NCBI GenBank assembly: GCA_001709035.1
Contig: LVKA01000023.1
Location: forward strand, 186,001-250,000
Source of the DNA: Candidatus Thiodiazotropha endoloripes
GTDB taxonomy: Bacteria; Pseudomonadota; Gammaproteobacteria; Chromatiales; Chromatiaceae
Length of the DNA stretch: 64,000 bases
Reading direction: 5' to 3'
Shown piece by piece: positions 1 to 64,000 of the stretch. Position numbers and translations under genes: made by a program. The notes below the pieces were generated by a model. The model made no database searches. It saw only the letters and a program-made list of their open reading frames with translations, and was not told where the DNA came from. Position 1 is the first letter of the stretch. Each line of letters opens with the position of its first letter.

Positions 1-1314
1 GATCAGGATCGGTATCGGATCGGCTTGACGCAGCTGGGCGCCATAGAGTGTGAACTGGAATTCGATGCAGTCCGGGTGTTCTTTCAGTATTGTTTCAGGC
101 AAATCATGTTCAGCTTTTTTATTGGGTGTCTCAGAAGAACCCAAAGCCGGGAACATCTGTCGAATCAGAGGAATTTCGACAACACTGATATCGTCATCCT
201 GCGGGGCATCGCTACAGAATTCCTGCAGATCACCACTCAGTTTATCCAGAATGTAGTCCTGATCGATACTTTGCTTGATGGCATCGATATACCTTGTCTG
301 CCCGAACAAGTCGCCTTTCGGATTCCGCGCCTCGGTGACACCATCCGTTGCCAGGATGATCCGGTCACCCTCGTTGATTCGCAAAAAGTGGAAATCATCC
401 TTTAAGTCGATATCCGGCGCTATACCGAGTGGCAGGGATTGGGAGTTGATCTTCTGTTTGATCTTTCGCTCATCCTTGTCGATTAGATAGCAGTCCGGCA
501 TACCGCAATTGATCAGTTTGACATGGTCGAGCTCGTGATCGATTTTGACGAACTGTACCGCCATGAACATGCCGGTTGGCAGCAGACTGTACAATTTGCT
601 ATTGATGGCTTGCAGAATCTGGTGAGGACCAAACCCTTTGGCTGTCATCGTGCGGAAGGCCTCTGAAGTGGGCAGGGCGCCTAGTGCGGATGCCAGGCCA
701 TGACCGGTGAAATCCCCAAGCAGGACATACAGGTCATGGGATGGGGCAAAGGCGGTCAACATCAGGTCACCGCTGAACAGGCTGGCAGGTTGCAGCAGAC
801 TGTGGATATGTTCCAGGGCAACATTATCGGCGACTACAGCACCGCTGAAGACCTGTTCTGCAATCTCCTGGTCCCGTTGCATCCGGCTATAGAGCATACG
901 GGTGTCCTGTTGAAGGATGCGAATACGCTCCATCGCCTTCACTTTTGCGGAAAGCACGGTAAAACTGTATGGCTTGGAGAGAAAATCATCGCCACCGACC
1001 TCGACACAGCGGGCGAGCGCCTTCTCGTCTTGCATGGCGGTGAGAAAGATAATCGGTACAAACGAGTCACCTGCGCACTGTTTGATTTGTGCAGTAGCCT
1101 CATAACCGTCCATTTCCGGCATCATCACATCCATGAAAACGATGTCCGGCTGGTGCTGTTCAAACAGGCTCACAGCCTGGCGGCCGTTTTCCGCTTCGAT
1201 GACCTCATAGCCATGCTTCTGCAGGAGTTTTTTCAGGATCAGCCTGTTGGTTATTTCATCCTCGACAATCAAGGCTTTGCCATGATTTTCATGGGCGCCG
1301 AACTGTTTGGGCAT
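1..1314 (-). CDS. Response regulator with PP2C/SpoIIE-type phosphatase output domain (3' end cut by window edge)
   Basis: Reading the minus strand gives an open frame from an ATG at 1314 to the left edge, 438 codons without a stop. Residues 13-130 are a receiver domain: acidic pocket VEDE, phospho-acceptor D62 in FMDVMMPEMDGY, T92 and K114 (LSKPY). Residues about 170-380 match SpoIIE/RsbU-type PP2C phosphatases, with metal-binding aspartates in LLGDFTGHG and ATDGVTEA. Such proteins dephosphorylate anti-sigma-factor antagonists or related partners in response to a kinase; no partner is visible here. The sequence GGAAGAGC precedes the ATG. It is transcribed away from the Mla operon. The C-terminus, possibly an anti-sigma or STAS-like part, lies outside the window. 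Confidence 0.9.
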   Translation of the reverse strand, partial: MPKQFGAHENHGKALIVEDEITNRLILKKLLQKHGYEVIEAENGRQAVSLFEQHQPDIVFMDVMMPEMDGYEATAQIKQCAGDSFVPIIFLTAMQDEKALARCVEVGGDDFLSKPYSFTVLSAKVKAMERIRILQQDTRMLYSRMQRDQEIAEQVFSGAVVADNVALEHIHSLLQPASLFSGDLMLTAFAPSHDLYVLLGDFTGHGLASALGALPTSEAFRTMTAKGFGPHQILQAINSKLYSLLPTGMFMAVQFVKIDHELDHVKLINCGMPDCYLIDKDERKIKQKINSQSLPLGIAPDIDLKDDFHFLRINEGDRIILATDGVTEARNPKGDLFGQTRYIDAIKQSIDQDYILDKLSGDLQEFCSDAPQDDDISVVEIPLIRQMFPALGSSETPNKKAEHDLPETILKEHPDCIEFQFTLYGAQLRQADPIPILI

Positions 1315-1373
1315 GGTGCTCTTCCGATTCTCTTAGCATGGATTGGTACTTTATATCACAGCTGGGTCTGTTG

Positions 1374-1434
1374 ACACTGATCCTACACGCTCCTGTGTTG
1401 GGATCCCGCTTGATCGGGCAAGCTTGATCAGTGT
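1374..1434. repeat. Nested inverted repeat in the divergent promoter region
   Basis: ACACTGATC at 1374-1382 is perfectly complementary to GATCAGTGT at 1426-1434. Between them CCCG and CGGG, separated by CTTGAT, form a smaller hairpin. The element lies between the phosphatase gene start and mlaE, so it could be an operator, a terminator-like structure or a 5' leader fold. Nothing in the sequence decides between these. Confidence 0.4.
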
Positions 1435-1556
1435 GTAGAGTAAAGATCGACTTAGAGGGAAATAACTTGATTGACCGTAGAGCGGGCTACCCAGTTATCC
1501 CAGGATATGGTATTGATAAGATTGTGACGCTATCAGTCGTGAATGGACATTGATCT

Positions 1557-2687
1557 GTGCACCATCATTCGCTGAAGATTACCTACCCTGATCCAACTAC
1601 TGCCGAATTAGCCTTTGTTGGGGATTGGACCCTCCACTCCGAAGTATGCCCCTGGCAGCATCTGCAGCAACAATTGCAAGCACAACCCCAGCTGAAGGAG
1701 ATCCGTCTGGTAACGGCTGAACTCGGTTTTTGGGATAGCAGATTGCTGAATGTCCTGCAAAAAGTAAGTGAATATTGCGCAGATTGTGACTACCGACTCG
1801 ATGCGGATGCTCTACCGGTAGGAATCCAGCGGCTACTCGATCTGGGGGCGGCTGTCGCTGAGCGACAGGGCGCGCGCAGGTCAGATCGACGTTTCTCTTT
1901 TCTGTATCGTACCGGTGAAGTAGCCATCGCAGTCTGGCAGGAGTGTCTGCGCTTCACCGAGTTTGCCGGCGAACTGGTGCTCTCCCTATGGCGGCTGATC
2001 CGGGGAAGAGCAAGATTCCGCCGTGATGATTTTTTCAGCCTGCTGCAGGCGGCAGGCCCTGGTGCCCTGCCCATCGTCAGTCTGATCGCCATCCTGGTGG
2101 GGGCTGTGCTGGCCTTTGTCGGTGCCATTCAGTTGCAGATGTTCGGCGCGGAGATCTATGTGGCCAACCTGGTCGCCTTGGGTTCGCTGCGGGAGATGGG
2201 CGCGATGATGACGGCAATCATTATGGCCGGTCGCACCGGTTCTGCCTACGCCGCCCAATTGGGTAGCATGCAAGTGAATCACGAAATCGACGCCTTGAAG
2301 ACCTTCGGTATTTCAATTATCGATTTTCTGGTGTTGCCTCGGGTGATCGCGCTGGTGATCATGCTGCCTCTGCTAACCCTGTGGGCTGACCTGCTTGGTA
2401 TAGTCGGTGGGTTGATGGTGAGTGTGCTGGTATTGGACATCTCACTGTTGGAATATTTGGTACAGAGCAGAGAGTCTGTTGGCTGGGAGGATCTGACGGT
2501 AGGTCTGATCAAGAGTGTTCTGTTTGCCATTGTGATTGCCATGTCCGGTTGTCTGCGGGGACTTCAGAGTGGCCGGGATTCCGCTGCCGTGGGAAAGGCG
2601 ACCACTTCAGCCATGGTGACGGCCATATTGTTGATCGTGGTATGGGATGCGATTACCACCATTCTCTTTAACCTGCTGGATTTCTAA
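1557..2687 (+). CDS. mlaE: MlaE-type lipid ABC transporter permease with N-terminal STAS (MlaB-like) domain
   Basis: This 376-residue protein begins with GTG at 1557. Residues 1-100 look like a STAS domain (the PTTAELAFVGDWTL strand and the LDLGAAV end), the role played by the separate protein MlaB in E. coli. Residues about 130-376 are the MlaE/YrbE permease: several hydrophobic helices and the conserved stretch around GAEIYVANLVALGSLREMG and MAGRTGSAYAAQLGSM. The permease moves phospholipid at the inner membrane together with MlaF and MlaD. The stop codon TAA shares a base with the mlaF ATG, so the two are translationally coupled. No mlaC or separate mlaB follows. Confidence 0.92.
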   Translation: MHHHSLKITYPDPTTAELAFVGDWTLHSEVCPWQHLQQQLQAQPQLKEIRLVTAELGFWDSRLLNVLQKVSEYCADCDYRLDADALPVGIQRLLDLGAAVAERQGARRSDRRFSFLYRTGEVAIAVWQECLRFTEFAGELVLSLWRLIRGRARFRRDDFFSLLQAAGPGALPIVSLIAILVGAVLAFVGAIQLQMFGAEIYVANLVALGSLREMGAMMTAIIMAGRTGSAYAAQLGSMQVNHEIDALKTFGISIIDFLVLPRVIALVIMLPLLTLWADLLGIVGGLMVSVLVLDISLLEYLVQSRESVGWEDLTVGLIKSVLFAIVIAMSGCLRGLQSGRDSAAVGKATTSAMVTAILLIVVWDAITTILFNLLDF

Positions 2688-3499
2688 TGGGACTGGCAAC
2701 GGAGACAGAGTATTCGACCGCGCAAAAATCGCTGATCCAGGTCTCGGATCTGACCATGGCCTACGGTGATTTTGTGATCCAGCAGGAGCTCAATTTTACC
2801 ATTCAGGCCGGTGATGTTTTCATTATCATGGGGGGGAGTGGTTGCGGCAAAAGTACCCTGTTAAGACATTTGATCGGCTTGCAGAAACCGGCACAGGGAC
2901 AGATCCGTTTCCAGGGGGAGTCGATCTGGGACCTGGATAGCCAGAAGCGGCATCGGATTCTTCGGAGGATGGGAGTGCTCTACCAGTCCGGGGCGTTGTG
3001 GACCCATATGACGCTGGCGGAGAATGTGGCACTGCCCCTGCAGACCTATACATCCCTGTCAGCGGGAGAGATCGGTGACCTGGTCTCTTTTAAACTTGCT
3101 TTGGTGGGATTGAAAGGCTTTGAAGCCTATTATCCATCTGAGATCAGTGGCGGCATGCAGAAACGCGCCGGCTTGGCGCGGGCCATGTCACTCGATCCTG
3201 AACTGCTGTTCTTTGACGAGCCATCGGCGGGTCTCGATCCGGTCAGCGCACGTCGTCTGGATGAGCTGATTCTGGAGTTGAGTGATAGCCTGAATACGAC
3301 AATCGTGGTGGTAACCCACGAACTGGCAAGCATCTTTGCCATCGGGGACGACTCGGTGTTTCTGGATCCGGTGTGCAAGCGTATGATTGCGAGTGGCAAT
3401 CCAAACGAACTATTGGCGACAACAGATGACCCAAGGGTACGCGAATTTCTTACCCGGGGTGATTCAGAGGTGGATCCGAGTCATGCAATCAAGGATTAG
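2687..3499 (+). CDS. mlaF: MlaF-type lipid transport ATP-binding protein
   Basis: ABC ATPase of 270 residues, energising the Mla-type phospholipid transporter. Walker A is GGSGCGKST near residue 47, the signature SGGMQKR near 154 (the M after SGG is typical of the MlaF branch), Walker B LLFFDEPSAGLDP near 172 and the switch histidine in VTHEL near 205. It overlaps the upstream permease stop by one base and the downstream MCE gene by 17 bases, so the operon is tightly coupled. Its length fits the family (E. coli MlaF is about 269 residues). Confidence 0.94.
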   Translation: MGLATETEYSTAQKSLIQVSDLTMAYGDFVIQQELNFTIQAGDVFIIMGGSGCGKSTLLRHLIGLQKPAQGQIRFQGESIWDLDSQKRHRILRRMGVLYQSGALWTHMTLAENVALPLQTYTSLSAGEIGDLVSFKLALVGLKGFEAYYPSEISGGMQKRAGLARAMSLDPELLFFDEPSAGLDPVSARRLDELILELSDSLNTTIVVVTHELASIFAIGDDSVFLDPVCKRMIASGNPNELLATTDDPRVREFLTRGDSEVDPSHAIKD

Positions 3500-4493
3500 T
3501 CCAACTCTTATCGGCAGCTTTGTGCTGGCCAGCCTGGCCTTGGGGCTGGCCTCGGTGTTGCTCTTCTCAAATGGCACCCTGGCTAACAAACCGACCCAGT
3601 TCATTCTCTACTTTGAAGGGGATGTGAAAGGCCTTCAGGTGGGTTCGCCAGTCAATTTTCGCGGGGTGAAGGTGGGGCAGGTAGAGTCCATGTCGATCAC
3701 CTATGTTCGGGAGTCAAAGGAGTTCAGAATTCCTGTGGTGATCGGAATCCGCGACGGCCATGTGAATGTCGATGGGGTGGTCACGGAGAGTGGCGTCAAG
3801 CTGGAACTCGATGATTTGATTGCCCAGGGCCTCAGAGCCCGGCTCAATCTGCAAAGCCTGGTGACGGGTAAACTGGAGATTGAGCTCGATTTCATGCCGG
3901 AGACGCCGATCCAGCTGGTGGCTCAGGATAAGCGCTATCCGGAAATCCCGACGGTGCAATCAAGTATGGAAAAACTGGCCACTGCCATTGAGCAGATACC
4001 GGTTGAGCGGATTACCCAACGGCTTTCTGAGATCCTCGACAGCATTGATGAAATGATGGCGGATGGTGAGTTGAAGCGTCTGACAACCTCGCTGCTTCAG
4101 ATTGCCAAACGACTCGATCAGATCAGCCAGTTGCTTGCTGAGCAGGCACCGGAACTGTTGACGAACAGTAATGCGACACTGGTTGAAGCAAGGACCATGA
4201 TTGCCGAAGTGGCCGGCACCGCGAAACAGACTCAGGCATTGATCTCGGCAACGGATGAAAACCTGACCTCGGCATTCTCCCGATGGGACAAAACCCTGGC
4301 CAGTGGGGATCAAGCCTTTCGCCAGGTTGGAGAGACGGTGGATAATGCCGAGCGGTTGCTCAATGAGGATTCGGAACTGATCAGTCAACTCACTAACACA
4401 CTGCGTGAACTGGGTAGTGCGGCACGGGCGATACGCATTATGTCTGAGTATCTCGAACGCCATCCCGAGGCCTTGTTACGGGGGAAACAATAG
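3483..4493 (+). CDS. mlaD: MlaD-type MCE domain periplasmic lipid-binding protein
   Basis: I start this gene at ATG 3483, giving MQSRISPTLIG followed by a membrane anchor (about residues 8-28). The longer in-frame reading from 3387 would lie deep inside mlaF and place charged residues before the anchor. A single MCE domain follows at about residues 38-120, with FEGDVKGLQVGSPVNFRGVKVG as its hallmark. The remainder, to residue 336, is predicted helical and coiled-coil-like with many Q, L and A residues. At 336 residues it is longer than E. coli MlaD (about 183) and resembles the larger MCE proteins that pair with PqiC-like lipoproteins. It forms the periplasmic substrate ring of the transporter. 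Confidence 0.9.
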   Translation: MQSRISPTLIGSFVLASLALGLASVLLFSNGTLANKPTQFILYFEGDVKGLQVGSPVNFRGVKVGQVESMSITYVRESKEFRIPVVIGIRDGHVNVDGVVTESGVKLELDDLIAQGLRARLNLQSLVTGKLEIELDFMPETPIQLVAQDKRYPEIPTVQSSMEKLATAIEQIPVERITQRLSEILDSIDEMMADGELKRLTTSLLQIAKRLDQISQLLAEQAPELLTNSNATLVEARTMIAEVAGTAKQTQALISATDENLTSAFSRWDKTLASGDQAFRQVGETVDNAERLLNEDSELISQLTNTLRELGSAARAIRIMSEYLERHPEALLRGKQ

Positions 4494-4497
4494 ACAG

Positions 4498-5124
4498 ATG
4501 AAAACGGATTCACTTGCGTCATGGTTGGTGGTCTTTCTTTTGATCAGCCTCTGTATCGGTTGTGCTTCACCTTCACAGCCAACCCGCTTCTACCGCTTGG
4601 ATGGAGGCATCGACAAGCTTGGTCCGGTTGATCTGACACCCAGGCCAGGCGGGGTTGTGATCGGCATCGATGCGATCGAGCTGGCCGGATATCTGGATCG
4701 CCCGCAAATCATTGAGCGCACCTCAAGTCATCGTCTTGAACTCTATGAGTTCGAACAGTGGGCGGGCTCACTGCAGGAGAACCTGCTTGCGCTGATCAGA
4801 GATCGGATACAACAGCAGTTGAGTAGCATGCAGGTGATCGCCTATCCCTGGCCACTTGGTTTGAAACCGGATTATGAGTTGAAACTTGTCATCCAGCGTT
4901 TTGAACAGGTTGAGGGCTCAATCGAGTTGCAGGGGCTATGGACCCTGGTCGAAACTGATCGTCGCAGAATTGTGCTGATGCAACAGAACCGCTTGCAGGA
5001 ACCGATCCAGGGGGAAACGATTGAAGCTGGTGTGGTTGCCGCCAGTGTGGCTGCCAGCAGGTTCTCCGAGCAAATCGCTGAGCAGATGTTACAGCAGATC
5101 GACTCTACTGAAAAAGCGCGTTGA
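4498..5124 (+). CDS. ABC-type transport auxiliary lipoprotein (PqiC/DUF330-like)
   Basis: The ATG at 4498, four bases after the mlaD stop, gives a 208-residue lipoprotein. The signal sequence ends in the lipobox LCIGC (Cys near residue 20). After it comes the family pattern PTRFYRLDGG and a beta-strand set ending in a helical tail SRFSEQIAEQM. This family supplies an outer-membrane lipoprotein partner to MCE transporters such as PqiABC, which fits its place as the last gene of the Mla-type operon. It stands where mlaC would be in E. coli. The exact partner contact is inference. Confidence 0.85.
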   Translation: MKTDSLASWLVVFLLISLCIGCASPSQPTRFYRLDGGIDKLGPVDLTPRPGGVVIGIDAIELAGYLDRPQIIERTSSHRLELYEFEQWAGSLQENLLALIRDRIQQQLSSMQVIAYPWPLGLKPDYELKLVIQRFEQVEGSIELQGLWTLVETDRRRIVLMQQNRLQEPIQGETIEAGVVAASVAASRFSEQIAEQMLQQIDSTEKAR

Positions 5125-5236
5125 TCTAAAATCCCGATCGCCAGTCGAAGCTGACTCAGCTATGGCTGTTTGAGTGCTTAATCGACGATCTCCGGTTACC
5201 GATCTTCAATCGATAGAGTCGATCTCAGCTTCCAGC

Positions 5237-6031
5237 TTATTGTGTGTTGGGCTCGGCCGGTGCAGTTTGCTGTGATTCATCAGAAGTGGCTGGTGTGGTC
5301 TCGATCCGTTCCGCTTCCGGTTCAGGCTCAGGCTCAGGCTCTTCCGGTGGGGCAGGCATCTCATAGCGATTGGCAATGGCGAGTATCCCCAGTACCGGGT
5401 GATCCAGATAGTGCAGCTTACCGCTGCGCATACGTCGTTTCTCCTGCATGCGGTAGTTTTGAGGACCCGGGTCATACTCCGCTTCATTGCGTGTCTGATC
5501 CTCATCCACTCTCAACAGAAGATCTGTCTCCAGATGAAGATAGCGCTTGATGCCAAACGTTATATTCCCCTCCAGAATCGGTAAGGGCTCCTCGAAGGCG
5601 GATTTCCTTTTTGATGCCAGGCTGATAGAGATTGGAATCGCCTCATCCGGGTGTGCAACCGGTTGACGCCAGCCGATGTGATAGAGGGGGCGATAATCCC
5701 GGGATCTGCGCATGGCGCCCCAGGCATCGGTAAGACTCTTCTCTTCAGCCGGCAAGGCCCGATAGGCGATCGGTTTGCCATCCTCAGTCAATGCCCCAGT
5801 GCTAAGCTGTACACTCTGCTCCTGGTCCGGGGTGCCTGGATCAAGCGCCCAGCCCTCCGTGGATCCAGCGCCAGGGGCGATGCGACGAAACACCAGGACC
5901 TCAAATTGATACCAGGGAGCTGACTCCTGTTCCTCATGGGATTCGGCGTACAGGTTCATCGGAGTGATGAGCAGCAGACTGAGGATCAGTATGATCACTT
6001 TTTCCTGTTTAACGATCATCTTACGCAGCAT
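5237..6031 (-). CDS. csiV: CsiV family protein (peptidoglycan-binding periplasmic protein)
   Basis: This 264-residue protein has an N-terminal signal sequence of about 29 residues ending in NLYAES. The diagnostic WYQFEVLVFRR follows, with a C-terminal region PVLGILAIANRYEMP and a proline/glutamate-rich tail. The CsiV family (Pfam 'Peptidoglycan-binding protein, CsiV', first named in Shewanella) is commonly encoded next to mfd, as here, 21 bases downstream of the mfd stop. The start at 6031 is supported by AGAAGG upstream; an internal ATG four codons later is an alternative. Its molecular role outside Shewanella is poorly known. The low-complexity EPEPEPE tail is unusual. Confidence 0.8.
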   Translation of the reverse strand: MLRKMIVKQEKVIILILSLLLITPMNLYAESHEEQESAPWYQFEVLVFRRIAPGAGSTEGWALDPGTPDQEQSVQLSTGALTEDGKPIAYRALPAEEKSLTDAWGAMRRSRDYRPLYHIGWRQPVAHPDEAIPISISLASKRKSAFEEPLPILEGNITFGIKRYLHLETDLLLRVDEDQTRNEAEYDPGPQNYRMQEKRRMRSGKLHYLDHPVLGILAIANRYEMPAPPEEPEPEPEPEAERIETTPATSDESQQTAPAEPNTQ

Positions 6032-6052
6032 AGAGTTTCATACCTTCTGAGG

Positions 6053-9000
6053 TTAGTCTATCAGTCTGTCCAGCAACTGGTGGATCTTATCAACCCGGTT
6101 GAGCGGATTGTCCAGTTGAGCGTTATACCTTAGCTTATCGTTGCCTTCGAGACGATAGGTATTCGGCTTTTGCTGGATCAACCTGATCAGTGTACCAGGG
6201 TCGAATTTTGGCTGTTCATCGAACAGCAATCTCGCCCCTTTAGGACCAGCGTCGATCTTACGTATTCCCAGGGGATGGGCACGCAGTTTCAGTTCTGTGA
6301 TGGAAAACAGATTTTTTGCTGCATCGGGCAATAGGCCGAACCGGTCGATCATCTCGACCTGCAGCTCGCGCAACTCGGCATTGTCTTTAGCACTGGCAAT
6401 CCGTTTATAGAGTACCAGGCGGCTGTGAACGTCCGGAAGATAATCTTCCGGCAGCAGGGCAGGTAGGTTGAGTTCGATCTCGGTGCCATGATCCAAAGGC
6501 CGGTCCAGTTCGGGCTGGCGGCCCGATTTGAGGGCCTCGACAGCCCGCTCCAGCAGCTCTGTGTAGAGGGCAAAGCCGATCTCCTGTATTTGCCCGCTCT
6601 GCTCATCACCCAGAAGTTCTCCAGCACCCCGGATCTCCAGATCGTGGGTGGCGAGTGTAAATCCTGCACCAAGATCTTCAAGTGACTCAATAGCTTCCAG
6701 TCGCTTTTTAGCATCTGACGTTAGACTGGCTGAAGGTGGGGAAATCAGATAGGCATAGGCCCGATGGTGAGAGCGACCGACCCGTCCTCGGATCTGGTGA
6801 AGCTGCGCCAGGCCCAGCTTGTCCGCCCGGTTGATGATGATGGTGTTGGCGCTCGGCACATCGATGCCGCTCTCGACAATGGTGGTACAGACCAGCAGAT
6901 TGAAGCGCTGATGATAGAAGTCCCGCATGATGCCTTCCAGTTGCCGCTCCCGCATCTGTCCATGAGCGACCTGCAGCCGCACACCGGGTAACAGGCTCTC
7001 CAGTCGCTCGGCCATGTTTTCAATGGTGCTGACTTCATTGTGTAGAAAATAGATCTGCCCACCGCGTTTCAATTCACGCTGGCAGGCTTCGGTGATCAGA
7101 CTGTCACTCCATTGACTGACAAAGGTCTTGACTGGATGTCTCAAGGCCGGTGGGGTTGCGATGATCGACAGGTCGCGCATACCGGACATGGCCATATTCA
7201 GGGTACGAGGAATCGGTGTTGCCGTCAGCGTCAGCAGGTCCACTTCACTACGCAGTGCTTTCAGCTTCTCCTTATGGCGCACGCCGAAGCGATGTTCTTC
7301 GTCGACAATCACCAATCCCAGGTTCTTGAACGCGATACCATCGGAAAGCAGTTTATGGGTGCCCACTACAATATCGACACGGCCATTTTTCAGTCCGTCC
7401 AGTACCCCTTGTTGCTGTTTGCCGGTTCGGAATCTTGAAAGACTCTCCACCTTGATCGGCCAGTCGGCGAATCGGTCGGCGAAATTCTGATAGTGCTGTT
7501 GTGCCAGCAGGGTAGTGGGTACCAATACCGCAACCTGCTTATTGCCCTGGGTGGCAGTAAATGCGGCTCGCATCGCCACTTCCGTCTTACCAAAGCCCAC
7601 ATCGCCACAGACGACCCGGTCCATCGGTTGAGGCGAGGTCATATCATCAATCACCGCCGAGATGGTCTGTAGTTGATCGGGCGTCTCCTCGAACTCGAAA
7701 GAGGCGGCAAAGGCCTGGTACTCCGCATCGGGTGTGGGAAACGCCACCCCCTGTCGTGCAGCGCGACGGGCATAGATCTCCAACAGCTCAGCCGCCACAT
7801 CGCGGATCTGTTTGGCGGCTTTGCGCTTGGTCTTCTCCCATTGATCGCCACCAAGTCGATGCAGCGGGGCATGCTCCGGTGAAGCCCCGGCATAACGGCT
7901 GATCAGGTGCAGAGAGGCGACGGGTACATAAAGTTTGTCACCCCGGGCGTATTCCAAGGTCAGAAACTCAGTGGTCTGGCCAGCCACATCCAGGGTTTGC
8001 AGCCCCAGATAGCGACCCACCCCGTGATCTTTATGGACAACGGGGGCACCCACATGCAATTCGGTCAGATTGCGTACAATCTGGTCCGGATCCTGGCTGA
8101 CCTTACGGCGTCTGCGCTCCTGGCGCACCCGTTCGCCATACAGCTGGGTTTCAGTGATGATGGTCAGTCCAGCGGCTTCCAGCCAGAGGCCCTGCTCCAG
8201 AGGCGCCACACAGAGACCGATTTCAACATCGCTCTGCAGGAAACTGTGCCAGCTCTCTACCGGTTTGGCGTGAATGCCAAGATCCCGAAGGGTAGCCAGC
8301 AGCATTTCACGTCGCCCCGCACCCTCGGCAATGAACAGGGTGCGTTTTGCCTTATCCTTGAGAAACTGTTTGAGCGCCGTGGCGGGGGTTTTGCGGCGTG
8401 CTTGAAAGGCTATTGGTGGCGGTAGCTGAGTGTCGTAATTGATTAATTTCGCATAGCCTTTTGACCGACTTGGCAGCTCATGGTGGCTGAGGGTGATCAA
8501 TTCCCCTTTTTTCAGTGCTGCCGCCAGCTCATCATCCCGCAGATAGAGGTGTTGGGGTGGCAGGATAGGACGGCTGATATCGTGACGCCGCTCCTCGTAT
8601 CGGCTGGTGATCTCGTCGAAAAAGACTCTCGCCTGCTCCCTGATATCCTCCCACTGCACCAACAGATGGTTTTCAGGCAGATAGTCGAACAGGGTGGCTG
8701 TCTGCTCGTAGAAGAGGGGCAGGTAGTACTCCAGGCCACTGGGAATCCTGCCCTCCGAGACATCCTGATAGATCAGACTCTGTTGCAGGTCTCCTTCCAG
8801 GTGAATGCGATAGTTTCGTCTGAACTGCTGGATTCCCTCCTCATCCAGGGGGAACTCCCGAGCCGGCAGCATCTCGATTGCCTCAATCTTTTCCAGCGAT
8901 CGTTGGTTCTCCGGATCAAAGGTGCGGATGGAGTCTATTTCATCGTCGAACAGGTCGATGCGGTAGGGTCTCTGGCTGCCCATCGGATAGATATCGAGCA

Positions 9001-9532
9001 GTGACCCTCTCACCGCAAACTCCCCGTGGGAAAATACCTGGGAGACGCATTGATAACCACTGCTCTCCAAGCGGCGTCGGGTGGTTTCGATATTTAACGT
9101 TTCTCCGGTTTTTATCACCAGGCCGTGTGCATCCAGAAAATGTTTTGGCGCCAGCCGCTGCATCAGCGTGGATACCGGCGTGACCAATAAACCCTGCTGC
9201 ATCAAGGGTAGACGCTGCAGGGTAAGCAGGCGTTGCGAGATCAGCTCTGGCAGGGGGGAAAAGAGGTCATAGGGCAGGGTTTCCCAGTCGGGGAAATTGA
9301 TGACCGGTATTTCTCCGTCACCCAAAAAGAAGCGTAATTCGGATTCGAGTCGGCTTGCCGACTGCATATCCGGTGTTACAACCAGAATGATCCCCTGATA
9401 CTCCTTTGCCGCATTGGCAATGGCCAGGGAGCCACTGCATCCATGCAGGCCGCCCCACTGATAGCGTTCCCCATCCACACCAGGCAGTTGTGGTGAAAGC
9501 GGGGAGTTGGTTGTGGCTGATCTTGTGTTCAT
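6053..9532 (-). CDS. mfd: Transcription-repair coupling factor Mfd
   Basis: Mfd removes stalled RNA polymerase at DNA lesions and recruits UvrA. I start at ATG 9532 (MNTRSATT), giving 1159 residues against about 1148 in E. coli; a longer in-frame reading to 9655 adds 41 residues with no homology to Mfd. The UvrB-like N-terminus (FPDWETLPYD), the RNA-polymerase-interacting module (VVHKDHGVGRYLGL near 530), Walker A GDVGFGKT near 640, the DEEH box near 745 and the C-terminal translocation and D7 regions are all present. No frame break was seen. It probably shares a transcript with csiV. Confidence 0.97.
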   Translation of the reverse strand: MNTRSATTNSPLSPQLPGVDGERYQWGGLHGCSGSLAIANAAKEYQGIILVVTPDMQSASRLESELRFFLGDGEIPVINFPDWETLPYDLFSPLPELISQRLLTLQRLPLMQQGLLVTPVSTLMQRLAPKHFLDAHGLVIKTGETLNIETTRRRLESSGYQCVSQVFSHGEFAVRGSLLDIYPMGSQRPYRIDLFDDEIDSIRTFDPENQRSLEKIEAIEMLPAREFPLDEEGIQQFRRNYRIHLEGDLQQSLIYQDVSEGRIPSGLEYYLPLFYEQTATLFDYLPENHLLVQWEDIREQARVFFDEITSRYEERRHDISRPILPPQHLYLRDDELAAALKKGELITLSHHELPSRSKGYAKLINYDTQLPPPIAFQARRKTPATALKQFLKDKAKRTLFIAEGAGRREMLLATLRDLGIHAKPVESWHSFLQSDVEIGLCVAPLEQGLWLEAAGLTIITETQLYGERVRQERRRRKVSQDPDQIVRNLTELHVGAPVVHKDHGVGRYLGLQTLDVAGQTTEFLTLEYARGDKLYVPVASLHLISRYAGASPEHAPLHRLGGDQWEKTKRKAAKQIRDVAAELLEIYARRAARQGVAFPTPDAEYQAFAASFEFEETPDQLQTISAVIDDMTSPQPMDRVVCGDVGFGKTEVAMRAAFTATQGNKQVAVLVPTTLLAQQHYQNFADRFADWPIKVESLSRFRTGKQQQGVLDGLKNGRVDIVVGTHKLLSDGIAFKNLGLVIVDEEHRFGVRHKEKLKALRSEVDLLTLTATPIPRTLNMAMSGMRDLSIIATPPALRHPVKTFVSQWSDSLITEACQRELKRGGQIYFLHNEVSTIENMAERLESLLPGVRLQVAHGQMRERQLEGIMRDFYHQRFNLLVCTTIVESGIDVPSANTIIINRADKLGLAQLHQIRGRVGRSHHRAYAYLISPPSASLTSDAKKRLEAIESLEDLGAGFTLATHDLEIRGAGELLGDEQSGQIQEIGFALYTELLERAVEALKSGRQPELDRPLDHGTEIELNLPALLPEDYLPDVHSRLVLYKRIASAKDNAELRELQVEMIDRFGLLPDAAKNLFSITELKLRAHPLGIRKIDAGPKGARLLFDEQPKFDPGTLIRLIQQKPNTYRLEGNDKLRYNAQLDNPLNRVDKIHQLLDRLID

Positions 9533-9732
9533 CTGAGACAGGCTGAAATAAAAGCTGTCAATTGTCTCATAACTGCTGCCGCAGGTCAGCGTGCAATAAC
9601 TCAGAATGGCTACTGAAATTGATGAATTCGACTGGTAGATCCAGGCTTTTTCCACTGTCAGTGGAAGCTGATTTGCTACACATCCGGGGAACGTGTAATT
9701 TCTTCAAACCAGCTTAAAATAGGCTACAAAAC

Positions 9733-9765
9733 TAGGGCCTATTGGATTAGTGTTAACAGGCCCTA
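9733..9765. repeat. Perfect 8-bp inverted repeat upstream of the pentapeptide gene
   Basis: TAGGGCCT at 9733-9740 and AGGCCCTA at 9758-9765 are exact reverse complements, with a 17-base AT-rich spacer. The repeat ends about 42 bases before the GTG start of the pentapeptide-repeat gene and lies on the upstream side of mfd. The spacing suits an operator for a dimeric repressor or a leader hairpin. It has no T-run typical of a terminator. Confidence 0.4.
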
Positions 9766-9807
9766 ATAAATCAATTCATCCATCGAAACCACTCAAGGCA
9801 GATTTCT

Positions 9808-10893
9808 GTGAGCAAGAAACTCTATTACCTTTTTATACTCATCTTTTGTTTGGCGACACCGCTCGCTGCTAATGAGTTGGCTGTCAAACAACTGCTGGCC
9901 AGTGGCGAATGCCGACAATGTGATCTCACTGGTGCAGATCTGAGGATGAGCACTCTGTCAGGCGCTGATCTGAGCGGGGCGATCCTGGATAATGCGATTC
10001 TCTACGGCAGTGACCTCAGTGGTGCCAATCTTCAAGGGGCCAGCCTGAGTGGGACAAGCTTAGCAAGAACAGACCTCTCCGGAGCAAATCTACAGGGTGT
10101 GGTGATCAAAAGGGGCCGCTTCAGCCGGGCCGATTTGAGTGGCGCCAATCTGCAGAACAGTGACCTGGAGGGGGCGAATTTCATCGGCGCCAACCTCTCA
10201 GGGGCCAATCTGACTGGTGCGAATCTTAAATCGTCCATCTTCACAGAGAGTCGTCTGGTGGCGACCGACCTGTCCAATGCCCAACTGGATGGCGCTGATT
10301 TTAGAGGGGTCGATCTGAGTCAGGTCAGTTCCCTGAGCCAGGCCAGCTTCAAGCGGACAAACCTGCGTAACAGCAACCTTTCTGGACTGGATCTGAGCCA
10401 TATGGATTTCACTCAGGCCAGGTTGCTCAAAGCCAATCTGTCCAACACCCTTCTGGTATCCAGTCTGTTAATCGAAACAGAGTTGAAAAAGACCCGTATG
10501 GGTGGTGCCGACCTGCGCCAGGCCACCATAAGAAGGTCACAGATGCATGGTGTAAACCTGAAAGGAGCTCAGTTGCAAGGTGCTCAAATGGATGGCGTTG
10601 TTATCAGTGGCAACCTGATCGATGCCGATTTCTCCGAGGCCACCATTGTGAAAGCCAATATGAATGGCGCCAATCTGAAGGGAGCCCTGTTTCACCAGGC
10701 AAAACTTGAATTTACCGATTTTGGCTCCGCCAATCTGTATGGCGCTGATTTCAGTCGGGCTATCTTGCATCGATGCAATTTTCGCAAGGCAAATCTACGT
10801 GAAGCAATATTCGAAGGTGTGGATTTGACTGGCAATATCATGGATGGGGCACGAGGCGTAGAGTCGAATCCAAACACGCCAAGTGAAGGCTGA
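9808..10893 (+). CDS. Exported pentapeptide-repeat protein
   Basis: This 361-residue protein starts at GTG 9808, with AAGGCAG seven bases upstream. Residues 1-22 form a signal peptide ending in PLAAN. From about residue 38 to 350 the sequence is nearly uninterrupted pentapeptide repeats of the form A(D/N)LSG, predicted to fold as a right-handed quadrilateral beta-helix. The motif ECRQCDLTGADLR before the repeats holds a CxxC pair. Pentapeptide proteins include DNA mimics that protect gyrase, but those are cytosolic. The signal peptide here argues for a periplasmic scaffold of unknown function. The stop overlaps the next gene by 11 bases. Confidence 0.85.
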   Translation: MSKKLYYLFILIFCLATPLAANELAVKQLLASGECRQCDLTGADLRMSTLSGADLSGAILDNAILYGSDLSGANLQGASLSGTSLARTDLSGANLQGVVIKRGRFSRADLSGANLQNSDLEGANFIGANLSGANLTGANLKSSIFTESRLVATDLSNAQLDGADFRGVDLSQVSSLSQASFKRTNLRNSNLSGLDLSHMDFTQARLLKANLSNTLLVSSLLIETELKKTRMGGADLRQATIRRSQMHGVNLKGAQLQGAQMDGVVISGNLIDADFSEATIVKANMNGANLKGALFHQAKLEFTDFGSANLYGADFSRAILHRCNFRKANLREAIFEGVDLTGNIMDGARGVESNPNTPSEG

Positions 10894-11587
10894 GCAACTT
10901 ACGCAGAAACTGGTGAGCATGGCCAGTCGGGAGATCGCTGCCAAGTCCCAACGTTTTTTCAAAACCGGCCAGGGTGAGTATGCAGAGGGGGATCGGTTCC
11001 TGGGAATCCGTGTACCCATTCTCAGGCAGCAGGCCAGGGAGTTTCAGCAGATGTCCCTGACTCAGGTCCTGCGTTGCCTGAAGTCTGCCTATCATGAAGA
11101 ACGATTGTGCGCCTTGTTGATTCTGGTCAGAAAGTTTGCGTCTGGCGATGAGAAGCTGCGTGAACGTGTCTTTAGGCACTACCTTGAAAATACCCGTTAT
11201 ATCAACAACTGGGATTTGGTGGACAGTTCTGCCTATCAGATTGTCGGCGCTTATCTTTTGACCAGGAAGCGGGAAATACTCTACCAACTGGCAAGGTCCG
11301 ACTCTCTCTGGGAGCGACGGATTGCGAGCATAGCCACCTACCAGTTCATAAAAAAACAGCAGTATGACGATGCACTGGCGATTGCCGAACTGTTACTGCT
11401 GGACCAGCAGGATTTAATTCACAAAGCTGTTGGTTGGATGATCAGGGAAGTGGGTAATCGTGATCGAAACCGGGCACAAATGTTTCTGAATCCATTCTAT
11501 CAAGCAATGCCCAGGACAATGTTGCGGTATGCGATTGAGAGGTTTCCGGAACCGCTTCGACAGGGCTACTTAAAAGGCGAGATTTAA
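10883..11587 (+). CDS. DNA alkylation repair protein, AlkD-like HEAT-repeat glycosylase
   Basis: A 234-residue all-helical protein of the DNA alkylation repair (AlkC/AlkD) family, which excises N3- and N7-alkylated purines. The residues that define AlkD are present: W110 and D114 in YINNWDLVD and an arginine in SLWERRIAS (R145 or R146), corresponding to Trp109, Asp113 and Arg148 of Bacillus cereus AlkD. The start is GTG 10883, overlapping the previous stop; ATG 10919 (MASREIA) is an alternative. The gene ends at the hairpin described at 11616. The link with the pentapeptide gene is only positional. Confidence 0.88.
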   Translation: MKAEQLTQKLVSMASREIAAKSQRFFKTGQGEYAEGDRFLGIRVPILRQQAREFQQMSLTQVLRCLKSAYHEERLCALLILVRKFASGDEKLRERVFRHYLENTRYINNWDLVDSSAYQIVGAYLLTRKREILYQLARSDSLWERRIASIATYQFIKKQQYDDALAIAELLLLDQQDLIHKAVGWMIREVGNRDRNRAQMFLNPFYQAMPRTMLRYAIERFPEPLRQGYLKGEI

Positions 11588-11615
11588 GCAAACCAGAGAG
11601 GTTCGCCAGTTGAAT

Positions 11616-11645
11616 GGGGAACCTCTATACAATCAGAGGTTCCCC
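11616..11645. terminator. Bidirectional hairpin between convergent genes
   Basis: GGGGAACCTCT (11616-11626) pairs perfectly with AGAGGTTCCCC (11635-11645) around an 8-base loop. It lies between the ends of the AlkD-like gene and fccB, which converge. The 11-bp stem is strong, but neither side has a long T-run, so termination may be partial. Confidence 0.6.
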
Positions 11646-11653
11646 GTGGGGGG

Positions 11654-12958
11654 TCAGGTGAACATGTCAGCTGCGATGTTCTTGAACCAGCTGCGAGCAA
11701 ACTTGGCCTCGATGGCCCGGGTTGCGGCACTGGCATTCATCGGTGAGAGGCCGCCGGCGCCTTTCACGCCAACGATCTTGCCATCCACAAGTTGATAGAC
11801 CGCTGCCACAGAGATACCCCATTCTGGTGAGATAATGCTGTAACAGGTATTGACGTAGGAGGGTTCACCGGGTTCCTGGCCATTCAGTGCTGCAACGATT
11901 GCAGCGGCACAGACCTTACCCTGAGAGTTGGCGGCATACCCCGATTTGGGCATTTTACCGGCAATACAGGCGTCTCCGATGACATGAATGTCCTTATGCA
12001 GTTTCGACTCGAAGGTCTTCTGATTTACCGGGCACCAGCCTGAATCGTCAGCCAGTCCGGCGACCTGTGCAATCTTACCCGCTTTCTGTGCCGGGATGAG
12101 ATTCACAACATCCCCTTTGTACTCTTCCACTTCACCGACCAGGGTGCGGCTGTTTGGATCGATTGCTTCGATGATACCGCCACCGGCGCCGGATACCCAC
12201 TCCACCATGTCGCCATAGAACTTCTTATAGCCCTGCATGAAGAGGCCCTGCTTGGAAAATTTATCCTTGGCGTCAAGGATAATGACCTTCGACTTCGGCT
12301 TATGCATTTTGAAGTAGTGTGCGATTTGCGCCGCACGCTCATAAGGTCCGGGAGGACAACGAAACGGATTGGGTGGTGCGGCAATATAACAAACCCCGCC
12401 ATCCTTCATCGCTTCAAGCTGCTTTCTCAGGGTGACTGTTTGCGGCCCGGCTTTCCAGGCATGAGGAATCTTCTCTGCAACCTCGGCGTTGTAGCCATCA
12501 ATCTTTTCGTAACGGAAATCGACGCCAGGGGAGACGATCAGTTTGTCGTAGTCATACTGTTTGCCGCTTTTACCTTTGACAGTATGTTTATCAGGATCGA
12601 TTGCCACGATCTCATCCTGAACGACATTGATGCCCCTTTTATCACTCAGTGTGTCATAACCAAATGTGAGACTGTCGATGGATCTGTCACCGCCCAGCAC
12701 TTCATTACTCAGTGGGCAGGAGACATATTTTTTATCTTTTTCGATCAAGGTGACATCGATATCCGCATCAGCCAGCTTGACATATTTTGCCGCGATGGCG
12801 CCGCCATAACCTCCACCGATGACAATCACCCGGCCTTTACCGCCACCGGATGCACGTTTGGGTGTATTCGCAGTACAGGCGTTGATTGAAACCAATGCAC
12901 CTAATGCGGTACAGGCGCCGGCTGCTTTAACAAATTTACGTCGCGTGAACATAGCCAT
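11654..12958 (-). CDS. fccB: Flavocytochrome c sulfide dehydrogenase, flavoprotein subunit
   Basis: This 434-residue periplasmic flavoprotein oxidises sulfide to sulfur or polysulfide and passes electrons to FccA. The N-terminus has a twin-arginine signal (TRRKFVK plus a hydrophobic stretch). The FAD dinucleotide fold is GGGYGG at 48-53. C81 in YVSCPLSNEV matches the cysteine that carries FAD covalently in Allochromatium FccB. Cysteines in VCYIAAPP and NTCYSI are placed like the redox-active pair of the family. GGGGAG stands eight bases before the ATG. The gene follows fccA by 18 bases, so the two are co-transcribed. This gene is the best evidence for sulfur oxidation in this organism. Confidence 0.95.
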   Translation of the reverse strand: MAMFTRRKFVKAAGACTALGALVSINACTANTPKRASGGGKGRVIVIGGGYGGAIAAKYVKLADADIDVTLIEKDKKYVSCPLSNEVLGGDRSIDSLTFGYDTLSDKRGINVVQDEIVAIDPDKHTVKGKSGKQYDYDKLIVSPGVDFRYEKIDGYNAEVAEKIPHAWKAGPQTVTLRKQLEAMKDGGVCYIAAPPNPFRCPPGPYERAAQIAHYFKMHKPKSKVIILDAKDKFSKQGLFMQGYKKFYGDMVEWVSGAGGGIIEAIDPNSRTLVGEVEEYKGDVVNLIPAQKAGKIAQVAGLADDSGWCPVNQKTFESKLHKDIHVIGDACIAGKMPKSGYAANSQGKVCAAAIVAALNGQEPGEPSYVNTCYSIISPEWGISVAAVYQLVDGKIVGVKGAGGLSPMNASAATRAIEAKFARSWFKNIAADMFT

Positions 12959-12976
12959 TAATTATTCTCCCCAAAA

Positions 12977-13561
12977 TTACTTTTCACTGGCATAAAATTC
13001 TGCCATGGCCTTTAACTCTTCTTTGGAGAGTTTCATGACGCGTTTGCCCATTTTGCGGGGTGCGCAACGTTTCCCTTTGCTGTGACACCATTCCAGGTAA
13101 TGCATGGTATATTCCGGCCATTGTCCGGCCAGTCGGGGGGCTTCATCCTCCTGCACTCTACCGTTGTCTTCATGGCAGGTCTTACACTGGTCGTCGTGAA
13201 TTTTCTTACCGATCGCCACCATTTTGGAATCTGTTTTGACCGGGCTTGAAACCCACTCCTGATCTGCCATGAATGAAGCGATCGCTTTCAGTTCCGATTC
13301 GCTATAGCCTTTGGCGATTCGTCCCATGATGGTGGAGTCCCGTTCGCCGGATTTATATTCCAGCAGGATCATTTGTAGAAACTCCTTCTCCATACCGCCG
13401 ATAATCGGCATTAAGTCACCGGCGCTGGCGCCCATGGTGCCATGACAACCGGCGCAAGTGTTGGCAAGCATGCTGGGTGAGCGAACACCTTCTGCAGTCA
13501 GGCTGCCTGAGAAAATCACCGCGGCTGTCAATGCGAGTAGCCGTGCTTTTCTGTTTTTCAT
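12977..13561 (-). CDS. fccA: Flavocytochrome c sulfide dehydrogenase, diheme cytochrome subunit
   Basis: I choose ATG 13561 (MKNRKARLLA) because AGAGGAGA lies just upstream and a Sec signal follows. A longer in-frame reading would overlap the upstream TPR gene. The mature part has two c-type heme motifs, CAGCH at 36-40 and CKTCH at 126-130, in two cytochrome c folds of about 80-90 residues, 194 residues in all. This matches the diheme FccA that takes electrons from FccB. Three further cysteines are seen at C159, C166 and C36/C39 context; C159 and C166 (EWCHSKGKRCAP) are not heme-binding. Confidence 0.93.
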   Translation of the reverse strand: MKNRKARLLALTAAVIFSGSLTAEGVRSPSMLANTCAGCHGTMGASAGDLMPIIGGMEKEFLQMILLEYKSGERDSTIMGRIAKGYSESELKAIASFMADQEWVSSPVKTDSKMVAIGKKIHDDQCKTCHEDNGRVQEDEAPRLAGQWPEYTMHYLEWCHSKGKRCAPRKMGKRVMKLSKEELKAMAEFYASEK

Positions 13562-13587
13562 GAAAATCTCCTCTGGTGAAATCTGAA

Positions 13588-14037
13588 TCAGTGCATCGTG
13601 TTTTGGGATGAGCGTTGATTCAGCCACGTAACAACTTTGTCAATTTCTTGTTTTTTGGATGGATCCAGCTGTTGTGCCTGTTTCAAGGCCTCTCTTGCCA
13701 GCTGATATCTTCCAAGGTGTAGATAGGCGACGGCCAGGCCTATGAAGGCATCTGAATTGGATTGATCCAGCATAATCGCCTGTTGAAAGTTTTCGATGCC
13801 TGAGGAGTAAGACTGCTGTAACAGTTGTACTCCACCAAGTCGAGTATAGGCCAGAGAAGAGGAGGGTGCTTCTTTGATTGCCTCTTCCAGAAGTGATTGA
13901 GCGGCTTTCAGGTCACCGGCTTCTGTTTGTTGAAAGGCTTGTTCGATCAGAGTCTGTTGTTCGCTGTTGGCCGTGATCGAGAAGGATAGGCTGCAACCGA
14001 GTAAAGCAACAACCAGGTATCTTGAGTATCGCAGCAT
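13588..14037 (-). CDS. Small exported tetratricopeptide-repeat protein
   Basis: A 149-residue protein with a signal peptide (MLRYSRYLVVALLGCSLSFS, then ITANS) followed by about three TPR units between residues 28 and 135 (for example GDLKAAQSLLEEAIKEAP and GRYQLAREALKQAQQLDP). I start at ATG 14037, which has GAGG six bases upstream; ATG 14049 has no such site. It is 26 bases upstream of fccA and probably co-transcribed with fccAB. A periplasmic assembly or docking role for the cytochromes nearby is a reasonable guess, nothing more. Confidence 0.75.
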   Translation of the reverse strand: MLRYSRYLVVALLGCSLSFSITANSEQQTLIEQAFQQTEAGDLKAAQSLLEEAIKEAPSSSLAYTRLGGVQLLQQSYSSGIENFQQAIMLDQSNSDAFIGLAVAYLHLGRYQLAREALKQAQQLDPSKKQEIDKVVTWLNQRSSQNTMH

Positions 14038-14080
14038 TGAATACCTCATTGGAAAAATACGATAGCGGAAGATGGTAAGA

Positions 14081-14115
14081 AATGAAAAACCCCCTTCAGG
14101 ATGACCTGAAGGGGG
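14081..14115 (-). terminator. Rho-independent terminator of the HAO-like gene
   Basis: CCCCCTTCAGG (14090-14100) and CCTGAAGGGGG (14105-14115) form an 11-bp stem with an ATGA loop. On the minus strand the stem is followed by TTTTTCATT. It lies 9 bases after the stop of the octaheme cytochrome gene and separates it from the TPR-fccAB unit. Confidence 0.9.
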
Positions 14116-14124
14116 TGAGGGGGG

Positions 14125-15618
14125 TTACTTCAGCGCGCCTTTACCGTAGCGCTCTTCAAAACCCTTACGTACCTTGTCGATGGACTCCTTGCTCATACCT
14201 TCAAAGTACCAGGTATGGCCCTCGATCGGGCGGAAGTACTTGTCGAGCATGGCGTCGGCAAACTTGGTGTTGCCGTCCTTCTTCATAGCCACATCTTTCA
14301 ACTCGGGTATCCATTTCATGTAGGTGTGCTTGGCTACATCATAGATACCGTGCCACCAGGTATAGTCAGGACCACTCATGGACGCACCGTGACGAGCGCG
14401 GCGGCCTTCATGATGCCAGATTTCCCACCAGGTCCATTCGATTTTGTCGTCAAACGGGGCCTTGGTGATATAGCCGTTCTTCTTCAGCTCACCCATGACA
14501 GCAGCGATAGGCTTGGCGAATTTCTCATTGTAGAGTTCAACCACGTTATCGAACTGATTGTAGTGACCATTAATAACGCTGTCGCTGTGGCAGGCCTTAC
14601 AGACTTCCTGCATCTTCTTGCGACGTTCCTTCCAGGTCACAACCTCGACCACGGTAGAACCTTTGGCTTTGTCACCGACCTTGGGGATTTTTTTACCCTC
14701 TTTGACGTCGAACTCATCACCGTTCTCCAGACGAATCAGGTTGATCTTCTGAGAGATTGGTGGACGCAGGGTCCAGGAGATACGATCGCCAACGTTATGG
14801 GTCTTGCCCTCTTTGCCGCCGGCACTCATGTGGCAGGTGGCGCAGGTGGGAGCTGCTGAGTAGTCAACACCGGCGACCCACTTATCGGATTCCATATTCA
14901 TCTCATCGACTTTCGCGCGATAGATGATGCCGTGCTTGGACTCGTTGTAGACCTCAATTTGAGGATGGTCGGGACCGACGTGACACTTACCGCAGGTATC
15001 CGGTGTACGGGCCTGGGCTTTGGAGAAACGGTGACGACCGTGACACGCAGTACAGGAACCGGCAGAACCATCAGGGTTGATTCGGCCGATACCGGTGTTG
15101 GGCCATGTGGTCGGCAGAGGTCTGCCATCTTCACCGATCTCGATCTTGGAGCCGTGGCACTGGCGGCAACCTGCATTGACTGCTGCAGGGCCGCCGACTA
15201 CTTCACCAAGGAGGTTATCGAGGGATGCAAGGATTTGACCGCCTTTGGAGTGATGGGAACCATCCATCTCTTCGAATTCTACCGAATGGCATTTCGAGCA
15301 GTCTTTAGGGGTTACAATAATTGAAATTCGCTGTCCTTCATGTTCAAAGCCATCAACATCGTCAGCTTCGGCTTCATGACAGTCAAGGCAGTTGACACCG
15401 CTTTGACCATGCTGACTGTTGTTCCACTCCATGGTCAGTCCTGGATCTTCCTGCCAGTGACACTCTATACACTCCTGTCCTTTTGGGTTGCCCCAATCTT
15501 TACCAATTGAACCAGACGGTCTTGCGGCATCTGCTGTTGTGACTTGCAGCATCAGAGCTAGTCCCGCAGCAACACTCCCCAGTATCGCGGTGATCCGACC
15601 ATTACCGAAGCGTTTCAT
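14125..15618 (-). CDS. Octaheme c-type cytochrome, hydroxylamine oxidoreductase (HAO) family
   Basis: The ATG at 15618 with CAGGAGGG upstream gives 497 residues with a signal peptide ending near TADAA. Eight CxxCH motifs occur, starting at C50, C77, C107, C151, C189, C209, C259 and C340, the HAO-family count and spacing. The C-terminal third (from about 380) has the W/Y/H-rich helices WTWWEIWHHEGRRARHG and PDYTWWHG typical of the family. Family members oxidise hydroxylamine or, in non-nitrifiers, reduce nitrite or hydroxylamine to ammonium. No ammonia-oxidation genes are visible, so a reductive or detoxifying role is more likely. Whether the HAO cross-linking tyrosine is conserved needs an alignment. 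Confidence 0.9.
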   Translation of the reverse strand: MKRFGNGRITAILGSVAAGLALMLQVTTADAARPSGSIGKDWGNPKGQECIECHWQEDPGLTMEWNNSQHGQSGVNCLDCHEAEADDVDGFEHEGQRISIIVTPKDCSKCHSVEFEEMDGSHHSKGGQILASLDNLLGEVVGGPAAVNAGCRQCHGSKIEIGEDGRPLPTTWPNTGIGRINPDGSAGSCTACHGRHRFSKAQARTPDTCGKCHVGPDHPQIEVYNESKHGIIYRAKVDEMNMESDKWVAGVDYSAAPTCATCHMSAGGKEGKTHNVGDRISWTLRPPISQKINLIRLENGDEFDVKEGKKIPKVGDKAKGSTVVEVVTWKERRKKMQEVCKACHSDSVINGHYNQFDNVVELYNEKFAKPIAAVMGELKKNGYITKAPFDDKIEWTWWEIWHHEGRRARHGASMSGPDYTWWHGIYDVAKHTYMKWIPELKDVAMKKDGNTKFADAMLDKYFRPIEGHTWYFEGMSKESIDKVRKGFEERYGKGALK

Positions 15619-15874
15619 AGCTCCCTCCTGTGATGGGTTGAACGAATATTTTAAGCGCTCCAATAGATTGCCGCGTCAATAATCCAATGGTATTAAAGAC
15701 GACAGGTGATCGTACTATAGGAACCCCTCATTTTTAAAAAAAGAATGGCAAGCCTTAATGAAGACAAGGATGGATACGACTTCCTCCCAACCCCAATTTT
15801 TTATTGTATGGGGACTGCATGGTTTCACTACATTGAGGCCAGTAAAACCCTTTTCTTTTTATTGCTTACTGTAG

Positions 15875-15919
15875 ACTATAAAAACGGTTCGTATAGGGTC
15901 ACGCCTTGATTTAAATCAA
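15875..15919 (-). promoter_or_regulatory. FNR/Anr-type box with -10 element upstream of the HAO-like gene
   Basis: TTGATTTAAATCAA at 15906-15919 is a perfect match to the FNR consensus TTGAT-N4-ATCAA. On the minus strand a TATAGT hexamer sits at 15875-15880, which puts the box centre about 44 bases before the expected start of transcription, close to the -41.5 position of activated FNR promoters. The resulting leader to the ATG at 15618 would be about 250 bases. This predicts oxygen-controlled expression of the octaheme cytochrome. Confidence 0.6.
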
Positions 15920-15937
15920 AAGTTTCAGCGCTGGAGC

Positions 15938-16111
15938 ATGATAGAGGATTGGCGATTTTTAAAAGTTGGTCTAAATGCTGTGAAAGGCATACAAAAAGTT
16001 ACTAACTTAACGAATCTAACAAATAAAAATATTGTTCATTTAAACTGGGAGATCGATAAATTTCTTAATCTGATTTTAAGAGTAGTTGCTGTGTTGCCTA
16101 GAACGAAATAA
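15938..16111 (+). CDS. Small AT-rich open reading frame (57 aa), uncertain
   Basis: Within the 690-base gap between the HAO-like gene and the next small gene, an ATG at 15938 opens 58 codons to TAA at 16111. The product begins MIEDWRFLKVGLNAVKGIQKV and is basic, without a signal peptide. GGAG lies only two bases before the ATG, which is poor spacing. Base composition is clearly AT-richer than in neighbouring genes. It may be a chance frame or a recently acquired remnant; I recognise no family. The rest of the gap (16112-16300) is AT-rich and shows nothing else. Confidence 0.25.
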   Translation: MIEDWRFLKVGLNAVKGIQKVTNLTNLTNKNIVHLNWEIDKFLNLILRVVAVLPRTK

Positions 16112-16306
16112 TCACTATTACCTAATTATAAATAGCCATTATACTCATTAGTGGGTATCTCTGATTTTGTGTATATTATTAATTTAGTGGGCGCTCTTTT
16201 TCCGCTCGTTCTTATCACGACTTACCCGTTTGGGTATTCAGTAATTACCACCGACCGAATGCTGACAAATCACCCATCTGAAAAAGTTGTTTGAGAGGGT
16301 TGGTTG

Positions 16307-16501
16307 ATGGAGTCAGTCAAATACATTGCTGATAGGGAATTGCCTTATATGACTCCGCCACCCTGGATCAGGCAATTCAAAATGTCAAAGGTTCCATGGT
16401 CGGAGAAGTTACCTCGAACTGTTGTTATGGCTTCAACCATTTTACAAATCACATTTATGCTGGGCGGGTATCTTTTTACAACCGCAGCAAACTCACGTTA
16501 G
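16307..16501 (+). CDS. Small single-span membrane protein (64 aa), uncertain
   Basis: ATG 16307 is preceded by GAGAGGG at eight bases. The 64-residue product has a soluble N-terminus with tryptophans and prolines (YMTPPPWIRQF, KVPWSEKLP). One hydrophobic segment follows at about 40-60 (VVMASTILQITFMLGGYLF). This looks like a real small membrane protein rather than random sequence, but I know no family. It stands alone, with no co-oriented neighbour within 3 kb. From its stop to 16665 I see no gene. Confidence 0.4.
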   Translation: MESVKYIADRELPYMTPPPWIRQFKMSKVPWSEKLPRTVVMASTILQITFMLGGYLFTTAANSR

Positions 16502-16665
16502 GTGTTCAATAAAGTGCGAATGAGGCTCGTGCGTAGGCAGGCGTTACGCTCGTGTGGCTAATTACCATACACCATCACCGGCTGTCTGGGTAATCAACAA
16601 TCAGGTGTTTGTGGCAATAAAGAACCAGGTAGTGATCTCGGATCTCCCGATTCATCCTGTGCCAT

Positions 16666-16712
16666 GAGAGAGAAGCTGAGGGGGCAACTCGGTTGCCGCC
16701 TCAGCTCTCTTC
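16666..16712 (-). terminator. Long hairpin downstream of the EF-G-like gene
   Basis: AGCTGAGG (16674-16681) pairs with CCTCAGCT (16699-16706). Inside it GGCAA pairs with TTGCC around a CTCGG loop. The stem begins 13 bases after the stop codon of the minus-strand GTPase gene. No T-run follows on that strand, so it may act with Rho or protect the 3' end. Confidence 0.6.
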
Positions 16713-16724
16713 GACGCTTGAATG

Positions 16725-18761
16725 TTATGCCTGCTTTGAGCTACGCAACTGTTTTTGAATGTTCGGGGGAACCGCCTCGTAATGGCTGAACTCAATTGTG
16801 TAGCTGCCTTCACCGCCGGTCATAGCTTTCAGCTGGGTGGAGTAGCCTTCAAGTTCCGCCAGTGGTGCCTGGCCCTTGATGACCAGTGTATTGTTGCGTC
16901 CGGTCTCGGTGCCACTGATCTGGCCCCTGCGTCCAGCCAAATCACCCGTCAGGTCGCCCATGAAGCTGTCAGAGGTGGTAATCGAGATATTTACAATGGG
17001 CTCAAGGATAACCGCTCCAGCGTTATCGACGGCTTCCAGAAAAGCCTTTTTACCTGCTGTGACAAAGGCAATCTCCTTAGAGTCGACAGAGTGAAATTTA
17101 CCGTCGTAAACCGTGACTCTTATATCCTGCATGGTGAATCCGCTGAGCGCACCCTCTTCCATGGCACTTCTGACCCCTTTCTCAACCGCCGGAATGAATT
17201 GCCCGGGAATCGCTCCGCCAACCACAGCGTTGACATATTCAAAGCCTGAACCTCGCTCCAGTGGTTCGATACGCAGAAATACTTCACCGAACTGTCCAGC
17301 GCCACCGGTCTGCTTCTTGTGCCGATAGTGACCTTCCGCTTTGCGGGTTATGGTCTCCCGATAGGCGATGCTGGGTGGATGGGTTTCCACTTCTACACTG
17401 TATTTCTTCTTGATCTGCTGCAGCAGTACATCGAGATGTAGCTCTCCCAGACCTCGCATGACTGTCTCGTTGAGGCTGACATTGTGCTCAACATGGAAAC
17501 AGGGGTCTTCATCTTCCAGTTTATGCAGAGCATCGCTTAATTTTTGCTCATCGCCACGTTTGGTGGTGTTGATCGCCAGGCCAAACAGCGGTAATGGGCA
17601 CTCAATCGAGCGGAGGTGGTGGTGATCTTCATCGTGGGAGTCATGAATCACCGCGTCGAAATGAATGTCGTCAATCCGCGCCACGGCACAGATATCGCCG
17701 GGCACACCCTGTTTCATCTCCTGCTGCTCTTTACCCTGCAAACGGTAGAGGTGATTGACCTTGAACGGTTTCCTGGCATCACCGATATACAGCTGGGAAT
17801 TGACTTCGAGCTTGCCCTGGTGGATACGGAAGATGCCCAGTTTACCCCGGTAGGGGTCATTGATCACCTTGAATACATGGCCAATGACATGTTTGCCCTC
17901 ATCGGGAGTGACTTCAACAGGCTGCATGTTAGCCCCTTCACCCTTCATGAATGGGGGAGGGTTGCCTTCTGTCGGGTCGGGCATCAGTTTGGCGAACAGA
18001 TTGAGCAGCTCATCGATTCCGGCACCGTTCTCTGCCGAAGTAAAACAGACCGGGATCAGATGGCCTTCACGCAAGGCCTTCTCAAATGGATCGTGCAGCT
18101 GTTCTGGCTCAATCGCCTGTCCTTGTTCCAGGTAGAGCTCCATCAGCTCCTCATCCACTTCGACGACTTGATCCACCAGGTTGTCATGGGCCTGACTGAC
18201 TGAAGAGATATCGGTGGCATCGCCACCCGGTTGAAAGTAGCAGTCGATAACCTTTTTTCCATTTTCTGCGGGCAGATTGATCGGCAGACACTCTTTACCG
18301 AAGGTCTCCTTCAGGCTCTCCAGTAGTGCATCATGGTCAACTTCCTCTGAATCGATCTTGTTGATGATGATAAACCGGCACAGGTTACGCCGTTTTGCCG
18401 CATCCATCATGCGAATGGTAACCGGTTCGATACCGGTCGAAGCGTTGACAACGACCATCGCCGATTCCACGGCTGGCAGGATGCTGATACCCCGGCCCAG
18501 AAAATCCGCATATCCGGGGGTGTCGATGATATTGACCTGTTTGTTCTCATGGCTCAGGTGGGTGATGGCGATATCCAGGGAGTGTTGCAGCTCTTTCTCC
18601 AGATCATCGCTGTCACAGACGGTGTCGCCCTGCTCAATCGTCCCTTTCGTCTTGATCATGCCCGATCGGTGCAGCAGACTCTCGATCAAACTCGTTTTAC
18701 CTGAGCCGGCATGCCCGACCAGTGCGATATTGTGGATATCATGGGTAGAGTAATTGGCCAT
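16725..18761 (-). CDS. Elongation factor G-like translational GTPase (EF-G2 type)
   Basis: This 678-residue protein starts at ATG 18761 (MANYSTHD) with AGGAG five bases upstream; an ATG five codons earlier lies within that site. Domains follow EF-G order: GTPase with G1 GHAGSGKT (16-23), G3 DTPGYADF (80-87) and G4 NKID, then domains II to V with the EF-G-like VMRGLGELHLDV and the C-terminal IEFSHYEAVP. The G3 motif has tyrosine (Y84) where canonical EF-G has the catalytic histidine of DTPGH. This variant is typical of the EF-G2/EF-G-like branch, whose role in translation is not settled. It is a single gene between terminators. Confidence 0.88.
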   Translation of the reverse strand: MANYSTHDIHNIALVGHAGSGKTSLIESLLHRSGMIKTKGTIEQGDTVCDSDDLEKELQHSLDIAITHLSHENKQVNIIDTPGYADFLGRGISILPAVESAMVVVNASTGIEPVTIRMMDAAKRRNLCRFIIINKIDSEEVDHDALLESLKETFGKECLPINLPAENGKKVIDCYFQPGGDATDISSVSQAHDNLVDQVVEVDEELMELYLEQGQAIEPEQLHDPFEKALREGHLIPVCFTSAENGAGIDELLNLFAKLMPDPTEGNPPPFMKGEGANMQPVEVTPDEGKHVIGHVFKVINDPYRGKLGIFRIHQGKLEVNSQLYIGDARKPFKVNHLYRLQGKEQQEMKQGVPGDICAVARIDDIHFDAVIHDSHDEDHHHLRSIECPLPLFGLAINTTKRGDEQKLSDALHKLEDEDPCFHVEHNVSLNETVMRGLGELHLDVLLQQIKKKYSVEVETHPPSIAYRETITRKAEGHYRHKKQTGGAGQFGEVFLRIEPLERGSGFEYVNAVVGGAIPGQFIPAVEKGVRSAMEEGALSGFTMQDIRVTVYDGKFHSVDSKEIAFVTAGKKAFLEAVDNAGAVILEPIVNISITTSDSFMGDLTGDLAGRRGQISGTETGRNNTLVIKGQAPLAELEGYSTQLKAMTGGEGSYTIEFSHYEAVPPNIQKQLRSSKQA

Positions 18762-18903
18762 CGTGACTCCTATCATCAGAACATGCCGGGTTTTATAGCC
18801 ATCAGAGGCGTCGGCTAAGTGTTATTGATTATGTTTGTTGCCAGTATATCAATCAACTATCTGAAGTTGTTGAGTTCAGGCAGTAGATTGGCATAAAACA
18901 GAC

Positions 18904-18921
18904 TGATTTTTCAAAAAATCA
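18904..18921. repeat. Perfect palindrome upstream of the EF-G-like gene
   Basis: TGATTTTT and AAAAATCA are exact reverse complements separated by CA. The palindrome lies 143 bases upstream of the GTPase start in an otherwise featureless AT-rich region and could bind a dimeric regulator. No regulator gene is adjacent. Confidence 0.3.
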
Positions 18922-18990
18922 TGACAATGGTCAGCTTCATACCGTCCAGCATGCCATTTACGCTCTAGGACTGGTGTGGGATCGGGCAGA

Positions 18991-19048
18991 TTGAGCCCTG
19001 TTCCGGCAAAGGCTGCATCAATTCGAGCCTTTGCCACTAGTGGCTCAA
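18991..19048 (-). terminator. Extended stem-loop at the end of the ccm operon
   Basis: GGCAAAGGCT (19005-19014) pairs with AGCCTTTGCC (19026-19035). The outer segments TTGAGCC (18991-18997) and GGCTCAA (19042-19048) are also complementary, giving a long interrupted stem. It lies 8 bases beyond the ccmI stop. There is no strong T-run on the minus strand. Confidence 0.6.
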
Positions 19049-19055
19049 CAGGGAA

Positions 19056-20357
19056 TCAAGGATGAACCGAATTGATCACGACCTGAACTGTCTCAGCGGA
19101 CCCGGGTGCGACCGGCTGAATCTCGCCTTCAAGGTCTCCAGCCTGCGCGGTTGGGCTGCCAGACATGGAGATTCTGGCACCGACCACCACTTCATTGAAA
19201 CCGGAGAGCTTCATTTGTGGCATCATCGCCATGCTGTCATCCAGGCTGATCGAAACTGGCAGGTCACTGACCTTTTTTCTGACTGCAGCCAGCGGCATTG
19301 GTGGGCCGCTGACCGCTTTGGCATAGATGAATACCAGGTCATTCGGTTTCGCCTTCGCCTGCAGTTCAGGTGAGAGGGATACGGCAACCTTTATGGACTC
19401 GTCGGTTGCTGCAGCAGTTGGCTGTGCTTGGGCTTTGGGTTTCTGTTTCTTCACGATGCTCGGCAGCTCTGTCTCTTCCGGAGGCATACCCAGCTGTTTA
19501 CGCGCATCGTCGATTGCGCTGTTCACCGATTCAAGCTCGGCGCTCTGTGGTGTGAGGGTGGTGCGAAGTGTATCCCAACGCAGGATCGCCGATTTATAAT
19601 CGGTGGATTGATAAGCCAGGATACCCGCCAACCAGAGTACGTTCGGGTTTTCCGGTTCCAGTTGGTAGGCCTTTTCGATCATTGGTGCGGCTCGACCGGT
19701 AAAATCGTTACCGGTAGTTGCAGCAATGGCTTCCGCATAAGCCAGCAGTAGATCGACCCGTTGGTCGTTCATCTCCATGGCACGCTGATACGCATTGATA
19801 GCTGCCTCGTGATCATTGAGGGCCATATAACTGCGGCCCAGCATGACCCAGCCATCCTGATTGTCCGGATTCTCTTGCAGTTTTTCCGCCAGCCTTCTGA
19901 CCAGCTCATCCATTGGTGGAAGGTTTTCCATGCCGCCGGAGGGTGCCTGAGCCGTCTGCTGGGTTGTGCCAGCTGCAGGCTGTTGAGCCAGATGGTTGAC
20001 GATCTCAGGGGATCCCAGAAAATCGTAGAGCAGCCAGGCGGCAAGTGGAATCAACAGTGCGGTGCCTGCCATGATGCGTCCTGAACGTCTCTCCTGACTG
20101 GTGGAGTCTGAAGTTGACGTGGAGACATCGGTCAACAGGGATTTCTCCAGGTCCTTGCGCGCCGCATCATAGCGGTTCTGGTCCAGATTGCCTGCTTCAA
20201 GATCGCTGTCCAGCTCCTCAAGCTGCTGTTTGAAGACAGCCAGATTGAGTTCGTCAGAGGTGATTTTATCGGTTACCTCTTTTCTTAATAACGGCAGGCC
20301 GACAAAAGCCATTGCCAGGACAGTGAGTCCGGCAATAATCATCCAGAATAGGGTCAT
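19056..20357 (-). CDS. ccmI: Cytochrome c biogenesis protein CcmI (apocytochrome chaperone)
   Basis: This 433-residue protein has two N-terminal membrane helices (about 3-23 and 94-114) flanking a cytosolic coiled segment that holds the family pattern DELNLAVFKQQLEELD. TPR repeats follow at about 145-260 (NQDGWVMLGRSYMALND and NPNVLWLAGILAYQ), then a C-terminal periplasmic domain to 433. CcmI binds the C-terminus of apocytochromes and delivers them to CcmF and CcmH. It overlaps ccmH by 4 bases as the last gene of the operon. Confidence 0.93.
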   Translation of the reverse strand: MTLFWMIIAGLTVLAMAFVGLPLLRKEVTDKITSDELNLAVFKQQLEELDSDLEAGNLDQNRYDAARKDLEKSLLTDVSTSTSDSTSQERRSGRIMAGTALLIPLAAWLLYDFLGSPEIVNHLAQQPAAGTTQQTAQAPSGGMENLPPMDELVRRLAEKLQENPDNQDGWVMLGRSYMALNDHEAAINAYQRAMEMNDQRVDLLLAYAEAIAATTGNDFTGRAAPMIEKAYQLEPENPNVLWLAGILAYQSTDYKSAILRWDTLRTTLTPQSAELESVNSAIDDARKQLGMPPEETELPSIVKKQKPKAQAQPTAAATDESIKVAVSLSPELQAKAKPNDLVFIYAKAVSGPPMPLAAVRKKVSDLPVSISLDDSMAMMPQMKLSGFNEVVVGARISMSGSPTAQAGDLEGEIQPVAPGSAETVQVVINSVHP

Positions 20358-20833
20358 TGATTCGTGTCTCTTTGTTCGTTCGACTGATTCAGAAGCTTAT
20401 CGAGTCTTTGCTGTTCTGCCTCACTCAGTTCTGTTTCTCTGCTCTGGTTTTTACGCCTGATGATACGAAACAGAACCACACCGCCGATCAGAAAAACGAT
20501 TAACGGGCCAAACCAGATGGGGTAAGTGCTTGGCTTGACAGGTGGACTGTAGAGGACAAAGTCACCGTATCGGGCAACCATGAAATCGATGATCTCCCCT
20601 TTACTCTGACCGCCCTTCATCATGTCGTAGATTTCGTTTCTCAGGTCAATCGCCAGTTCCGCGTTGGAGCCTGCCAGTGACTCGTTCTGACAGACCAGGC
20701 AGCGCATCTCTTCAATGATTTCGCGAAAGTCCTCATCCTGTGCCGGATCTTCGAAGCTGTATTCCGCGAGGGTTGCCGCTTGCAGGGTAGTCAGACCTAG
20801 TAGGTAGATAAAACTGAACAGAAATAGGCGCAC
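20354..20833 (-). CDS. ccmH: Cytochrome c biogenesis thioredoxin-like protein CcmH
   Basis: The 159-residue protein has a signal peptide, a periplasmic three-helix domain with the redox motif MRCLVCQNES (C45 and C48), and a C-terminal membrane helix near 107-127. CcmH keeps the CxxCH thiols of apocytochromes reduced before heme ligation. It starts one base after the ccmG stop. This is the short CcmH form; the TPR part present in E. coli CcmH is here the separate gene ccmI. Confidence 0.95.
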   Translation of the reverse strand: MRLFLFSFIYLLGLTTLQAATLAEYSFEDPAQDEDFREIIEEMRCLVCQNESLAGSNAELAIDLRNEIYDMMKGGQSKGEIIDFMVARYGDFVLYSPPVKPSTYPIWFGPLIVFLIGGVVLFRIIRRKNQSRETELSEAEQQRLDKLLNQSNEQRDTNQ

Positions 20834-20834
20834 G

Positions 20835-21377
20835 TTACGATCCTTTGGCTTTCAAATCATTGATCATGGGAAGCAGGGTTTCGTTAAACACGCCCAGGGT
20901 GAGGGGGCCTGCGTGTTTGTAATGAATGATGCCATCACCATCGACCAAAAAGGTTTCCGGGGCGCCATAGACCCCAAGATCAATGGCTGTGCGTCCCTTT
21001 TTATCAAATATGTTGACCGTATAGGGGTCGCCCAGTTGCTGCAGCCAGGCCTGTGCCTTGACCCGCTCATCCTTCCAGTTGAGCCCCACGATCTCCACTT
21101 TCCCTGAACGGGCAAGGTGGACCAGGGTGTCGTGCTCAGCACGACAGGAGACGCACCAGGTTGCCCAGACATTCAACAGGTAGATCTTACCCTTGAGGTT
21201 CTGATCATTGATCATGGTTTGGGCACTTTCCACCGAGGGCAGGGAGAACTCCGGAATCGATTTGCCGATCAGCGGTGAGGGGATCTCCCTGGGGTTCATG
21301 CTCAGCCCTTTATAAAGAAAAGCGGCAATTATCCCGAAGACGATCAACGGCACGGAATAACGCAAATAGCGGTTCAT
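20835..21377 (-). CDS. ccmG: Thiol:disulfide interchange protein CcmG (DsbE)
   Basis: A 180-residue membrane-anchored thioredoxin with an anchor helix near 8-25 and active site WATWCVSCRAEH (C75 and C78). The family insert with FLVDGDGIIHYKHAGPL and the cis-proline region GAPETF are present. It reduces CcmH or apocytochrome thiols in the periplasm. It follows ccmF by seven bases. The active site WCVSC differs from E. coli WCPTC but keeps both cysteines. Confidence 0.94.
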   Translation of the reverse strand: MNRYLRYSVPLIVFGIIAAFLYKGLSMNPREIPSPLIGKSIPEFSLPSVESAQTMINDQNLKGKIYLLNVWATWCVSCRAEHDTLVHLARSGKVEIVGLNWKDERVKAQAWLQQLGDPYTVNIFDKKGRTAIDLGVYGAPETFLVDGDGIIHYKHAGPLTLGVFNETLLPMINDLKAKGS

Positions 21378-21384
21378 TACAGAA

Positions 21385-23382
21385 TTAACTCCCTGAAGTA
21401 GCCGCAGCTGCGGCGGCGTTGTTTACCATCTCTGGCGAGCGTACTTTGGCGGTTCGGTAGCGTCGGTCGGTGACAGCCAAGATGCCGCCCAGACCCATCA
21501 GCACACCACCCAGCCAGATCCAGCGCACATAGGGTTTGTAGTAGAGACGCAGACTCCAGTCACCACCACCCAACGGCTCACCCAGTGAGACATAGAGGTC
21601 ACGGGTGAAACCCCAGTCGATGGAGGCTTCCGTCATCGGACGTGTCTGTACGAAATAGGTCCGTTTTTCCGGCTCCAGAGTAATGAACGGCTCACCGTCG
21701 AGGGAAACCTGGAAACTGCCCCGATGGGCGTTGTAGTTCGGGCCGGGAACCCGCTTTACACCATCAAAGCGGAACTCGTAGCCGGCAATCTCACTCACAT
21801 CGCCGGGACTCATGCGGACATCATTCTCTTCACCGAAATTGGATACCATGGTGACGCCAACGATAAACATGGCGACTCCAAAGTGGGCCAGAATCATGCC
21901 GTAGTAGCTACGACCACCGGTTTTGAAATCCTGCCAGAAACCATTAAAGCCCTTCTTGTTTTTCAGTCGATCCCTGACGTTGACAATGTGAGAGGTGGTC
22001 ACCCACAGGGCCAGTCCCATACCCAGACCAACCAGCCAGTTACCACCGGAGAACATGGGCAGCAGACTGACCAGTCCAAACGCTACGCTGACGACAAACG
22101 CGACCTTCAGCTGTTTGATCAGCAGGGAAGGTTCAGCATGCTTCCATCGGGATAGGGAGCCGATACCCATCAGCAGTGCCAGGAAGGGTGTGGTCAGCAG
22201 AAACATCTTGTTGAACCAGGGGAAACCCACCGAGATCTTGCCCAGTTCCAGTGCGTCGTAAATCAGCGGCGCAAGCGTTCCCAGAAGCACCAGTGCGGCA
22301 AATACCGAGAACAGCAGATTGTTACCCAGCAGAAAGGTCTCACGGGAGATCAGATCAAATCTTCCACCGCTGGTGATATAGGGGGCGCGCCAGGTGTAGA
22401 GCAGCAGAGAGCCACCGATGACAATCAACAGGAATATCAGGATAAACACACCGCGGGCCGGATCCGAGGCAAACGAGTGCACGGATGTCAGCACCCCGGA
22501 ACGTACCAGAAAGGTGCCGAGCAGACTCAGGGAGAAGGCAGAGATCGCCAGCAACACCGTCCAGCTTTTGAAGGCGCCCCGCTTTTCAGTCACAGCCAGG
22601 GAGTGGATCAATGCCGTACCGACCAGCCAGGGCATGAAGGAGGCATTTTCCACCGGATCCCAAAACCACCAGCCACCCCAGCCAAGCTCGTAATAGGCCC
22701 ACCAGCTGCCGAGTACGATGCCCAGTGTCAAAAATACCCAGGCGATGGTTGTCCAGGGTCGAGACCAGCGGGCCCAGGAGGCATCCAGTCGACCGCCGAG
22801 TAGAGCGGCGATGGCAAACGCGAAGGCGACGGAAAAGCCCACATAGCCCATATAGAGCATCGGTGGGTGAATCGCCAAACCAGGGTCCTGCAACATGGGG
22901 TTGAGTTCACCGCCCTCCAGGGGAACGGGGAAGGTTCTGTCAAAAGGGTTGGAAGTGAGCAGCATGAAGAGCATGAAGCCGATGCTCACCATGCCCATTA
23001 CCGAGAGTACCCGGGAGACCATCTCCAGCGGCAGATTGCGACTGAAAGCGGCGATCGCCACACTCCAGGCGGCGAGCAGAAAGGCCCATAGCAACAGGGA
23101 TCCCTCATGGGCACCCCACACAGCGGATATCTTGTAGATATCCGGTAATTTGGTGTTACCGTGCTGCGCCACATAGACGACAGAAAAGTCGTTGCTGAGG
23201 AAGGCGTTGGTCAGAATCAGCAGTGAAATGGTCAGAAAGAGAAACTGCCCCCAGGCAAGACTTCTGGAAGCGGCCATCCAGGCGTTATTCCGGGTATAGG
23301 AGCCGACCAAAGGCACGATCGCCTGGGTGACCGCCAGGCAAAGTGCGAGAATTAAGGCGAAGTGACCGAGTTCAGGGATCAT
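21385..23382 (-). CDS. ccmF: Cytochrome c-type biogenesis protein CcmF (heme lyase subunit)
   Basis: A 665-residue polytopic membrane protein with about 15 helices. The tryptophan-rich heme-handling signature GWGGWWFWDPVENASFMPWL lies near residues 233-252, and large periplasmic loops carry conserved histidines. CcmF receives heme from holo-CcmE and ligates it to the reduced CxxCH motif. It overlaps the ccmE stop by 4 bases. Full length compared with E. coli (647 residues). Confidence 0.97.
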   Translation of the reverse strand: MIPELGHFALILALCLAVTQAIVPLVGSYTRNNAWMAASRSLAWGQFLFLTISLLILTNAFLSNDFSVVYVAQHGNTKLPDIYKISAVWGAHEGSLLLWAFLLAAWSVAIAAFSRNLPLEMVSRVLSVMGMVSIGFMLFMLLTSNPFDRTFPVPLEGGELNPMLQDPGLAIHPPMLYMGYVGFSVAFAFAIAALLGGRLDASWARWSRPWTTIAWVFLTLGIVLGSWWAYYELGWGGWWFWDPVENASFMPWLVGTALIHSLAVTEKRGAFKSWTVLLAISAFSLSLLGTFLVRSGVLTSVHSFASDPARGVFILIFLLIVIGGSLLLYTWRAPYITSGGRFDLISRETFLLGNNLLFSVFAALVLLGTLAPLIYDALELGKISVGFPWFNKMFLLTTPFLALLMGIGSLSRWKHAEPSLLIKQLKVAFVVSVAFGLVSLLPMFSGGNWLVGLGMGLALWVTTSHIVNVRDRLKNKKGFNGFWQDFKTGGRSYYGMILAHFGVAMFIVGVTMVSNFGEENDVRMSPGDVSEIAGYEFRFDGVKRVPGPNYNAHRGSFQVSLDGEPFITLEPEKRTYFVQTRPMTEASIDWGFTRDLYVSLGEPLGGGDWSLRLYYKPYVRWIWLGGVLMGLGGILAVTDRRYRTAKVRSPEMVNNAAAAAATSGS

Positions 23383-23846
23383 TGTATGCTGGCCTGGGGC
23401 TGAGGATTGGCGACTGCCTCGTCATGGGCGGTTTTCAGAGATTCGGCGACCTCCGGAGGCATGTAGTTCTCATCATGTTTGGCCAGTACTTCGCTGGCGA
23501 TGAAGATGCCGTTCTGGTTGAGTTGGCCCATGGCGACGATACCCTGACCTTCACGAAACAGGTCGGGAAGAATGCCGGTATACTCAACCGTTACCGCCTC
23601 GGCGTTATCGGTCACCGAGAAAGCGGTGGTCAGACCGTCCGGCTTGCGCTTGACACTGTCGTTCTGGACCAGACCGCCAATGCGGAACGGATGTGCCTCC
23701 GGTGCCTTGCCTTCCACCACTTCGGAGGGTGAAAAGAAGAACATCAGATTCTCATCGAAGGCATTCAGTGCCAGCCAGGTGGCAACACCGATACCGGCTA
23801 CCATAAGACCGATCAGGGTGAGTCTTTTCTTACGTATGGGATTCAT
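23379..23846 (-). CDS. ccmE: Heme chaperone CcmE
   Basis: A 155-residue periplasmic OB-fold protein with one N-terminal anchor (about 8-27). The covalent heme-binding histidine is H124 in LAKHDENYMPPEV, with the ligand tyrosine Y128, the exact family motif. CcmE takes heme from the CcmABCD complex and passes it to CcmF. Its start overlaps the end of ccmD by 17 bases and its stop overlaps ccmF by 4. Confidence 0.97.
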   Translation of the reverse strand: MNPIRKKRLTLIGLMVAGIGVATWLALNAFDENLMFFFSPSEVVEGKAPEAHPFRIGGLVQNDSVKRKPDGLTTAFSVTDNAEAVTVEYTGILPDLFREGQGIVAMGQLNQNGIFIASEVLAKHDENYMPPEVAESLKTAHDEAVANPQPQASIQ

Positions 23847-24009
23847 TTTGTACTTTCCTGGCCCGACGTATTTTACGGGCGATATCAGTTAAGGCGCGCT
23901 TACGTTGACGTAGAGGTGCCACCACGTTGGCAACCAGCACAATGAACGCCAGGATAAAAGAGGGCCAGACATAGACTGCGTAGCCACCCATTGCGAAAAA
24001 CTCGCTCAT
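23830..24009 (-). CDS. ccmD: Heme exporter small membrane protein CcmD
   Basis: Reading the minus strand between ccmC and ccmE gives a 59-residue protein, MSEFFAMGGYAVYVWPSF onward. It has one membrane helix (about 15-32) and a basic C-terminal tail (QRKRALTDIARKIRRARK). This is the usual CcmD pattern (FxxMGGYxxYVWxSY). CcmD is needed to release holo-CcmE from the CcmABC complex. Its ATG overlaps the ccmC stop as ATGA, and its TAA lies inside ccmE. Confidence 0.93.
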   Translation of the reverse strand: MSEFFAMGGYAVYVWPSFILAFIVLVANVVAPLRQRKRALTDIARKIRRARKVQNESHT

Positions 24010-24752
24010 TTCGCCTCCTGTTCAACCAATTCCTGAACCCAGCGACTGTTTCTTTCCCGTTCGACAATTTCTGCGCGCGCGCGCATTAAGACCACAGCGC
24101 CATAGTAAAGTTTAAATGAGATTGCCATGGTGAGCAGCGGGATCAGCATGCTGAGATCCATGGAGGGTTTATCGAATTTCGTCACCGATGCGGGCTGGTG
24201 CAGGGTGTTCCACCACTCCACGGAATAGTGGATGATCGGTATGTTGACCACCCCGACCAAGGCGAGGATGGAAACTGCCCGGGCAGCGACCCGCTTGTCC
24301 TCAATGGCGCTGTGCAGGGCGATAATGCCGAGATAGAGAAACAGCAGGATCAGTTCCGAGGTCAAGCGAGCATCCCAGACCCACCAGGTACCCCACATGG
24401 GCTTACCCCAGAGCGAGCCGGTGGCCAGGGCGAGAAAGGTAAACGACGCTCCCACGGTGGCGCTGCTGATGACCACGATTTCCGTCATTTTGATCCGCCA
24501 GACCAGGCTGATCAGTCCGGATACCGCCATCACCACATAGATGAACATGGACATCCAGGCAGAGGGTACGTGGATGTACATGATGCGGTAGCTCTCTCCC
24601 TGCTGATAGTCGGGGGGGGCCACGAACAGGCCGTAGTAGAGGCCAAACACCAGGGTGATCAGAAAACTGACCATGAACCAGGGCACCAGTTTGCCCGCTA
24701 CATTATAGAAATAGCGTGGCGAACCCATTTGATGGAAGAAACGTATGATCAT
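24006..24752 (-). CDS. ccmC: Heme exporter/handling protein CcmC
   Basis: A 248-residue protein with six membrane helices. The heme-handling tryptophan motif GKPMWGTWWVWDARLTSELI lies near 116-135, with histidine-bearing periplasmic loops (YIHVPSAWM near 60 and the conserved histidine in the NIPIIHYSVEWWNTLHQ region near 173-189). CcmC presents heme to CcmE. The gene starts one base after the ccmB stop. Confidence 0.96.
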   Translation of the reverse strand: MIIRFFHQMGSPRYFYNVAGKLVPWFMVSFLITLVFGLYYGLFVAPPDYQQGESYRIMYIHVPSAWMSMFIYVVMAVSGLISLVWRIKMTEIVVISSATVGASFTFLALATGSLWGKPMWGTWWVWDARLTSELILLFLYLGIIALHSAIEDKRVAARAVSILALVGVVNIPIIHYSVEWWNTLHQPASVTKFDKPSMDLSMLIPLLTMAISFKLYYGAVVLMRARAEIVERERNSRWVQELVEQEAK

Positions 24753-24753
24753 A

Positions 24754-25437
24754 TTAACTCAGACTGATTCTCAATGAGGCGGCAGTGGCCATGGGCGCCA
24801 GTACCAGGGAACCGACCAGCATCGCCCCCAGGATGGAGATCTGCGCGGTGGTCGGTATACCGATTATGGCTGTTTTGACAGCATCTGTACCAAATATCAA
24901 TACAGGAACATAGAGGGGGAGCACAAGCAGAGAGAGGATGACACCGCCCCGTCTCAATCCGACCGTCAGCGCCACACCGACCGAGCCGATCAGACTGAGC
25001 ACCGGAGTGCCCAGAATCAGTGTCAGCATCAGGGTGGGAATTGCGCTGCTGGGGATGTTCAGCAGCACGGCCAGCAGAGGCGCCACGATAAACAGTGGCA
25101 AGCCGGTTACCAGCCAGTGCGCAAGGATTTTTGCCAGTACCAGGACCGAGACCGGATGGGCGCTGAGCATAAACTGTTCCAGCGAGCCATCATCGAAATC
25201 GGAGCGGAACATACTGTCCAGCGACAAGAGTGAGGCGAGTAGGGCGGCAACCCAAACCACCCCAGGGCCGACTGCTTCGATTAGCTTGGGATCATTGCCG
25301 ATACCCAGTGGAAACATCGCCGTCACCAGGACGAAGAAGAGCATCGGATTGACCAGTTCCGAGCGTCTCCGGTAGGCGAGCACCAGGTCCCTTTTCAGGA
25401 GCAGGCTGAAGGCGCTTGTCAGGGAGAGCGTACTCAT
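24754..25437 (-). CDS. ccmB: Heme exporter membrane protein CcmB
   Basis: A 227-residue protein with six hydrophobic helices. Its N-terminal region LLKRDLVLAYRRRSELVNPMLFF is the hallmark of CcmB. It is the permease partner of CcmA; ATP use by CcmAB drives release of holo-CcmE rather than bulk heme export. It overlaps the ccmA stop by 4 bases (ATGA type). Confidence 0.95.
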   Translation of the reverse strand: MSTLSLTSAFSLLLKRDLVLAYRRRSELVNPMLFFVLVTAMFPLGIGNDPKLIEAVGPGVVWVAALLASLLSLDSMFRSDFDDGSLEQFMLSAHPVSVLVLAKILAHWLVTGLPLFIVAPLLAVLLNIPSSAIPTLMLTLILGTPVLSLIGSVGVALTVGLRRGGVILSLLVLPLYVPVLIFGTDAVKTAIIGIPTTAQISILGAMLVGSLVLAPMATAASLRISLS

Positions 25438-26129
25438 CGTTCGGAAAGATTGATGCGTACCAGCTCGATCTCATCCTTAAAACCGATACGATGGTGGGTA
25501 GTCATAGCCGCCATGCCGCCTTTGTTGAGGTGTCCCTCGAAAAGTCGCTCCATATGTTCAATACCCTTACGGTCAAGTGATGTGAATGGCTCGTCGAGTA
25601 TCCACAATTTTGCATCGGTGACCAGCAGACGGGCAATCGCGAGTCGACGCTGCTGACCCGCTGAAAGATTTCGGGTCGGTACATCTTCAAACCCGTACAA
25701 GCCGACCTGGTCCAAAGCCTCCTCCAGATCGATATCTTGCCTGGCCTTGCCCAGGCCTTTGGCGATTCGCAGATTCTCCAAAGGAGTCAGATCCTGCTTC
25801 GAGCCATCCTTATGGCCCAGATAGGCAATGTGTTCATGGAATTCAGGCCCCAACTGAAAAATATCTTCACCTTGCCAGAGCAAATCTCCGGCTTCGGGTA
25901 GGCGAATACCGCACAAAATTCGCAACAGGGAGGTTTTACCACTGCCGTTTCTACCCTCCAGGACCAGTGCCTGACCAGGATTGATGGTGAAATCGAGACC
26001 TTCGAACAGCATACGGTCATCCCGGATACAGGCCAGAGATTTGGCTTCAAAGGTCGCAACAGAGTGGCTTGAAGATGCGGTTGTCACAGATTCAGTCGTT
26101 TTATCGTTATCGTAATCTTTACAGCCCAC
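25434..26129 (-). CDS. ccmA: Heme exporter ATP-binding protein CcmA
   Basis: An ABC ATPase of about 231 residues. Walker A is GRNGSGKTS near 60, the signature LSAGQQRR near 154, Walker B KLWILDEPFTSLD near 176. There is no ATG at the 5' end: I use GTG 26129, preceded by AGG at eight bases. TTG 26132 and GTG 26087 are alternatives, and the last would remove a poorly conserved 14-residue lead. CcmA is the first gene of the nine-gene ccm unit, though a small ORF lies farther upstream. Confidence 0.93.
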   Translation of the reverse strand: MGCKDYDNDKTTESVTTASSSHSVATFEAKSLACIRDDRMLFEGLDFTINPGQALVLEGRNGSGKTSLLRILCGIRLPEAGDLLWQGEDIFQLGPEFHEHIAYLGHKDGSKQDLTPLENLRIAKGLGKARQDIDLEEALDQVGLYGFEDVPTRNLSAGQQRRLAIARLLVTDAKLWILDEPFTSLDRKGIEHMERLFEGHLNKGGMAAMTTHHRIGFKDEIELVRINLSER

Positions 26130-26410
26130 CAACCATACCTGAATTCACTCAGGAGTCTCAACAAAAAAAGCGCTTAACCTCTTGGTTTGCCGTTTTGTTG
26201 ATGAGCATGGGTTAATATTCCCAAATAGTGACCAGTGGAGGCAAGGGTTTGTTCAATATCGATCGAAAATGACGACAGAAACCTGAAACAGATCACGCTA
26301 CAGATCTGCCGTAATGGCTGACTGAAGTAGAATTTTATGAGGATTTCACTATCTCAGTGATACCGGAAAGGGAAGTGGAAACAGTGTTTCCGCAAATACC
26401 TGAATTACAC

Positions 26411-26548
26411 TCAAGAAGCTTGTGGCTTTTTGATAATCACCTGTTCCTGTTCGAAACTCTGGAGGTTGGGGGTTCTGTCAGCAATGTTGGATGTTTGCCA
26501 AAACAGTGTCATACAGAATGCAATGGCCAACATGAATAGGTATTTCAC
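26411..26548 (-). CDS. Small exported or membrane peptide upstream of ccmA (45 aa), tentative
   Basis: A GTG at 26548, with GGGGG eight bases upstream, opens 45 codons to TGA at 26411. The N-terminus MKYLFMLAIAFCMTLFWQTS has a basic residue and a hydrophobic stretch like a short signal or anchor. It is followed by a polar tail (NIADRTPNLQSFEQ). ATG 26533 is an alternative start. It is oriented with ccmA, 281 bases upstream, and lies downstream of an FNR-type box. I know no family. The interval 26130-26410 between it and ccmA holds no further ORF that I trust. Confidence 0.4.
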   Translation of the reverse strand: MKYLFMLAIAFCMTLFWQTSNIADRTPNLQSFEQEQVIIKKPQAS

Positions 26549-26674
26549 CGGATATACCCCCGGAACTCTTATTTGGTGGTGAAATTATGGAGCCTAAATA
26601 CAAGGCAGATTTTTTTATGGGGGCAAATATATAGTAATTACCCTGATTCCGCTAGTGTAGGAACCTACTGATTT

Positions 26675-26688
26675 TTGATCTAGATCAC
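26675..26688 (-). promoter_or_regulatory. FNR-type box upstream of the small ORF and ccm operon
   Basis: TTGATCTAGATCAC matches the FNR consensus TTGAT-N4-ATCAA at nine of ten defined positions. It lies 127 bases upstream of the GTG at 26548. AT-rich sequence resembling a -10 (TACTAT near 26630-26635, minus strand) would place the box near -60, another common activator position. Oxygen control of cytochrome c maturation by FNR is known in other proteobacteria. Confidence 0.45.
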
Positions 26689-26705
26689 CAAAATCGTGTG
26701 TTTAA

Positions 26706-27023
26706 TTAAAATTTGGGCTGTATTAGGATTTGATTATCGTTGATCTTGACGGGATATGTGCCAATCGGTTCATCTGCAGGCTCTTCCAGAGGTCTCCCGG
26801 TTTTCAGGCAGAAACGGCTGCCGTGGAGTGAACATTTGATGTTGTGATCCTCGATGCAGCCGAGGTAGAGGGAGACTTCTTCGTGGCTGCATGTGTCATC
26901 TACGGCGTAGATCTTGCCGTCAACGTTCACAATCAGGTACCGATGTTGCTCAATGTCAACACGCTTCATGCTGCCAGGCGGTAGTTCAGCTGTTGCTGCA
27001 ACCTTGATCCATCTCTCGGTCAT
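26706..27023 (-). CDS. Rieske [2Fe-2S] ferredoxin (NirD/BphF type)
   Basis: A 105-residue soluble protein consisting of a single Rieske domain. Cluster ligands are C45 and H47 in DTCSHEE and C64 and H67 in KCSLHGSRF, the C-x-H-x16-C-x2-H arrangement of ferredoxin-like Rieske proteins. There is no signal peptide or membrane anchor, so it is cytosolic and not part of a bc1 complex. It starts 13 bases after the TrpD2-like gene and is probably co-transcribed with it. The redox partner is unknown. Confidence 0.93.
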   Translation of the reverse strand: MTERWIKVAATAELPPGSMKRVDIEQHRYLIVNVDGKIYAVDDTCSHEEVSLYLGCIEDHNIKCSLHGSRFCLKTGRPLEEPADEPIGTYPVKINDNQILIQPKF

Positions 27024-27036
27024 CGGCTATCTCCAG

Positions 27037-28140
27037 TTATCTCAGGCGGTCCGCTGCCTGACCGGAATCCAGAACCTGCCGCACCTGGGCTGCTGCCTGC
27101 TCCAGGCTTGCATGGCGTCCGCTGTGCCAGAGGGTGACGGCACAGCTGTAGACCAGCGAGTCGTAAGCTGGGCCCGATTTTCCCTGCAAAGCTTCAAGTG
27201 CAGTTTCGGCCGCTATCTCGGCTGCCTGGGTGATATCGCTGATTCGGGCAACATCATCGTCATTGCGCTGGATGGCTGGATGATCCGGCAGCGGAACAGC
27301 ACGCACACTCTGGTCAATCGACAGACTTGTCGGTGAGATCTCCACCGGACTCTCCTGATTCAGATTGTCGTAGCGAAAAATCATTCCTTGCTGTCTGAGA
27401 GAGGGGATCACACCACCCTCGGTACCTCTTACCAGAAGGCAGCCCTCGAATCCGGCGAAGCGTGCCAGAGAGGCGTACTTGGCCGGGTAGGGCTTGTGTA
27501 CGTAGCCGGTGAGAAGATGGGTCTTCTGTGTCGCGGTGATCGGTTTGGCCAGCACTTCAACCGTGGTCAGTACCTGTCGTTTGATGATGCGTTGCCGCAG
27601 TCCGGTAAGATCATGTAGACCAGGACAGAAGGTCTTTTGATCTACATAGGCCCAGCCCAGATCCGGGTTTTCGATACGGTTTACGGCCTCATCCAGATCC
27701 ATGTCCACATCGATACCGGCGGCCTGCAGGACGTGACGGTGGGTGATACCGAACTTCGGGCCGACCGCATCAAGCCCGTGGCTGACACAGGGGAGTCCAC
27801 AGGCGGCAAGCACCACTGGAATCACCGGAGCAATTGGCAGGTTCCTGTTCATGCCGTCGTAGGGATCGGCCAGGGAGATCAGCTCATCGACATTGGCTGT
27901 ACGGCTTTCAGAGATGTTCAGAATAGCTTCCAGGGTGCCTTTGTTTTCATCATCCGTCTCCCGTTTCATGCGCAGGGCAATCAGAAAGATGGCAGTTTGC
28001 ACATCATCGATTTCACCGCGCAGAATGGCAGACATTCCCTCCCGGGCTTCATCCAGAGAGATATCTTTGCTCAATTCTGGGCCAGTGGCGATTCGCTGGA
28101 TAATCGAGTGCATCAATGCCGCTGATGTTTGATTTGTCAT
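27037..28140 (-). CDS. TrpD2/YbiB-like protein of the anthranilate phosphoribosyltransferase fold
   Basis: The 367-residue protein has the helical N-terminus (LSKDISLDEAREGMSAILRGE) and glycine-rich core of the glycosyltransferase family 3 (TrpD-like). It lacks the strict TrpD motif GTGGD: the equivalent region reads LPCVSHGLDAVGPKFG. That favours TrpD2/YbiB, members of which bind nucleic acid rather than making tryptophan. No trp genes are nearby. It is the first gene of a two-gene unit with the Rieske protein. Confidence 0.8.
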   Translation of the reverse strand: MTNQTSAALMHSIIQRIATGPELSKDISLDEAREGMSAILRGEIDDVQTAIFLIALRMKRETDDENKGTLEAILNISESRTANVDELISLADPYDGMNRNLPIAPVIPVVLAACGLPCVSHGLDAVGPKFGITHRHVLQAAGIDVDMDLDEAVNRIENPDLGWAYVDQKTFCPGLHDLTGLRQRIIKRQVLTTVEVLAKPITATQKTHLLTGYVHKPYPAKYASLARFAGFEGCLLVRGTEGGVIPSLRQQGMIFRYDNLNQESPVEISPTSLSIDQSVRAVPLPDHPAIQRNDDDVARISDITQAAEIAAETALEALQGKSGPAYDSLVYSCAVTLWHSGRHASLEQAAAQVRQVLDSGQAADRLR

Positions 28141-28345
28141 CTGTACTACCTGGCAGACCGGATCACTGCTGTTGGATGAGAATGGGTCGAATTGGCGAGG
28201 AGTATAAAAAACTCAGTAAAATTGTCAAGAATAGCTACCGTAACAACTGTAAGGGGATTGAGTGATTATGCATTGTCAGCACGAGGTGGGTTTAGAGATT
28301 ACCCAGGGGTAATTACACAAAGTTGGATGGCTGCCCGGCAATGAG

Positions 28346-28377
28346 AAAGCCTTGCAGGGATACCTCTGCAAGGCTTT
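28346..28377 (-). terminator. Hairpin terminator after the BamE-like gene
   Basis: AAAGCCTTGCAG (28346-28357) pairs over 12 bp with CTGCAAGGCTTT (28366-28377) around an 8-base loop. On the minus strand it lies 61 bases after the stop of the small exported protein gene and ends in TTTCTC. The remaining part of the gap 28141-28438 is AT-rich and holds the TrpD2-like promoter region; I see no ORF in it. Confidence 0.65.
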
Positions 28378-28438
28378 GTTCGGGATTTTTCTCGCCTGCT
28401 GGCGTGGCTGGGGAAGAGCCGGCGCCGTAGCAGCGAAC

Positions 28439-28732
28439 TCAGCGGTGCAACACAGAGGTCAACACGTGGTCGTATTCAAAAAATACGGAATAGCTTGGAT
28501 AGTCCCAACGGGTGATCGGTGGGTCGCCAACGGGTGAATGTGTGGTGCTGGGTTGACCGAAACGCTGACTGACCTGATCCATTGTCATGCTGCGGGTTGG
28601 GCGTGGAATGCCTTCCTCACTGTTAATGGGGACAGAATTTATCGAGTCTATCAGCAGGACTTCAGCCACGGCTGAATGGGATAGCAGACAGGCACACAAA
28701 GTGATGGATAGGGCGGTAATGCGAAAACTCAT
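28439..28732 (-). CDS. Small periplasmic protein, BamE/SmpA-like
   Basis: The 97-residue product has a signal peptide (about 1-23, ending SAVA) and then a short mature domain. The pattern MDQVSQRFGQPSTTHSPVGDPPITRWDYPSYSVFFEYDHV is shared by a conserved hypothetical family in gammaproteobacteria and recalls the BamE/SmpA fold (helix, strands, FG.P turn). There is no lipobox cysteine at the cleavage site. The function is unknown; it may interact with the envelope. It is divergent from lolC. Confidence 0.7.
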   Translation of the reverse strand: MSFRITALSITLCACLLSHSAVAEVLLIDSINSVPINSEEGIPRPTRSMTMDQVSQRFGQPSTTHSPVGDPPITRWDYPSYSVFFEYDHVLTSVLHR

Positions 28733-28950
28733 CTGAGCAACTCCGAATTTGTCTCTTCATGAAGGAATATAGCACTCTTGCCTAACTATAGGAAAGCATG
28801 AGTAATTAAGCTGAAATAAAAGCGTAAAATGGATAAAACTCTGACCCAGCTAACACTATTCAGTGTCTACACAGGTTGAATTCGATCAAATGGTATTTTT
28901 TTTGCGTAGTCTATGCGGATTATTCGTACTTTATGTTTTAATGCCGAGCT

Positions 28951-30198
28951 ATGTTTAAACCGATCGAATTTTATATCGGCCTGCGCTACACGCGTGCAAA
29001 ACGGCGAAATCATTTTATCTCCTTCATCTCCGTGATCTCGATGGTAGGGATCATGCTCGGGGTTGTGGCCCTGATTGTGGTGCTCTCGGTGATGAACGGA
29101 TTTCACAAGGAGATCCGCGAACGGATACTCGGTATGGCTTCCCATGCAACCATCTCCGGGGTCAATGGGGAACTGGCCGATTGGCGAAGCGTTGAATCCG
29201 AAGCGGCAAAGTTTCCCCACGTGGTCGGCAAGGCGCCCTATGTGGAGGGGCAGGGCATGCTGATCAGCGGACAGAAGGTCAGCGGGGTACTGTTGAGAGG
29301 TATCCTACCGGAGCAAGAGGGCGAGGTATCGGATGTCATCACCTCCATAACCCAGGGCACGATTGAGACCCTGAAGCCGGGCAGTTACGGCATCGTACTC
29401 GGCAGAGAGCTTGCCAATGTGCTGGGGGTTGGAATTGGCGACCGGGTGACACTGGTCACACCTCAGGTCAATGTCACGCCCGCCGGCATCATGCCGCGTC
29501 TGAAACGTCTGACCGTCAGCGCTATTTTTCAGGTCGGAATGGGGGAGTATGACCGGGGTGTGGCGATTCTGCATATCAAGGATGCAGCAAAACTGATGCG
29601 GCTGCAGGATGGGGTGACCGGAGTTCGACTGAAACTGGACGATCTCTACCTGGCGCCACAGGTTTCACGTGAGTTGGCGATGAAGATGGGTGGTTACTAC
29701 CGGATCAGTGACTGGACCATGCAGCATCGCAACTTCTTCTCGGCGCTGCGTACTGAAAAACGCATGATGACCATCATTCTTTCACTGATTGTCGCCGTGG
29801 CGGCCTTTAATATCGTTTCAACCATGGTGATGGTGGTTACCGATAAGCAGTCGGACATTGCAATTCTACGTACCCTGGGGACATCACCGGGTTCGATTAT
29901 GGGTATCTTCATGGTTCAGGGTGCGACGATTGGAATCGTCGGTAATCTTTTCGGTATGTTGGGAGGGACGCTGCTCGCACACAATGTGGAAGGGATCGTC
30001 AGCTGGATCGAAAAGGCTTTGAGCGTCGATTTCCTCGATCCGAGTATCTACTACATCACCAAGCTACCTTCAGATCCCCATACCAGCGACATACTGTTGA
30101 TTGGGGGTATGGCTTTTCTGATTACACTGCTGGCGACCCTCTATCCTGCCTGGAAAGCCTCCCGGACCCAGCCTGCCGAGGCGTTGCGTTATGAGTAG
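28951..30198 (+). CDS. lolC: Lipoprotein-releasing ABC transporter permease LolC/LolE
   Basis: The 415-residue protein has one N-terminal helix (about 25-45), a large periplasmic MacB-like domain (about 48-265) and three C-terminal helices. The start [31 protein letters not shown] is the LolC/LolE signature. It extracts mature lipoproteins from the inner membrane to LolA, together with LolD. Only one permease gene is present here, so it probably works as a homodimer (LolF-like arrangement) or has a partner elsewhere. Confidence 0.94.
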
Positions 30199-30877
30199 TG
30201 AAGATCTGGTACTTGAGGCGAATGACCTGGTTCGTACTTTTTCCCAGGGAGGACTTCATGTTGAGGTGCTGCAAGGCGTCAATCTGGAACTCTGTGCAGG
30301 CGAACGGGTAGCCATTGTCGGCTCATCCGGGTCTGGAAAAAGTACCCTGTTGCACTGTCTGGGCGGACTGGACAGCGCGGATTCAGGCCGTGTCAGGTTA
30401 TGTGGCCAGGATCTGCTCGGTCTCAATGAACGGGAAAAAGGTTTGTTGCGTAACCGTAACATGGGCTTTGTCTATCAATTTCACCATCTGTTGCCGGAAT
30501 TTACCGCGATGGAAAATGTGGCGATGCCGTTGATGATCGGCGGGCACGGGGTAAACCATGCCCGGGCTCGGGCGACAGAGATGCTGCAGCAGGTCGGTCT
30601 GGCGGAAAGGATGCACCATAAACCCAATGAGCTGTCAGGGGGAGAGAGGCAAAGGGCTGCCATGGCACGTGCCATGGTCCACCACCCGGCCTGTGTACTG
30701 GCGGATGAGCCAACCGGCAATCTGGATAGAAAAACAGCGGATCAGGTTTATGAACTGATGCTGCAGCTCAATCAGGAACTCAATATCAGCTTCGTCGTGG
30801 TGACCCACGATGCGGAACTTGCTCAACGCATGGACCGTACCTTGCACTTGATCGATGGCAGGCTGACAGCGGGGTAA
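30191..30877 (+). CDS. lolD: Lipoprotein-releasing system ATP-binding protein LolD
   Basis: An ABC ATPase of 228 residues with Walker [10 protein letters not shown] near 43, Q-loop [12 protein letters not shown] near 92 (the HLL pattern of the MacB/LolD branch), signature LSGGERQR near 145 and Walker [10 protein letters not shown] near 168. It overlaps lolC by 8 bases. It energises lipoprotein release to LolA. Confidence 0.95.
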
Positions 30878-30911
30878 CAGGCTTATTCTCTACACTGCCC
30901 GGAGAGGGTGG

Positions 30912-31445
30912 TTATTCGGATAGCTTGGCCGAGGTGCTGCTATGCCGGCGGCTCTTCCATTTTTCCACCACGCGCCAGCGCCAGATCCACAGAATCAGAC
31001 TGTAACCCAGAATTGCAGAAATGGTGGCGCACACCAATGAGCCCAGGATCAGGGGTATCAGGATCTCAGAGCCGACACTCTGCAGCCACTCCAGGCTGAA
31101 CTGAAAGGGTTCCAGGGAGGCGGTCTCGCCGGTGATCATGATGCCGACTTGGTAGGCAAAATAGAACATCGGTGGAATGGTGATCGGATTGGTGATCCAT
31201 ACCAGGGCGACTGAGAGCGGCAGGTTGACCCGAAAGAAAATCGCGGCTGCGGCTGCGAGTACCATCTGAAAAGGCGCCGGGATAAATGCCATGAACAGGC
31301 CGACAGCAAAAGCGCCGGAGACCGAGTGTCGGTTGAGATGCCAGAGATTGGCATCGTGCAGCAGATCACCGAACACCTGCATGTGCTTGTGGTTACACAC
31401 ATGGTCGCGGTGTGGCAACAGACGCTTGATCAGTCGTTTTGGCAT
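30912..31445 (-). CDS. DUF2062 family membrane protein
   Basis: A 177-residue protein with the DUF2062 pattern WHLNRHSVSGAFAVGLFMAFIPAPFQM near residues 35-60, followed by ITNPITIPPMFYFAYQVG, and four hydrophobic segments. The N-terminus is basic (MPKRLIKRLLPHRD) and so is the C-terminus. The function of the family is unknown; it is often found next to lolCD and comEC in gammaproteobacteria, as here. It converges with lolD, 34 bases away. Confidence 0.85.
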   Translation of the reverse strand: MPKRLIKRLLPHRDHVCNHKHMQVFGDLLHDANLWHLNRHSVSGAFAVGLFMAFIPAPFQMVLAAAAAIFFRVNLPLSVALVWITNPITIPPMFYFAYQVGIMITGETASLEPFQFSLEWLQSVGSEILIPLILGSLVCATISAILGYSLILWIWRWRVVEKWKSRRHSSTSAKLSE

Positions 31446-31469
31446 GTTTAAGGCAATTAAAAAACGGTC

Positions 31470-31633
31470 TAATTGGTTAGCGGCAAGTGCGTTCGGAACT
31501 TGCGCATCGGCATGCTACCCCATGCAATCCCGGTGGCAGCCGATCAAAAGCAGTTTCTTCCCTGAAAATCACTCAAGTTGTAACTTCTCGACAATAGTAA
31601 ATCAATAGTAGTTGTCAGGACTATTGTTTTTTT
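31470..31633 (+). ncRNA. Possible small structured RNA ending in a terminator
   Basis: The gap between the DUF2062 gene and comEC ends in a clear plus-strand terminator: CAATAGT (31603-31609), ACTATTG (31620-31626), then seven T. No plus-strand gene precedes it for 700 bases. Upstream lie further complementary pieces: GCAAGT/ACTTGC and a stem from ATCGGC to GCCGAT enclosing GCATG/CATGC. This suggests a short RNA, but no conserved class is recognised. CAATAGTA also occurs twice as a direct repeat at 31592 and 31603. Confidence 0.3.
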
Positions 31634-31748
31634 ACAATTCAGACAGATTATTTACTTGGTAACTTATCTAAGTGCTGGGCTAATAAGCATAGTCCACAAG
31701 CGTGCTGATATCCGATAAAGTGGACTCAGATCTCGACAAGGAGTAGTC

Positions 31749-34067
31749 GTGAACAGATTTCTGATCGGTTTTATCATTGGTGTGGCGCTTTTTCACCTGC
31801 TGGATCACCTGCCAGGCTTGAGATGGTTGTCCGTGGTTTTGACATTTCCATTGCTCTGGCGGTTCAAGCCTCTGCATCCTTTGGTGGCAATGGCTGCAGG
31901 TGCCGGTTGGAGTCTGCTCAATGCCAGCCTGATTCTGCACCACCAGTTACCTCTGAAATTGGAGCGCAGTGACCTGGTTCTGGAAGGTGTGGTGGATTCA
32001 CTGCCGATTACACAGGGTCTGCTATCCCGTTTTCAGATGCAGGTTACCTCGTTGCAGGACGAAAATGGCGAGTCTGTTGAACTCTCCCGGATTCAGCTCA
32101 GCTGGTTTGGTGCGACAGAAGATCTGAGTATCGGCGATGCCTGGCGCTTTAAGGTTCGCTTGATCCGCCCCAGAGGGGCACAGAATCCGTCTGGTTTCGA
32201 TCATGAACAATGGTTGTTCATACAGCAGATCCAAGCCAAGGGCTATGTCAGGGATTGGGCCGGTAACAGCCAGCTTGAGTCGGACCGACTGCCCGCCTTG
32301 CTTGGTTTGTTACGACAAAGGATCGCCAAAGCCATCGATAACGTGAGCGACAAGCCTGAGGCTGCTGCCCTGCTGAAGGCGCTTGCAGTTGGTGATAAAC
32401 GGGGTATGGATGGGCAAGCTTGGCAGACGTTCACCCGTACCGGGACCAACCATCTGATTGCCATATCCGGCTTGCACATTGGCCTGGTTGCCGGCTGGTG
32501 CCTGTTTACCGGTGGCTGGTTGTGGCGTCGCAGTGCCAGACTCTGCCAGCGATTGCCAGCACTCAAAGCCGGTGCCCTGTTCGCCCTGCTGGGCGCGGCG
32601 GTTTATGCTGCATTGGCCGGTTTTACCCTGCCTACACAGCGTGCACTGATCATGTTGGTTGCTACCCTCGGGGCTCTGATTCTGGGTTATCGTATTCAAT
32701 TCGGCCGAAGCCTGTTGCTCGCGCTCTTTTTGGTGGTTCTGGTGGATCCTCTGGCGATTCTGAGCCGGGGATTCTGGCTCTCATTTTCTGCCGTGGCGGT
32801 TATTTTGTGGAGTATCGGCGGTCGTCTTGCTCCCTGGCGAGACTGGCGTCAGGGCATACAGGTTCAACTCTCTGTGAGTCTCGGCCTGCTACCTCTGTTG
32901 ATCCTCTTTTTCAGCCAGATTTCCCTGATCTCGCCGTTGGTGAATCTTCTCATGGTGCCCTGGTTCAGTCTGGTGCTTGTGCCGATGACTCTGATTGGTC
33001 TGCCGTTATTGGTGGTTCCCGCTGTTGCTGATCCCTGGTTCTCACTGCTGCTAACACTCTCCGATGTAACCTTACAGCTGCTGGAGTGGTGTTCACTACA
33101 GCCGTTTGCCATGACCGATCTCGCACAACAGGATCTGCTGCTGTTATGGTTTGTTCTGGCAGGGTGCCTGATACTGCTGTTGCCAGCCGGGATGCCGGGG
33201 CGTGGTTTGGGGTTGCTGCTGTGTCTCCCGATTTTGTTTGCCTCGGCGGAACGTCCAGCCCGGGGCGAGATATGGTTTACGCTACTGGATGTAGGGCAGG
33301 GGCTGGCTTGTGTGGTTGAGACCAGCAATCACCTGCTGCTCTACGATACCGGTCCTGGGCACGGGGATCGGACGGCAGCCGAGTCCGTGATTATGCCATT
33401 CCTCAGGTCCAGAGGGCATCGGAAGATCGATACGCTGATTGTCAGCAACGGTGACCGCGACCATGCCGGAGGGGTCGAATCTTTGACTCAATCGATCCCC
33501 ACCAGGCAGCTCCTGGCAGGTGACCCGGAAATGATTGACGGTCTCGCTGAAGCTTGTCTTGCAGGGAGTGAATGGCGCTGGGATGGGGTCTATTTTCAGA
33601 TTCTGCATCCGGCTGCCAACGTTGCCTATAAAGAGCGCAATAATCGCTCCTGTGTGTTGAAGATCGAGAGTGATGATTGGTCGATTCTGCTGCCGGGTGA
33701 TATTGAACAGGCAGCAGAGGATGCCCTGCTGAGAGTGAACCCCCAACAGCTCCGATCGGATCTGGTTGTCGCTCCGCACCATGGCTCAAACAGCTCTTCG
33801 ACGGCTGAGTTTGTGACAGCGGTCGACCCACAGTGGGTACTATTTTCAACTGGTTACAAAAACAGCTATGGTTTCCCTAAACCGGAGGTAGTTGAGCGTT
33901 GGCAGGCACAAGGTGCCAGGCTGTTGAATACTGCGGATAGTGGTGCTATCGAATTTCGTCTGGTGGCGGGTGAGGTGGAACCGAAACCACGTCTCTATCG
34001 CGAACTGAACCAGCGGTTTTGGCGGCAGGGTGATGGAGACTCGGGAAATTATCTGAGATCTGAGTAG
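31749..34067 (+). CDS. comEC: ComEC/Rec2 family DNA internalisation channel protein
   Basis: The 772-residue protein starts at GTG 31749 with AAGGAG seven bases upstream. The N-terminal membrane helices and OB-like domain (to about 200) are followed by the competence domain with many helices. It includes the NHLIAISGLHIGLVAGW signature near 230. A metallo-beta-lactamase-like domain follows from about 510 (LDVGQGLACVVET, SNGDRDHAGG, PHHGSNSS). ComEC carries single-stranded DNA across the inner membrane during natural transformation. Only the gene itself is evidence for competence here; no other com genes are in the window. Confidence 0.95.
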   Translation: MNRFLIGFIIGVALFHLLDHLPGLRWLSVVLTFPLLWRFKPLHPLVAMAAGAGWSLLNASLILHHQLPLKLERSDLVLEGVVDSLPITQGLLSRFQMQVTSLQDENGESVELSRIQLSWFGATEDLSIGDAWRFKVRLIRPRGAQNPSGFDHEQWLFIQQIQAKGYVRDWAGNSQLESDRLPALLGLLRQRIAKAIDNVSDKPEAAALLKALAVGDKRGMDGQAWQTFTRTGTNHLIAISGLHIGLVAGWCLFTGGWLWRRSARLCQRLPALKAGALFALLGAAVYAALAGFTLPTQRALIMLVATLGALILGYRIQFGRSLLLALFLVVLVDPLAILSRGFWLSFSAVAVILWSIGGRLAPWRDWRQGIQVQLSVSLGLLPLLILFFSQISLISPLVNLLMVPWFSLVLVPMTLIGLPLLVVPAVADPWFSLLLTLSDVTLQLLEWCSLQPFAMTDLAQQDLLLLWFVLAGCLILLLPAGMPGRGLGLLLCLPILFASAERPARGEIWFTLLDVGQGLACVVETSNHLLLYDTGPGHGDRTAAESVIMPFLRSRGHRKIDTLIVSNGDRDHAGGVESLTQSIPTRQLLAGDPEMIDGLAEACLAGSEWRWDGVYFQILHPAANVAYKERNNRSCVLKIESDDWSILLPGDIEQAAEDALLRVNPQQLRSDLVVAPHHGSNSSSTAEFVTAVDPQWVLFSTGYKNSYGFPKPEVVERWQAQGARLLNTADSGAIEFRLVAGEVEPKPRLYRELNQRFWRQGDGDSGNYLRSE

Positions 34068-34220
34068 ACCTCCGTGGTGGACGCCGGGCCATTGTAGATA
34101 AGTGTGGAATCTGCCCCGCTTAGATCGCCATGCAATCTGAGCTGCAACAAGATATCCTGGTCGAGTATCATGGTCGTATCGAGAATAGTTTTCGTGAACA
34201 TCACAGAAGGAAAAGGATAA

Positions 34221-34832
34221 GTGTTTGAACTTGTAAAGTCGGGTGGATGGTTGATGCTGCCCATTATTGCCTGTTCCATTGCGGCATTGGGGATTGTCAT
34301 TGAGCGATTCTGGTCCCTGCAGCGAAAACGGGTCATGCCGGAATATCTGATGCGACAGATATTACAGCTCCACCAAGAGGAAAAACTGAATCTGGCCGAC
34401 CTGGATAAGCTGAAAACCAGCTCTCCCCTTGGCCGGATACTGGCAGCCGGTCTGGTCAATCGGAATCATAGTAAGGTTGTCATGAAAGAGGCGATTGAAG
34501 AGGTTGGTCGCCAGGTGGTTCATGAACTGGAGCGATATCTCAATACGCTCGGCACAATTGCCTCCATCTCGCCCTTACTTGGTCTGCTGGGAACTGTCAT
34601 CGGCATGATCAAAGTGTTCAGCGTCATTGTTACCGCGGGCGTCGGGGATCCTGGGGTCTTGGCCGGTGGTATCTCCGAAGCCTTGATCACCACCGCGGCC
34701 GGGCTCTCGGTTGCCATACCCAGTCTGATGTTCCATCGATACTTTTCCGGTCTGATTGATCAGCTGGTAATCGGCATGGAAGAGCAGGCATTGAAGATGG
34801 TGGAAGTGATACACGGGGAGAGAGAGCGCTGA
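34221..34832 (+). CDS. exbB: ExbB/TolQ-type proton channel protein
   Basis: A 203-residue protein starting at GTG 34221 with AAGGA and AGGA sequences just upstream. Three membrane helices (about 8-28, 110-135 and 150-175) and the family segment LNTLGTIASISPLLGLLGTVIGMIKVF identify a MotA/TolQ/ExbB channel. With the ExbD-like protein it uses proton-motive force to drive a TonB-like partner or another envelope process. No tonB follows; the genes instead precede lpxK, an arrangement common in gammaproteobacteria. Confidence 0.93.
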   Translation: MFELVKSGGWLMLPIIACSIAALGIVIERFWSLQRKRVMPEYLMRQILQLHQEEKLNLADLDKLKTSSPLGRILAAGLVNRNHSKVVMKEAIEEVGRQVVHELERYLNTLGTIASISPLLGLLGTVIGMIKVFSVIVTAGVGDPGVLAGGISEALITTAAGLSVAIPSLMFHRYFSGLIDQLVIGMEEQALKMVEVIHGERER

Positions 34833-34833
34833 A

Positions 34834-35253
34834 ATGAATTTCAGAACCAAAGCTCAAAAATCACCTGAGGTGGATATCACACCGCTCATCGATGTGGTCT
34901 TCCTCCTGTTGATCTTTTTTATGGTGTCGACAACCTTCGAGCATGAGAGCCAGATCCTGATCGAACTGCCTGAAGCGACCGGGGAGGAGATTCAACGGGA
35001 AAAACAGCAACTCGATATCACCATCAACATAGCCGGTACCTTTTTTGTCGATCAGCGAGAAGTGGTCAATACCGAGATGGAAACCCTGAAGATGGCGATC
35101 AGTAAAGCCATTGGCGACCGGGGTAACATTCCTGTAATCATCAACGCGGATGCACGCACGCCGCATCAGTCGGTGATGACTGCGATGGATGCTGCGAGCC
35201 AGCTGGGATTGACCAAGATGACCTTTTCAGCCCACAAGCCTGCGTTGGAATGA
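34834..35253 (+). CDS. exbD: ExbD/TolR-type biopolymer transport protein
   Basis: A 139-residue protein with a single N-terminal helix holding the essential aspartate, VDITPLIDVVFLLLIFFMVSTTF (the second D of the motif near residue 19). A periplasmic domain follows ending in QLGLTKMTFSAHKPALE. It pairs with the ExbB-like protein, one base upstream. Its stop is one base before the lpxK start. Confidence 0.94.
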   Translation: MNFRTKAQKSPEVDITPLIDVVFLLLIFFMVSTTFEHESQILIELPEATGEEIQREKQQLDITINIAGTFFVDQREVVNTEMETLKMAISKAIGDRGNIPVIINADARTPHQSVMTAMDAASQLGLTKMTFSAHKPALE

Positions 35254-35254
35254 G

Positions 35255-36247
35255 GTGGCCCTGGCTTTGAATCCGATTGAAGCTTCCTGGCAACGACGGC
35301 AGCCTCTCAACTATCTGCTACTGCCCCTGAGTGCCCTGTTCTGCACGATTGTCGCATTGAGGCGACGTCTCTATCGCTGGGGTTGGCTTAAAAGTCAGCG
35401 GATCAATTGCCCCGTGATCATCGTCGGCAATATTACGGTCGGTGGCACGGGTAAGACGCCTTTCGTCATCTGGTTGGCGCAGAAGCTCACGGAATGGGGC
35501 TACAGGCCGGGCATCATTACCCGAGGTTACGGGGGGCAGTCGGATACCTGGCCTCGTGAAGTGACTGAAGATACCACAGCGCAACAGGTGGGGGATGAGG
35601 CGATACTGTTGAAACGTCACGCGGAGTGTCCGGTGTTTGCCGGACCGGAGCGTCCTCTGGTTGCGCAACAACTGCTCGCAAACTATCCCTGCGATGTGAT
35701 TCTCTCCGATGATGGCATGCAGCACTATGCCCTGCAGCGGGATCTTGAAATTGCGGTGGTGGACGGTAAACGTCGTTTTGGCAATGGATACTGTCTGCCT
35801 GCCGGACCACTGCGGGAGACCCGAAAGAGACTGCAGCAGGTCGATCTGGTGATCGTCAATGGCTATGCCGCTGAGGGCGAGCATGGGATGTCGGTCATCG
35901 GTGGCATGGCATGTCCGGTTGCCGGGGGAGGGTGTAAGCCCCTGACGGAATTTGCCACGACACCGATTGTGGCAATCGCTGGCATTGGCCATCCAGAACG
36001 CTTTTTTAGCATGCTTGAATCTGCAAGTCTGAGGGTGGATCGACACCCATTTGCCGATCATTATCAGTTTAGCCCCGAAGATCTGGCCCCATTCCATCAA
36101 AAGACAGTTCTCATGACTGAGAAAGATGCGGTAAAGTGCGAACAGTTCGCCCAGTCCAATCATTGGTATGTGCCTGCGACCGCCAGTGTGGCCATGGAAT
36201 TCGAACATCAACTCAAGACGAAGGTGAAAAGGCTCTTAGATGGATAG
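35255..36247 (+). CDS. lpxK: Tetraacyldisaccharide 4'-kinase LpxK
   Basis: The 330-residue protein phosphorylates the 4' position of the lipid A precursor. The P-loop [12 protein letters not shown] lies near 58-69, preceded by an N-terminal membrane-associated segment [24 protein letters not shown]. The family markers [31 protein letters not shown] and the C-terminal MTEKDAVKC are present. The start is GTG 35255. It overlaps the following small gene by 8 bases. Confidence 0.95.
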
Positions 36248-36428
36248 AAAACTGCTTGATATTTTGGTTTGTCCGGTGTGTAAGGGGAAGCTCCTCTATA
36301 GGAAGAAAGAGCAGGAGCTGATCTGTCGCGCCGATCGGCTGGCCTATCCGATACGTGATGATATTCCGGTGATGCTCGAAGACGAGGCTCGGAAAATTGC
36401 CCCGGACGAAGAGCTTCCGGAAGGCTGA
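36240..36428 (+). CDS. ycaR: Trm112/YcaR family small protein
   Basis: A 62-residue protein, [18 protein letters not shown] onward, with one CxxC pair (C11 and C14). The strand block [21 protein letters not shown] is typical of bacterial YcaR/Trm112 proteins, usually found between lpxK and kdsB as here. The eukaryotic relatives activate methyltransferases; the bacterial role is unknown. Confidence 0.92.
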
Positions 36429-36433
36429 AGGAT

Positions 36434-37192
36434 ATGAATTTCAAAGTTGTCATACCGGCCCGTTACGCCTCAGTGCGCTTACCGGGAAAACCGTTGTTGG
36501 AGATTGCCGGCAAACCGATGATACAGCATGTCCACGAACGTGCCGTTGAGAGTGGCGCCAGTCAGGTGGTGATCGCGACTGACAGCGAGAAAATAGCCGA
36601 TATCTGCCGGGAATTTTCGGCCGATGTCTGTATGACCTCTCATGAACACCGCAGCGGCTCCGATCGAATCGCGGAAGTGGTGACCCAGCGAGGCTGGGGG
36701 GATGAAGAGATCATTGTCAATCTGCAGGGAGACGAACCCTGCATGCCGGCTGATTTGCTCTCCCAGGTTGCCGAGGATATGAGTCGGCACGATGCGGCCG
36801 GGGTCACCACGCTGTCGGCGCCGATCACAGAGCGCAAAACACTGTTTGACCCACATGTGGTAAAGGTGGTGACGGACATTCAGGGGTACGCCCTCTATTT
36901 CAGTCGGGCACCGATTCCCTGGCATCGTGACGAATTTATCGATGCTGAAAGTCCACTGCCAGCAGATACCGGTTTTGCCCGTCATATTGGGCTCTATGCT
37001 TATCGTGCCGGTTATCTGGCCCGATTTGTTGCTTGGGAAAGGGCGCCGATTGAGCGGGCGGAATCCCTGGAACAGCTACGGGTGCTTTGGCATGGTGGCC
37101 GGATCCACGTCAGTAGCGCCAAAACAGATCCCGGACAGGGTGTCGATACGCGGGATGATCTTCGCTTGGTGGAGGCTCAACTCAGTCAGTGA
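36434..37192 (+). CDS. kdsB: 3-deoxy-manno-octulosonate cytidylyltransferase
   Basis: The 252-residue enzyme activates KDO as CMP-KDO for lipopolysaccharide core synthesis. The nucleotide-binding start is VVIPARYASVRLPGKPL (5-21). Conserved blocks ATDSEKI, TSHEHRSGSDRIAE, VNLQGDEP and the metal-binding end DPGQGVDTRDDL follow. It starts five bases after the ycaR stop and ends the exbB-exbD-lpxK-ycaR-kdsB unit. Confidence 0.96.
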   Translation: MNFKVVIPARYASVRLPGKPLLEIAGKPMIQHVHERAVESGASQVVIATDSEKIADICREFSADVCMTSHEHRSGSDRIAEVVTQRGWGDEEIIVNLQGDEPCMPADLLSQVAEDMSRHDAAGVTTLSAPITERKTLFDPHVVKVVTDIQGYALYFSRAPIPWHRDEFIDAESPLPADTGFARHIGLYAYRAGYLARFVAWERAPIERAESLEQLRVLWHGGRIHVSSAKTDPGQGVDTRDDLRLVEAQLSQ

Positions 37193-37232
37193 ATTGTTAA
37201 ACAATGTAAAATATTTCGACTACTACCCGAGA

Positions 37233-37252
37233 AATGGGTTATTTAACCCATT
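37233..37252. terminator. Palindromic hairpin after kdsB
   Basis: AATGGGTT and AACCCATT flank ATTT, forming a perfect 8-bp stem 40 bases after the kdsB stop. No immediate T-run follows, though CTTTTTG occurs 20 bases later. It probably marks the end of the lpxK-kdsB operon. Confidence 0.45.
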
Positions 37253-37370
37253 GCGGTTTAGGAACAAGAGGACTTTTTGTCGGGATTTTTTACACTATTT
37301 TTTTTATATTACGTTGTAATTTATTAGGTTTGCTTTATAACGTTATGTAATCTTTACAATTATAAAATAT

Positions 37371-37386
37371 TGGCATAAACCCTGCA
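37371..37386 (+). promoter_or_regulatory. Candidate sigma-54 (-24/-12) promoter upstream of the soluble kinase gene
   Basis: TGGCATAAACCCTGCA has GG and GC dinucleotides separated by exactly ten bases, as in the RpoN consensus TGGCACG-N4-TTGCA. It lies 145 bases upstream of the kinase ATG in an AT-rich 338-base gap (37193-37530) that holds no ORF. The leader would be about 135 bases. This is a short-motif match and needs an enhancer-binding site to be convincing. Confidence 0.4.
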
Positions 37387-37530
37387 ATGATAATTGTCAA
37401 TAACGGCAAAGCATGGCGATTGTGACGGAATCATCATATTTTAAAGTATTTTAAATCTCTAATATTTAAACATTACTTTAATAAAGCCGAAAAGTGTTAT
37501 CGGAAAGGCACAAAAATAAAGGGTTACTAC

Positions 37531-38361
37531 ATGGCACTGGTAAACGATCAATTGGGCAGTGAAGCGTTTATAGGGGGTTCCGCATTAAAACTCTCATCAT
37601 CTCCATTTTCATCGGTGGAAAAGGAGGCCCAAACCGGTGTCTCAATCAATGATAACCTCAGATTGACCAACCAACATATTAAGGACGGTCTCTCATGTCT
37701 CAAGCTGTTAAAAGAGGGTGCGCATCAGCATGTAAGCTCTGAGGAGCTTGAGAGAAAACGTATCTCTCGTGAACTCCATGACGGCCTTGGACAGCTGCTT
37801 ACCAGCATGAGCCTGCATGTACAGCGTTGCCTTGATGGATGCGATGGGCAGAAAAATACTCAGCAGAGTCAACAGCGAGAGTCCCTGGAAGCTGTCTCAT
37901 CCATGGTCAAGCAGGCAATGTCCGAAGTAAGATCGATATGCAGTGCAATCCGACCGGCTATCCTCGATGATCTGGGTGTTATTCCTGCAATCTCCTGGCA
38001 GTGCCGCCAGATCACCAAAGTCTGCTGTGATACCCAGGTAGTAACCGATTTCGACGTAGATGAAGAGTCCATACCTGAGGATTACAAGAGTGTCATCTAT
38101 CGCATCGTGCAGGAGTCCCTGAACAATGCGATTAAATATTCAAAGGCGAAGACCATCACGGTCTCTCTGCTACAGGCGCACGATGCCATTCATCTGTTGA
38201 TTATCGATAACGGTATTGGATTCGATCCTTCCGAAATTCAGGGGAGCCTGGGAATGGGTTTGGTCGGTATGCGTGAGCGAGCAGAATCGGTTGACGGCAG
38301 AATCCGCATCGATACCGGTATCGATCAAGGTGTACAGATCCGCGCTTCATTTCCTCTGTAG
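37531..38361 (+). CDS. Soluble NarX/LiaS-type histidine kinase
   Basis: The 276-residue protein has no membrane segment. After a variable N-terminal region of about 70 residues comes the HisKA_3 dimerisation domain with H83 in RISRELHDGLGQLL. An intact ATPase domain follows: N-box VQESLNNAIKYS, D-box IDNGIGFD and G-box GMGLVGMRERAE. Only about 70 residues precede the H-box, so the stimulus must come through a cytosolic partner or a short unknown sensor. The NarL-type regulator encoded 100 bases away on the other strand is the obvious partner. Confidence 0.9.
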   Translation: MALVNDQLGSEAFIGGSALKLSSSPFSSVEKEAQTGVSINDNLRLTNQHIKDGLSCLKLLKEGAHQHVSSEELERKRISRELHDGLGQLLTSMSLHVQRCLDGCDGQKNTQQSQQRESLEAVSSMVKQAMSEVRSICSAIRPAILDDLGVIPAISWQCRQITKVCCDTQVVTDFDVDEESIPEDYKSVIYRIVQESLNNAIKYSKAKTITVSLLQAHDAIHLLIIDNGIGFDPSEIQGSLGMGLVGMRERAESVDGRIRIDTGIDQGVQIRASFPL

Positions 38362-38461
38362 TCACTCTGTAGCGTAGATCAGTTGAATTCAGTGCTAAGG
38401 GATCTCCGTAGCTGAAATCAATAACATCCTATGATCAATGGACTGATAAAAACTTTCCTCG

Positions 38462-39124
38462 TTAGCGGTTTATCAAACCTTTCTCCAGCGCATAAGTGGT
38501 CAGCGCTGAAACATTGTGCAGATCAAGTTTCTTCATCAGATTGGCGCGGTGTTTTTCAACTGTTTTCACGCTGATGCAGAGATAGTCGGCCATGCTTTTA
38601 TTGGTGTGACCTTCGGCGATCAATTTCAGTATTTGGCGTTCCCGTTGTGTCACCGTATCCCAGCGGGTGAGGGGTTCGTTGTTGACGTTGTTGGTTTGCA
38701 GATAGCTGTTGACAACTTTCTCCGTGATCTCTGCGCTTAAGTATGTTTTGCCATTCAAAACACGTTCAGCCGCAGTCATTAGCTCATTCTGAGTTGCATC
38801 CTTCAGAACATAACCATTGGCGCCTGCTTTCAAGCTTGCCAAAACGTACTCTTCTTCATTGTGCACTGTCAGCACCAGAGTCTTGATTTCAGCATCCCGT
38901 TCTCTTATTTCACGGATCGCATCCATACCGTTCATACCGGGCATATTCAAATCCATAATCACCAGGTCCGGCTTGAGTTCAATGACCCGACGTATCGCAT
39001 CGCGGCCATTGTCAGCTTCACCGATTACATCGAACTGGGGATTGGAGGTCAGTAATGCTTTTAATCCTGCACGCAGAATATTGTGGTCTTCGGCGATGAT
39101 GATTTTTTTCTTGTCGCTGTTCAT
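38462..39124 (-). CDS. NarL/FixJ-type response regulator
   Basis: This 220-residue regulator has a receiver domain (D58 in LVIMDLNMPGMNG) and a C-terminal LuxR-type helix-turn-helix (LTQRERQILKLIAEGHTNKSMADYL, KTVEKHRANLMKKL). I start at ATG 39124; GTG 39130 two codons earlier has AGG at better spacing and is also possible. It converges with the soluble kinase gene and is the likely partner. Its targets are unknown. Confidence 0.9.
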   Translation of the reverse strand: MNSDKKKIIIAEDHNILRAGLKALLTSNPQFDVIGEADNGRDAIRRVIELKPDLVIMDLNMPGMNGMDAIREIRERDAEIKTLVLTVHNEEEYVLASLKAGANGYVLKDATQNELMTAAERVLNGKTYLSAEITEKVVNSYLQTNNVNNEPLTRWDTVTQRERQILKLIAEGHTNKSMADYLCISVKTVEKHRANLMKKLDLHNVSALTTYALEKGLINR

Positions 39125-39460
39125 TGTCACCCGAACCTATCTCATCTCTCTCTGGTTTTGAGTCCCTTGCGCATCGTTTTCCGGCGTTTATTCAGACTAG
39201 TTTAGGTGTGATTGCAGGTGATGCAAATTTCAAACCTGTCTGCCTGCTTAGGATGGAGGAAATCTGTGCCATTCACCATGACACAAATTGTTTATTGAAT
39301 AAACCACAAATATGGTGTCGCTGCCACTGCGCAAACTCATAGACAGGAGTGGTTTGTTCCCTGTCGATTGGTGAATGGATGAAAAGTCAACGGAATGGCC
39401 GTTTTTATATGGATTGTAAGATTTTAAGTAGTCATAGGGCGACTCTATCTCCTATCTGTC

Positions 39461-39487
39461 AACCCTACCATCCAGGGTAGGGTTTTT
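39461..39487 (+). terminator. Rho-independent terminator upstream of the giant gene
   Basis: AACCCTACC (39461-39469) and GGTAGGGTT (39476-39484) form a 9-bp stem that runs into a T-run (39483-39487). No plus-strand gene precedes it within 1 kb, so it ends either a small RNA encoded in 39131-39460 or an early transcript of the giant gene. The region 39131-39460 also holds short hairpins (GACAGG with CCTGTC at 39343-39366) but no ORF that I trust. Confidence 0.6.
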
Positions 39488-39555
39488 GCTGCCGTTGAAA
39501 TACCGGGTTATCTCCTTTTCCAGTAGGGGCTTGCATAGAGAAATAGCGTAGTTTC

Positions 39556-39648
39556 ACGCAAAGCCACTTTTTATATAGAAAGGTAAACTTTGGCCTAAGT
39601 ACTGGTAATGGGGCTGGTAGTTTTTCTGGCTTGAGTCAGAAGAGCCCC
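39556..39648 (+). promoter_or_regulatory. Structured leader in front of the giant secreted-protein gene
   Basis: ACGCAAAGCC (39556-39565) and GGCCTAA (39592-39598) are followed by a hairpin: GGGGCT (39610-39615) with AGCCCC (39643-39648), and TTCTG with CAGAA inside. The two short motifs resemble the core of c-di-GMP-I (GEMM) riboswitches, but the 5' half of that fold (GGCAAACC) is missing before them, so I do not call it one. It ends 40 bases before the ATG. Confidence 0.3.
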
Positions 39649-39688
39649 GGGAAAGTTGAATGACCAATAGGGGTCTGGAGAAAAATCC

Positions 39689-42600
39689 ATGATAAATGAA
39701 AGTCAGGGTTACATGAACAGAGGGCTACAGTTATTTGTATTTCTGTGTCTCTCATTTCTGGTTACTGCGCTGAATGCAGCCTCATTGACCATCAATGTGG
39801 TTGATCAGTCAGGCAACCCAATCACTGATCCGAATTTCGGTTTTCGTTGGTTGCTGGAGAGGGATAACACCTTCCCGGTCGATCCGGCGAATCCTGGAAC
39901 AACAGCTGATGAATTACTGTCGTTGAGCTTTCACGCCAGTAATCACGAAGTCGGCGTTGCTACTGATGGATCTGGTTCACTGTCGGGCAATGTAGATGCA
40001 TCTACAGCTACGATCGGTGATGTAATCCCTGCTGGACGTTACTACGTATCAGTGCACCCCTACAGCGGTTACAGCCTGAGTGGCGATTCTGTTGATCTGA
40101 GAAACGTAGCAGCCGGTGAGGTTACTGTCACAGTACAGCAGCATCCGATCCCCACTGCACAGATCTCGATCTATCTGTTTGAAGACAAGCATCCGGTGAA
40201 TGGTGTTCCGGATCTGCCGGAAGAGCAGAATGACGGCACGGTTGACTGGACTCAGTTCAGTCTGTTCCTGGAAGAGCCGGGTGGTCGTTACGGTGCAGCC
40301 GGTGGTCAGGTTATCCAGGATGCTTTCGGTAACTACCTCGGCACCACCTATGACCAGACCTGTGCCACCAGTAACCCAGTTGGCGCTGGCGGTGATACCC
40401 CGGGTGGCATGATCAACGCCACCTGTATCGATGCGGACGGCAATCCGGTTATCGATGTGCTGGGTGACGGCACCATGCAGCCCGATGAGAACGGCTACCT
40501 GAATGTTAAGAATCTCGCCCCCGGCAAGTATGGTGTGGTCATCATTCCACCACCCAATGCCGGTTGGCAGCAGACCAGCACCATCGAAGGTAGTAAGGTC
40601 ATCGATGCCTGGGTCAAGGCCAACGAGCCAGCAGTTTTCGTGGAATTCGGTATCCCCGGTCCCCATGTTTTCATGGGTTTTGTACGTCCCTTCGCCGATC
40701 TGCCACCAGCCCAGCAGGGTGAGCAGGTTGCGACCGTCAGCGGTGTTGTTACCGACATGCACATGTCCCGTAACCCGGCTACCAATTTCTTCACCGGTCG
40801 TCCTTTCCCACAATGCTGGATAGCCATTAACCAGGTCGGTGTTGCCGGTGCCCTGGGTCAGGCCGTCTATGCGGGTGCTTGCGGAGCGGACAGTGACTTC
40901 TCAGTGGATCTGGTTCCCCCGGGTGAGTATCAGCTGGCCATTTGGGATGCCAACCTTGATGTGGTTTTTGCCTCCCTGTTGTTTACCGTGGATCCAACCA
41001 ATGGTACCTGTAACGGTGGGCTCTCCTGTAACTTCGGTGATGTGCCGGTATTCAACTGGTTCACTCGTCTTAATACCGGCATCTTCAGAGATGATGACCA
41101 GGACGGTTTCTGGGACGACGGTGAGATCGGAATCGGTCCTGAAAGTCAGGAGACCGTACTGCGCTGGCGTGACGGCACCATCTATCAGGCCTTCCCGACG
41201 GATGGTGACGGTTTAGCGCCTTTTGATGAAGTTTTCCCATTCTTTCACTGGTTGGTCGCTGAAGTCAGCTTTGGTAATAAGAAAGCGACAGGTGCCACTT
41301 TTGTCGTGGATGCAGGTGGTGAAGTTCGTCCGGATGGCGGATGGGCCGATCCTACCTTTGGTGAACTAAATCCTCAGGGGCAGTGTGAAGCTCGAGGTGT
41401 AGGCCACAGTGATATCGTTATCTCTGCTACCGATCCTCGTGGTGTTATCGGCGATTGTCTTGGCTCTGATGACGCTGGTGTTACCTGGGTTGTTGAAAAC
41501 GGCCGACAGATCATCAATCCGAATACTGGTAACAATCTGTCACGCACCGAGACCGGCCTGGTACTCACTCAGGGCTTCCAGGGCTTCCTGGGTCAGACCA
41601 GTGTGATGCAGTTCGGTAAAGTCGACTATGTGATCGACACCCCGTTTGACTTCAGCGCTTTCCCTCCAAGAATCTCCGAGTATGTGGGTGAAAACGGCGG
41701 TATCTCCGGTATCGTCTACTACGCTACCACTCGTGCGGAAGATGAGCCTCAGTTTGCTGCGGCCGAGGAGTGGGAGCCTGGTGTGCCTCGGGTACAACTG
41801 GCTCTCTATGCGGATGGTGATGTCAACTGTCCGCCACTGAACAACTTCCCGGGTGATCCATGCGACATCGACTGGAACGGTAATGGTATACAGGATCCAG
41901 ACGATGGCGTGATCGAGGATATCAATGGTGTACCCGGCATTCAGCGTGCTGACGTAAACAACCATCCTCTGGATGTCTTCCCCGGACCTGAAGATGTTGA
42001 TAACGGTACACCTGGTGTATTCGACATGGGTGATGCGCTTCAGGTCACACATACCGACAGCTGGGATGACAATCTGCCTGCCGGTTGTCAGGGCACCAAT
42101 AATCCGCCAGGTGCGGAGGTCGATCCTGCCATTGATGATCAGCGCTGTTTCGATGGTCTGCGTAACTTCAACCAGGTTCGTGATGCACTGTTTGATGGTG
42201 GGTATGCTTTCGAAGACTATGACCTGGACCATCTGGCATCGATTCCAGCTGCTACCGGCTATAACGCAGCGGTCGTAGCGACCAAGCTCAGCGCTTTCTA
42301 CACGGGTCTGAGAACCGGCTGGCCTGAGTTGAATCTTCCGGAAGCCTGGCTCATCCCTGGTGACTATCTGGTTGAATCAGCTACACCTGCCGGCTACAAG
42401 CTGGTCAGAGAGCACCACAAGAATGTGGATTACGGTGATGAGTACATACCATCACTGCAGGCCTTCCCTGCGACCTGTGTGGGTGAGGAAGTGATGGTTC
42501 CTGAATATCTGGCCATGGCTACCAAAGATGGCAGTGGTGATGCAGCTCAGCTGATTCCAGGTGTTGAAGCCATTGGAGCGCCTTTCGCCGGCGAAATGAG

Positions 42601-45600
42601 ACCGCTCTGTGATCTCAAGCATGTACCGCTCTCAGCCGGTCAGAATGCGGCAGCCGAGTTCTTCCTGATGACCGATGTGCCTAAAGCAGGCAACATCTCG
42701 GGTGTGATCCTCAACGACCTGGCCAACGAGTTCAATCCGAACTCACCCCAGTTCGGTGAGAAGTTCGCGCCACCTCAAGTTCCAGTTGCTTTCTACGATT
42801 GGAACGGCAATGAGATCAATCGGGTCTATGCGGACAACTTTGGTCGCTACAACCTGATGGTTGCTTCAACCACTACCGCGAATCTGCCCATGCCTTCTGG
42901 TATGTCGCCGAACATGCTGGTCTCCTGTATGAACGATGCGGGTCCGATTCCGAATCCGGATTTCACCGGTGCCGCCGGCGACGGTATTGATGGCAGTGGT
43001 AATCCTGAGTTCATTATCGATCCACATTTCGATACTCAGTACAGCCAGTTCTGTTACACCTTCCAGTATATGCCGGGTACCATCACCTATCTGGATACCC
43101 CGGTTGAGCCGGTGGCCGCCTTTGCCGGTCCGGATCAGTTCCCACTGGATTGTGAAGCACCAACACAGACTCCAGCGATCTCCTCCGTGCTGCGTGAGGT
43201 GGTTCCCGCCAGCGGCATCGAAGGTCCTTTTGTGGTTGCCGGTACTGGTGAGAACATCGTCATCAACGCCAAGGGCCTGACCGCTGTTCGTAACCCGGAA
43301 TGGGCCGATGGAGATCCTTTGGCTGAACAGAACATTGATCGGGATTACGGTTTTGGTAGCGTTGCCGGTTCGGTTCTTGTTCAGGATCGGAATGGTAATC
43401 CAGTAACTACCCTGGTTGCCTCAACCTGGAGTGACAATGCCATTATCGCCTCTACTGCTGGTTTGGCAGCCGGTGAATACCAACTGCTGGTAGAGCACAA
43501 CAACGGTAGTGTCTCTCCCACGGGTATCACACTGACTGTTGGTATCGCTGAAGGTGTGGGTCTTGGTAATAACAACTCCACCTATAACGTTGTCAACGTG
43601 CCAAGCGCCACCTATCCGACTATCCAGGATGCGATCGGTAGTCTCGATAACGGCCTTGGTGGCGTCAACGCCGGTGACCTGATCATTGTCAAACCTGGTC
43701 TCTACAATGAGATGGTGATCATGTGGAAGCCGGTCAAGCTGCAGGGCTTTGGTGCCGAGACTACAATCCTCAATGCCCGACAGACGCCGACCGAAAAGAT
43801 CATCGCCTGGCGTGAACTGGCGGCCGAGCTGGTTGGTACAGGCACCATTGATCAACTGCCGGGACAACTGGTACCCGTACCCTTCTTCGGTGGGGTTCAG
43901 GGTGCACTCGGCGCCCCGATCTTCCCAACGGAAGAGGGTGCAGGCATCATGGTTGCGGGTAAGTGGACCGGTCCTAACCGATTCCATCGTAACAACCGTA
44001 ATCGCTATGCCCGTATCGATGGTCTGAGCATTATCGGCGCGAGTACCGGTGGCGGTATTGTTGCCAACGGCTACACCCGCTTCCTGGTCATTTCCAACAA
44101 CCGTCTTACCACTAACTCCGGTTTCTATGGTGGCGGTATCCGCATCGGTCACTCCACTCTGACCCATGAAGTTATTGGTGAGGATGACGAGTTCTTCAGA
44201 CGCGGCTATAACAGCTGGCTTGAAGATCAGGCTGAAGACGGTTTCATGGCCTACGATGACGCCTTTGCCGACAACATGAATATCCATCATAACGAGATCA
44301 TCAAGAATGGTGGATTGAATGGCGCCGGCGGTGGTATCTCAATCCACACTGGTGCTAACAACTATCGTGTTCGTAGCAACTTGATCTGCGGTAACTTCTC
44401 CAAAGGTGATGGCGCCGGTATCGGCCACATGGGACTCTCCCGCGGTGGTCAGATCCTGGATAACACCATTATCTTCAATGAGAGCTTCAGTCAGACACCT
44501 GGCACCAAGCCTGCCGGTGGCGGTATCTTCGTCGGCGGCCTGGCCGGACTGCGTGTCGATGAAGAGACTGGTCTTACCCTGTCTCCCGGTTCCGGTAACG
44601 TCAACATTCTCGGTAACCAGATTCGGGGCAACCTGGCCGGTGCCGGTGATGGCGGTGGTATTGCCATGCTGAGTGTCAACGGTGAGGATATCACACGCGA
44701 TCCTGATGTCTTCGGTCGCTGGTATCGGGTGATCGTTGCCAACAACATCCTGAGCAACAATGTCTCAGGTCTTGCGGGCGCCATCTCCCTGTCAGACAGT
44801 GTCAAGACCTACATCCGTTACAACACGATTGCGAACAACGACTCTACCGCAACCGGTTCACAGGCTTTTGGTATCACTGATCCCAATCAGTCTATCGCCA
44901 AACCGGCTGGTGTCGTTGCCCGCTACCACAGTGCAACCATGATGTCTCTCATCGATGATGATGTGGCGGAAGAGTTCCCCGGTTCACAGTTCGATGAAGA
45001 CGATGTACGGAATCGTAGCGAAGAACGGATGACTTTCTCTGATCCGATCCAGCTGCTGGATAACATCCTTTACCACAACCGCTCGTTCTACTGGCGGAAT
45101 ACGGATGATCCAGCGACTGTTGTTCTGGAGAATGGTCTGGTACCGGCAAGCTGTGATAACACCACCAACACCAACTGCGATATCACAGTTGTCAACGTGG
45201 AGGATTACACTCAGGATCTGGCGGTGTTGAGCGGACACACCATCGACCCGGTACATCCACAGTATGGTCCGATGTTGCTGCGCCCACTGCGTAACGTCTT
45301 GCAGACCGGTGCATCTGCAGTAGCCAACAACACTTATATTGATGGCTACTCAACAGCAAACAATGACCCGCACAACTCGCTTGGTCCAGTGTTTGTCAAT
45401 GGCCGCTTCAATGAAGACCGTAATGCACTGCTCTTCCCAGAGTTCAAAGTGCTGCAGGTAGCGGGTGCTTTCGATGAAGGCGGTAACTTCCTTCAGGTCA
45501 ACTTCGGTCCGCTCTCTCTGCTTGATATCGACGGTAATACCGCGACTGCGGATGGCCTTATCGATTATCACCTCGAGGCTGGTTTAAATCCTGCTGTCGA

Positions 45601-45706
45601 TGCAGCTGCCGCCTCTGCCGGTACTGGCATCTACTCGACCGATATCGATGGTGATGCAAGACCGCAAGGCGCCCGTACGGACGCCGGTGCCGATGAGAGG
45701 TTGTAA
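39689..45706 (+). CDS. Giant secreted protein: SdrB/carboxypeptidase-regulatory-like domains plus right-handed beta-helix
   Basis: This 2005-residue protein starts at ATG 39689, with GGAG eight bases upstream; ATG 39713 is an alternative. A signal peptide ends near residue 30 (LNAAS). Residues 30-1290 are a chain of beta-sandwich modules. Several have a calcium-binding look (FRDDDQDGFWDDGE near 465, DWNGNGIQDPDDG near 730) and SdrB-like openings (ISGIVYYA, ISGVILND). From about 1300 (YPTIQDAIGSLD) to 1800 runs a right-handed parallel beta-helix with repeated asparagine ladders (NILSNNVSG, NTIANND). The C-terminus TDIDGDARPQGARTDAGADERL is a common ending of such helices. It is probably a surface or extracellular scaffold. 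No enzyme motif was recognised. It opens the copper-protein cluster. Confidence 0.85.
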   Translation: MINESQGYMNRGLQLFVFLCLSFLVTALNAASLTINVVDQSGNPITDPNFGFRWLLERDNTFPVDPANPGTTADELLSLSFHASNHEVGVATDGSGSLSGNVDASTATIGDVIPAGRYYVSVHPYSGYSLSGDSVDLRNVAAGEVTVTVQQHPIPTAQISIYLFEDKHPVNGVPDLPEEQNDGTVDWTQFSLFLEEPGGRYGAAGGQVIQDAFGNYLGTTYDQTCATSNPVGAGGDTPGGMINATCIDADGNPVIDVLGDGTMQPDENGYLNVKNLAPGKYGVVIIPPPNAGWQQTSTIEGSKVIDAWVKANEPAVFVEFGIPGPHVFMGFVRPFADLPPAQQGEQVATVSGVVTDMHMSRNPATNFFTGRPFPQCWIAINQVGVAGALGQAVYAGACGADSDFSVDLVPPGEYQLAIWDANLDVVFASLLFTVDPTNGTCNGGLSCNFGDVPVFNWFTRLNTGIFRDDDQDGFWDDGEIGIGPESQETVLRWRDGTIYQAFPTDGDGLAPFDEVFPFFHWLVAEVSFGNKKATGATFVVDAGGEVRPDGGWADPTFGELNPQGQCEARGVGHSDIVISATDPRGVIGDCLGSDDAGVTWVVENGRQIINPNTGNNLSRTETGLVLTQGFQGFLGQTSVMQFGKVDYVIDTPFDFSAFPPRISEYVGENGGISGIVYYATTRAEDEPQFAAAEEWEPGVPRVQLALYADGDVNCPPLNNFPGDPCDIDWNGNGIQDPDDGVIEDINGVPGIQRADVNNHPLDVFPGPEDVDNGTPGVFDMGDALQVTHTDSWDDNLPAGCQGTNNPPGAEVDPAIDDQRCFDGLRNFNQVRDALFDGGYAFEDYDLDHLASIPAATGYNAAVVATKLSAFYTGLRTGWPELNLPEAWLIPGDYLVESATPAGYKLVREHHKNVDYGDEYIPSLQAFPATCVGEEVMVPEYLAMATKDGSGDAAQLIPGVEAIGAPFAGEMRPLCDLKHVPLSAGQNAAAEFFLMTDVPKAGNISGVILNDLANEFNPNSPQFGEKFAPPQVPVAFYDWNGNEINRVYADNFGRYNLMVASTTTANLPMPSGMSPNMLVSCMNDAGPIPNPDFTGAAGDGIDGSGNPEFIIDPHFDTQYSQFCYTFQYMPGTITYLDTPVEPVAAFAGPDQFPLDCEAPTQTPAISSVLREVVPASGIEGPFVVAGTGENIVINAKGLTAVRNPEWADGDPLAEQNIDRDYGFGSVAGSVLVQDRNGNPVTTLVASTWSDNAIIASTAGLAAGEYQLLVEHNNGSVSPTGITLTVGIAEGVGLGNNNSTYNVVNVPSATYPTIQDAIGSLDNGLGGVNAGDLIIVKPGLYNEMVIMWKPVKLQGFGAETTILNARQTPTEKIIAWRELAAELVGTGTIDQLPGQLVPVPFFGGVQGALGAPIFPTEEGAGIMVAGKWTGPNRFHRNNRNRYARIDGLSIIGASTGGGIVANGYTRFLVISNNRLTTNSGFYGGGIRIGHSTLTHEVIGEDDEFFRRGYNSWLEDQAEDGFMAYDDAFADNMNIHHNEIIKNGGLNGAGGGISIHTGANNYRVRSNLICGNFSKGDGAGIGHMGLSRGGQILDNTIIFNESFSQTPGTKPAGGGIFVGGLAGLRVDEETGLTLSPGSGNVNILGNQIRGNLAGAGDGGGIAMLSVNGEDITRDPDVFGRWYRVIVANNILSNNVSGLAGAISLSDSVKTYIRYNTIANNDSTATGSQAFGITDPNQSIAKPAGVVARYHSATMMSLIDDDVAEEFPGSQFDEDDVRNRSEERMTFSDPIQLLDNILYHNRSFYWRNTDDPATVVLENGLVPASCDNTTNTNCDITVVNVEDYTQDLAVLSGHTIDPVHPQYGPMLLRPLRNVLQTGASAVANNTYIDGYSTANNDPHNSLGPVFVNGRFNEDRNALLFPEFKVLQVAGAFDEGGNFLQVNFGPLSLLDIDGNTATADGLIDYHLEAGLNPAVDAAAASAGTGIYSTDIDGDARPQGARTDAGADERL

Positions 45707-45849
45707 TCATGAAAATGATCAACACACATGCAACTGAAAAGCGCCAGCCTGTCACCATGGACAACGTCCTGGTGGCAGGGTGGAACAAACTTCGCAAACA
45801 CACATCAGGTGAGTCAGGCGCTTACAAAATAACGAGGAGTAAACGCCCC

Positions 45850-47193
45850 ATGAAACTATTTAGTAAGCAAGCCCTTGCCGGAGCAATAGCCCTGGCACTG
45901 CTGGGCATCTCGGGTCAGGCTAGCGCCATTGTCAATGTACAGTGTCCTGGTGATAACAACGGTGATGCAGACTGGAATGATGCTGGTGAAACTCAGCCAG
46001 CGAATACCAAGTGTATGCATCTGATCGCTGGTGACAGCTATGCCAAGATGTCTGATGGCAATCCGCTCTACACCTTCGGCTTTGGTGATCAGACTGGTAC
46101 CGCGCCTGATCAAGTTATCGGAGAGGGTATCCTCAGCGCTGAGTGGCCCGGACCTACCATTGAACTGGATGAGGGAGATCACTTCTTCCTCAACCTGACC
46201 AATGTGGGTACGGTGGTCCGTCCCGATCTGTTCGATCCCCATACTGTCCACTTTCATGGCTTCCCGAATGCCTCGGCGGCCTTCGACGGTGTACCTGAGG
46301 TGTCGGTCAGTATCAATATGGGATCGACCCTGACTTATTACTACAACATCGTTGAGCCTGGCACCTATCTCTACCACTGCCACGTGGAAGCCACCGAGCA
46401 TATGGAGATGGGCATGTTGGCCAATCTTTATGTTCATCCAATTCAGGATGAACTGGGTTGTTTCGATTTCGGGCCAGACAACGCTGGTACCACGGAATAC
46501 GATCCTGAAAGAGTGCCAAATGGCAATTGTGCAGCAGCGGTTGGCGATGCGGGTTATGTCTACAATGACGGTGACGGCACCACAGCTTTTGATGTAGAGA
46601 CAGCGATCCAGCTTTCAAGCTTCGATCAGGTGTTCCATGATGCCAGTCTGTTTGTACAGCCACTGCCATTTGCCCTGTTGGAAGGCAACTATCCCCAATT
46701 CAATGGTCGGGGTTACCCTGACACCGTCAACCCAGATCCACTGCCTGCTCCAGTTGATGCTACGGACCCAGTCGCGGATCCTGCAGGATTGAATGGCGGC
46801 AAGGTAACCGGGACTGTCGGTGAGCCTTTGACCGATGGCGCGATCACGCAGTTTCTGGGTTCCTCGATCCAACTTGACCGAAACACGGGTGAACAGCGTC
46901 TGCTGTTACGCCTCTCCAATGTGGGGCTGGATCGCTTCTGGACGATTACCGCCATGGGGCTGACCATGAAGGTGGTCGGCACCGGTGCCCGTCATATGCG
47001 TGGCATAGATGGCAAGAACATCTATAAAGAGGCTGCATCCCACAACTTTGGTGGTGGTGAGACCCTCGACATCATTATTGATACCACAGATGTCGCCCCG
47101 GGTACCTACTTCCTGCATGCCACCGAAGTGCATCAGATGAGTAATGCAACCCAGTTGGATGGCGGCATGATCACTGAGATTGTCATCAACTGA
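45850..47193 (+). CDS. Multicopper oxidase-like protein carrying the type 1 copper site (half-site A)
   Basis: I start at ATG 45850 (GAGGAG ten bases upstream), giving 447 residues with signal peptide MKLFSKQALAGAIALALLGI. The first cupredoxin domain (about 85-200) has HTVHFHG (H131, H134, H136), equal to the HxxHxHG motif, and YHCHVEATEHMEMGM (H176, C177, H178, H184, M189), a type 1 copper motif with two extra residues against HCHxxxHxxxGM. The second cupredoxin domain (about 340-447) has only FLHATEVHQM and no cysteine. So it has one complete type 1 site and two of the four His-x-His pairs needed for a trinuclear centre. The next gene supplies the other two. Substrate unknown. Confidence 0.85.
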   Translation: MKLFSKQALAGAIALALLGISGQASAIVNVQCPGDNNGDADWNDAGETQPANTKCMHLIAGDSYAKMSDGNPLYTFGFGDQTGTAPDQVIGEGILSAEWPGPTIELDEGDHFFLNLTNVGTVVRPDLFDPHTVHFHGFPNASAAFDGVPEVSVSINMGSTLTYYYNIVEPGTYLYHCHVEATEHMEMGMLANLYVHPIQDELGCFDFGPDNAGTTEYDPERVPNGNCAAAVGDAGYVYNDGDGTTAFDVETAIQLSSFDQVFHDASLFVQPLPFALLEGNYPQFNGRGYPDTVNPDPLPAPVDATDPVADPAGLNGGKVTGTVGEPLTDGAITQFLGSSIQLDRNTGEQRLLLRLSNVGLDRFWTITAMGLTMKVVGTGARHMRGIDGKNIYKEAASHNFGGGETLDIIIDTTDVAPGTYFLHATEVHQMSNATQLDGGMITEIVIN

Positions 47194-47220
47194 GCCTGGC
47201 CGAACTAGGAGATGAGATTA

Positions 47221-48651
47221 ATGAAACAACTACTCAAACAACCTGGACGGCTCTTGGGCCTCCTGTTTTTGGGCATGAGCAGTGCGCTGACTGTGCAGCA
47301 GGCACAGGCGGAGCACGATATCCGAGGCATCTCACAGGGTGCCAACGGTGTGTTCAACCTCTATGCCTATCCATTCAACATGAACCTGCCCGAGGGCACC
47401 AGTCTCTACATGTGGGGCTTTGGTGATCTGGATCTGGGTGAAGGCGCCTCTCATGATGCGGGTGCCAACTACCAGTTGCCTCAGTATCCGGCGCCGACAC
47501 TGATCGTCACCGAGGGTGAGGCGGTCACCATCAACCTGGTGAACTACGGTGTGCCAGACAATATCTCCATTGAGATGACCGGTCATGAAGTCAGCTCTCA
47601 ATGTATCGATATTCCTGCACCAGGTGGTCCGACACCGACAACCGGAGCGACTAACTGTACGGTCGGGCTGTTTACCAACGAAGCCGATGTGGGACAGGCT
47701 GTCAGTTACACCTTCACCGCAGGTTCTCCCGGCACCTATATCTACCACAGTCTGGCCGGTGCAAATCCCGGACTGCATACCGAAATGGGTCTGGTGGGTG
47801 TGATGGTTGTCAGACCGGCTGATTACGATCCAATCACAAATCGGACCGCTTACGGTGCCGGTACCGGAACTGATTACGATCATGAGAATCTCTACCTGAT
47901 GACCGAAGTGGATCCGGATATTCATATCCAGATGGAGAAGGGACACGTCAACCACTTCACCAATACCGATCGCTACGCCAAGGTCTGGTTCATTAACGGC
48001 CGGGTCTTTCCGGATCTGTTCCAGGGTGACTACAACACCCTGTTTCCGAACCAGCCCTATGAGTCCCTGGTTATGTCAAGACCCGGTGATGTGGTCCTGG
48101 TACGTAACGTCAATGCAGGGCAGGATGCTCATCCCATGCACTACCATGGCGAGAACCTGCGTTTCATCGGTCGTGACGGCAAGATGCTGAGTTCCGATGG
48201 TGTTCTGGCCGATCTGGGTCGTTCTGACAACACCATCAATTCGCAGCCAAAGCAGACGGTTGACGCCCTCTGGACCTGGACAGGTAAGGACCTGGGCTGG
48301 GACATCTACGGTCACGATACCGGACACAACTGTATCGATGTCAACCCACGTGATGGGTATGCAGATGCCAACTCCGACTACCCTGGTGAGTGGTGTAACG
48401 ACCACAACAAACCGATACCAGTCTCACTGCCTGGTGTGGGCGATCTCACCCTGGGTGGCTGGTGGAGTGGCAGCCCCTTCCTGGGCGATACCGGTGACCT
48501 GCCTCCTGGTGAGGGCGGTCTGAATCCCTTTGGCGGCTACTTCCTGGTATGGCACTCCCATGCTGAAAAAGAGCTGACTACCTTTGACATCTTCCCTGGC
48601 GGAAGCCTGGGATCGGTAGTTGTGCTGCCTCCTGGTACACCAATCCAATAA
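47221..48651 (+). CDS. Multicopper oxidase-like protein lacking type 1 cysteine (half-site B)
   Basis: ATG 47221 (AGGAG nine bases upstream) gives 476 residues with a signal peptide ending near QQAQAEHD; the ATG at 47212 overlaps the ribosome site. The first cupredoxin domain (to about 200) is degenerate: YHSLAGANPGLHTEMGL keeps one His and the MG but no HxH. The C-terminal domain has AHPMHYHG (H304, H307, H309) and VWHSHAEKELTTF (H445, H447), where serine replaces the type 1 cysteine. It therefore carries two His-x-His pairs and no type 1 site, complementary to the preceding protein. It starts 27 bases after that gene and is surely in the same operon. Confidence 0.85.
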   Translation: MKQLLKQPGRLLGLLFLGMSSALTVQQAQAEHDIRGISQGANGVFNLYAYPFNMNLPEGTSLYMWGFGDLDLGEGASHDAGANYQLPQYPAPTLIVTEGEAVTINLVNYGVPDNISIEMTGHEVSSQCIDIPAPGGPTPTTGATNCTVGLFTNEADVGQAVSYTFTAGSPGTYIYHSLAGANPGLHTEMGLVGVMVVRPADYDPITNRTAYGAGTGTDYDHENLYLMTEVDPDIHIQMEKGHVNHFTNTDRYAKVWFINGRVFPDLFQGDYNTLFPNQPYESLVMSRPGDVVLVRNVNAGQDAHPMHYHGENLRFIGRDGKMLSSDGVLADLGRSDNTINSQPKQTVDALWTWTGKDLGWDIYGHDTGHNCIDVNPRDGYADANSDYPGEWCNDHNKPIPVSLPGVGDLTLGGWWSGSPFLGDTGDLPPGEGGLNPFGGYFLVWHSHAEKELTTFDIFPGGSLGSVVVLPPGTPIQ

Positions 48652-48667
48652 TCGGGAGGGCACAATC

Positions 48668-51600
48668 ATGAAAAGGTCTACTACCATGAAGCAAACACTG
48701 AAACCCATCGTAGTCGCCTGTGCCTTGGCTTTAGGTGCCGGTCAAGCGAATGCATTGGATGTTTATCTCATTGCTAAATCGTTCACTCAGGATCTACCAC
48801 TCTCTGGTGGCGGAACGCAACCAACCACCATGTGGGGTTATGCTCTGGATGATATAGGTTCTCCCGGTGCTTGCTACAATGCCGGCAACCCGGCAGACGC
48901 AGCCTGTACTGGTGCAACAGCAACTGCACCAGGACCACGGATCACCATCGATCCTGCAGATCCTGTATTGAACATCTATCTCACCAATCTGCTGGATGAA
49001 CCCACATCGATCGTGATACCGGGTCAGCAGTTACCTCTGATGGGGCCGACCTGGGACGACGGTACGACGGGTGGTCGTACCAATCTGACCCAAAAGGTGC
49101 GCTCTTACGGTGTGGAAGCTGCGGCAAACGGCGGCACACAGGTCTATTCCTGGGCAGGCACCAATGCCATCGCCAATAGCGGTACTTTGATGTACCACAC
49201 GGGTACCTGGCCGCAGAAACAGCTCTACATGGGGCTTGCCGGTGTGATCACCAAGGATGCTGATGTCGGCAATGTTCTCTACGACCATGACGGCATTCCG
49301 GCCAGTGGCGATGAGGTAACCTATGCAAATGAGCTGATCCTCTTCTACCACGATGTGGATACTGATTTTAATGCAAATGTGGTTGCCGGTACTCTGGATA
49401 CCGCCATTCATCGTCATCCCGGTTGGTATATGATCAATGGTCAGTCCTACCAGACCAGCTTTCCGGATATTCTTTACGGTGAGGATGGTGTCACACCTCT
49501 GACGACAGCTGGTCCGACTCTGCTGCGTTTTGTCAGTGCCGCATCCGAGAAGCATGTGCCTGTACTGCAGGGCCTCTACGGTACAATCCATGCTGAGGAC
49601 GGCATCCCCTATACCTATGAGGATGGCACAGGCATACATACCGCACCGCGTCAGCAGTACTCGGTCGGTCTGCCACCGCTGAAGACCAAAGACGTGATTG
49701 TCCAGCCCACATTCGGTGGGACCTATGCGGTCTACGACGGCAATGGCAATATGACCAATCCCAGTGATCCGGGTGACTTCTTCCAGGGCGATGAGATCGG
49801 CGGTATGATCCGCAAGCTCGGCTTCAACTTGGGCGTTGGAGGTAATCAGCCACCGATTGCCAATGCAGATCCAATCACCATTCAGATCCCGGAAGTAGTC
49901 AGTGCTGATACTTCATATCAGGTCATTGAAACCATCAATGTGCTAGCCAATGATCTGGATCCGGATAACGATGCGCTGATTCTTGGTGCAAATACGATCG
50001 TTGGTGATGTCTTCTCGATTCCCGGTTTGATCATGTCACTGGATTGTCTGGGTGGCGGAACTAGCTGTGATTTAACCGTCGATTCTGCGCTTCCACCCAC
50101 TGTGTTAGGGGGTGAAACCGCTCAATATACTTACGAAATCACAACCGCGGTCAATACAACACCGGTTGCAGGCAACATCGATCTGACGGTCGAGGTTAAT
50201 GCGGCACCCGTACTGGCAGCCGCACCACAGATCGTGGTTACCACAGACGATCTGGTTGCTGATGTAGCAACCATCAATCTGGCGGACCTGGTGGCGGATG
50301 CAACCGATGCAACGACCGGTGATACGGTAAGCGTATCGGATACGCCTCCTGTTGCTATCGCGGCTGCGCCTGCAACCACAGCAACGCTGACTTGTAACTA
50401 CGGGGCAGGTACCTGCAGTATCGATTTTACGGGTATTGCGGCTCCACATCAGCTGAACCTCGACTTCACCATGACCGATGGTCTGAATGTGGTTGAGGGT
50501 CAGTCTGCGACGGTCTCCCTGGCCTTCCCGGGAGCAACGCTGTTTGATGATGCCACCACGCTGGATCAGGTTGGTGCGCTGGATCTCGATGCCAACGATG
50601 TCAATCTGCCCGCCACATACGGTCTGGCGCTCGCGTCGGCACCGACTGCCGGCGGTACGGCGACTGTAGAAGACGATGGTACGTTTACCTATACCCCACC
50701 GGCAGGAACTTTTACCGGGGATAGCTTCACCTACTGTCTGACCGCCGCACCTTTGGATGATACCTGTCTGGCAACTCCGCCTGCAGCAACGGTGACCATC
50801 GATCCCGCTCCGGCATCCGGATTGATCGCCGTCGGTGGCAAGACCTACACGACCGATGAGGATGCAGTCCTCGATGTGCTCGCGGCCAACGGTCTGTTGA
50901 TCGGTGAATCGCCCATCAATGGCGGTACTCTGGCGGTAGTCGTGGATGACGCACCTACCTGTGCCAACACCGCGGCTGGCAGCTTCACCTACGACGGTAC
51001 GACTGGTGAATTCCACTACGAGCCTCTGCTGGATTGGAACAGTGTCAATGCACCAACGGGTCTTTGTACCCTTGCTGACGGTCCAGACACCATCACCTAT
51101 CATCTTGAAGAGACCTACAACGATGGCGGTAATTTCGTGACCATCAGTAGTAACACGGTGACCGCAGAGATCACTGTCAATCCGGTCAACGATGCACCGG
51201 TGGCTGTGAACGATATCTTCTATGTTCAGGATGCCTCTACCGCTGTATTGGATGGACAAGGTGAGCCAGTATCCATGACCTTCAGTGTTGCAGCAGCTGG
51301 GGTTCTCCTGAACGATACTGATCTTGAGAATGACGGCCTGCTGGCAACCGAAGTGAATGATCCTGGCAACCTGGATCCTGCACTGGGTATCGATGGTTCC
51401 ATGCCAAGCTTTGCTATCGATCCTACCGCGGTCGGTATTCTGACCAGTGTGGAGTATGAGGCGAGCGATCTCATGGCTCAGAGCAACATCGCTACTGCTG
51501 ATATCGTACGTCAGGTCTCGGTTACCCGTGCCTCCTATCTGCAACGCGGTAATCCCGGTACCGGCAATGATAGATGGCGCCTCAGAGGTGTGGTTGACAC

Positions 51601-51898
51601 GACCATCCCAACCACGGGTACTGCACAGGGCGTACGGGTCTACCTGGTACGGGTCGATATCAACGGGACACCATCCCCACGGGTTGAAATCGTACCCACA
51701 GCGACTGGCAATAATAATGGTCGTATCCGGTCTGTCGGCGGACAACATGTCTGGGGTATCAATGTCAACGGTGTTGGCAACAACAGACCGGAAGTTGAAT
51801 TGCCAGATGGCAATGACTATCTGGAAATCGAGGTGGTTGATTTAGCCACCTACCCAGAGGCTGTCTACAACAACGTACCATTTGATATCGAGCCATAG
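48668..51898 (+). CDS. Copper-site-less multicopper-oxidase-like domain fused to cadherin/Ig-like repeats
   Basis: ATG 48668 with GGGAGGG seven bases upstream gives 1076 residues and a signal peptide (to about 29, GAGQANA). Residues 30-385 align in pattern with the two proteins before it (TTMWGYALDD, SGTLMYHTGTWPQKQLYMGLAGVI, HPGWYMINGQSY) but have no HxH or HCH motif. From 393 come cadherin/Ig-like repeats: NQPPIANADPITIQ, ETINVLANDLDPDND, NDAPVAVNDIFYV and GVLLNDTDLENDG. A separate C-terminal domain follows (about 945-1076, RASYLQRGNPGTGNDRWRLRG). It probably has a structural role within the oxidase complex, for example adhesion or display. Confidence 0.8.
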   Translation: MKRSTTMKQTLKPIVVACALALGAGQANALDVYLIAKSFTQDLPLSGGGTQPTTMWGYALDDIGSPGACYNAGNPADAACTGATATAPGPRITIDPADPVLNIYLTNLLDEPTSIVIPGQQLPLMGPTWDDGTTGGRTNLTQKVRSYGVEAAANGGTQVYSWAGTNAIANSGTLMYHTGTWPQKQLYMGLAGVITKDADVGNVLYDHDGIPASGDEVTYANELILFYHDVDTDFNANVVAGTLDTAIHRHPGWYMINGQSYQTSFPDILYGEDGVTPLTTAGPTLLRFVSAASEKHVPVLQGLYGTIHAEDGIPYTYEDGTGIHTAPRQQYSVGLPPLKTKDVIVQPTFGGTYAVYDGNGNMTNPSDPGDFFQGDEIGGMIRKLGFNLGVGGNQPPIANADPITIQIPEVVSADTSYQVIETINVLANDLDPDNDALILGANTIVGDVFSIPGLIMSLDCLGGGTSCDLTVDSALPPTVLGGETAQYTYEITTAVNTTPVAGNIDLTVEVNAAPVLAAAPQIVVTTDDLVADVATINLADLVADATDATTGDTVSVSDTPPVAIAAAPATTATLTCNYGAGTCSIDFTGIAAPHQLNLDFTMTDGLNVVEGQSATVSLAFPGATLFDDATTLDQVGALDLDANDVNLPATYGLALASAPTAGGTATVEDDGTFTYTPPAGTFTGDSFTYCLTAAPLDDTCLATPPAATVTIDPAPASGLIAVGGKTYTTDEDAVLDVLAANGLLIGESPINGGTLAVVVDDAPTCANTAAGSFTYDGTTGEFHYEPLLDWNSVNAPTGLCTLADGPDTITYHLEETYNDGGNFVTISSNTVTAEITVNPVNDAPVAVNDIFYVQDASTAVLDGQGEPVSMTFSVAAAGVLLNDTDLENDGLLATEVNDPGNLDPALGIDGSMPSFAIDPTAVGILTSVEYEASDLMAQSNIATADIVRQVSVTRASYLQRGNPGTGNDRWRLRGVVDTTIPTTGTAQGVRVYLVRVDINGTPSPRVEIVPTATGNNNGRIRSVGGQHVWGINVNGVGNNRPEVELPDGNDYLEIEVVDLATYPEAVYNNVPFDIEP

Positions 51899-51919
51899 TT
51901 AGTATCATGGCGTGAGGCA

Positions 51920-51950
51920 CCGCCCCCTGTACTGCAGGGGGCGGATTTTT
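51920..51950 (+). terminator. Strong Rho-independent terminator inside the copper-protein cluster
   Basis: CCGCCCCCTG (51920-51929) pairs with CAGGGGGCGG (51935-51944) around TACTG, followed by ATTTTTG. It lies 21 bases after the third oxidase-like gene and 43 bases before the next start. The downstream genes must either depend on read-through or use a promoter squeezed into the hairpin region. This would lower their expression relative to the oxidases. Confidence 0.92.
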
Positions 51951-51992
51951 GTTAAGATCAATCGTCAAACGACACAATTCCTGGGTAGTACC

Positions 51993-52586
51993 ATGAAAAG
52001 TTCACACTTTTCCGAAAAAGCGCCTGAGGATGATAAGGAGAGGCATCCTAGAGGCAATCCTCTGCTGGTGATTCTGGTCCTGGTGATCTGCACCACGGCC
52101 TTTCTTGCATTCACCGCATCGGTCGCCAAGGCAGATAGTAAAGCTGCAGCGCAGAGCGTAGAGCAAGCGGCCTCCAAGCCCTGGAAACCGCCTGTTGCCA
52201 TGGCGAACGTTCCCAAACCCCCTGTGGATAAGGAAACCGCCAAGAAAATCGCCGAAAAATGGGGTGTTGAGCTACTGAGTCTGCGGCTGACCGCAGCCGG
52301 CTACATGATCGATTTCAGGTTTCGGGTGCTGGATATCGAAAAAGCCAAGATATTTTTCGACCACCGCATCAAACCGCACCTAAAGGTTGAGAAATCTAAT
52401 GCTAAACTACCTATACCCATGGCGGCCAAGGTAGGTGCGTTCAGAGCGACCAACCGGGGCAAGAACATCAAGTCCAACAAGAATTACTACATGGTGTTTG
52501 GCAATCCTGATGCCCATGTGAAATCAGGAGAAAAAGTAACAATGGTGATCGGCGACTTTAAAGCTGAAAATTTAACAGTCAACTGA
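51993..52586 (+). CDS. Membrane-anchored protein of unknown function
   Basis: I take ATG 51993 (MKSSHFSEK), since the longer in-frame reading to 51912 would overlap the terminator hairpin. The 197-residue product has a cytosolic lead, one membrane helix (about 22-43, LLVILVLVICTTAFLAFTAS), a proline/alanine linker and a periplasmic domain from about 80 (KKIAEKWGVELLSLRLTAAGYMIDFRFRVLD to AHVKSGEKVTMVIGDFKAENLTV). This domain looks like an Ig-like sandwich. No family recognised. Its place between the oxidases and the Calx-beta protein suggests a part in assembly. Confidence 0.7.
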   Translation: MKSSHFSEKAPEDDKERHPRGNPLLVILVLVICTTAFLAFTASVAKADSKAAAQSVEQAASKPWKPPVAMANVPKPPVDKETAKKIAEKWGVELLSLRLTAAGYMIDFRFRVLDIEKAKIFFDHRIKPHLKVEKSNAKLPIPMAAKVGAFRATNRGKNIKSNKNYYMVFGNPDAHVKSGEKVTMVIGDFKAENLTVN

Positions 52587-52608
52587 TCGGTTGACTCGAG
52601 AAGGAAAT

Positions 52609-55600
52609 ATGCAATATAGAAATCATCTGCTTGGTTTTCTAACACTACTCGGACTGGTCTCTTCATTTGAATCCCACGCGCTGGTGACCGTCTATTGTTG
52701 CGATGCAACAGCCGAGGCTCAGTTCATCCAGGATCTTTCGAATCTTCCATCCATCTCGCCAGACATCACCAAAGAGAGCTTTGAGGGCAGCGCCTGGGAC
52801 GGCACCCGCAGTACCGGTGTTCAGAGTGTCACTTCCCAAGGCATCACCTGGGCGGGGAGCTCCACGGAATCCTCCTTTGTGCGTACCTCCACCAGTGGTG
52901 GCGATGTGCATGAGGGCAGCTATCTGATGTTCCCGGTAGACAACAGAAATGACCATCTGGTACCGGATAAATACACACTGACCGCCAGTGGCACCACGCT
53001 GTATGGTGTGGGCGGTTGGTTCCGCAGTAGCACCGGGGCCAAGATCGGTTTTACCACCAACGGATCGGCTCCGGTCGATTTTACCGGTTCACAGGCCACA
53101 GTCTCGGGCTGGACCTTTCTCGGATTCATCGACGATGCCGGTTTCACCAATGTACTGGTAGAGGCTGTGGATGAGGGGGGAGATGAGGTCAATATCTTCT
53201 TCTCGGATGACTTTACACTGGGTGCCCAGTCAGGCGCATTCCCAGGGCAGAAACTGCAGTTCAGCAGTGCCTCCTACAGTGTGGCTGAGAATGCCGCTAC
53301 GCTTCAGGTCACCGTAGAGCGTACCGGTGGCACCAGTGGTGCGCTCTCCGTTGACTATGCAAGTGATACTGATAGTGAGACTGACACCGCCAGCGCCAAC
53401 CTTGATTACACACCGGTTTCCGGAACCCTCAATTTTGCGGATGGTGAGAGCAGTCAGCAGATCAGCATCGATATTCTGGATGACACCATCTTCGAGGATA
53501 ACGAGATCTTTACGATCAATCTGAGCGGTCTCAACATCGGTGCACAGAACAGCGCCACGGTGACCATCACGGATAACGATGCACCGACGGTTGGAGCGGT
53601 GCAGTTCAGCAGCAGCACCTATACCTTCAGTGAAGGTGACGGCAGCGTTACCATTACCGTCCAGCGGGATGGGGGCAGTTCCGGCAGTGGTTCGGTGGAT
53701 TATGCCATGAGTGACGCAACAGCAACGGCAGGCAGTGATTACACAGCGGCCTCCGGCACACTCTCATTTGTCGATGGGCAGATCAGCAGTAGCGTGACCC
53801 TCGACATCACAGACGATGCCACCGCGGAGGGTACTGAGTCGCTGCTGGTCAGCCTCTCGAATCCGGTCTCGGTCTCTCTGGCTGCCCGGGATGTGGCGGA
53901 AGTCTCGATTACCGACAATGAGCCGGTCTCGAGCTCCGGCAGTCTGCAATTCAGTGGTTCCAGCTACACCGCTTCTGAGGGTGATGTTTCGATCCTGGTG
54001 CCTGTGACCCGTACCAACGGCAGCAGTGGGGCGGTCTCGATAACCTGTTCAACCAGTGATCTTACCGCCACTGCAGGAGCTGACTATACAGCGACCCAGG
54101 CCACGGTTAATTTTGCAGATGGTGAACTCACCAGTAATTGTGTGATACCTGTTCTGGATGACAGCAGTTACGAGGCGGATGAAACCCTGATGGTCACTCT
54201 TACAACGCCCACTGGTGGCGCTGTACTTGGCACACCGGCATCCGCCGTTGTGACCTTGAGCAGTGATGACCCAATACCCGCCATGGGCAGCCTGCAGTTC
54301 AGTCTCTCTGAATATTCATTGAATGAGGATGGAGGCACAGCCACGATCGCCGTCTCCCGCTCAGGCGGCAGCAGCGGTTCTGTTGGGGTCAGCTACGCGA
54401 GCAGTGATTCAACGGCAACCGCCGGTGAGGATTACACGGCCGCTTCCGGCAGCGTGAGTTTTGCCGATGGTGTAACCAGTGGATCCTTCCAGGTGACACT
54501 GCTCGATGACAGTGAATACGAGGGTGATGAGCGTATTACGCTGACCTTGAGCAACCCAACCGGTGGTGCCGTATTGGGCCCGACCGCCCAGGTTGATTTG
54601 GTGATCACTGAAGATGATGCGGCACCGGCAACCGGCTTGCTGGTCTTCAGTGCCAGCGACCTTGGTGCGGATGAGGCTGATGGTCTGATTGAGGTAACGG
54701 TCGAGCGTCAGGGTGGCAGTAGCGGTGCTGCACAGGTCAACTATGCAACCGCAGATGGCACGGCAATTGCCGGCATCGACTATCAGGTTGCCAGTGGTAC
54801 CCTGACGTTTGCGGATGGTGAACTGTCGAAGACATTCGAAATCACCATCATCGATGATGCCTTATTTGAAGGTACCGAAACCATCAACCTGATACTCTCC
54901 GATGCGGTTGGTGCGTCACTGGGTGATACCTCTACGGCAACTTTAAGCGTAACTGATGATGACGTGCCGCCTGCTGCCGGTTCTCTGATCTTTTCCAATT
55001 CGGCCATTACCGCAGCAGAGGATGGTGGCGACGTTACCGTCACCGTTTCACGCAGTGGCGGTTCGACCGGTGCTGTTTCGGTCGATTACAACACCGCTGA
55101 TGGCAGTGCGATTGCCTCCTCTGACTATACCTACACCTCCGGCAGCATCAGTTTTGCCGATGGGGATGCAGCCGATAAGACCTTTACCGTACCACTGCTG
55201 AACGATTCGGCAGTGGAGTCAGATGAGACCATATTGCTACAGATGAGTAACTTTCAGGGTGGGGCGGTAGCCGGTGATCAGAGCAGTGGTCAGATTACCA
55301 TCACCGATGATGATGTACTCAACGCATCCACTGTGATCGGTTTTACCATCACCAGCCTTACTGTGAATGAATCTTCAGTCAACGCGAGCTTTACCATTGA
55401 TCGCAGCGTTGTCCTGACCGGCACCGTCAGTGTCGACCTGAGCGTTGGTACATCGACCGCCATTGCCGGTAGCGATTTCAATGTCACCACAGGCACTCTG
55501 CAGTTTGCCAGTGGCGAGACGCAAAAGACAATCAATGTGGAGATCATTGACAATACGGTTGTTGATGGGGATCGCACGATCACCTTTGTGCTGGGTAATG

Positions 55601-55833
55601 CCTCCGGTACCGCAACCATCGATAGCAACAGTGGCAGCTTCACCCTGACCATCTCCGATGATGACCAGGATGGTGGCAGTGATGGGGATGACAATGGCGG
55701 TGGCGGCGGAGGTGGCGGTTCTGTGGATCTGTTGCTTCTGTTGGGCCTGATGATCATTTTCTTCGGATACCTGCAGCTGCAGTCTGCCCGTCAGACTCGG
55801 GCCTATGCAAAACGTCGTGTTGAAGAGCAGTAA
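52609..55833 (+). CDS. Calx-beta repeat surface protein with GlyGly-CTERM-like C-terminal tail
   Basis: ATG 52609 (AAGGAAAT before it) gives 1074 residues with a signal peptide to about 24. An N-terminal domain of about 200 residues (ESFEGSAWDGTRSTG) precedes seven Calx-beta repeats of about 110 residues. Each has the form FSxxxYxxxE.....VTVxRxGGSSG...DYTxxSGTLxFADGE...DD. The repeats start near residues 212, 330, 445, 562, 680, 795 and 905. The end has a glycine run, a hydrophobic helix VDLLLLLGLMIIFFGYL and a basic tail ARQTRAYAKRR, as in GlyGly-CTERM proteins processed by rhombosortase. Calx-beta domains usually bind calcium. It probably anchors the complex at the cell surface. Confidence 0.85.
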   Translation: MQYRNHLLGFLTLLGLVSSFESHALVTVYCCDATAEAQFIQDLSNLPSISPDITKESFEGSAWDGTRSTGVQSVTSQGITWAGSSTESSFVRTSTSGGDVHEGSYLMFPVDNRNDHLVPDKYTLTASGTTLYGVGGWFRSSTGAKIGFTTNGSAPVDFTGSQATVSGWTFLGFIDDAGFTNVLVEAVDEGGDEVNIFFSDDFTLGAQSGAFPGQKLQFSSASYSVAENAATLQVTVERTGGTSGALSVDYASDTDSETDTASANLDYTPVSGTLNFADGESSQQISIDILDDTIFEDNEIFTINLSGLNIGAQNSATVTITDNDAPTVGAVQFSSSTYTFSEGDGSVTITVQRDGGSSGSGSVDYAMSDATATAGSDYTAASGTLSFVDGQISSSVTLDITDDATAEGTESLLVSLSNPVSVSLAARDVAEVSITDNEPVSSSGSLQFSGSSYTASEGDVSILVPVTRTNGSSGAVSITCSTSDLTATAGADYTATQATVNFADGELTSNCVIPVLDDSSYEADETLMVTLTTPTGGAVLGTPASAVVTLSSDDPIPAMGSLQFSLSEYSLNEDGGTATIAVSRSGGSSGSVGVSYASSDSTATAGEDYTAASGSVSFADGVTSGSFQVTLLDDSEYEGDERITLTLSNPTGGAVLGPTAQVDLVITEDDAAPATGLLVFSASDLGADEADGLIEVTVERQGGSSGAAQVNYATADGTAIAGIDYQVASGTLTFADGELSKTFEITIIDDALFEGTETINLILSDAVGASLGDTSTATLSVTDDDVPPAAGSLIFSNSAITAAEDGGDVTVTVSRSGGSTGAVSVDYNTADGSAIASSDYTYTSGSISFADGDAADKTFTVPLLNDSAVESDETILLQMSNFQGGAVAGDQSSGQITITDDDVLNASTVIGFTITSLTVNESSVNASFTIDRSVVLTGTVSVDLSVGTSTAIAGSDFNVTTGTLQFASGETQKTINVEIIDNTVVDGDRTITFVLGNASGTATIDSNSGSFTLTISDDDQDGGSDGDDNGGGGGGGGSVDLLLLLGLMIIFFGYLQLQSARQTRAYAKRRVEEQ

Positions 55834-55851
55834 CATATAAGGGTTTATACG

Positions 55852-56652
55852 ATGGAAAATAGAGCATGGAAAAACGGTTCGGTTGAAAAGAGTCTCAGTG
55901 GCTTGCTAAAGGCGTCTGTGCTTTCTGTTGCCCTGTTTGTCACAGCAGGAGTCAATGCCGCTGATCTGCCAAACATTGTGAAATCCAACGGTGCTGAAGC
56001 CCTTGGCCCCCAGTTCAAGCTCGATTGTGTCACCAGACCAGGCAAGCCTCAGAGTCTCGGTGATCGTTTTAAGCTGGCCATGAATAAGCACGACCATTCC
56101 CAGCATGGTGGTCATGATGAACACGCCCATCACCGTGCGATGATGGAGAACAAGTCGTACCAGGTGAGTCATGCCGGCTATCAGCTGCCGGATGTTAATC
56201 TGATCTCTCACAAAGGGGAGCAGCAGCAGCTGGCAGATATCCTGAACAATGACAAACCGGTGATGCTGAATTTCATCTTCACGACCTGTACCACCATCTG
56301 TCCGGTTCTTTCGGCCAGTTTTCATCAGGTACAGGAGATCCTCGGTGAGGATGTTGACAGTGTTTCCATGGTATCGATAACCATCGATCCGGACTATGAT
56401 ACGCCTGAACAGTTGATGAAATATTCGAAACGGTTCAAGGCTGGTGAGCAATGGAATTTTTATACCGGTAGCTACAAAGATGTGGTTACCGTAGAGAAGG
56501 CCTTTGATATCTTCCGTGGTTCAAAAATGAATCATGAACCGATTACCCTGATCAGGAATCAAGGTGGACAGCACTGGACGCGTATCAATGGTCTGGCCAG
56601 TGCAGAAGATATTGTTAAGGAGTACAAAAAGATCGTATCGGCTGCAAATTGA
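55852..56652 (+). CDS. SCO1/SenC-type copper chaperone with His-rich insert
   Basis: A 266-residue exported thioredoxin-fold protein with the SCO signature FIFTTCTTICP (C146 and C150) and the third copper ligand H228 in KMNHEPITLI. SCO proteins load copper into cupredoxin sites or reduce their cysteines. Unusually, residues 79-94 hold seven histidines (KHDHSQHGGHDEHAHH), a likely copper-binding arm. It sits 18 bases after the Calx-beta gene and no cytochrome oxidase gene is near, so it probably serves the multicopper proteins of this cluster. Confidence 0.9.
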   Translation: MENRAWKNGSVEKSLSGLLKASVLSVALFVTAGVNAADLPNIVKSNGAEALGPQFKLDCVTRPGKPQSLGDRFKLAMNKHDHSQHGGHDEHAHHRAMMENKSYQVSHAGYQLPDVNLISHKGEQQQLADILNNDKPVMLNFIFTTCTTICPVLSASFHQVQEILGEDVDSVSMVSITIDPDYDTPEQLMKYSKRFKAGEQWNFYTGSYKDVVTVEKAFDIFRGSKMNHEPITLIRNQGGQHWTRINGLASAEDIVKEYKKIVSAAN

Positions 56653-58283
56653 TGCTAAAACTCAACAAAATGATCACGGCGTTTACACTATTCGCCGGCT
56701 TGATCCTATTCTCTACTGCCTCACAAAATGAAGTGGAGGTTGACTCCAAGGCCTACGCAACAGGTAAAGCACTCTACAAAGAGGGCTTTCTGCCGAATGG
56801 CCAACTGGTAAAGGCAACCATCCAGGGCGATATCTCGGTGGAAGGGGATCAATTGATCTGTGAGACCTGTCACCGCAGGAGCGGCCTGGGATCCACCGAA
56901 GGCCAGCAGGTGGTCCCGGCAGTTGCTGGCAGTGTGCTTTTCAAGCCCCTGAAACTTCCCACCAGTAAACCCCCTGAACCACCGGTATATCGTGAAGCCT
57001 ACACCCGTGAGACCTTGATGGCAGCGGTCAGGGATGGTGTGGATGCCAATGGCCAGCCACTGGATCCATTCATGCCAAGATATCAGATCGACGATGAGGC
57101 GCTGGATGGCTTAATGGCCTATGTCAGTACACTCTCCAATACCCCGTCCCCAGGTGTGGACGATAAGACCATCCATTTCGCAACCATTGTCCTATCCTCG
57201 AACAAAGCGGAGGAGAACAAGGCACTGATCGATGTCATGGCGACCTATGTCGAGCAAAAGAATGTTGAAACCAGATATGAGACTAAACGGGCAAAGAATG
57301 CGCCATGGCACAAGGATTGGATGTTCAAGCCCTATCGTAAGTGGCAGATACATGTTTGGGAACTGACAGGTGCCGAAGAGACCTGGCCGGAACAACTCAG
57401 TGCATACTATTCAAAACAGCCGGTATTCGCGCTGGTCAACGGTTTGGTTCCAACTGGCTGGAACCGGGTCAGTGAGTTCTGTGAAGGGCATGCTATACCC
57501 TGTCTATTCCCCACCACACAACAGCCGGTTATCAGTGATGATAACTATTACACCATCTATCTGAACAAGGGTGCGGCGCATGAGTCTGAAGCGGTTGCTT
57601 CCTATATCAGGAAAAACCGTCCCGCCGCCCGAGTCGTACAGATTCATGATCAATCTGACATGCTGAGTTCCATCTCTTCCAACGCGCTCATTGATGATCT
57701 GAACAAGGCTGGAATCAGCGTAGACACGGTCTCTCTGGGGCAACTTGGCGAAAAAGAATCGAGTGCATTTCGAATTGGAAAAGACGATACAGTGGTATTG
57801 TGGCTGGATAGAGGCAAATCAGAACAGCTCTTTAACAGCGGGCAGCTTAACAGTGCAGAGTTGATCATGCTCTCCAGTCAATATTACGGAACAGACACCA
57901 AGCTCATCCCTCAGGATTTGACGGACTCTGTTCTCTTTATACACAGCGCTGAAATGCCCGATAAACTGAACAGGCTGCTGATCCGCTCAACGGGTTGGTT
58001 CAGAGCAAAAAGAATCTATAATAAAGAGACCAGAGAGATTCAAGCCAATGCCTACTTCGCGTTGAAGGTGCTTGGTGATGCGGTAAAGCACATTCGTGGT
58101 TATTTCTATCGTGACTATATGATTGAAAAGATTGAACATATGATTGATGACTTACCTTATACTTCGATCTTTCCCCGCCTCAGTATGGCGCCGGATCAAA
58201 GGTTCGCATCACGGGGCTTCTATGTGGCTAAAACTGACGGCAAAGGAGGAATTGTTAATCTCACTGGTTGGATAGCTCCCTGA
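56652..58283 (+). CDS. Cytochrome c domain fused to a type 1 periplasmic binding-protein fold
   Basis: ATG 56652 overlaps the SCO stop (TGATG). The 543-residue product has a signal peptide, one c-type heme motif CETCH (C70 to H74) in a cytochrome c domain ending near 165, and a second part from about 175 to 520 resembling periplasmic ligand-binding proteins of the LivJ type (TIHFATIVLSSNKAEE, PVFALVNGL, AARVVQIHDQSD, ELIMLSSQYYGTD). Such a fusion could receive electrons at the heme and bind a ligand, or act as a redox sensor. It is followed by the histidine kinase, 46 bases away, which supports a sensory role. Confidence 0.8.
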   Translation: MLKLNKMITAFTLFAGLILFSTASQNEVEVDSKAYATGKALYKEGFLPNGQLVKATIQGDISVEGDQLICETCHRRSGLGSTEGQQVVPAVAGSVLFKPLKLPTSKPPEPPVYREAYTRETLMAAVRDGVDANGQPLDPFMPRYQIDDEALDGLMAYVSTLSNTPSPGVDDKTIHFATIVLSSNKAEENKALIDVMATYVEQKNVETRYETKRAKNAPWHKDWMFKPYRKWQIHVWELTGAEETWPEQLSAYYSKQPVFALVNGLVPTGWNRVSEFCEGHAIPCLFPTTQQPVISDDNYYTIYLNKGAAHESEAVASYIRKNRPAARVVQIHDQSDMLSSISSNALIDDLNKAGISVDTVSLGQLGEKESSAFRIGKDDTVVLWLDRGKSEQLFNSGQLNSAELIMLSSQYYGTDTKLIPQDLTDSVLFIHSAEMPDKLNRLLIRSTGWFRAKRIYNKETREIQANAYFALKVLGDAVKHIRGYFYRDYMIEKIEHMIDDLPYTSIFPRLSMAPDQRFASRGFYVAKTDGKGGIVNLTGWIAP

Positions 58284-58329
58284 TTTCATTCCGCGTTGTG
58301 AATATTTGTAAATAAATGAGATTTGTTGG

Positions 58330-59718
58330 ATGGATAACAATATCAACTACAACGCAACTCAATACAGGGAAGATTATCAGCTGGCCAAACGATTTGGCGT
58401 GATCAGTTTTATCGCCATTATCCTGATTGCCATCGTCATCCTTTTTCTGTTTCGCTATGAAACTGCCCGCATCATCCAGGACTCCACAAAACAGAGTAAT
58501 GAGTCATTGACCATTGCTACAGAGTACACACTGAATGACCATTTTGTGATGTACCTGAATCTGATGAAGCTGAATGAAAAAAAGCCTGGCGATATGCCGT
58601 TGGAGCCGATGCTTGAACGTGCCTTGCAGAGAATGATACGGGATACCAATGTCGACCGTATCAAATTGTATGATCGGTCGGGAAAAGTCGCCTACTCATC
58701 GAGACGGGATGCTTATGATGACGATGATGAGGGTAATGACGGTTTTATCTCTGCACTGTCAGGAACTCCACGTACGGTTTTAAACTATCGGGACAGTTTC
58801 AGTATCTTCAACTCCGATGATCACGATGTGAATCTGGTACAGACCTATGTACCGATTCGTACCAATGAAAACTCTCCGGTGATGGGAGTGATGGAGGTCT
58901 ATTACGACATCAGTGACTATGTCAGTCATGCAATGAGGGCAATCATCATTGTGATGTCTGTGACGATGTTGTTGATGCTGTTTCTCTATACATTCCTGCT
59001 AATGCATATCAAACGCTCCGAACGGATCATAGAAGCGCAAAACCGCATTACCAGAGAGAAAAAAGCGATGCTTGAATTTCTCACCGCAAAAATGATCAAT
59101 GCCCAGGAGGATGAGAAGAAACGCATCGCCTTTGAGTTGCATGAAGATGTGGTACAGACCCTTTCCGGCGTCAAAATGCAACTGGAAAAATACATACTGC
59201 AGTTCGACAAACAGAAAGACGAGGCTGATGCGGAACAGCTTTCAACGGTCATCATACCTACCTTGCAGAATGCTGCGCACAAGATCCGGGCCGTTGCACT
59301 GGATTTGCGTCCGCCGAGCCTGGATGATTTCGGCCTGAAAGCAGCCCTGAATTCGTTGGTTTCCGAGTGTCATACGATTACCACAGGGTTGCAGATTTCG
59401 GTGGATATCTCAGTCAATGAGGAGTTGATATCCCAGGATCAAAAATCGATTCTTTATAGAATGTTCAAGGATACTCTCAAGGCAATCTGTTTCGATGAAA
59501 AAATCGATGGGGAAGTAACAATATCTCTGACCAATATTGATGACCTGCTACAGCTTCAAGCGAAGATATTCAGCAAACAAAATAAGCTCAATTTTAGCGG
59601 GCAGTTACCCGGTTATTTCGTTGCCATGCAGGAGAAAACCATACTCTCGGGTGGTGAGTTTTTCGTCATTGAGCTTTCTGAAGGGTTGCTGGAAGTTAAA
59701 GCGGTCTGGTCCTATTGA
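58330..59718 (+). CDS. Transmembrane histidine kinase with degenerate ATPase domain
   Basis: The 462-residue protein has two membrane helices (about 22-41 and 203-225) enclosing a periplasmic sensor domain of about 160 residues. A HisKA_3-type helix pair follows with H271 in RIAFELHEDVVQTLSG and ALDLRPPSLDDFGLKAAL near 325. The ATPase part is decayed: the N-box reads YRMFKDTLKAICF (no Asn pair) and no DxGxG or GxGL motif follows. It may be a pseudokinase or signal transducer, or need a partner kinase. No response regulator is adjacent; the nearest NarL-type regulator is at 38.5 kb. Confidence 0.8.
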   Translation: MDNNINYNATQYREDYQLAKRFGVISFIAIILIAIVILFLFRYETARIIQDSTKQSNESLTIATEYTLNDHFVMYLNLMKLNEKKPGDMPLEPMLERALQRMIRDTNVDRIKLYDRSGKVAYSSRRDAYDDDDEGNDGFISALSGTPRTVLNYRDSFSIFNSDDHDVNLVQTYVPIRTNENSPVMGVMEVYYDISDYVSHAMRAIIIVMSVTMLLMLFLYTFLLMHIKRSERIIEAQNRITREKKAMLEFLTAKMINAQEDEKKRIAFELHEDVVQTLSGVKMQLEKYILQFDKQKDEADAEQLSTVIIPTLQNAAHKIRAVALDLRPPSLDDFGLKAALNSLVSECHTITTGLQISVDISVNEELISQDQKSILYRMFKDTLKAICFDEKIDGEVTISLTNIDDLLQLQAKIFSKQNKLNFSGQLPGYFVAMQEKTILSGGEFFVIELSEGLLEVKAVWSY

Positions 59719-59761
59719 ATAGCGAACCCTCGACGATCGTCACCGGTCTGATTATCGGATT

Positions 59762-60760
59762 TTAAGGCTTTTCCAGAGTCAAAACTGCCAGCATACCGTT
59801 TCGATAGATTTGAAAGTTAATCGGTTGACCCGGTTCCAAGCGATCTATTTTCTCTCTTATCTTCTGGAAGCTAAGTTGGCCATCCAGGGGTATCTCCGCA
59901 ATGGAAACGATGATATCGCCACCTAGCAACAGCTGCTGGTCGTTGATTTTTACCGGAATGGTGCCTTCGCGTAATTGGAGTCGATCGGTCGCAGAGCCTT
60001 CGGCGATCTTCTGTACCAATACCCCGTAATCCAGCGGATAGTTGATTGCCTTTGCTATATCCGCCGTGATTGGCAAGCCATTCAGGCCACTCCAATAGTT
60101 ATTTCTCTCCAGCATCAACGCTCTGGCAGTATTCGACGTCACCGCAAAGCCTATACCCTGGTGACCCCCGGATGTGGTCTCAATGTAGCTGACGATGCCG
60201 ATCACTTCGCCGTCGAGATTACAAACCGGTCCTCCAGAGTTGCCTTTATTGATGGCCGCATCGGTTTGTAAAAAATCTCCGAGCAGAAACAGCTTTCCCA
60301 GGTCCGGACCCGAGTGTCTAGCGCTGATGTGTCCAGTGGTGAGGGTATGGTGAAGCCCGTATGGCGATCCGATCACAAATACCTCATTGCCGACACTGAC
60401 TTTGTCGGAATCGCCGAGTTTTGCGAAGACCAGGTTGTCCGGGACCTTTTGTAACTTGAGTAGAGCAAGATCGGCAGCAGGTTCCGTGCCTAAGACTTTG
60501 GCAAGCACACGTTGGCCGTCTTTGAATTCAACATGAACGGCATCGCTGGTATGGACAACATGCGCTGCTGTCAGAATATCGCCTTCTTGGCTGATGACGA
60601 CGCCACTGCCCAGGCCTTGCTCGACTTTTTCAGTGACTGGCGATGTGGAGTAGGTATGAAGTACAACCACAGAAGGATCGACTTGGGTAAACTGACGACT
60701 GAAGTCCGTGGCATGACATATTACCGGTAGCAGCAAGGCAAAGAGCAGTAACTGAGACAT
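59762..60760 (-). CDS. HtrA/DegP-like periplasmic serine protease with PDZ domain
   Basis: ATG 60760 opens a 332-residue protein with a signal peptide MSQLLLFALLLPVICHA; a longer in-frame GTG at 60823 would put a polar lead before the signal. The catalytic triad is H67 (LTAAHVVH), D97 (AADLALLKL) and S175 (NKGNSGGPV). A PDZ domain covers about 240-332. It converges with the histidine kinase gene of the copper cluster, 43 bases away. Degradation of misfolded exported proteins is the family role; a link to the cluster is only positional. Confidence 0.9.
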   Translation of the reverse strand: MSQLLLFALLLPVICHATDFSRQFTQVDPSVVVLHTYSTSPVTEKVEQGLGSGVVISQEGDILTAAHVVHTSDAVHVEFKDGQRVLAKVLGTEPAADLALLKLQKVPDNLVFAKLGDSDKVSVGNEVFVIGSPYGLHHTLTTGHISARHSGPDLGKLFLLGDFLQTDAAINKGNSGGPVCNLDGEVIGIVSYIETTSGGHQGIGFAVTSNTARALMLERNNYWSGLNGLPITADIAKAINYPLDYGVLVQKIAEGSATDRLQLREGTIPVKINDQQLLLGGDIIVSIAEIPLDGQLSFQKIREKIDRLEPGQPINFQIYRNGMLAVLTLEKP

Positions 60761-61065
60761 CGTACGATTCAATGGAGTAACCTCGAGTGGTTGGAGATTT
60801 AGCGATCTTTGACAATCTCTCACTTCTGCATTAGCCGGGTTGACGAAAAGTGTCTTAATTCAGTCAATATAGCATCAAATAAAACGCTTCCAAATATGAC
60901 AGGTTGGAATGGGACCCTGTCCAGTATTGGCAACATTCCATCTCGAACTGACGCTGGATATCGATGGAGTCTGGTAATGATATTGATTCGATTTCATGAT
61001 CCGACTAAGCTTAAACGGTAAATCACGACTCCTGAATCAATCACTCACTAAGTTGGAGGGTGGAG
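60761..61065. other. Gap of about 300 bases
   Basis: Divergent promoter region between the protease and the small conserved gene. It is AT-rich, with a short frame at 60809-61021 that lacks a ribosome site and shows no protein-like character. I see no clear hairpin or box. Confidence 0.5.
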
Positions 61066-61320
61066 ATGGCTGCCAGTAGGTTTTTAGTTATTCACTATCT
61101 GGATGGTACAAGCGAGACTTTCACTTTTCCAAAACAGGCGAAAGACCATTACGACCTGATGGGTAAATTGAATGATGCTATGAAGGCAGATCGATTGGTG
61201 ATCGAAGCAGACGGCCATCTGAATATCATTCCATTGAGTGCGATTAAAAGATTACAGTTTTCACCGGCGCCTGAAACCTTGCCTGGCGAAGTCATAAAAC
61301 AGGCAACATTAGATCCCTGA
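61066..61320 (+). CDS. Small soluble protein of unknown function
   Basis: ATG 61066 has GGAGGG five bases upstream. The 84-residue product begins MAASRFLVIHYLDGTSETFTFPKQ and is a compact alpha/beta sequence without signal peptide or membrane segment. The closing IIPLSAIKRLQFSPAPETLPGEVIKQA recalls small conserved proteins that occur beside efflux pumps or regulators. I recognise no function. It ends 118 bases before the RND pump stop on the other strand. Confidence 0.6.
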   Translation: MAASRFLVIHYLDGTSETFTFPKQAKDHYDLMGKLNDAMKADRLVIEADGHLNIIPLSAIKRLQFSPAPETLPGEVIKQATLDP

Positions 61321-61438
61321 GACACACCGGTCCATTACGGCTGCTTTCCCCTGAATGACTTTGTCTATCCAGCTTCCAGAGCTTAAATATTTCACTCCAG
61401 ACGTGGCCTGCGTTTTTGCCAAACAAGTCAGTGGCCGG

Positions 61439-64000
61439 CTATCGTTCCGCCGGTGCTTCAATCTTGAACATAATGGCATAGAGAGTTGGTACGAACAGCA
61501 GGGTCAGCAGGGTGGCAAAGCCCAGTCCGGCCATGATGGTCAGGGACATGTTGACAAAGAAGACATCCTGCAACAACGGGATCAGGCCAAGGATTGTGGT
61601 TGCCGCGGCCAGTACCACCGGTCGAAGACGACTCACCGTTGAATCGAGGATTGCTTCATAACCGTCTTTCCCATTGGCAATCTGCTGATCGATCTCATCA
61701 ATCAGAACGATGGCGTTCTTGATCAGCAGACCGATCAGTGAGAGCGCCCCAAGCAGGGACATGAAATCAAATGCGCCGTTGAAACCGAGCAATCCTGCGG
61801 TGATGCCGACGATCGCCAAGGGTACGGTGAGCCAGATGATGAGCGGTTGGCGAAGTTTCCCGAAGAGTAGAATACTGACCAGAATCATCAGCAGAAAACC
61901 AAAAGGCAGTGAACTGGCTAGACCGGCCTGGGCGTTTTTTGAGTCCTCATACTCTCCACCCCAGCTGAAACTGTAGCCAGGAGGCAGTTCCATCGCCTCG
62001 ATCTGCGGTTTCAGCCGGTTAAACAGCGGGGTTGCCAGTTCACCGGTTGGATTACACTGGGCGATGATGGTTTGAATCCGGTCGCGGGAGCGGATCAGCG
62101 GATTTTCGAAAACGGTCTCGAAACCATTAACCACCTGGGCCGCGGGTACCGATTGGTTGAGCACCGGGCTCCACAGCACGATATCCCGCAGGTTGCCTAC
62201 ATCGCTGCGCTCATCTTCAGAAGCCCGCATATAGATCGGCAACACCCTTATCCCATCCCGGAACTGACCCACAGGGGTGCCATCCATTGCATACTGCAGG
62301 GCGTAAGCGAGACTTTCCCGGGTAATGCCAAGTTGGCGGCCGACCTGTTCGTTGAAAATCGGCCGGATCAGTTTTACCGGTTGACGCCAATCATCACGGA
62401 TATCCTTAGCTTCCGGATCTGCCCGCATGATCTGCTGGGTCTGTTGCGAGAGTTGACGCAGCACGACCGGATCCGGTCCTTGAAAGCGTGCTTCAATCTT
62501 GCTGTCCCGGCCTGGTCCGATCCGCAGGGATTTGATGATCGGGTCGGTCCAGGGATAGTGTTCCTTCATGTGCCGGTCGACTTTGTCCCAGACCTCGGCA
62601 ATACGCTCCCGGGTATCGGTCTTGACGATGATCTGGCTGTAGACGGATGAGGTCTCCTTGGGGTCGTAGACCAGGGTGTACCGCTGATGGCCACCACCGA
62701 TGCTGATGCTGGTCTGTTCCACACCTTCCTGCTCCATCAGAAACTGGTTGATTCGTAGCGTATCTTCACGGGTGGCCCGAATATCCGTTCCCTCGATCTC
62801 CCAGATATCGACAAAAAACATGGGTGTGTTGGATTCCGGAAAGAAGGCTTGTTTGACACTGCCGAATCCGATCACCGCGAGTATGAACAGACCGATCACT
62901 ATGCTGACAGTGAGCCAACGCAGACGTACCGCGCGATCCACCAGATTGCGAAACAGTTTGAAGACACCGCTGCCATAGGGGTCATCAGCCTGACCTCCTG
63001 TCGATGAGCCTGGTTTCAGCAACAGGGAGCAGAGCAGGGGGGTGGTGCTGATGGCAGTGACCCAGGAGAGCAGCAGGGAGTAGAGGATCACCCAGAACAG
63101 GGAGTTTGCGAATTCACCGGTACTGTCCTGGGAAAGGCCAATGGCAGAGAAAGCAAGAATTCCGATGACGGTGCCGCCAAGCAGAGCCCAGATGGTTTTC
63201 CCCACCGTCTCTTGCGCTGCCTGGGCAGCACGCATGCCGCTCTGCATGCGCACCAGCATACCCTCGGCCACCACGATGGCATTATCCACCAGCATGCCCA
63301 GGGCTATGACCAGTGCGCCAAGCGAGATGCGTTGCAGCTCAATGCCCTCAAGGTACATCAACAGCAGAGTTCCTGCCACTGTGATCAGTAGGACAGCGCC
63401 GATGATCAGGCCAACCCGTAAACCCATAAAGACCAGCAGAACGACGATGACGATCGCCACGGCCTGCCCCACACTGACCAGAAATCCACTGACCGATTTG
63501 TCAACTTCCAGTGGCTGGTTGTAGATCTCTTTGATCTCCATGCCAATGGGAATATTAGGAATCAGCTCCATCACTCTGTTGGTGAGCCGTTCACCGACAG
63601 CCACCACATTCTCACCGGACTGCATGGAGATGCCGAGAGTCAGCGCTTGTTTACCGTTCAGGTAGTAAAGTTGACTGGGTACTTCATTATAAGCCCGGGT
63701 GATGTTGGCGATGTCCCTCAGATAGATCAGTCGCTTATCCTCGGAGGCGACGAGGATGTCACCAATTGCGGAGACTGATGTGAGTTCACCGCTGGGTACG
63801 ATACGCAGGCGTTGGTGTTGTACGTTACCATGTCCAGCTGTTACCACCGCATTCTGGGACTGAAGCAGTTGAGCGATGCTGGAGGGGGAGATACCAAGTT
63901 CGCCGAGGCGTTCACGGGAGATGTCCACATAGACCACCTCCTTCTGTTCACCACCGATCGTGACTTTGCGTATCCCGGGTACCAGCACCAGCTCCTGCTT
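61439..64000 (-). CDS. RND-family efflux transporter inner-membrane pump (5' end cut by window edge)
   Basis: The frame is open from the right edge (KQELVLVPGIRK) to TAG at 61439, 853 codons. Compared with the usual 1020-1050 residues, about 170 N-terminal residues are outside the window. The proton-relay helix GALVIALGMLVDNAIVVAEG and the LPFGFLLMILVSILL segment, plus the end block LIGLLIKNAIVLIDEID, mark an AcrB/MexB-type pump. The substrate class cannot be told from this part. No adaptor or outer-membrane gene is visible; they probably lie beyond 64 kb. Confidence 0.92.
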   Translation of the reverse strand, partial: KQELVLVPGIRKVTIGGEQKEVVYVDISRERLGELGISPSSIAQLLQSQNAVVTAGHGNVQHQRLRIVPSGELTSVSAIGDILVASEDKRLIYLRDIANITRAYNEVPSQLYYLNGKQALTLGISMQSGENVVAVGERLTNRVMELIPNIPIGMEIKEIYNQPLEVDKSVSGFLVSVGQAVAIVIVVLLVFMGLRVGLIIGAVLLITVAGTLLLMYLEGIELQRISLGALVIALGMLVDNAIVVAEGMLVRMQSGMRAAQAAQETVGKTIWALLGGTVIGILAFSAIGLSQDSTGEFANSLFWVILYSLLLSWVTAISTTPLLCSLLLKPGSSTGGQADDPYGSGVFKLFRNLVDRAVRLRWLTVSIVIGLFILAVIGFGSVKQAFFPESNTPMFFVDIWEIEGTDIRATREDTLRINQFLMEQEGVEQTSISIGGGHQRYTLVYDPKETSSVYSQIIVKTDTRERIAEVWDKVDRHMKEHYPWTDPIIKSLRIGPGRDSKIEARFQGPDPVVLRQLSQQTQQIMRADPEAKDIRDDWRQPVKLIRPIFNEQVGRQLGITRESLAYALQYAMDGTPVGQFRDGIRVLPIYMRASEDERSDVGNLRDIVLWSPVLNQSVPAAQVVNGFETVFENPLIRSRDRIQTIIAQCNPTGELATPLFNRLKPQIEAMELPPGYSFSWGGEYEDSKNAQAGLASSLPFGFLLMILVSILLFGKLRQPLIIWLTVPLAIVGITAGLLGFNGAFDFMSLLGALSLIGLLIKNAIVLIDEIDQQIANGKDGYEAILDSTVSRLRPVVLAAATTILGLIPLLQDVFFVNMSLTIMAGLGFATLLTLLFVPTLYAIMFKIEAPAER

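Follow-up and report, generated by a model that had tools for sequence, protein, structure and literature searches.

Genes and gene boundaries at the locus

The window analysed here is a 64,000-nucleotide stretch of the Candidatus Thiodiazotropha endoloripes genome, and the nine consecutive plus-strand genes that an earlier note had described (g1 to g9) are all present in it as ORFs at 39689-59718. g1 (39689..45706) encodes an exported protein of 2005 aa with a weakly SdrD_B-like N-terminal part, the match lying under the curated Pfam cut-off, and a C-terminal part assigned to the right-handed beta-helix fold. The beta-helix is recognised in part of the family, with Beta_helix in 10 and NosD in 19 of 31 members (the window plus 30 relatives), although Pfam recognises none in the window's own g1; a search of the PDB with the g1 profile at 0.01 returned nothing beyond a glucanotransferase stretch. 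Three cupredoxin genes follow: g2 (45850..47193) and g3 (47212..48651) are two-cupredoxin proteins, g3 without a type 1 (T1) Cys, and g4 (48668..51898) has a copper-less two-cupredoxin N-terminal part followed by cadherin/Ig-like repeats that score above the Pfam cut-offs. g5 (51993..52586) is a small conserved protein with an N-terminal transmembrane helix and a beta-sandwich domain, and g6 (52609..55833) has seven Calx-beta stretches (above the Pfam cut-off) and a GlyGly-CTERM-like end. g7 (55852..56652) is a SCO1/SenC copper chaperone, above the Pfam cut-off, with a CxxxC motif and a His-rich stretch. g8 (56652..58283) is a MofC-like fusion of a monohaem cytochrome c, just above the Pfam cut-off, and a periplasmic-binding-like domain that scores 26.0 against a cut-off of 31.7; its relatives have one CxxCH in 28 of 28 cases, and a PDB search gave weak matches only. 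g9 (58330..59718) is a membrane sensor with a HisKA_3 domain above the Pfam cut-off. Its earlier designation as a histidine kinase needs correction in that Pfam finds no recognisable HATPase domain.

For several genes, the listed start seems to lie farther upstream than the true one. In most relatives of g2 the start corresponds to residue 48 in the listed ORF (45850 instead of 45709); this start is likely rather than proven, because the upstream start is also open in the closest relatives. For g4, most relatives use 48668, and g5 and g6 probably start at 51993 and 52609. With the corrected starts, the gaps from g1 to g9 are 143, 18, 16, 94, 22, 18, -1 and 46 bases, while with the listed ORFs g1 and g2 are separated by 2 bases and g3 and g4 overlap. 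Of the close spacing put forward earlier, the TGATG overlap stands and lies at the g7/g8 junction. The host is a sulfur-oxidising lucinid clam symbiont with a genome of 4.87 Mb. As an identity for the locus, a copper-resistance pco/cop operon was rejected, since g2 scores 47.7 with TIGR01480 against a cut-off of 478.95.

Copper ligands in g2, g3 and g4

Multicopper oxidases combine one T1 copper with a trinuclear centre, and their eight trinuclear His lie in four HxH motifs. In the window, g2 and g3 both match Cu-oxidase above the Pfam cut-offs. Together with the N-terminal 400 residues of g4 they form a homologous set of two-cupredoxin proteins (E 2.5e-42 by hhalign for g4 against g3, and E 2.4e-22 for g2 against g3), providing the cupredoxin domains expected of such an oxidase. 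g4 scores as a multicopper-oxidase relative with its family profile only, which matches the Nitrosomonas europaea blue copper oxidase 3g5w over 30-285 (E 5.5e-14); its single sequence gave one chance-level row and no meaningful relative in the PDB.

To follow the ligands, we used a scan of relatives that yielded 211 confirmed cases, of which 79 loci were kept (some from the Thiodiazotropha genus), and sought the motifs inside each ORF's aligned stretch. The roles assigned to the ligands of the HCH and HxH motifs are presumably those usual in the family, in line with the alignment to 3g5w. In g2, the motif HTVHFHG (46240..46260, plus strand) would supply the T1 His and two trinuclear His, and HCHVEATEHMEMGM (46375..46416, plus strand) the T1 Cys, His and Met with two further trinuclear His. 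All 76 loci in which g2 was found have both, as one HxxHxHG and one HCHx5Hx4M; the three loci without a g2 count (L064, L070 and L084) begin at or just before g3. g3 has HPMHYHG (48130..48150, plus strand) and WHSH (48550..48561, plus strand), the latter a trinuclear His pair with Ser in place of Cys. Both g3 motifs, HPxHxHG and WHSH, occur in 79 of 79 loci, the count for HPxHxHG being partly selected because this motif belonged to the scan pattern, which WHSH and the g2 motifs did not. g4 lacks HxxHxH in 77 loci and has a single HCH in one.

Column conservation gives the same picture. The fold alignment, A4, comprises 83 of 120 listed rows plus the window, six near-duplicate loci having already been left out; A5 holds 64 of 66 listed rows, A6 49 of 58 and A7 30 of 62, each plus the window, and A1-A3 consist of ten hand-chosen rows. 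All 14 ligand columns checked in an 84-row alignment are invariant, and when each His, Cys and Met column was scanned in turn, H310 of g2 proved to be the sole other fully invariant His. The same column scan found no conserved His ligand set in the second domain of g2, and in g4 none of the His or Cys columns reached 90% conservation. A complete T1 site, together with four trinuclear-site His, is therefore present in g2 only, and g3 carries the other four (HxH and HSH) and no T1 Cys; the trinuclear His would be H181, H183, H223 and H225 of g2 and H310, H312, H448 and H450 of g3. No single polypeptide holds all the ligands, g2 and g3 each missing half, and four HxH motifs with a T1 Cys are obtained when the two are counted together. 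Because the ligand sets are complementary, a complete oxidase site arises only from the combination, and g2, g3 and g4 hold the copper set of a single oxidase. The three oxidases of the earlier note find no support in these counts, by which the idea of three independent enzymes was rejected. We consider it likely that g2 and g3 share one split active site.

g2 might instead be a self-sufficient electron-transfer cupredoxin or oxidase with T1 copper only, g3 and g4 being structural pseudo-enzymes whose His bind another metal. The confinement of the T1 motif to g2 fits this, as does the superposition of g2 alone on 3g5w at 2.0 A. Nevertheless, g3 keeps exactly the second half of the trinuclear ligands in 79 of 79 loci, with Ser for the T1 Cys in HSH, and the second domain of g2 is without a conserved His ligand set; we regard a self-sufficient g2 as improbable. 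A close known system is 3g5w, a two-domain multicopper oxidase with its T1 copper in domain 1: domain 1 of g2 corresponds to that T1-bearing domain and domain 2 of g3 to the second, except that both halves belong to one chain in 3g5w and to two chains here. When g2 and g3 were folded as one chain, a three-domain oxidase superposed across both (371 residues, 2.6 A), a predicted inter-subunit packing in which the proximity of g2 and g3 is partly imposed by joining them artificially.

Three two-cupredoxin proteins would bring together six cupredoxin domains, as in ceruloplasmin and MnxG, although these are single chains. Ceruloplasmin and the Mnx complex are both present in the Foldseek list, ceruloplasmin with a strong E-value yet a poor global TM-score (about 0.25) and an rmsd of about 18. 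Such an arrangement may have originated from a homotrimeric two-domain oxidase through duplication and loss.

Conservation, fusions and related clusters

The gene order recurs widely, which substantiates the proposal of one conserved exported copper system with its own scaffold, SCO chaperone and sensor. A lack of conserved order had been named as what would speak against that proposal; g1-g5 were all found in 63 of the 79 loci, several of the shorter ones ending within the cluster, and in 61 of these 63 they share a strand and keep their order. One of the two exceptions, L113, is a gene fusion, and in the other, L095, the g5 match falls inside a long overlapping ORF. The 79 loci include Gamma-, Beta- and Alphaproteobacteria, Desulfobacteraceae, Desulfobulbaceae, Geobacter and Myxococcus, and also Acidobacteria, Nitrospirae, Planctomycetes and Verrucomicrobia. 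Within 21 other genomes of the genus, a close g3 is present in 16, a diverged copy in 2 and none in 3. The order is kept, as far as each stretch reaches, in 13 of 13 stretches fetched from those 16 genomes, and in 6 of the 13 each of the nine genes is represented at least in part. The system is sporadic, since 11 of 369 genomes drawn evenly from the class have a match at 1e-30, including the window's own. In some stretches from the genus, g1, g4 or g6 is spread over two ORFs.

Natural fusions connect g1 to the cupredoxin proteins. g1 and g2 are fused in an acidobacterial (L074) and a verrucomicrobial (L086) locus, L077 joins g2 to the C-terminal part of g1, and g4 is fused to g1 in L113 (Holophagae). 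A single ORF of about 2,700 residues likewise comprises g4 and g1 in Cupriavidus metallidurans CH34 and in Paraburkholderia largidicola, and g2 and g3 of both have the same motif types as the window. Such fusions are scarce (4 of 79 loci and the two plasmid records examined), and no ORF among the 79 loci has both g2 and g3 matches of 120 bits. From its paralogy and its fusions to g1, we infer that g4 belongs to the complex.

The earlier note could not match the cluster to a described system, and here it needs correction. In the iron-oxidising Sideroxydans lithotrophicus, genes for three extracellular multicopper oxidases lie in tandem, accompanied by a gene of the mofC type and one for a copper chaperone, according to the accessible part of PMC5566968. 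As far as the available passages of PMC12016527 and PMC5566968 relate, Slit_1812-1818 are more abundant in late magnetite than in Fe(II)-citrate cultures; in the available part of PMC12016527, two of the proteins have oxidase motifs, a larger third one has domains resembling adhesins and lyases, and comparable clusters are described for Paraburkholderia, Ralstonia, Anaeromyxobacter and Steroidobacteraceae. Like Slit_1812-1818 of strain ES-1, as partly described there, the window has three tandem cupredoxin genes with SCO1/SenC, a MofC-like cytochrome and small hypothetical genes. Paraburkholderia has the order g2-g3-[g4+g1]-g5 plus a MofC-like gene, and its g4+g1 fusion fits the larger third protein in that partial account of the Slit cluster. 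Unlike the Slit cluster as described in those passages, Thiodiazotropha has a separate, upstream g1 and adds the Calx-beta gene g6 and g9. The cluster is of the same kind as Slit_1812-1818, a likeness drawn from the published description in its available part and by way of Paraburkholderia.

The passages available from PMC12016527 and PMC5566968 do not mention a split copper site for Slit_1812-1818. Within the open-access literature, a narrow test found nothing on a heterotrimeric trinuclear-copper oxidase, and nothing was found that pairs Thiodiazotropha with multicopper oxidase. The system is real, widely conserved and partly described, and its new point is the split active site proposed above.

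The cluster also resembles OmpB/MofA of Geobacter and Leptothrix, where, in the partial accounts available, a MofC-like gene, in some cases with SCO, adjoins an extracellular copper protein; OmpB/MofA is one large extracellular chain, as opposed to three separate chains here. OmpB was compared by description. Among 136 genomes of the order of genome G405, A2 gave no match in a frame of more than 850 aa.

A putative surface oxidase and its accessory proteins

On balance, we favour a single surface oxidase that is heteromeric and ceruloplasmin-like, sits on a beta-helix scaffold, receives its copper through SCO and is accompanied by a MofC-like cytochrome. The paralogous subunits g2, g3 and g4 would form a single extracellular enzyme, a ceruloplasmin-like ring of separate chains in which g4 is a copper-less structural subunit. 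Substrate electrons would enter at the T1 copper of g2 and pass to a trinuclear centre at the g2-g3 interface, for which g2 would give four of the eight His and g3 the other four from across the interface, and O2 would be reduced there. The g1 beta-helix may serve as a surface scaffold that binds g2 and g4. Copper would be loaded by the SCO protein g7 and perhaps also by g1; NosD has a role in copper-centre maturation.

The MofC-like g8 could act in periplasmic-side electron transfer or in maturation. A different reading takes the complex as an outward conduit or terminal reductase, in which electrons from periplasmic sulfur oxidation pass through the MofC-like cytochrome to the copper complex and on to O2 or a mineral outside. 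The position of this cytochrome in the cluster suits a conduit, and a MofC-type gene adjoins OmpB, which partial accounts describe as needed by Geobacter to reduce Fe(III) oxide. The cluster also occurs in groups of anaerobes, and its presence in Desulfobacteraceae, Desulfobulbaceae and Geobacter loci makes an obligate O2-reducing role doubtful in those organisms. ORFs with 20 haem motifs (L063) and 5 haem motifs (L092) near the core add some plausibility to a conduit role. Against it, there is no porin or multihaem protein among the window's nine genes, and a MofC-like gene, together with SCO, was found in just 24 of the 51 loci that span 20 kb or more, a count subject to limited flanks. We think a conduit unlikely.

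For the surface oxidase, a tentative substrate is a metal or a mineral in contact with the cell surface, proposed from the magnetite expression result and the habitat. One might alternatively assume a copper-tolerance or organic-polymer (phenol) oxidase in place of an energy-linked metal oxidase. Laccases and a CopA-type model are among the best known relatives, SCO and the His-rich stretch handle copper, and there is an RND pump at one edge of the window. However, the nine flanking proteins scanned (ComEC, ExbB, LpxK, a cytidylyltransferase, ABC transporter parts, a glycosyl transferase, a trypsin-like protease and the RND pump) include no clear copper-resistance protein. The pump, which is cut by the window edge, matches multidrug models best and CusA/CzcA lower, all under cut-off, and the magnetite-linked abundance of the Slit cluster, as partly reported, points elsewhere. 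A role in tolerance or phenol oxidation thus appears to have a low probability. The most specific form of our proposal, a heterotrimer that shares one trinuclear centre, has a copper-less third chain, is mounted on a beta-helix and oxidises solid-phase metal in several phyla, is itself rather doubtful.

If the oxidase is as proposed, genes that resemble separate multicopper oxidases or hypotheticals would jointly encode a single enzyme whose active site is shared, and such an enzyme would occur in sulfur oxidisers, relatives of iron oxidisers, sulfate reducers and Acidobacteria. It would offer a haem-poor route for extracellular metal oxidation and a natural example of a two-domain oxidase diverging into a heteromer, and the observation on Slit_1816-1818 would become testable.

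The function of g5 is left unnamed because it has no PDB sequence match and weak fold matches only, none of them at a Foldseek E-value of 0.001 or below; Pfam gave no match either. Conserved His/Met copper ligands like those of a PCuAC copper chaperone are absent from g5, as none of the His, Cys and Met columns in alignment A6 reaches 90% conservation. GlyGly-CTERM is paired with processing by rhombosortase. On g6, the GlyGly-CTERM model scores 59.2 bits (E 3.7e-16), under its cut-off of 150, and the same genome has a rhombosortase at 158.1 bits (cut-off 84); all 14 rhombosortase controls gave weak matches and 0 of 14 exceeded the cut-off. A subtilase gene replaces g6 after g5 in half of the loci with room for it.

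Expression of the cluster may be controlled by g9 with two proteins encoded upstream of g1: a soluble histidine kinase (37531..38361, plus strand; HisKA_3 and HATPase_c by Pfam) and, beside it, a NarL/LuxR-type response regulator (38462..39130, minus strand; Pfam) divergent from g1. The soluble kinase is a possible catalytic partner of g9. A parallel between g9 and MctS/MctR was set aside, the latter being a pyruvate symporter system. A relative of the response regulator with at least 150 bits is present somewhere in 17 of the 79 loci, and 11 of these are 85-99% identical.

The g1 helix and the NosD model

The family model of NosD, a copper-maturation protein, matches the beta-helix of the proposed scaffold protein g1 in 19 of the 31 members scanned; in the same scan, the window's own g1 helix (43526-45703) gave no match to this model. 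The NosD match may reflect just the repeats common to beta-helices, or it may point to a role of the g1 helix in copper loading.

Genes accompanying the core

A subtilase (S8) gene follows g5, the small conserved protein gene, in half of the loci with room for it (31/62), among them L060, L062, L063, L067, L099 and L108. The subtilase is fused to Calx-beta at L049:14663-18211, and to both Calx-beta and MopE-type metal-binding motifs at L055:14766-17744. In Paraburkholderia, a gene for a LolA-like protein, with a match below Pfam's cut-off, is found after g5 (L157:21209-22012). ORFs with 20 (L063:1-1353) and 5 (L092:13189-15309) haem motifs also lie near core genes.

Sensor kinase genes

In the membrane sensor g9 (58330-59718), a phospho-acceptor domain is present but no ATPase domain can be recognised. 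Both domains are found in a soluble kinase (37531-38361) located past the divergent NarL/LuxR-type response regulator (38462-39130, minus strand). Together, the two proteins possibly constitute a split sensor kinase.

Diverged and broken copies

In two genomes of the same genus (L036 and L037) the cluster is present in a diverged form, and in L036 its SCO domain resides within a 661-residue protein. In some tubeworm and clam symbionts (L048, L051, L053 and L033), g1 is split over two or three ORFs, which may be due to either sequencing error or decay. Besides its broken g1, L053 has a partial second copy of g3, a two-cupredoxin protein gene.
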